IMG/VR virus record: IMGVR_UViG_3300034104_000211
Location: 1 to 20,043 of that record
Source of the DNA: a virus
DNA length: 20,043 nt
Strand: one strand, 5' to 3'
The notes under the pieces were generated by a model. It was not told where the DNA came from. It saw nothing but the letters and a program-made list of their open reading frames with translations, and ran no database searches. How positions within the stretch are numbered: the stretch's first letter is position 1; every line of letters starts with the position of its first letter. Shown piece by piece: positions 1 through 20,043 of the stretch. The position numbers and the translations under genes were made by a program.

Positions 1-2
1 AC

Positions 3-344
3 GAAGCCCAAAAGAAGCTGCTTGAAAAGACAGACAAGAAGTGGCGGTTCGGTGACCTGTTTACCAGCAGCATTTCAAACTACAACATCCCTGCACCATT
101 CCACCGTGATGCAGCCAACATCATCGGGGCGGTAAACGTCATTATCACCAAGCGTGAGAATAGCATCGGGGGCAACCTCAACATCCCCGACTACGGAGCA
201 ACAATTGACCAATGCGACAACTCAATACTGGTGTACCCAGCATGGCGCAATATGCACGGAGTAACGCCCATTGAACCAACGGCTGAAGGTGGCTACCGCA
301 ACTCGCTGGTATTCTATCCCTTAAAATCTTTTGAAAATGTCTAA
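3..344 (+). CDS. 2-oxoglutarate/Fe(II) dioxygenase-like jelly-roll protein, C-terminal part (5' truncated by window edge)
   Basis: An open frame enters from the left edge and stops at TAA 342-344, leaving 113 residues. The fragment reads as a double-stranded beta-helix core. It has an H-R-D triad (His34, Asp36) followed by A-A-N, a Gly-Gly turn at 56-57, a hydrophobic strand then N-M-H-G (His85), and a Y-R-N-S strand (Arg99). HxD...H...R is the iron and 2-oxoglutarate binding pattern of the Fe(II) dioxygenase superfamily. The spacing and the terminal H-G-V-T-P-I ... Y-R-N-S-L-V-F-Y pattern recall the TET/JBP branch that hydroxylates pyrimidine methyl groups in DNA, but that subfamily call is an inference. 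A protein or small-molecule hydroxylase is possible. The stop overlaps the start of the terminase small subunit by 8 bases. The N-terminal part is outside the window, so fused domains cannot be excluded. Confidence 0.6.
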   Translation, partial: EAQKKLLEKTDKKWRFGDLFTSSISNYNIPAPFHRDAANIIGAVNVIITKRENSIGGNLNIPDYGATIDQCDNSILVYPAWRNMHGVTPIEPTAEGGYRNSLVFYPLKSFENV

Positions 345-687
345 CAGAGTTGAACACACAAAAAGGGCATTGATTGAAGCAATGGAAGCCTCGCTTGGCG
401 TGGTGACAACCGCCTGCAAAAAGGTAGGCGTAAGCCGCACCACGTTCTACGAGTACTACAATACGGACGCAGCGTTCAAGAAAACGATTGATGAACTGGA
501 GGCCGTAGCCCTTGACTTTGCAGAAAGCCAGTTGCATGCCCAGATAATGAAGGGCAGCACGGCAGCCACCATCTTCTACCTCAAGACAAAGGGCAAGAAG
601 CGTGGGTACATTGAACGCCAAGAGATTGAAGCCGTAGGCGGTAAGATGTTCCAAATAGAGGTGCTTGGGGAAGATACAGACCAATAA
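337..687 (+). CDS. terS: Terminase small subunit-like DNA-binding protein
   Basis: This 116-residue protein starts at ATG 337. A TTG six bases upstream is in frame but less likely. Residues about 20-42 form a helix-turn-helix: V-T-T-A-C-K-K-V-G-V-S-R-T-T-F-Y-E-Y-Y, the A-x3-G-V-S-x-x-T-F-Y pattern of small terminase subunits and related homeodomain-like phage proteins. The rest is helical, including an I-M-K-G-S-x-A-A-x-I-F-Y-L-K-T stretch often seen in such proteins, and a short C-terminal tail. Small terminases recognise the packaging site and hand DNA to the large subunit. It sits directly before the large subunit, whose start lies inside this gene, which strongly supports the call. A non-terminase HTH regulator is the alternative. 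Confidence 0.75.
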   Translation: MSNRVEHTKRALIEAMEASLGVVTTACKKVGVSRTTFYEYYNTDAAFKKTIDELEAVALDFAESQLHAQIMKGSTAATIFYLKTKGKKRGYIERQEIEAVGGKMFQIEVLGEDTDQ

Positions 688-1822
688 GGTATTCAACCAC
701 CTCAAGCGCAGCGACAAGAAGATAGTTGTTGAGCAGGGCGGCACTCGGAGTGGGAAGACATACAACATCCTGCTCTGGGTGATTTTCTATTACACCGACC
801 AACACACGGACAAGACCATCACCATCTGCCGTAAGACGTTCCCATCGTTGCGTGCTTCGGTGATGAGGGACTTCTTTGAAATCCTGCGGCAGAACGACCT
901 GTATCGTGAGGACTATCACAACCGGTCAAACCACGAGTACTACCTCAATGGCAACTTGGTGGAGTTCATCAGCCTTGACCAACCGCAAAAGATACGAGGC
1001 CGTAAGCGTGACTTGTTGTACATCAACGAGGCCAACGAACTAACGTATGAGGATTGGCAGCAGCTCATCCTGCGTACCGAAGGCAGGGCAATCCTTGACT
1101 ACAACCCATCGGATGCGTTCCATTGGATATACGACAAAGTTGTCCCCCGTGATGACTGCGACTTCTTCCAGACCACCTACATTGACAACCCGTTCCTTGA
1201 TGCAAGCGTAAAGGCAGAGATTGAACGCCTCAAGGAAACCGATGAGGACTACTGGCGTATCTATGGCTTGGGCGAGCGTGGCATGAGCCGTGCCACCATC
1301 TTCCAGTTCGGAGCAACAGACGTACCCAGCAACGCAAGGCTCTTGTCAATGGGGCTTGACTTTGGTTTCACCAACGACCCCAGCGCACTTGTTGCCGTGT
1401 ATGAAGCAGACGGTTGCCTGTACCTTGATGAGTTGCTTTACCAAACCGGCATGACCAACAACGACATCGCCAACGTGCTGACCTCGCTGGGTGTTGACCG
1501 CAGGAGTGAGGTGTATGCCGATAGCGCAGAACCCAAGTCCATTGAGGAGCTATACCGCAGGGGCTACAACGTGAAGCCCACGGCAAAGGGTGCGGATAGC
1601 GTGAACGCTGGCATTGACATAATGAAACGCTACAAGCTATTCATCACACCACGCAGCAAGAACCTTGAAAAGGAGCTGCGCAACTACAAGTGGACAGAGG
1701 ACAAGAACGGCAACCTGCTGAACAAACCCATTGACGCATTCAACCACGCTATTGATGCCGCACGATACGCTATCTTTAGCAAGAAAAACAACCCCAACTT
1801 CGGGCGATATTCAGTACGATGA
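665..1822 (+). CDS. terL: Terminase large subunit (packaging ATPase and nuclease)
   Basis: This 385-residue protein is the DNA-packaging motor that pumps genome into the prohead and cuts it. The ATPase half shows Walker A G-G-T-R-S-G-K-T at residues 25-32 and a Walker B-like strand ending L-L-Y-I-N-E-A (Asn121, Glu122), the form typical of the PBSX/Terminase_3 group. The nuclease half has the RNase H-like acidic residues: Asp232 in G-L-D-F-G-F, Asp286 in V-Y-A-D-S-A-E-P, and Asp357/Asp364 in D-A-F-N-H-A-I-D-A. The frame has no ATG before Walker A. The first usable codon after the in-frame TAG at 656 is TTG at 665, giving a 23-base overlap with the small subunit gene. It is slightly shorter than many homologues but both domains look complete. 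The stop TGA overlaps the next ATG (ATGA). Confidence 0.95.
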   Translation: MGKIQTNKVFNHLKRSDKKIVVEQGGTRSGKTYNILLWVIFYYTDQHTDKTITICRKTFPSLRASVMRDFFEILRQNDLYREDYHNRSNHEYYLNGNLVEFISLDQPQKIRGRKRDLLYINEANELTYEDWQQLILRTEGRAILDYNPSDAFHWIYDKVVPRDDCDFFQTTYIDNPFLDASVKAEIERLKETDEDYWRIYGLGERGMSRATIFQFGATDVPSNARLLSMGLDFGFTNDPSALVAVYEADGCLYLDELLYQTGMTNNDIANVLTSLGVDRRSEVYADSAEPKSIEELYRRGYNVKPTAKGADSVNAGIDIMKRYKLFITPRSKNLEKELRNYKWTEDKNGNLLNKPIDAFNHAIDAARYAIFSKKNNPNFGRYSVR

Positions 1823-2739
1823 TTTTTGTAGCAGGCAAACTGGGTGGTGTATTCTACCACCGACTTCAAGTACCATACGAAGACCTGATGCTTCGGGGCT
1901 ATATGGTCAAGTTCGGGCAGCTTGATGAGCTGGACAAATACAAAGGAGCCATCACGCATCTGGTTATTAACAGGGGCGTAGCCACTAAGAACCACAGGGC
2001 ATTCAGAGGGATGCTCAACAAGCATGGCATAAAGCTGATTCTTGACCTTGATGACTGGTGGGTATTGCCACGCCACCACGCCAATAGGAACGCCCTTAAG
2101 ACAAGCGACATCCTGTGGAGCATCAAGATTGCTGATGAAATCCATACGACCAACCCATTCCTCGCAGAGCAGATTCAGAAGGAGAACCCATACGTTCCCA
2201 TCTGGGTGCTGCCTAACGCCATTGACACACGCAGGGAGCAATGGACAGACATTGAAAAGGTAGAGGGCTTCAACGTGGGTTATATGGGTGCATTGCACCA
2301 CGATGATGATTTGGCCTACAATCGCATCAATTTAGCTGGCCTTAACGCATACACCATTGAGTACTACAAAGAAGCTCTAAACGCCTCTAATGCGTTTGAA
2401 CGGGCTGACCACACCACCTACGGCAAGTTGTACAAACAGATTCACGTCAGTATCGCTCCGCTTGCACCCAGCACATTCAACCGATGCAAGTCAAACCTCA
2501 AGGCGATTGAAGCTGGTTTCACCAAGACGTGCATCATTGCGCAGGACATGCACCCGTACACGCCCTTCCTAAACGAGAACAACGCAATCCTGTGCAAAGG
2601 ACCAGCCCATTGGGAGGAGGAACTCAAGAACCTTGACCCAGCAAGATGCGCTGAATTAGCCGAGCAGTTGCACAAGGACGTGCAGTTCTACACCATCCAG
2701 AATATAAACGACACACGCCAGCAATGCTTCGCACAATAA
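1819..2739 (+). CDS. GT-B fold glycosyltransferase (GT4-like)
   Basis: This 306-residue protein starts with the ATGA overlap at 1819. Its architecture is that of a retaining GT-B glycosyltransferase. There is an N-terminal Rossmann half with G-G-V-F-Y-H near the start and D-L-D-D-W-W at 76-81. The linker is L-P-N-A-I-D at 131-136. A second Rossmann half begins at V-G-Y-M-G-A (154-158), with a donor-site region S-N-L-K-A-I-E-A-G at 225-233 followed by P-Y-T-P-F. No signal peptide or membrane segment is seen, so it acts in the cytoplasm. The substrate is not readable from sequence: virion proteins, modified DNA bases or host surface glycans are all possible. Its position between terminase and tail genes, co-transcribed and overlapping both neighbours, argues for a late role in virion or DNA modification. 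Confidence 0.8.
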   Translation: MIFVAGKLGGVFYHRLQVPYEDLMLRGYMVKFGQLDELDKYKGAITHLVINRGVATKNHRAFRGMLNKHGIKLILDLDDWWVLPRHHANRNALKTSDILWSIKIADEIHTTNPFLAEQIQKENPYVPIWVLPNAIDTRREQWTDIEKVEGFNVGYMGALHHDDDLAYNRINLAGLNAYTIEYYKEALNASNAFERADHTTYGKLYKQIHVSIAPLAPSTFNRCKSNLKAIEAGFTKTCIIAQDMHPYTPFLNENNAILCKGPAHWEEELKNLDPARCAELAEQLHKDVQFYTIQNINDTRQQCFAQ

Positions 2740-3371
2740 ACGTCCCCAGCGTATGGGCTGACATCAAGCTCAAGGACTTCCAACGCTTTATGGGGGCAAA
2801 CCCCACCGATGAAACGGCTGATGACCTTGCCCTGTCCATCTTCTGCGGCATTGACAAGGATGAGCAGAGCCTGTTCCCCGTGAACGAAATTGAGGACATC
2901 AAGACCATTATGGCAGGGGTGTTCATGCAGAACCCAGAGCTGCAACGCTTCGTGAAGATAGGAGGCGTGGACTACGGCTTCCATCCCAAGCTGGAGGACA
3001 TCAGCATCGGTGAGTTCGTGGACTTGGAGGAGTATATGAAAGACCCAATCAAGAACGCTACCAAATGGATGGGCATCTTGTACCGACCCGTTACGAAGAA
3101 GGTATTGAACCGCCACGAGATAGAACCATACCACCCCGATAAGCACGATGGTGCTGCGTTTGAGGACATCACGATGGATGTAGTGCAAGGTGCGCTGCTT
3201 TTTTTTTATCGTTTAGAGATAGGACTGCAGATATCTTCTCTGACCTATTTGAAGCAACAGGCGGAACAAGAGAAGTCCTTGACGCACGAAGTGCCTTCGG
3301 AAAACGATGGGGATGGTACGCAGTCCTCCATCAGCTTGCTGCAGGGGCTATACAAAATCTTGACAAAGTAA
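2724..3371 (+). CDS. Tail assembly chaperone, short (unshifted) form
   Basis: This is the 215-residue 0-frame product starting at ATG 2724 inside the glycosyltransferase gene (16-base overlap). The N-terminal roughly 160 residues are an acidic, helix-rich domain with W-A-D-I-K-L-K-D-F-Q near the start and I-S-I-G-E-F-V-D-L-E-E-Y in the middle. I infer a tail chaperone from position and from the frameshift architecture: a T9 run at 3199-3207 followed by a long open -1 frame. After the slip site the 0 frame continues to TAA 3369-3371, overlapping what looks like the genuine downstream coding frame. In lambda-type tails the short form (G-like) and long form (GT-like) coat the tape measure and recruit tube subunits in a set ratio. 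An uncharacterised structural protein is the alternative. Confidence 0.6.
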   Translation: MLRTINVPSVWADIKLKDFQRFMGANPTDETADDLALSIFCGIDKDEQSLFPVNEIEDIKTIMAGVFMQNPELQRFVKIGGVDYGFHPKLEDISIGEFVDLEEYMKDPIKNATKWMGILYRPVTKKVLNRHEIEPYHPDKHDGAAFEDITMDVVQGALLFFYRLEIGLQISSLTYLKQQAEQEKSLTHEVPSENDGDGTQSSISLLQGLYKILTK

Positions 3372-3466
3372 CCGAGCTGCCCTTGTACCAATGCCTAACG
3401 TGGATAACCTACGAGGCTGACAGGGCAAGACTTGAGCAGACCATATCACGACAACGTACCCGATAA
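2724..3466 (+). CDS. Tail assembly chaperone, long form by -1 frameshift (GT-like)
   Basis: Slipping back one base at 3200-3206 joins residues 1-161 of the short form to 86 codons of the -1 frame, ending at TAA 3464-3466 (247 residues in all). The -1 frame is open from just after TGA 3161-3163. It encodes a coherent helical domain with F-S-D-L-F-E-A-T-G-G, F-G-K-R-W-G-W-Y, L-H-Q-L-A-A-G-A and L-T-W-I-T-Y-E-A-D-R. The W-G-W-Y block followed by a small-residue helix and a final E-x-x-R helix resembles the C-terminal part of tail chaperones in other phages (recalled, not searched). It also fills 3372-3466, which otherwise holds no gene. The fusion has no start of its own that I can see, which favours frameshifting over a separate gene. 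A sequencing error in the homopolymer is the competing explanation. Confidence 0.65.
3199..3207 (+). promoter_or_regulatory. Probable programmed -1 ribosomal frameshift site (T9 slippery run)
   Basis: Nine consecutive T are followed by A. In the 0 frame the codons at 3201 and 3204 are TTT TTT, and base 3200 is also T, so 3200-3206 fits the X-XXY-YYZ slippery heptamer rule. The -1 frame is open from 3164 to 3466, so slipping here is productive. No downstream pseudoknot was worked out. Confidence 0.65.
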
Positions 3467-3480
3467 GTGGTTTTCTATTT

Positions 3481-3948
3481 ATGAAGTACGGCTACTATCA
3501 AGTGTGTGAGGCTCTGCAATCAGCAGCCGAATCCGCATCATACGTCAACTCGGTAACGTGGGGCAACATCTTTGACGTTGACATGCGCAAGATGACCCTG
3601 TTCCCTCTGTGCCATATCTTAACCGGCACGGCTGAAATCCAAGAGCGCACCGTCACCTACTCCATTGACGTGCTGGTCATGGACGTGATGGACTACTCCA
3701 AGCAAGACCCGAACGTAGAGCCGTACTCGTTTCAAGGCGTAGCCCAGAAGCAAGACATCTATCACCGCAGCCTGTTCACCCTGCAGGAAATGATTGCCTC
3801 AATGCGCAGGGGTGACCTGTACACCGATGGCTACCGCTTGGTCAACGACCCCGTGTGCGAGCCTTTTGATGAGGACTTTGAGAACACCCTGTGCGGATGG
3901 AAGTGTACGCTGCAGATTGAAACACCCAACCCGACCATCATCTGCTAA
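3481..3948 (+). CDS. Neck/tail-terminator-like conserved phage protein
   Basis: This 155-residue protein starts with ATG 3481 after a 14-base T-rich gap, one of the few non-overlapping junctions. It is a mixed alpha/beta protein. An N-terminal helix (Y-Y-Q-V-C-E-A-L-Q-S-A-A) is followed by strands around T-L-F-P-L-C-H-I and V-T-Y-S-I-D-V-L-V-M-D-V-M-D. A middle helix leads to a C-terminal strand G-W-K-C-T-L-Q-I-E ending in P-N-P-T. Length, fold pattern and position between the tail chaperone and an HK97 gp10-like protein suit a tail terminator or tail completion protein that caps the tube at the neck (inference). The stop TAA shares its last base with the next ATG (TAATG). No enzymatic motif is visible. 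Confidence 0.45.
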   Translation: MKYGYYQVCEALQSAAESASYVNSVTWGNIFDVDMRKMTLFPLCHILTGTAEIQERTVTYSIDVLVMDVMDYSKQDPNVEPYSFQGVAQKQDIYHRSLFTLQEMIASMRRGDLYTDGYRLVNDPVCEPFDEDFENTLCGWKCTLQIETPNPTIIC

Positions 3949-4463
3949 TGGCACGGCAGACAGGCAACCCCAACCTAAAGAGGGCAGAGAACACCCGACT
4001 TGCATTGGACAAGTTCGGCAAGTACTTGGTTGCTGAAAGCCGCAAGAACCTAACACGCAAAAAAAAGAACGTCACGGGCAACCTGTACAAGTCGCTGGAC
4101 TACGAAATAACAACTGGCCCAAATAGCCTTGATTTTGACTTCTTGATGGCAGAGTATGGCGAGTGGGTGGACAAGGGTAGAAAAGCAGGAAAGATGCCCC
4201 CGTTCGGGGCGATATACGCATGGACTGCTCGCAGACGTTTGCAGTTCAAGGACAACAAAGGCAAGTTCCTGTCGTATGCTGAAACCGCACGCAAGGTGAT
4301 GATTAAGATTAAGGCCAAAGGAATTGAGCCTTCCAACTTCTACTCACGCCCTTTTCAGCTTGGCTTTGACAAACTGCCCACCGAAATACAACAGGCCTAT
4401 GGCCTTGACGTGGAGGACTTCCTTGAGTTTACGATAAACGAATTGAACAAAAAATATAAGTAA
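3948..4463 (+). CDS. HK97 gp10-like head-tail joining/neck protein
   Basis: This 171-residue, strongly basic protein starts at 3948 by TAATG overlap. The N-terminal helix is rich in Arg/Lys (L-T-R-K-K-K-N-V-T-G-N-L-Y-K-S-L). A short beta section follows, then Y-G-E-W-V-D-K-G-R-K-A-G, and P-P-F-G-A-I-Y-A-W with helical and F-Y-S-R-P-F turns. The T-G-x-L-x-x-S followed by Y-x-x-x-V-D-x-G pattern is the hallmark of the HK97 gp10/tail-completion family, whose members sit at the head-tail interface of siphoviruses. It also joins the next gene by TAATG. A related minor tail protein is possible. Confidence 0.6.
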   Translation: MARQTGNPNLKRAENTRLALDKFGKYLVAESRKNLTRKKKNVTGNLYKSLDYEITTGPNSLDFDFLMAEYGEWVDKGRKAGKMPPFGAIYAWTARRRLQFKDNKGKFLSYAETARKVMIKIKAKGIEPSNFYSRPFQLGFDKLPTEIQQAYGLDVEDFLEFTINELNKKYK

Positions 4464-5734
4464 TGGCTATCACTATCACCCAGCAGCCACCGACTATCAG
4501 CTTCGCAGGTAGCCCTATGGTCTACTCGGTAAGCTCTAACAACTCCGGCAACGCAGGATTCAAGTACGTTGCTGATGTGTTCATTTGGTTTGGTGCTTCG
4601 GGTAGCGTGCCTGTGAGCTACACCTACCGCCTCATCAAGCGCAAGGAATCGGTCAGCAACCTGTACGGGTACTTTGACGTGAGCAACATCGTAAGCTCAT
4701 ACCTGTCCCAAACGAACATTCACCATGCGGCAGGCACGGCAACCGACAACGAGCAGACCGTCTGCAACGTGGTGGTCAAGTTCCGTGAGTTCACAACGGC
4801 AGGCGGAACCGGTGCGGTAAGCGCAACAAGCAATACCATCCAAGCCTACGATGGGTACACGGAGTTTGTAGATGGCGTAAACGATACGACCACCACAGGG
4901 GTGATGACAAGCGGCAGCAGCCAGCAGTATATCCAGCTTGAGCAGGCTATGACCATCGGCATCGTACCTTCTCTGGTCAATGGTATGTTTGTGGAATACT
5001 CGGATGGGCAAACCGCTATGACTGATGTAGCATCTTTTGGTGCTACGGATTCAACGGATTCTACCGATAAGCTATGGTTCGTGCCAGCAGGCGTAGCGAA
5101 CCTTAACGATTCGGTCATTGACCCCAAGCCTTCGGATGTTACCGACCTGCAGTACTACGACCTTTCGCTTGGCGATTACACGAGCATTGACTATGCCCGT
5201 AGGGTAGTAACCGATGGTGGTACTTGCGAGGCTCTAACGTGCCTTGAGAACGCCATACAAGAGTTGGGCAATGATGATGCAGCATACACCACTCGCTTTT
5301 ACCCAACGTGCGAACCACGCTACACCCCAATCACCATAGCCTACCAAAATAAGTACGGGGCTTGGGACTACATTGTGGCGTTCAAGAAAAGTGTGGAATC
5401 AACCCGTACCGACAAGAAGCGTTACACCACCAACATCGGAACCATAGGCAGCAGCACTTGGACGTACGACCCCACCACGGCTTCACCAAACAAGACCTAC
5501 AACAACTTCGGCACGGATAGCATCACGCTCAACACGGGCTTCTTGAACGATGGCTACAACCAAATGGTCAAGGAAATGCTGCTATCTAATTCCGTATATT
5601 TGGTGGAGGAAGAACGCTACGTTATCTTGAACGATACGCAGGTAGAGTACAAGACCAGCCTGAACGATAATCTGGTGCAGTACACCTTCAATATGACCTA
5701 CGCAGCACAAGTCAAAAACCGAGTATGGCTCTAA
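4463..5734 (+). CDS. Large tail-tip or baseplate-type structural protein carrying a DGG-E-C module
   Basis: This 423-residue, beta-rich protein has no signal peptide or membrane span. It begins with a Thr/Pro/Ser-rich strand section (I-T-Q-Q-P-P-T-I-S-F-A-G-S-P) typical of Ig-like or tail-hub folds. Residues 244-269 hold a short helical module shared with two other proteins in this window (see repeat entries). The C-terminal part is again beta-rich, with several Asn-Thr turns, and ends V-K-N-R-V-W-L. The position between neck genes and a very large tail protein suggests a virion component near the tail tip. I do not recognise a specific family, and a fibre or decoration role is possible. The gene is coupled to its upstream neighbour by TAATG and overlaps the next gene by 10 bases. 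Confidence 0.5.
   Translation: MAITITQQPPTISFAGSPMVYSVSSNNSGNAGFKYVADVFIWFGASGSVPVSYTYRLIKRKESVSNLYGYFDVSNIVSSYLSQTNIHHAAGTATDNEQTVCNVVVKFREFTTAGGTGAVSATSNTIQAYDGYTEFVDGVNDTTTTGVMTSGSSQQYIQLEQAMTIGIVPSLVNGMFVEYSDGQTAMTDVASFGATDSTDSTDKLWFVPAGVANLNDSVIDPKPSDVTDLQYYDLSLGDYTSIDYARRVVTDGGTCEALTCLENAIQELGNDDAAYTTRFYPTCEPRYTPITIAYQNKYGAWDYIVAFKKSVESTRTDKKRYTTNIGTIGSSTWTYDPTTASPNKTYNNFGTDSITLNTGFLNDGYNQMVKEMLLSNSVYLVEEERYVILNDTQVEYKTSLNDNLVQYTFNMTYAAQVKNRVWL
5192..5269 (+). repeat. DGG-E-C module, copy 1
   Basis: This copy covers residues 244-269 of the 423-residue protein. It starts Y-A-R-R-V-V-T-D-G-G-T-C-E and continues with a Cys-Leu helix ending E-L-G. The invariant positions R4, D8, E13 and C17 are present, plus an extra Cys at position 12. 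Confidence 0.75.
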
Positions 5735-8295
5735 CGCTTCAAACATCTACTGGCTACCTTGACCTGTTTGAGGATGAGGGCATCAGCGTGGACTACAACC
5801 TCGCTGACCTGCGTGACCCAGCAGTCATCTTCAGCCCCATATCCAAGAGCTTCAGCGTACCAGCAACAGACGCAAACAACCAGTTCTTTAAGCACTACTA
5901 CGATGTCAGCATAGCAGGAGGATTCAACCCCTATGCCAAGCAGGATGTCACGTTGTACTCGGATGACGTTATTGTCATTGACGGGTACCTGCAGCTGCTT
6001 GATGTGGCTATGGAACAAGGCGTGCCAACGCAGTACCAAATCTTGGTAGCTGGGGAGAACGCACGCTTCGCCCGTGAGGTAGGTGAAAAGGAACTGCGTG
6101 ACCTTGCACTTGACCCGTATCAGCATACGCTATCCTACGAGAACATTGTGGATAGCTGGGACTTTGGTTTGTTTGATGGGGATATTGTCTATGCACCAGT
6201 AGATACCCGTGTCTTTGCATCCGATACGCTCTTTGGTCCGCAGCAGTTGTTCACGCCCATGTGGGAATCGGACTTCTACCCAGCCATAAAGACCAGCGTA
6301 TTGTTCAACCAAATCTTTGAGGATGCAGGCTACACGCTTGAGGCAGGTGAGGGTATTATGGGTGATGACAACTTCACCGAACTCTATACCCTGTGCTACT
6401 CAAAGGATAGCCTTGTGCCTTTGGAGGCCACGTTCAACGACCGCCTTGCACAGGTTTACTCAAGTGGCACGTTGTCCATACCCGACCTTACGACCACCAA
6501 CCCGAGCAAGATTGTACTCAATACGGAGGTGTACGACAATGGTGGCAACTTCAATACCACGGCTAATGCCTATGAGCTTCCCATTGTAGGGGAGTACAAG
6601 TTCAACATACAAGGAACGATATCCTTTGGTACGGCAACCGGTTTGAGGATGTATCAAATCACCATGTACTTGGGCAACGTAGCTATTCAGACAAAAGATG
6701 TAATCACCAGGAGCATATTCTCTATTGATTTTGCGCATACGTTTACCAACACATCAAGCAGCAACCAAGTAACATTCCGCATAGGTGGTGTGGAATCTGG
6801 AGGCACACTTTCCAGTGGTTGTCAGATGACGGTAATATCAGCACCGGACTTCCCATCCAACTTTGACATCACGCCTTCTATGTTCCTGCCGAAGATGAAG
6901 CAGAAGGACTTCCTCGCAGGGGTGGCAAAGATGTTCAACTTGGTGTTCGTGCCGAGCAAGCAAGTGCCAAACCGAATCACTGCCTACTCGTATAACGATT
7001 GGATTGCTATTGGTGCGGTAAAGAACTGGAACGAGGTCGTTGACATCAGCCAGCCCATCACCATCAAGCCCACTACGGAACTGCAGGGCAAGAGCATCAA
7101 GATGCGCATGGCGCAAGGTAACTCCCTTTTGGATGTAGCCTACGAATCAGCATACAAATACCCTCACGGAAGCGTAGAGGTAAACGACACGAACAACGAG
7201 TTCGCAGAGGGTGAGATTGTCATTGAAGCCCCGTTTGCTGCTACCATCACCAACCGCATCAACTCCAACACAACGTTTGAGGTCATTCAGATGTTTGATG
7301 GGGAAGGCAAGCCTGTGGATTCACCGCCACGCATGCTCTACTATCAGGGGGTAAACGACACCAGCGACTATTATATTTTCAGGGCTTCCGATGGTACGTT
7401 TCAAGTGCAAAGTGAATACCCAATCTTTTCGGTCAGCAGCGGCACGTTCACGGCAACATACGGAATCCCACAACTGGAAGGCGCAAAGCCCCCGAAGAAC
7501 AACCTGCTCACCGAGTACTACTCCACCTACCTACTTGAGCTATACGCTACCGATGCGGTGATGATGGAGGTGAGCGTGGTGCTTGAACCGATTGAGGTGT
7601 TTGGCTTGAACCTAAACGACCAAGTGTACTACGATGGCGAGTACTGGCGCATCAACAAAATGACGGGCTACAACCCCGACACCATGACTGCAAAGGTTGA
7701 GTTGTTCCGTGCCTCGTTTGTGAACTCCTCGTTGTGTGCCAACACCATCACCTCGCTGAACAACAACGGAACAATCACCTTTAACGGAACCGCCACACAG
7801 GAGTGCTGCGAGTTCTACGGCTACCGCTGGGTGGACAACTCCTGCTATTGGCGCACCAGCAAGTACGTCAAGGCAGCGAATGCTGGGTTGGTAGGCTTGG
7901 AGAAAGCACCTGTTGCCAACGTCAAGACCACGACCAGCAGACCTACCGACACCAAATACTGGTATGAAGCAACAAGTATTGAAGAAGATACCAACTTCAG
8001 GTGTGTGGCCTTACACAACTACGCCACTCCTTTGTTCGCAATGGAGGAAGGTGAACGCCAGCTTGTGCGCATAAGTGCCGTATGCAAGACCTACTCGTAC
8101 CAACTGGACTACTCAATTGAACGTGGCGCAGGAGGCGATACCATCACGGCTATCAACCCAAGCATCAGCGACCGCTACAACGTATCAATCCAAACGGCTA
8201 ATGGCTTTGCATCGTACCTACAACTGGACTACGTGGGTGGTACGGCAGTCGCAGAAACGTGGAGCATAATGGCTGAAAGACAACAACTGCTATGA
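5725..8295 (+). CDS. Tail-tip/baseplate hub-like protein (856 residues)
   Basis: This is the largest product in the window. It starts at ATG 5725, inside the end of the previous gene. The N-terminal region (F-S-P-I-S-K-S-F-S-V-P-A-T-D-A-N-N-Q-F-F, then G-Y-L-Q-L-L-D-V) resembles the beginning of large baseplate or tail-tip proteins of Bacteroidota phages (recalled). The middle is mainly beta with long Ser/Thr/Asn stretches. Residues 687-709 hold a Cys cluster: Cys694-Cys695, Y-G-Y-R-W, then Cys707-Y-W. The C-terminal roughly 150 residues are a separate beta domain. It probably forms the tail tip or distal plate that carries host-contact proteins. No lysozyme, peptidase or pectate-lyase motif was seen. 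The stop TGA overlaps the ATG of the next small ORF. Confidence 0.6.
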   Translation: MALTLQTSTGYLDLFEDEGISVDYNLADLRDPAVIFSPISKSFSVPATDANNQFFKHYYDVSIAGGFNPYAKQDVTLYSDDVIVIDGYLQLLDVAMEQGVPTQYQILVAGENARFAREVGEKELRDLALDPYQHTLSYENIVDSWDFGLFDGDIVYAPVDTRVFASDTLFGPQQLFTPMWESDFYPAIKTSVLFNQIFEDAGYTLEAGEGIMGDDNFTELYTLCYSKDSLVPLEATFNDRLAQVYSSGTLSIPDLTTTNPSKIVLNTEVYDNGGNFNTTANAYELPIVGEYKFNIQGTISFGTATGLRMYQITMYLGNVAIQTKDVITRSIFSIDFAHTFTNTSSSNQVTFRIGGVESGGTLSSGCQMTVISAPDFPSNFDITPSMFLPKMKQKDFLAGVAKMFNLVFVPSKQVPNRITAYSYNDWIAIGAVKNWNEVVDISQPITIKPTTELQGKSIKMRMAQGNSLLDVAYESAYKYPHGSVEVNDTNNEFAEGEIVIEAPFAATITNRINSNTTFEVIQMFDGEGKPVDSPPRMLYYQGVNDTSDYYIFRASDGTFQVQSEYPIFSVSSGTFTATYGIPQLEGAKPPKNNLLTEYYSTYLLELYATDAVMMEVSVVLEPIEVFGLNLNDQVYYDGEYWRINKMTGYNPDTMTAKVELFRASFVNSSLCANTITSLNNNGTITFNGTATQECCEFYGYRWVDNSCYWRTSKYVKAANAGLVGLEKAPVANVKTTTSRPTDTKYWYEATSIEEDTNFRCVALHNYATPLFAMEEGERQLVRISAVCKTYSYQLDYSIERGAGGDTITAINPSISDRYNVSIQTANGFASYLQLDYVGGTAVAETWSIMAERQQLL

Positions 8296-8441
8296 ATATA
8301 GGTTCTTTAATTAACGCTTTGAAGGGTGACCACTACGGAATCTGCGAGGAGATTGAAATCGCAAAGGGCAAGTGGGAAATCATTGAAAGCTGGGCAGAAG
8401 CAAAAGAGCAAATAAAAAGGCAATGGCGGTTGAGAAAGTAA
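8292..8441 (+). CDS. Small hypothetical protein (49 residues)
   Basis: ATG 8292 overlaps the stop of the preceding gene (ATGA) and TAA lies at 8439-8441, inside the start of the tape measure gene. The product begins M-N-I-G-S-L-I-N-A-L-K-G-D and is one amphipathic, charged helix rich in Glu, Lys and Trp (W-E-I-I-E-S-W-A-E-A-K). The tight coupling on both sides and the need to fill 8296-8422 make it a credible gene. It is not recognised. Sitting just before the tape measure, it may be a tail assembly accessory protein, but this is a guess from position. Confidence 0.6.
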   Translation: MNIGSLINALKGDHYGICEEIEIAKGKWEIIESWAEAKEQIKRQWRLRK

Positions 8442-10156
8442 TCAAGCTAAAGGTTGAAAATGGCGAGGCCTTGCTCAACATTGAGAAGGTCAACAAAGCC
8501 CTTGCCGACACCAACAAGCAAACAGACAACCTAAACGAAACTATGTCCTCTGCTACGGAGGCCATTGATAAGTTTACGGGTGGTGCTGCATCTGGCTTCA
8601 AGGCCGTGGTTGGTGGCGTAAAAACATTTTTAGGTTCGCTCACCACGCTCAAGGGCGCACTCATTGCCACCGGCTTGGGTGCGTTGGTTGTTGCGCTTGG
8701 TTCATTGTTTACCTACTTCACGCAGACCTCACGGGGTGCTGACCAGTTCGCCAAGATTATGGGCGGAGTTAGCGCAGCCGTCAAGGTCGTTTTAGACCGT
8801 GTGATTGGACTTGGTGAATCGCTGGTCAAGTTGTTCAGCGGTGACTTCAAAGGTGCAGTAGAGGGCGTTAAAAACGCATTCAAGGGACTGGGTGATGAGA
8901 TAGCCCGTGAAACCAAAGAAGGCGCACGCCTTGCCGAGCAGCTTGACAACATTGAAGACAGGGAGCGTGACCTCATCAAGCTACGAGCAGAGGCCAACCG
9001 AGAAATCGCAAAGGCACGCCTGATTGCTGATGACCAAACCAAGTCAGTTCAAGAGCGTGAAAAGGCAGTACGCAGGGCATTCACCCTTGAGAATAACGTA
9101 GCAAAAGCCGAGCAAGCCAATGCTCAATCTTATGTCAAGTACCTAAAGGAGCGTATTGCTCTTGGCGAATCAACCGATGAGGACTTGCGCAGCCTTGCAG
9201 AAGCAGAAGCAAAGGTCAACGAACTGCGTACTGAAAACCTGCGCAGAAATAGAAGGCTTGAGATTGAACTCAAGGGCCTCCGTACCGAGGCCAAGACCGC
9301 AGCAGATGAAGAAGCAAAGGCTCTTGATGAACGTACCAAGAAGGAAATTGAAGCAGGTGAGGAGCGCAAAAAGGTAGAGCGTGAGGTTGCTGAAATCCAA
9401 AAGAAGGTGGCTGATGAAAAGAAGCTGCAGCAATCGCAAGCCACAAACGCCTACAACGATGCGTTAGCCTCATTCCGTGCTTCCAATATGACTGCCCAGC
9501 AGCAGGAGCTGGCAGCAGCCGAGCAGCAGTACCTTGCACTCACTACGCTCGCCATCAAAGCCGGCAAGGACACTACTGCCGTAACTGCCGAGTACGAAGA
9601 GAAGAAGAAACAAATTAAGAAGAAGTACGCTGATGAGGAGCGTGCCAGAGAAATCGCAGCAGCAGCGCAATCGGTGGAGCTGGTGTCGCAGTCGCTTGGT
9701 GCTATTGCTGGCCTTGTGGATGCACTTGGCAAGGGCAACGAACGCAACGCAGAGAAGAACTTTAAAATCACCAAAGCTCTGCGCATAGCAGAAGCCGTTG
9801 CAAGTACCGCAGCAGCCATCATGACGCAGCTTGCCGTACCGCAGGATGCCCTGACGGGAGCCAACTTCGTGAAGGCTGGTATCGTTGCCGTGACCGGTGC
9901 AGCACAGATTGCAACAATCGCCAACACCAGGTTCCAAAAAGGTGGTGCATCGGGTGGTCGTGTATCGCAGCCCAGCATTCCCACATCATCACCTACGGCA
10001 AACCCACTTACGCCAAACATCCAGTTCGGCAACACAGAAAACCAACTTGCAGGAATGCTTGGTCAGCCCATGCGTGCCTATGTGGTGAACCAAGATATAC
10101 AAAGTGCTAACCAGCTTGAGCGCAAGATTCGCTCCAGCGCAACAATCGGAGGATGA
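8423..10156 (+). CDS. Tail tape measure protein
   Basis: This 577-residue protein starts at ATG 8423 with a purine run A-A-A-A-A-G-G just upstream. The N-terminal 60 residues are helical. Residues about 74-99 form a hydrophobic, Gly-rich segment (L-I-A-T-G-L-G-A-L-V-V-A-L-G), as in tape measures that insert into the host membrane. Residues about 160-420 are a long, highly charged coiled coil (E-R-E-K-A-V-R-R and many K-K-x-E repeats). A second Ala/Ile-rich hydrophobic stretch lies near 455-510, followed by a Pro/Ser/Asn-rich tail. By the usual rule of about 0.15 nm per residue it would set a tail of roughly 85-90 nm (estimate). The stop overlaps the next ATG (ATGA). Oddly, five genes separate it from the tail chaperone. 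Confidence 0.85.
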   Translation: MAVEKVIKLKVENGEALLNIEKVNKALADTNKQTDNLNETMSSATEAIDKFTGGAASGFKAVVGGVKTFLGSLTTLKGALIATGLGALVVALGSLFTYFTQTSRGADQFAKIMGGVSAAVKVVLDRVIGLGESLVKLFSGDFKGAVEGVKNAFKGLGDEIARETKEGARLAEQLDNIEDRERDLIKLRAEANREIAKARLIADDQTKSVQEREKAVRRAFTLENNVAKAEQANAQSYVKYLKERIALGESTDEDLRSLAEAEAKVNELRTENLRRNRRLEIELKGLRTEAKTAADEEAKALDERTKKEIEAGEERKKVEREVAEIQKKVADEKKLQQSQATNAYNDALASFRASNMTAQQQELAAAEQQYLALTTLAIKAGKDTTAVTAEYEEKKKQIKKKYADEERAREIAAAAQSVELVSQSLGAIAGLVDALGKGNERNAEKNFKITKALRIAEAVASTAAAIMTQLAVPQDALTGANFVKAGIVAVTGAAQIATIANTRFQKGGASGGRVSQPSIPTSSPTANPLTPNIQFGNTENQLAGMLGQPMRAYVVNQDIQSANQLERKIRSSATIGG

Positions 10157-11115
10157 AAATCTACGAACTGATTTTAGAAGATGACAAGCTGATGGGCGTT
10201 GATGCTATCAGCATCGTTGAAAGCCCAGCCATAGAGGAGCAGTTCATTGCTCTGTCAAAGCAGCAGGTGCAGTTCAAAGTGCAGAACGAGGACAAGCGCA
10301 TCTTGATTGGCGCAGCCCTCGTGCCCAACAAGCCCATCTACCGCATTGATGAAAAGACAGGCGAGGAGTACTACGTCTACTTCAGCGAGGCTACCATCCG
10401 TGCAGCAGCCGAATTGTATATGATTAAGGGCAACCAAAACAACGCCACCCTTGAGCATGCAGAGGAACTGAACGGACTGTCTGTTGTGGAGTCGTGGATT
10501 ATTGAGGATGAGGACAAGGACAAGACCCGTGCCTACGGATTGGACTACCCCATCGGCACTTGGGTTGTGATGATGAAGGTCAACAACGAAGCCATCTGGA
10601 CAGAGTACGTCAAGGAGGGCAAGGTCAAAGGCTTCAGCATTGAGGGCTGGTTTGCCCAGCGTGAAAAGATGCGTGGCGAGAACCTGCAGGATGTGTTGAA
10701 CCAGATTGAAATGGCAGAGGCCGAGCATATCCTTGAGCAGTACATCTTCGGTTCGGTGCGTGCTATCATCAAAAAAGATGGGCGCAGAAAGGCTGGCAAA
10801 CGCCTTGAGATGGAATCATACTCGGACTACCCACAGGCCGTGCGTAACAACGCCAAGCGTGGCGTAGAGCTGAACGAAAAGAACGGCAACAAATGTGCTA
10901 CCGATGTGGGCAAGATTCGTGGGCAGCAGCTTGCTGACGGCAAGCCGGTGTCTGTAGAAACCATCACCCGTATGTACTCGTACCTGTCAAGAGCCGAAGA
11001 ATACTACGATGAAAACGACACCCAAGCCTGCGGCACTATCAGCTACCTCTTGTGGGGTGGCCTTGCTGCCAAGCGTTGGGCAGAATCTAAACTCAAAGAA
11101 TTAGGCCGTATATGA
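10153..11115 (+). CDS. XkdF-like prohead maturation protease with helical C-terminal domain
   Basis: This 320-residue protein matures the capsid by cleaving scaffold and capsid tails inside the prohead. The protease part (about 1-200) has the XkdF/herpes-assemblin-like pattern: A-L-V-P-N-K-P-I-Y-R, A-T-L-E-H with probable catalytic His102, V-E-S-W-I, G-T-W, and G-F-S-I-E-G-W with probable nucleophile Ser162. Residues about 223-320 form a distinct helical domain: Y-P-Q-A-V-R-N-N-A-K-R-G, V-G-K-I-R-G-Q-Q-L-A, R-M-Y-S-Y-L-S-R, C-G-T-I-S-Y-L-L-W-G-G and W-A-E-S-K-L. I recall that domain attached to other phage proteases, where its function is unknown. Position upstream of scaffold and capsid genes fits, although it follows the tape measure. 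It starts by ATGA and ends by ATGA. Confidence 0.8.
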   Translation: MKIYELILEDDKLMGVDAISIVESPAIEEQFIALSKQQVQFKVQNEDKRILIGAALVPNKPIYRIDEKTGEEYYVYFSEATIRAAAELYMIKGNQNNATLEHAEELNGLSVVESWIIEDEDKDKTRAYGLDYPIGTWVVMMKVNNEAIWTEYVKEGKVKGFSIEGWFAQREKMRGENLQDVLNQIEMAEAEHILEQYIFGSVRAIIKKDGRRKAGKRLEMESYSDYPQAVRNNAKRGVELNEKNGNKCATDVGKIRGQQLADGKPVSVETITRMYSYLSRAEEYYDENDTQACGTISYLLWGGLAAKRWAESKLKELGRI

Positions 11116-11741
11116 GTACCATCCTCAACACATCGTACAAAGTCCATACCGACAAGGTAACGGATGCTGAACGCCTGACCTACGCCATTGAAGAAGGCGC
11201 AATCGTATCTACCGAAACTGGGTACTGGATTGTGCGCAATGGTGCATGGGTGAACCTCAACATAAGCAATGCACAGGAGCTTGGCTGGGTACGTTGGAAT
11301 GACAACCAATACACCTCCAGCAACAAGCTGACCTTCGCTGATGGTGTGCCTGCTCTGCTGCCCAATAACGGAGCAACAATCAACTCATACCTAAACACAC
11401 CAAGCGACCTGTACAACCCCACAACAGGCCGTGTATATGGCATTGCAGAAAACGACACCTACATCGCAACAATCGTATTCAAAGCAAGTGCAGCAAATGC
11501 CAATAGCACATACGGTGAACTGCGCCTTGAAGGCGGCAACGGAACGCCATACGAGCGTTTAGCATCTACAATTTCATTCCCACGTGGTAACGCAGTTGAG
11601 CATCCATTTCACAACGTATTCCAATACTACGTGGATGAGGACTTCGTAACCAACGGAAACTACTGGCAGCTCACGGCAGTCGGTGGGGCTATCCTTGTTT
11701 GGGACATCATCTTCTTTATCCAACGCACGCAATCACGATGA
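11112..11741 (+). CDS. Head-fibre/decoration-like protein with C-terminal jelly-roll
   Basis: This 209-residue protein starts at 11112 by ATGA overlap. A short N-terminal anchor-like segment (A-I-E-E-G-A-I-V-S-T-E-T-G-Y-W-I) is followed by a Thr/Asn-rich beta region. The C-terminal roughly 110 residues form strands such as Y-I-A-T-I-V-F-K-A, F-Q-Y-Y-V-D-E-D-F-V-T-N-G and I-L-V-W-D-I-I-F-F-I-Q-R-T. The W-D-I-x-F-x-I-x-R-T ending is typical of trimeric jelly-roll tips found on small phage fibres and decoration proteins. Its place between protease and scaffold suggests it is displayed on the head (inference). A tail-associated fibre is the alternative. It ends with an ATGA overlap. Confidence 0.5.
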   Translation: MSTILNTSYKVHTDKVTDAERLTYAIEEGAIVSTETGYWIVRNGAWVNLNISNAQELGWVRWNDNQYTSSNKLTFADGVPALLPNNGATINSYLNTPSDLYNPTTGRVYGIAENDTYIATIVFKASAANANSTYGELRLEGGNGTPYERLASTISFPRGNAVEHPFHNVFQYYVDEDFVTNGNYWQLTAVGGAILVWDIIFFIQRTQSR

Positions 11742-11893
11742 AAGGATTTAATCAAGGCCCAAAGCCACCCGTGCCACAGAACAACAAGCGAGGCTGCCTA
11801 TGCAAAGACAAGGTGACCTACTCTACCAAGTGCTGCGACAAGGGCGACATGTGGACTCAAGGAATTGGCTTTATCGGGGGCAAAGGCCAATAG
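11738..11893 (+). CDS. Small Cys-rich phage protein (51 residues)
   Basis: The start is ATG 11738, chosen because it overlaps the previous stop (ATGA). An in-frame ATG 39 bases upstream would bury the start in the fibre gene. The product is basic, with a Pro-rich front (G-P-K-P-P-V-P-Q) and a four-Cys core: C-L-C-K-D-K, Y-S-T-K-C-C, then W-T-Q-G-I-G-F-I. C-x-C plus C-C could bind zinc or form disulfides. I recall similar short proteins near capsid genes of Bacteroidota phages without known function. It precedes a 37-base A/T-rich gap, so it is the last member of its overlapping chain. Confidence 0.7.
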   Translation: MKGFNQGPKPPVPQNNKRGCLCKDKVTYSTKCCDKGDMWTQGIGFIGGKGQ

Positions 11894-11930
11894 TAAAATC
11901 CCCAAATATCAATCTATTTATTTTTTAGTT

Positions 11931-12494
11931 ATGAATCTGCAAGACGTATTCAAGAAAATTGAGCTGGCTCTTACACCCGAAAAGGTGGAGCTTGCCTCTA
12001 TGACGTTGGCTGATGGTACGATGGTGGAAGCCGAAGTATTTGAAGCTGGCGCAAACGCATTCCTCGTTGATGGTGAGGGCAACCGAGTTGCCGTACCTGT
12101 TGGCGAGCATAAACTTGAAGATGGCAAAATCCTCGTTGTTGAGGAAGAAGGCATCATCAAGGAAATCAAAGAAGCCGCAATGGAGGAAGAACCTGCCATT
12201 GAGGTTGAGATTGAAGCTGCCGCTGAAGAACCCGAAATGTCTATCGGTGACCTCGTGGCAATGGTAAACTCACTCCGTGAGGAAGTTGAGATGATGAAGC
12301 AAGAGATGGGTAAAAAACAGGAAATGGCTGAAGAAGCCGTTGCTGAAGAAGCACCCGTAGCTGAAGTAGCGATGGCAGCACAGAAGCCAATCGTTGCTGC
12401 TCCAGTAGAAAAGAAACACGAACTGAAATTTCACATCGGTGCAGAGCGTGTTGCAACAACCAAAGACCGAGTATTTTCTAAACTTTTCCAATAA
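11931..12494 (+). CDS. Capsid scaffold-like acidic protein
   Basis: This 187-residue protein starts at ATG 11931. An upstream in-frame ATG at 11865 is rejected because it lies inside the previous gene and adds an unlike leader. The first about 80 residues form a small beta domain (L-A-D-G-T-M-V-E-A-E-V-F, H-K-L-E-D-G-K-I-L-V-V-E). Residues about 80-160 are extremely acidic (E-E-E-P-A-I-E-V-E-I-E-A-A-A-E-E-P) with a coiled-coil-like S-L-R-E-E-V-E-M-M-K-Q-E-M. The last about 25 residues are basic (E-K-K-H-E-L-K-F-H-I-G). An acidic helix with a basic C-terminal tail next to the major capsid gene is the usual form of a scaffold removed by the upstream protease. No scaffold family motif was recognised. 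Confidence 0.6.
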   Translation: MNLQDVFKKIELALTPEKVELASMTLADGTMVEAEVFEAGANAFLVDGEGNRVAVPVGEHKLEDGKILVVEEEGIIKEIKEAAMEEEPAIEVEIEAAAEEPEMSIGDLVAMVNSLREEVEMMKQEMGKKQEMAEEAVAEEAPVAEVAMAAQKPIVAAPVEKKHELKFHIGAERVATTKDRVFSKLFQ

Positions 12495-12497
12495 AAA

Positions 12498-13430
12498 ATG
12501 GCAACGACCACTTCAATCACTACTACCTACGCAGGTGAGTTTGCAGGGAAATACATCTCTGCAGCCCTCTTGTCAGGTGACACCATCGCCAAAGGCGGCA
12601 TTGAGGTTGTACCTAACGTAAAGTACAAGCAAGTACTTAAGAAGGTAAACCTTAACGACATCGTTAAAGACCAAACTTGTGACTTTACCGACACGTCTAC
12701 CTTGACCATGACCGAGGCTATCCTTCAGCCAGAGTTCCTGCAGGTAAACCTTGAGCTTTGCAAAAGCGACTTCGAATCAGATTGGGAAGCCATCCAAATG
12801 GGCTACTCTGCATTCGACCAACTGCCTACTTCATTCGTTGACTACTTCATCGGCTACAACGCTGGTAAAGTTGCCGAGTGGGTTGAAAGCAAAATCTGGA
12901 CTGGTGCTACTGCCAACGCTGGTGAGTTCAACGGATTCCAAACCCTCCTCGCTGCTGACACGACTGTTATTGACGTGACTGCTGCTACTGGTGGCGTGAC
13001 GGCTTCTAACGTCATCACGGAAATGGGCAAAGTTCTTGATGCTGCTCCTAACGCAGTATACGGCAAGGATGACCTGTACCTGTACGTTCCTACCAATGTT
13101 TACAAGGCTTACGTTCGTGCGCTTGGTGGCTTTGCTGCTTCTGGCGTAGGTGCTAATGGTGTAGACAATCGTGGTACTTTGTGGTACGGTGGTCAAGACC
13201 TGTTCTTTGACGGAGTTCGTGTATTCCACGCTCCGGGCTTGGGTAGCAACAAAATGGTACTTGCCCAAAAGAGCAACCTGTACTTCGGAACTGGACTCCT
13301 TTCGGACCACAACGAGGTGAAGGTTCTTGACATGGCTGACCTTGACGGCTCAAAGAACGTGCGTTTCGTAATGCGCTTCACGGCTGGTGTACAGGTAGGC
13401 TTCGGTGCTGACGTAGTTTACTACGCTTAA
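12498..13430 (+). CDS. Major capsid protein (HK97-fold candidate)
   Basis: This 310-residue protein starts at ATG 12498, three bases after the scaffold stop in an A-rich context. It begins with a Thr/Ala tail (M-A-T-T-T-S-I-T-T-T-Y-A-G-E-F-A), then E-V-V-P-N-V-K-Y-K-Q-V. A central helical section (D-Q-L-P-T-S-F-V-D-Y-F-I) leads to Y-L-Y-V-P-T-N-V-Y-K-A-Y-V-R-A-L and a C-terminal F-V-M-R-F-T-A-G-V-Q-V-G-F. Length, neighbours and the C-terminal strand pattern fit the HK97-fold capsid protein, although the family was not searched. Codon use is noticeably narrower than in neighbours (many GCT, GGT, CGT, TTC and GAC), as expected for a very abundant product. Both TCGA tetramers in the window lie here. 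A strong terminator follows. Confidence 0.8.
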   Translation: MATTTSITTTYAGEFAGKYISAALLSGDTIAKGGIEVVPNVKYKQVLKKVNLNDIVKDQTCDFTDTSTLTMTEAILQPEFLQVNLELCKSDFESDWEAIQMGYSAFDQLPTSFVDYFIGYNAGKVAEWVESKIWTGATANAGEFNGFQTLLAADTTVIDVTAATGGVTASNVITEMGKVLDAAPNAVYGKDDLYLYVPTNVYKAYVRALGGFAASGVGANGVDNRGTLWYGGQDLFFDGVRVFHAPGLGSNKMVLAQKSNLYFGTGLLSDHNEVKVLDMADLDGSKNVRFVMRFTAGVQVGFGADVVYYA

Positions 13431-13452
13431 TTAGCTGACTGATTAACCATAG

Positions 13453-13487
13453 GGGGGTGGTGGTTTCAAAGCCCCATCCCCTTTTTT
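13453..13487 (+). terminator. Rho-independent terminator after the capsid gene
   Basis: The stem GGGGGTGG (13453-13460) pairs with CCATCCCC (13474-13481) with one G-T wobble and a 13-base loop, followed by six T (13482-13487). It lies 22 bases after the capsid stop codon. Confidence 0.85.
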
Positions 13488-13503
13488 AATTCTAAAACAC
13501 AAA

Positions 13504-14058
13504 ATGGCTTGTACTTTAACTCTGGGTCGCATTGAGCCCTGTAAAGACCAAGTAGGAGGATTGAATGCCGTCTACTTCATCAACTCACTTGACCTCGCTG
13601 CGGTTAGCTACGATACGGCTGACACCGATGTCATTGACCAGCTTGCTACGGCAGCTGTTTCTGCTTACTGCTACGACCTCAAGGGTACGTCAAACTTTGA
13701 GCAGGCTATCAACTCAAGCCGTGACAACGGCACGACCTTCTTTGAGCAGGTACTGAACATCGTGCTGAAGAAGCAAGATGCCGATACGCACAAGGAAGTG
13801 AAGCTCCTGTCTTGGGCGAAGCCGGTGGTTGTCGTTGAGGACAACAACGGAAACTCATGGGTAATGGGATTGGAGCATGGCTCTGAAGTTACTGGAGGCT
13901 CTATCGTAACGGGTGCTGCCTTTGGTGACTTGACTGGCTACAACATCACGTTGACTGGTCAAGAGCGTGTGCCTGCAAACTTCTTGCTGGGTGCAGTTGC
14001 AAATAATCCATTCGCTGGACTTCTTGGTACGAAGCCTACGATTGTTCGTGGTTCGTAA
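13504..14058 (+). CDS. Major tail tube-like protein
   Basis: This 184-residue protein starts at ATG 13504, after the terminator and an A-rich leader (C-T-A-A-A-A-C-A-C-A-A-A). It begins M-A-C-T-L-T-L-G-R-I-E-P-C-K-D-Q-V-G-G. It continues with a beta-rich body (V-Y-F-I-N-S-L-D, Y-C-Y-D-L-K-G, F-E-Q-A-I-N-S-S-R-D-N-G-T-T-F-F) and a C-terminal strand pair around I-T-L-T-G-Q-E-R-V-P-A-N-F-L. The Gly-rich N-terminus with C-K, and the S-x-D-N-G-T-x-F-F-E-Q motif, match tail tube proteins of Bacteroidota phages as I recall them. The narrow codon set and its own terminator agree with an abundant product. It is separated from the other tail genes by the capsid block. A head-decoration protein is the alternative. 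Confidence 0.65.
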   Translation: MACTLTLGRIEPCKDQVGGLNAVYFINSLDLAAVSYDTADTDVIDQLATAAVSAYCYDLKGTSNFEQAINSSRDNGTTFFEQVLNIVLKKQDADTHKEVKLLSWAKPVVVVEDNNGNSWVMGLEHGSEVTGGSIVTGAAFGDLTGYNITLTGQERVPANFLLGAVANNPFAGLLGTKPTIVRGS

Positions 14059-14060
14059 CC

Positions 14061-14070
14061 TATATTTGTA
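14061..14070 (+). promoter_or_regulatory. Possible Bacteroidota-type promoter -7 element
   Basis: The string TATATTTGTA fits the Bacteroidota -7 consensus TAnnTTTG. It starts two bases after the tail-tube stop codon (TAA 14056-14058). A TTG at 14042-14044 is a poor, too-close match for the -33 box. Such 6-position matches also occur by chance, so only the intergenic place gives it weight. Confidence 0.35.
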
Positions 14071-14107
14071 GCGTACTGCTGAACGGAGTAGGACAAATGG
14101 ATGGGAC

Positions 14108-14136
14108 AAGGGGGGCTTCGGCCTCCCTTTTCTTTT
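14108..14136 (+). terminator. Rho-independent terminator with TTCG tetraloop
   Basis: The stem AAGGGGGGC (14108-14116) pairs with GCCTCCCTT (14121-14129) around a stable TTCG loop (14117-14120), with one G-T wobble. It is followed by T4-C-T4 to 14136. It ends the tail-tube transcript or the short transcript that could start near 14075. Confidence 0.9.
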
Positions 14137-14143
14137 GAAACTT

Positions 14144-14168
14144 ACCCCACTTTGTAGTCACTTGGGGT
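14144..14168 (+). other. Short inverted repeat in the leader of the 165-residue gene
   Basis: ACCCCA (14144-14149) pairs exactly with TGGGGT (14163-14168) across a 13-base loop. No T run follows, so it is not a clear terminator. It lies ten bases before the next start and may shape the leader RNA. The rest of 14059-14177 holds no gene. Confidence 0.4.
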
Positions 14169-14177
14169 TATTTAGAT

Positions 14178-14675
14178 ATGATATTCCTGTCATACAACGC
14201 CCAACAGAGCATCACTTTGCCCATCCGCAACTGGAAGTACGGCAATGATGACCTAACAAACTACGGTGACTACTGGCGAATCCAAGCCAAGTTCATCAAC
14301 AAAGACACCCGTGAGGTCATCACATACACGCTTGTTGCGCCTACGTTTGATGAGGACACCCGTGAGCTTACGTTTACCTACAACTCCGCAAACCTTGATG
14401 CGGAAGTGCCATACGTTATGCGCCTTGAAGACCAACGCTACGCAGCAGGAGTCGCAAACGAATACGAAGACCGAGTTATTGCAGATGCAGGAACGATAGA
14501 ATCACTATCTTGCGTAACAACTGCGCTCACCGAATTGGGTGCAGATGATGCAAAGGTGCTGGCGATTGACAAGATTTATATGCTGCCGAGTGGTGATACC
14601 ATCAGCACATACCAGCCCGTTCTTGACACCACCGAAAAAACAATGAATAACGATTTTGTTATATATGGCGAGTAA
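14178..14675 (+). CDS. Small virion-associated protein with DGG-E-C module
   Basis: This 165-residue protein starts at ATG 14178 in a T/A-rich leader. Residues 1-90 form a beta domain (I-F-L-S-Y-N-A-Q-Q-S-I-T-L-P-I-R, Y-W-R-I-Q-A-K-F-I-N-K-D, L-T-F-T-Y-N-S-A-N-L), with a Y-V-M-R-L-E-D-Q strand. Residues 96-121 carry the helical module shared with two other virion proteins here. The last about 40 residues are extended. No enzymatic motif, signal peptide or membrane span is seen. Position just before the portal gene, whose start it overlaps by 11 bases, suggests a head or neck component (inference). The family is not recognised. Confidence 0.6.
   Translation: MIFLSYNAQQSITLPIRNWKYGNDDLTNYGDYWRIQAKFINKDTREVITYTLVAPTFDEDTRELTFTYNSANLDAEVPYVMRLEDQRYAAGVANEYEDRVIADAGTIESLSCVTTALTELGADDAKVLAIDKIYMLPSGDTISTYQPVLDTTEKTMNNDFVIYGE
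14463..14540 (+). repeat. DGG-E-C module, copy 2
   Basis: This copy covers residues 96-121 of the 165-residue protein. It starts Y-E-D-R-V-I-A-D-A-G-T-I-E and continues with a Cys-Val helix ending E-L-G. The first Gly of the pair is replaced by Ala. Confidence 0.75.
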
Positions 14676-16701
14676 CATCAAACTCATCAATCTGGCTTCG
14701 TACACAAGCCCGAAAATCAGCGAAAGCCCACGCTTAAGCTGGGTGGAGTATGGCGATGACAACAACTACTTTGAGTATTTGATTGACCGCTTCAACGGCA
14801 GCCCCACAAACAACGCAGTAATCGCTGGCGTGGTGGATATGATTTACGGCAAGGGCGTAACTGCAAGCAATGCGGCAGAAAACCCAGCCGGCTTTATGGA
14901 GCTGCGCAGGCTCATCACTCCAGAGCAGCTGAAGCGTGTGGTCAATGACTTCTACATGCTTGGCAATGCTGCCTTTCAGGTGGTGTACACGGCTGACAAG
15001 AGCAAGATTGCAGAGGTATACCACATGCCCGTTGAAACCCTGCGTGCGGAGAAGTGCAACGATGAAGGCGAAATTGAAGCCTACTACTACGCCTACGACT
15101 GGAGCAAGGTGCGCAACAAGAGCCAAGCAGAGCGAATCCCTGCCTTCGGATACGGAGCAGCAGGCGAGAAGATTGAAATCCTTTACATCCGCCCATATCG
15201 TAGTGGCTCGTACTACTACTCACCAGTTGACTATCAAGGCGGTTTGCCTTATGCGGAGATGGAGGAGGAGATTGCCAACTACCATATCAACAACATCAAG
15301 AACGGGCTTGCTCCGTCAATGATTATTAACTTCAACAACGGCATTCCGCCACAGGAGGAGCAGGATAACATTGACTTTGCCATCAAGCAGAAGTGGAGTG
15401 GCAGTAACAACGCAGGCAAGTACATCCTTGCGTTCAACGATGATTCGCAGAAGGCAGCCACGATTGAGCCAGTAACGCTATCGGAAGCCCACCTGCAGTA
15501 TGAGTTCTTGAGCCGTGAGTCTTCGCAGAAGATTATGGTTGCGCATCGTGTTACCTCGCCCATGCTTTTCGGCATCAAGGATAACACCGGTTTGGGCAAC
15601 AATGCCGAAGAAATCAAGAATGCGTTTCAGTTGATGGACAACGTAGTGGTGCGCCCCAAGCAGGAGGAAATCCTCAAGGGCGTTGACAAGATGCTTGCCT
15701 ACAACAAGGTGAACCTTGACCTGTACTTTGAAACGCTTACGCCAATTGAGTTCACGGATATTGATGTGGTTGACGCAGCAACAGTCCAAGAGGAAACGGG
15801 AGTTGACGTAGCCGAGGCGGTAACGCCACAGGCACAAGAGGAACTCATCCAGAAGGAGGCATCGTACAATGGTGCGCAGATTGCCAGCTCGCTGGACATT
15901 ATGCGTGCCGTACAGGAAGGGGTGCTATCGCAAGACCAAGCCATCACATTCCTTGTGCAGATGCTGCAGTTTGACCCACAGGTTGCCCGAGCATTGTTTG
16001 CTGGTAACTCATCATCTGTAATTACGCAGATGAAGTCTCAGAAAGGAGGAGGGGATAGCCGCCCTTTTCTCAAGGAGGAGCTTGCTGCTGAAATCGTAGC
16101 CAAGCTCCAAGAGATTGGAGAATCGGAGGAGGACTTGCTCAAGGACTTTGAGCTTGTTGATGCGGAGCTGGTTGATGATGAGGAGGCGGAGTACGATATT
16201 GAAGCGTACCTGAACTCACGTATTGAGCTTGCTGCACAGGACAAGAGCGAGCAAGATACGGAGCGTTACAAGGTGCGTTACTTCTACACAAAGGGAGTTA
16301 AGGCCAGCCCCAAAGGCACAAGCCGTGTTCTTTGCTCTACGCTGATGAACGCAGCCCGTGTGTACCGCAAGGAGGACATTGAGGCGTTAAGCTCTAACGG
16401 AGGCGCAGAAGCGCAAGGCAAGTCATACAGCGTATGGTTGTACAAAGGCGGAGCCAACTGCTACCATCGTTGGGAGCGCAGGGTCTACCGCAAGAAGCTA
16501 ACGAAGGATGGCAAGATTTGGGGAGGCGGAACGCTGAACGGAACCGACATCATCAACGTAAACGAGGCCGTGCGGCAGGGATTCAAGCTGCCCAAGAACG
16601 CCAAAGAGGTAGCCATTGCACCCATTGCTTCGGACTACGGAGGCTATACTGCCGAATACGCTCAAGAGCATGGCATTCCAAAATCTCGCAACATCCGGTA
16701 G
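14665..16701 (+). CDS. Portal protein with C-terminal Cys/His domain
   Basis: This 678-residue protein starts at ATG 14665. An in-frame TTG nine bases upstream is less likely. Portal features in the first about 390 residues include I-D-R-F-N-G-S-P-T-N-N-A-V-I near the start, then Y-G-K-G-V and N-D-F-Y-M-L-G-N-A-A-F. Around 280-315 is E-F-L-S-R-E-S-S-Q-K-I-M-V-A-H-R-V-T followed by S-P-M-L-F-G-I. The portal forms the ring through which DNA enters and leaves the head and to which the adaptor binds. After an acidic linker (about 455-530), a separate domain runs from Arg534 to the end. It has S-R-V-L-C (Cys557), Y-R-K-E-D-I, and Y-K-G-G-A-N-C-Y-H-R-W (Cys599, His601). That domain recalls minor-head or gp7-type tails that are fused here (inference). 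The gene follows the capsid gene instead of preceding it. Confidence 0.85.
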   Translation: MASNIKLINLASYTSPKISESPRLSWVEYGDDNNYFEYLIDRFNGSPTNNAVIAGVVDMIYGKGVTASNAAENPAGFMELRRLITPEQLKRVVNDFYMLGNAAFQVVYTADKSKIAEVYHMPVETLRAEKCNDEGEIEAYYYAYDWSKVRNKSQAERIPAFGYGAAGEKIEILYIRPYRSGSYYYSPVDYQGGLPYAEMEEEIANYHINNIKNGLAPSMIINFNNGIPPQEEQDNIDFAIKQKWSGSNNAGKYILAFNDDSQKAATIEPVTLSEAHLQYEFLSRESSQKIMVAHRVTSPMLFGIKDNTGLGNNAEEIKNAFQLMDNVVVRPKQEEILKGVDKMLAYNKVNLDLYFETLTPIEFTDIDVVDAATVQEETGVDVAEAVTPQAQEELIQKEASYNGAQIASSLDIMRAVQEGVLSQDQAITFLVQMLQFDPQVARALFAGNSSSVITQMKSQKGGGDSRPFLKEELAAEIVAKLQEIGESEEDLLKDFELVDAELVDDEEAEYDIEAYLNSRIELAAQDKSEQDTERYKVRYFYTKGVKASPKGTSRVLCSTLMNAARVYRKEDIEALSSNGGAEAQGKSYSVWLYKGGANCYHRWERRVYRKKLTKDGKIWGGGTLNGTDIINVNEAVRQGFKLPKNAKEVAIAPIASDYGGYTAEYAQEHGIPKSRNIR

Positions 16702-16717
16702 TTAAGGTTTATTAGTT

Positions 16718-17218
16718 ATGGCATACGCCCTTTTTGTATCACCAGACGACATCGTAAAGCGCACGGGTATTTCGGGCAACGTAGACCGTGACCAGATGGT
16801 GCAGTTTATTAAGACCGCACAGGACATCCATATCCAAGCGTTGCTGGGTACTGCCCTGTACGACAAGCTGAAGAACGATGTGCTGGCAAACACCCTCACG
16901 GGCAACTACCTCACCTTGATGACCGAGTACGTTCAAGACGTGCTGGTTCACTACACTATGGTAGAGCTGATGCCTTTCTTGGCATATAAGCTGAGTAATG
17001 GGGGCGTATTTAAAAAGCAGAGCGAGAACTCGGAAGGCATTGACAAGAGTGAGCTGGAGTACCTCATCCAAAAGGAGCGAGATACGGCAGAACACTACGG
17101 AAGACGTTTGGTCAGCTACCTGACCTTCTACGGAAGTTTAACTCCAGAGTACTACGCCAACCAGAATGGCGAGATGTACCCAACAGACGGACAATCATTT
17201 CACGGATGGTACCTATGA
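16718..17218 (+). CDS. Head-tail adaptor-like protein (DUF6712/gp6-like)
   Basis: This 166-residue, mainly helical protein starts at ATG 16718 after a 16-base gap. The early segment F-V-S-P-D-D-I-V-K-R-T is followed by V-D-R-D-Q-M-V-Q-F-I-K-T-A-Q-D-I-H-I-Q-A-L-L-G. Then come L-Y-D-K-L-K-N-D and, further on, V-Q-D-V-L-V-H-Y-T-M-V-E-L-M-P-F-L. Helix-rich adaptors of this size that begin with a residue-by-residue I-x-A-L-L-G-x-x-L helix connect the portal ring to the neck. A Y-Y-A-N-Q tail ends the protein. The position directly behind the portal is as expected. It joins the next ORF by ATGA. The family assignment is from memory. Confidence 0.7.
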   Translation: MAYALFVSPDDIVKRTGISGNVDRDQMVQFIKTAQDIHIQALLGTALYDKLKNDVLANTLTGNYLTLMTEYVQDVLVHYTMVELMPFLAYKLSNGGVFKKQSENSEGIDKSELEYLIQKERDTAEHYGRRLVSYLTFYGSLTPEYYANQNGEMYPTDGQSFHGWYL

Positions 17219-17286
17219 AGTACGGAGTAAAGCGGGAGAATATCCAGAAGCTGAAGTTGTTTTTAAGTAAAGCGAAAAAGAAGTGA
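17215..17286 (+). CDS. Tiny basic ORF (23 residues)
   Basis: ATG 17215 overlaps the adaptor stop (ATGA), and its own stop TGA (17284-17286) overlaps the GTG start of the next gene (GTGA). The product starts M-K-Y-G-V-K-R-E-N-I-Q-K-L-K and ends K-A-K-K-K, with nine Lys in 23 residues and one likely amphipathic helix. Exact coupling on both sides without loss of frame suggests it is translated. It could simply be a re-initiation relay between its neighbours. No function is assigned. Confidence 0.55.
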   Translation: MKYGVKRENIQKLKLFLSKAKKK

Positions 17287-17603
17287 GTAATCTGATTGGG
17301 TGGGGTATTGTCTATTGTTCCTCTTGGTTCGGCCAAGTGGATGAAACCACTTTGTCCATCCAGAACGAATCAGCACCCCCATGCTTTGCCCCTGTTAACG
17401 AAATCGCTGATGAGTTCGTTGACCGGGTTACTGCCGATGGTGGTGTTGTAGAAGGCTACGATTGCTTGGTAGGGGCATTGCAGGATTTAGGAGAAGACAC
17501 CTACTACGATATTTTTGATACTTACATCCAGCGTATGACCGATGACGGAGCAACATTGGAGGGAGAAGAATGCTTGATTGACCAACTATTTATTTTGAAC
17601 TGA
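17283..17603 (+). CDS. Small virion-type protein with two tandem DGG-E-C modules
   Basis: This 106-residue protein starts at GTG 17283, overlapping the stop of the tiny ORF. The N-terminal 40 residues read I-G-W-G-I-V-Y-C-S-S-W-F-G, then T-T-L-S-I-Q-N-E-S-A-P-P-C-F, which looks like a small beta, Cys-containing head. Two 26-residue modules follow at 45-70 and 81-106, so the protein ends exactly with the second module. It is strongly acidic. Its place before the receptor-binding fibre, coupled by TGATG, suggests a tail-tip or fibre-attachment part (inference). No known family was recognised beyond the repeated module. Confidence 0.6.
   Translation: MSNLIGWGIVYCSSWFGQVDETTLSIQNESAPPCFAPVNEIADEFVDRVTADGGVVEGYDCLVGALQDLGEDTYYDIFDTYIQRMTDDGATLEGEECLIDQLFILN
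17415..17492 (+). repeat. DGG-E-C module, copy 3
   Basis: This copy covers residues 45-70 of the 106-residue protein. It starts F-V-D-R-V-T-A-D-G-G-V-V-E and continues with a Cys-Leu helix ending D-L-G. It is the best match to the shared pattern. Confidence 0.8.
17523..17600 (+). repeat. DGG-E-C module, copy 4 (diverged, C-terminal)
   Basis: This copy covers residues 81-106 of the same protein, 36 residues after copy 3 start to start. It starts Y-I-Q-R-M-T-D-D-G-A-T-L-E and the Cys is followed by Leu. R, D, E and C are kept. The final E-L-G is replaced by I-L-N just before the stop. Confidence 0.7.
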
Positions 17604-19264
17604 TGAGCTATTTTGACGATGCCAGCTTGGTGATGATTCCAAGCGGATACAAAGACCAGAAGGTCTACTCGGTGAAGCCTTTGGATGGGTCGGGAGACCT
17701 TACGTTCAGCCGTGCCTCAAGTGCAACCCGTGTTGCAAGCAATGGCCTTATTGAGAAGGTGCGTACGAATCTTGCTTTGCAGAGCAATACGTTTAGCAAC
17801 GCCTCTTGGATTAAAACCGATGTAAGTGTAACAAGCGGTCAAGCAGGATACGATGGCACTACCAATGCTTGGCTTGTTGCTAATACTGCTGCATCTGGTA
17901 ACCTAACGCAAACCATTTCTTTTAGCGGCTTTAATACGCTTTCGTTCTACGCAAAGGCTGGTACTCACAACTACATCTTTTTATTGCTCAATGGTGGCGG
18001 ATTTAACGCTACTGCGGTATACAATCTGTCTACTGGAGCTATAACGGATGCAAGTGGTGATGCTTTAATTACTACTGCTACAAGTGTTGGTAATGGATGG
18101 TGGAGAATCACTATTACTGGTTCACGTTCAAATTCAGACTTCCGTATTTACCCAACCAATACTAACGGAGCTGCAACTACAAACGGGAATATACTCGTTC
18201 AGAATGTTCAGCTTGAGGCAGGCGATATCGCAACAGACTACATCGCCACCACCAGCGCAGCAGTAAGCGTTGGACCTGTTAGTGGGGTACCCCGTTTGGA
18301 CTACTTGAATAGTACTTGTCCTCGCCTGTTGCTTGAGCCGCAGCGTACAAACGTAGCTACTTATTCAGAGCAGTTTGATAACGCAGCTTGGAGTAAAACA
18401 AAAGCAACGGTCACGGCAAATGATACCATTAGCCCAGATGGATATACAAATGCTGACAAGATTGTTTTTGCCGATGGAACAAGTACCATCTATCAAACTT
18501 ACAATCTTGCTGGGGCTACCGCTACTCGTTCAGTTTACATCAAGGGTACGGCTGGTCAAACAATCTCGTTAGATGATGTTTTCGCATCACAACCGCTTAT
18601 CACTCTTACGGGTCAATGGCAGCGCATAACCTTTACGGCTGCTGCTCCTAATGGATACGGATTTGGCATTAGTACTTTTGGTGGTGCTACTGCTCGCACC
18701 ATTTGGCTTTGGGGAGCGCAAGCAGAGGTCGGAGCCTACGCCACCTCGTACATCCCCACATTGGGAACGAGCGTTACAAGGGTTGCGGATGCTGCTTCTA
18801 AAACGGGCATTAGCTCGCTTATTGGGCAGACCGAAGGGACTATTTTTGCGGAAATCAATTTTGATTTGGGCGTAACTGCATTTGGTGATTCTCGCATACA
18901 GTTAAGCGATGGAACTACGTCAAATTGGATTTTTATAGGGATTCCCGATGGCCAATCTTCAAATCTTGTTCGTATCTATGTTAATGCGCCAAGTGGCGCA
19001 ATGTCAGCATATAGCACCAATCCATTGGTAAACGGAGTTAATAAAATTGCATACGGCTACAAAAGCGGTTCGTTTGTTCTTTACATCAACGGAGTACAAG
19101 CGGCAACAAGTTCAACAACTTTAACAATGGCAGCTTGTAGCCGCATTGACTTACAGGGTGCTGTGCCTTCAGCAGCTACGGCCGAACGCACTAACTACAA
19201 ACAAGTGCTACTTTTCAAGACCCGTTTAACTAACGCCCAACTGGCAGAATTGACCACGCTATGA
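17603..19264 (+). CDS. Receptor-binding tail fibre with duplicated carbohydrate-binding-like domain
   Basis: This 553-residue protein starts at ATG 17603 by TGATG overlap. The first about 50 residues, ending S-R-A-S-S-A-T-R-V-A-S-N-G-L-I-E, form the common fibre base. Residues about 54-216 and 248-400 are two copies of a beta-sandwich domain, each beginning R-T-N and continuing through F-x-N-A-x-W. Each ends in an I-L-V-Q-N-V-Q-L-E-A-G or I-W-L-W-G-A-Q-A-E-V-G strand followed by D-Y-I or S-Y-I-P. Between them lies G-V-P-R-L-D-Y ... C-P-R-L-L-L-E-P-Q, usually found directly after G-L-I-E in similar fibres. The C-terminal about 150 residues look like a concanavalin/LamG-type sandwich (G-T-I-F-A-E-I-N-F, F-V-L-Y-I-N-G-V-Q-A). 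It probably binds host surface glycans at the tail tip. Codons are more A/T-rich than in the capsid gene. Confidence 0.75.
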   Translation: MSYFDDASLVMIPSGYKDQKVYSVKPLDGSGDLTFSRASSATRVASNGLIEKVRTNLALQSNTFSNASWIKTDVSVTSGQAGYDGTTNAWLVANTAASGNLTQTISFSGFNTLSFYAKAGTHNYIFLLLNGGGFNATAVYNLSTGAITDASGDALITTATSVGNGWWRITITGSRSNSDFRIYPTNTNGAATTNGNILVQNVQLEAGDIATDYIATTSAAVSVGPVSGVPRLDYLNSTCPRLLLEPQRTNVATYSEQFDNAAWSKTKATVTANDTISPDGYTNADKIVFADGTSTIYQTYNLAGATATRSVYIKGTAGQTISLDDVFASQPLITLTGQWQRITFTAAAPNGYGFGISTFGGATARTIWLWGAQAEVGAYATSYIPTLGTSVTRVADAASKTGISSLIGQTEGTIFAEINFDLGVTAFGDSRIQLSDGTTSNWIFIGIPDGQSSNLVRIYVNAPSGAMSAYSTNPLVNGVNKIAYGYKSGSFVLYINGVQAATSSTTLTMAACSRIDLQGAVPSAATAERTNYKQVLLFKTRLTNAQLAELTTL

Positions 19265-19653
19265 AATTCCTAAAATACGAGTTCACGCCCACGCAATGGG
19301 CTACGGCTAAAGCCAAGATTGAAACAACGGGTACTGACCCAGAAGGTGAAACCTACACCTCTTGGAACTCCGAGCTGGTTACGGCAGTAGTTGAGTTGGG
19401 CTACCTATGCACCGAATGGGGTACGGATGCCGAAGGCAACCAAGTTTGCTTGAAGACCTCACCGAAGTACGCAGTAGATATCCTGTGGACAGGTGAGCCT
19501 CTTGCTACCTCATTTGCCTCTTACGTGGTATGGCCTGCTCCTTGTGGTGTGCATATCATCGCTGGATGGGAGCAAGCATACGCAGAAGAATACTGCAAGG
19601 CCAACCCCGAAGCTGCTTACTGCCAACCTCCTGTACCGCCTGTTGAGCAATGA
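19261..19653 (+). CDS. Fibre-associated hypothetical protein (130 residues)
   Basis: ATG 19261 overlaps the fibre stop (ATGA). The product is mixed, with Y-E-F-T-P-T-Q-W near the start. A central Cys-bearing Y-L-C-T-E-W-G-T-D is followed by V-D-I-L-W-T-G-E-P, V-V-W-P-A-P-C-G-V-H and a Cys-rich tail (Y-C-K-A-N-P-E-A-A-Y-C-Q-P-P). It lies directly behind the fibre, the usual place for fibre chaperones or fibre partners. I recall similar proteins behind Bacteroidota phage fibres but no function. It has no signal peptide. It ends with ATGA into the first membrane protein gene. Confidence 0.55.
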   Translation: MKFLKYEFTPTQWATAKAKIETTGTDPEGETYTSWNSELVTAVVELGYLCTEWGTDAEGNQVCLKTSPKYAVDILWTGEPLATSFASYVVWPAPCGVHIIAGWEQAYAEEYCKANPEAAYCQPPVPPVEQ

Positions 19654-19826
19654 CAAAGGAATCTGCTGATTCAGTTATCACGTCTTGGTCTTTAACGGGC
19701 GCAGGACTGCTCGTAGGCTATGTGCATCAAGCACTTGGTCTTTTGGTTCTGGTTGCCTCTCTTGCCTACACCTTATGGAAGTGGCGCAGAGATTGGCTTA
19801 AAGATAAAAACGAGCGCAAGTCGTGA
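19650..19826 (+). CDS. Small membrane protein, holin candidate 1 (58 residues)
   Basis: ATG 19650 overlaps the previous stop, and TGA 19824-19826 overlaps the GTG start of the next gene. A polar front (M-T-K-E-S-A-D-S) leads into a hydrophobic stretch from about 14 to 42 (L-T-G-A-G-L-L-V-G-Y and L-G-L-L-V-L-V-A-S-L-A-Y). This is long enough for one long or two short membrane helices, with a strongly basic tail (W-K-W-R-R-D-W-L-K-D-K). Size, topology and position near the end of the late genes suit a holin or antiholin. No lysin follows inside the window, so the role is inferred. Confidence 0.55.
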   Translation: MTKESADSVITSWSLTGAGLLVGYVHQALGLLVLVASLAYTLWKWRRDWLKDKNERKS

Positions 19827-20011
19827 TTATTGAGCGCATTTGGAAAGACCCAAAGACAACAGTATTAGGCCTGCTTATCGTAGGCCTTTGCTTTGTTCTG
19901 GTATTCTACGAGAAGGCTACCCTTACGGAGGTATCTGCGTTCCTGATGGGAGCGTTTGCACTTATGTTTTTAAAAGACCCTAACGATGGCAAAGCAACAG
20001 GCGGTAAGTAA
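19823..20011 (+). CDS. Small membrane protein, holin candidate 2 (62 residues)
   Basis: GTG 19823 overlaps the previous stop (GTGA). Two hydrophobic helices are visible: T-V-L-G-L-L-I-V-G-L-C-F-V-L-V-F at about 13-28, then K-A-T-L-T-E-V and A-F-L-M-G-A-F-A-L-M-F at about 39-50. A K-D-P-N-D tail follows. Similar two-helix proteins with K-A-T-L-T-E-V are recalled from Bacteroidota phages. It may act with the upstream membrane protein as a holin pair or as holin and regulator. The start of the next gene lies inside its last 26 bases. Confidence 0.6.
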   Translation: MIIERIWKDPKTTVLGLLIVGLCFVLVFYEKATLTEVSAFLMGAFALMFLKDPNDGKATGGK

Positions 20012-20043
20012 GTTCATCAGCAAGAGCAAGAAGCGAGGCAAGC
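19986..20043 (+). CDS. Basic small phage protein, 5' part only (runs off the window)
   Basis: ATG 19986 begins inside the preceding gene and stays open to the edge. The visible 19 residues start M-A-K-Q-Q-A-V-S-K-F and are very basic. I recall short, Lys-rich Bacteroidota phage proteins with such a start behind membrane protein genes, but the fragment is too short to assign a function. The call rests on the overlap style and on the same strand. Confidence 0.45.
   Translation, partial: MAKQQAVSKFISKSKKRGK

Follow-up and report, generated by a model that had tools for sequence, protein, structure and literature searches.

The stretch of DNA analyzed here (the window, 20,043 nt) comes from IMG/VR virus record IMGVR_UViG_3300034104_000211, an uncultivated freshwater phage. 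It opens inside a gene that starts upstream, whose translation gives the C-terminal ~112 residues of a TET-like dioxygenase of the Tet/JBP-type 2-oxoglutarate/Fe(II) kind (positions 3–341, forward strand); the translated segments FHRDAAN, MHGV, and YRNS would supply the HxD...H metal-binding residues and the distal Arg. The full gene is present in L002 and G019, which belong to the same population as the window, and the full-length copy (L002:2390–3172) matches Pfam PF12851 Tet_JBP (E 2e-10, 40.6 bits versus a cut-off of 34.9). Next comes a probable terminase small subunit (331–687, forward strand), so named from its position before terL and from the weak matches of a homologue (L164:2237–2569) to HTH families, and then the open reading frame of the terminase large subunit (665–1822, forward strand; tblastn to annotated phage terminases, 37–40% identity).

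Farther along lie a putative major capsid protein gene (12498–13430, forward strand), an open reading frame given this assignment in a preliminary description of the window and placed here in a 21-sequence alignment, and a portal protein gene (14656–16701, forward strand; PF04860 Phage_portal, E 2e-8, slightly under the Pfam cut-off). By capsid, the closest named phages are Nonlabens phages P12024S/L (Inhavirus), whose related protein is annotated as hypothetical and is 35% identical; in P12024S the portal gene lies downstream of the capsid-homologous gene, the same order as in the window.

Motif depletion in the window

Exact counting across positions 1–20,043, with Markov and codon-shuffle expectations for comparison, finds no GATC, CTAG, CGCG, or CGNCG, two TCGA (at 12772 and 12814), three CTNAG, four CCNGG, and seven GGNCC. 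The preliminary description had put GATC at zero and TCGA at these two places only, with about 78 of each expected, and had noted more casually that CTAG and CGCG were missing; the exact counts agree on every point, and the depletion holds under both kinds of null. Zero-order expectation is 77–78 for each of the four tetramers, while the maximum-order Markov expectation is 81 for GATC, 42–43 for TCGA, 34–42 for CTAG, and 46 for CGCG (the higher values being those of the strand-symmetric version). Shuffling synonymous codons 200 times inside the 21 called genes of the window gives 77.2±6.5 GATC, 90.2±6.4 TCGA, 57.6±5.8 CGCG, and 25.5±4.4 CTAG, and none of the 200 shuffles approached the observed counts of any of these. 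By the same null, CGNCG (0 versus 103), CTNAG (3 versus 52), and CCWGG (2 versus 35) are depleted as well. Other palindromes occur at about the expected level, including GTAC (118 versus 107), TGCA (95 versus 80), AGCT (85 versus 97), ACGT (80 versus 91), and GANTC (42 versus 41), so palindromes are not being lost as a class. Rusinov et al. 2018 (PMC6286503) speak of elimination when the bias is below 0.1 with more than 15 sites expected; GATC (0/81), CGCG (0/46), CTAG (0/42), and TCGA (2/43) all fall in this range by the Markov expectation, and the codon shuffle agrees, Markov and shuffle expectations standing in for the Burge measure (a zero count is 0 under any measure).

With a greedy motif finder, which sets gapped and ungapped motifs of 4 to 6 bases against codon-shuffled versions of the same genes, 18 purged motifs emerged in the window, and the two to four motifs of the preliminary description, although real, were therefore too narrow a set. 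Eight are palindromic (observed/expected: CGNCG 0/109, TCGA 2/93, GATC 0/79, CGCG 0/61, CTNAG 3/55, CCNGG 4/44, CTAG 0/25, GGNCC 7/39); the other ten are asymmetric 5- to 6-mers, GACGA, ACAGC, CACTG, and CCCGC among them, and are less certain. For the 18 motifs together, the 19.4 kb of coding sequence would be expected to contain ~798 sites and has 40.

The finder returned no motif from three synonymously shuffled windows and recovered known cases, namely GATC in T7 and phage K and GGCC in phi29. Among ten named phages, nine had 0–7 motifs and Flavobacterium phage FPSV-S2 had 14. When stretches were limited to 10 kb or less, 31 random IMG/VR contigs (picked via an arbitrary 14-mer) had a median of 1 motif and a maximum of 5, T7-like and FPSV-like phages had a median of 2, and 77 relatives of the window had a median of 7 and a maximum of 13. 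Many of the motifs met in this work are known Type II specificities: GATC, TCGA, CTAG, CGCG, CATG, CCGG, CTNAG, and CCNGG, and further GGNCC, CCNNGG, GGNNCC, GCNNGC, GGCC, and ACGT. We know of no restriction enzyme for CGNCG, CCAG, ACAGC, or GACGA, and a full-text literature search for CGNCG returned mostly the lower strand of GCNGC.

The two surviving TCGA sites both lie in the putative capsid gene, at 12772–12775 (TTC GAA, Phe-Glu) and 12814–12817 (TTC GAC, Phe-Asp). The proposal that codon constraint in the capsid gene keeps them fails, since each has the form TTC GAN and the close relatives G020, G001, and L083 write TTTGA at both places; G019, G021, L086, and L090 share both sites with the window. 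The protein does not require these two sites, which were either retained or imported, perhaps by recombination from a TCGA-tolerant relative.

Comparison of the window with relatives indicates how the depletion is kept up. A site-by-site comparison with G021 (22% divergence) finds 83 TCGA private to G021 and none private to the window; a single base accounts for 71 of these 83 removals, mostly at third codon positions. The opposite direction is seen for CATG and CCGG, with 26 and 16 copies, respectively, private to the window and none to G021. For control GTAC, 71 and 44 sites are private to one phage or the other and 39 are shared, and TGCA and AGCT likewise change both ways. At closer range, the observed synonymous changes between the window and G019 (96% identical, GATC count also 0) were put at random positions: for eight purged motifs ~79 copies would be expected, against a count of 8 that includes some disrupted by other changes, while seven unpurged control motifs gave 39 versus 40. 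The depletion is thus upheld by continuing selection, not by composition.

Motif lists and the modification locus among relatives

Terminase and capsid searches yielded 160 related loci, picked by similarity and including a few duplicates, and 35 records of relatives were covered completely or almost completely. The number of purged motifs per relative ranges from 4 to 25 (median 15). CGNCG stands at zero in most relatives, and the asymmetric tetramer CCAG is purged in several (0 of 162 expected in G007). The lists differ by lineage: G021 tolerates TCGA and CTNAG and almost lacks CATG, CCGG, and CCNNGG, and the G002/G004 clade tolerates GATC, TCGA, and CCGG. A distant relative from a Bacteroidia MAG (L223, 61% capsid identity) has 41 GATC in 9.7 kb; as it shares the structural genes and lacks the avoidance, the avoidance is not tied to those genes.

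In a terminase tree built from 79 sequences, changes of state number 0–5 per motif (GATC 1, CCAG 1, TCGA 3, CCGG 3, CTNAG 5), counts that recombination could distort because the tree rests on terminase alone. Phages more than ~90% identical share their lists with rare exceptions, single motifs flip at ~82–90% identity, and avoidance flips between relatives with nearly the same proteins. A first table had suggested fast turnover of the lists; the few changes per motif and the common lists of nearest pairs rule this out.

Turnover is far greater at a locus upstream of terminase, where each of the 66 relatives checked carries a ParB-type gene or domain, usually joined to a DNA-modification module: a ParB-methyltransferase fusion in 26, ParB with Mom in 14, ParB with a TET/JBP dioxygenase (often accompanied by a glycosyltransferase) in 14, and ParB with a TET-associated glycosyltransferase and UDP-galactopyranose mutase in 4, with 8 unresolved. 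The terminase tree requires 24 changes of module type, as against 0–5 for any motif, and the same lists recur whether the module is of the methyltransferase, Mom, TET, or UDP-galactopyranose mutase type. It follows that the module neither dictates nor eases avoidance. That these phages carry modification modules, which should make avoidance unnecessary, is an observation against host restriction as its cause.

Specific links between modification and particular motifs were also considered. Mom was a candidate for the tolerance of GATC and TCGA in one clade; G002 has Mom, yet so do GATC avoiders, and tolerant kin lack it. Dam (PF05869) and MethyltransfD12 (PF02086) domains were sought as a cause of GATC tolerance and not found. 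Shielding of GpC-containing palindromes by modification is inconsistent as a rule for which motifs are kept, with CGCG purged and GTAC and ACGT kept.

Host restriction as the probable cause, and its alternatives

Selection by host restriction, the reading offered in the preliminary description, remains the best explanation of a depletion that is selective, near-absolute, maintained, and lineage-specific, although the selecting agent and the host are what we infer. We put at roughly 80% the probability that host restriction-modification (R-M) is the selecting agent, acting on a tailed phage probably of Bacteroidota. Phage DNA would be cut on entering a cell whose enzyme recognizes a site that it carries; sites would be lost through mostly synonymous substitution, and any that reappeared would be removed. 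The selecting enzymes would be many host R-M systems, mainly orthodox Type II with short palindromic sites, and GATC, TCGA, CTAG, CGCG, CGNCG, CTNAG, CCNGG/CCWGG, and GGNCC, together with the less certain asymmetric 5- to 6-mers, may reflect which enzymes the host pool contains. Such an agent would explain why the loss is motif-specific, near-absolute, and maintained, and why the lists go with lineage and not with the modification module.

Rusinov et al. 2018 (PMC6286503) link site elimination in phages to orthodox Type II systems, find none in RNA phages, and report little avoidance of asymmetric, Type I, IIG, and III sites. Several purged motifs of the window are asymmetric, unlike that pattern, and this counts against host restriction, as do the presence of the common Type II sites GANTC, GCNGC, and GTAC without avoidance and the lack of any restriction enzyme known to us for CGNCG.

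As for the hosts themselves, weak similarity to phages of Flavobacterium, Bacteroides, and Nonlabens makes Bacteroidota plausible, and there is weak similarity also to phage contigs in Bacteroidia and Polaribacter MAGs. A terminase search of GTDB genomes found no genome relative, and a host search with a capsid profile found just three MAG contigs (58–60% identity).

Among the alternatives, all improbable, the one that fares least badly is cutting by modification-dependent (Type IV/IIM) host enzymes at motifs modified by host or phage methylases. Many relatives do encode methyltransferases or TET/glycosyltransferase modules, and some relatives have purged CCAG, which lies within the LpnPI site CCDG (PMC6329791), but the independence of the lists from module type is not what such enzymes would produce. 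Moreover, GCNGC, the target in modified DNA of the BisI family (PMC2257971, PMC4926085), is at its expected level everywhere, and Type IV sites were without strong under-representation in Rusinov et al. (PMC6286503).

Only slightly less probable, and largely refuted, is an agent made by the phage, in which its own host-DNA-degrading endonucleases or its modification module would force a motif-free genome. The lists track phage phylogeny, as this would predict, and relatives encode HNH and PDDEXK-type proteins besides the ParB-plus-modification locus upstream of terminase. The disparity between module and motif changes on the tree, and the sharing of lists across module types, speak against the module; as to nucleases, no restriction endonuclease was seen among the scanned proteins of G020, G021, and G002, which offered one small HNH protein (G020) and a DUF3799 PDDEXK protein (G002), and one or two nucleases are too few for 10–20 motifs.

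We rate a little lower again an avoidance unrelated to cleavage, arising from host regulators, orphan methylases, or a packaging or replication constraint. To our knowledge CGNCG, ACAGC, and GACGA match no restriction specificity, which would suit such a cause; however, many motifs are purged together in lineage-specific lists, in coding and noncoding DNA alike, no single regulator or packaging signal fits, and L223 has the same structural genes and no avoidance.

Least probable by a clear margin is mutational or compositional bias (5mC deamination, mismatch repair, codon-pair bias): CTAG is rare in many bacteria and 55 of the 71 single-base TCGA losses are C-to-T, but counts of zero against the synonymous-shuffle expectation, the use of transversions and A/T changes alongside transitions in removing GATC, CATG, and CCGG (a point against deamination), the normal levels of TCGA, GATC, or CCGG in close relatives of similar G+C, and the speed with which random synonymous change would restore sites lead us to reject a general mutational cause and to regard bias as refuted for the absolute depletion, though it could play a part in mild deficits, those of AATT or TTAA for example.

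Returning to host restriction, the window shows a known phenomenon, restriction-site avoidance, taken to an extreme and extended to many motifs. The avoidance described for double-stranded DNA phages (Rusinov et al. 2018, PMC6286503; GATC in T7 and Staphylococcus phage K, GGCC in phi29) is likewise a near-complete, motif-selective loss of palindromes by mostly synonymous change. What differs from the named phages run here is the breadth, with about 18 motifs in the window (8 of them palindromic), 4–25 in the relatives, and asymmetric motifs included.

Most accounts of site avoidance concern a single motif or a handful and present it as a substitute for DNA modification; this entire phage group combines the two. 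Coliphages with hydroxymethylase avoid only 2.4% of host sites (Rusinov et al., PMC6286503), whereas in the present group avoidance coexists with DNA-modification genes. The modules themselves are of known kinds, with Mom (PF25680), TET/JBP (PF12851), TET-associated glycosyltransferase (PF20691), and ParB-methyltransferase fusions each occurring at the group's locus; here, however, they interchange at one ParB-adjoining position, often between close relatives, and add to avoidance rather than replacing it. Lists vary from lineage to lineage but persist through the turnover of the modification genes.

A two-layer antirestriction strategy can be envisioned tentatively, at somewhat less than even odds: lineage-stable and near-total purging of about 10–20 motifs, together with a fast-swapping modification module at one locus, the lists mirroring the R-M systems present among uncultivated hosts, with undescribed specificities (CGNCG, CCAG/CTGG, ACAGC/GCTGT, and GACGA/TCGTC) among them. 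If restriction is the cause, the lists can be taken as a fingerprint of the restriction enzymes of hosts that have not been grown; they would predict new specificities and aid host assignment, and whether modification relaxes the need for avoidance would become directly testable.

Pelagiphages offer an environmental likeness, a phage group in which motif depletion is clustered by phage phylogeny, with GANTC depleted in about half of them (PMC9516812). One motif is involved there, while in the group of the window GANTC is unavoided and many others are purged. The Nonlabens phages P12024S/L, a distant lineage, have only four purged motifs.

Exchange at the DNA-modification locus

A DNA-modification locus with exchangeable modules lies within about 3.5 kb upstream of the terminase gene (loci L002-L080). 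It carries a ParB-methyltransferase fusion, Mom, TET with glycosyltransferase, or glycosyltransferase with UDP-galactopyranose mutase, and module type changes 24 times on the terminase tree; eight modules have no type call. The window itself begins within a TET/JBP-like dioxygenase gene, of which it holds the 3' part (3-341, +). Phages of the same population (L002:1117-3172; L190:1443-3525) have two further genes upstream of this one, the first ParB-type and the second glycosyltransferase-like; the glycosyltransferase-like gene in L002 is unlike that in G019, though these phages are close.

A methyltransferase-like protein in the related locus L022 (739-1263) matches PHROG 2675, "DNA methyltransferase" (E 6e-26), and recurs in the relatives, with homologues in L039, L043, and L064; its gene lies two genes upstream of ParB. 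The sister phage G020 encodes a phosphoadenosine-phosphosulfate-reductase-like protein (L192:5363-6238; PHROG 424, E 8e-23), and this gene is flanked by a glycosyltransferase-like gene and an HNH gene, upstream of terminase.

Packaging genes and the most divergent shared gene

The terminase small subunit of G020 is not that of the window, and its terminase (77% identity) diverges in the N-terminal part (L192:6521-7949), whereas the remaining structural genes are mostly 88-100% identical; this sequence pattern points to recombination at the packaging genes. The most divergent gene in common encodes a 553-aa protein (17603-19264), with 44% identity to G020 versus about 88-100% elsewhere, and is tandemly duplicated in G025, a related phage. 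The protein has no Pfam match and is probably a receptor-binding or tail-fibre protein.

A capsid relative in an archaeal-labelled contig

A capsid relative (59%) occurs in CP070803.1, a Woesearchaeota MAG whose 919-kb contig is labelled as an archaeal chromosome. Its neighbours in the same region (L224:3133-11260) resemble the window genes at 10153 (64%) and 11865 (54%), the counterpart of the former sitting within a 2001-aa ORF. These genes could belong to a provirus or to a domesticated element, or the assembly could be chimeric.
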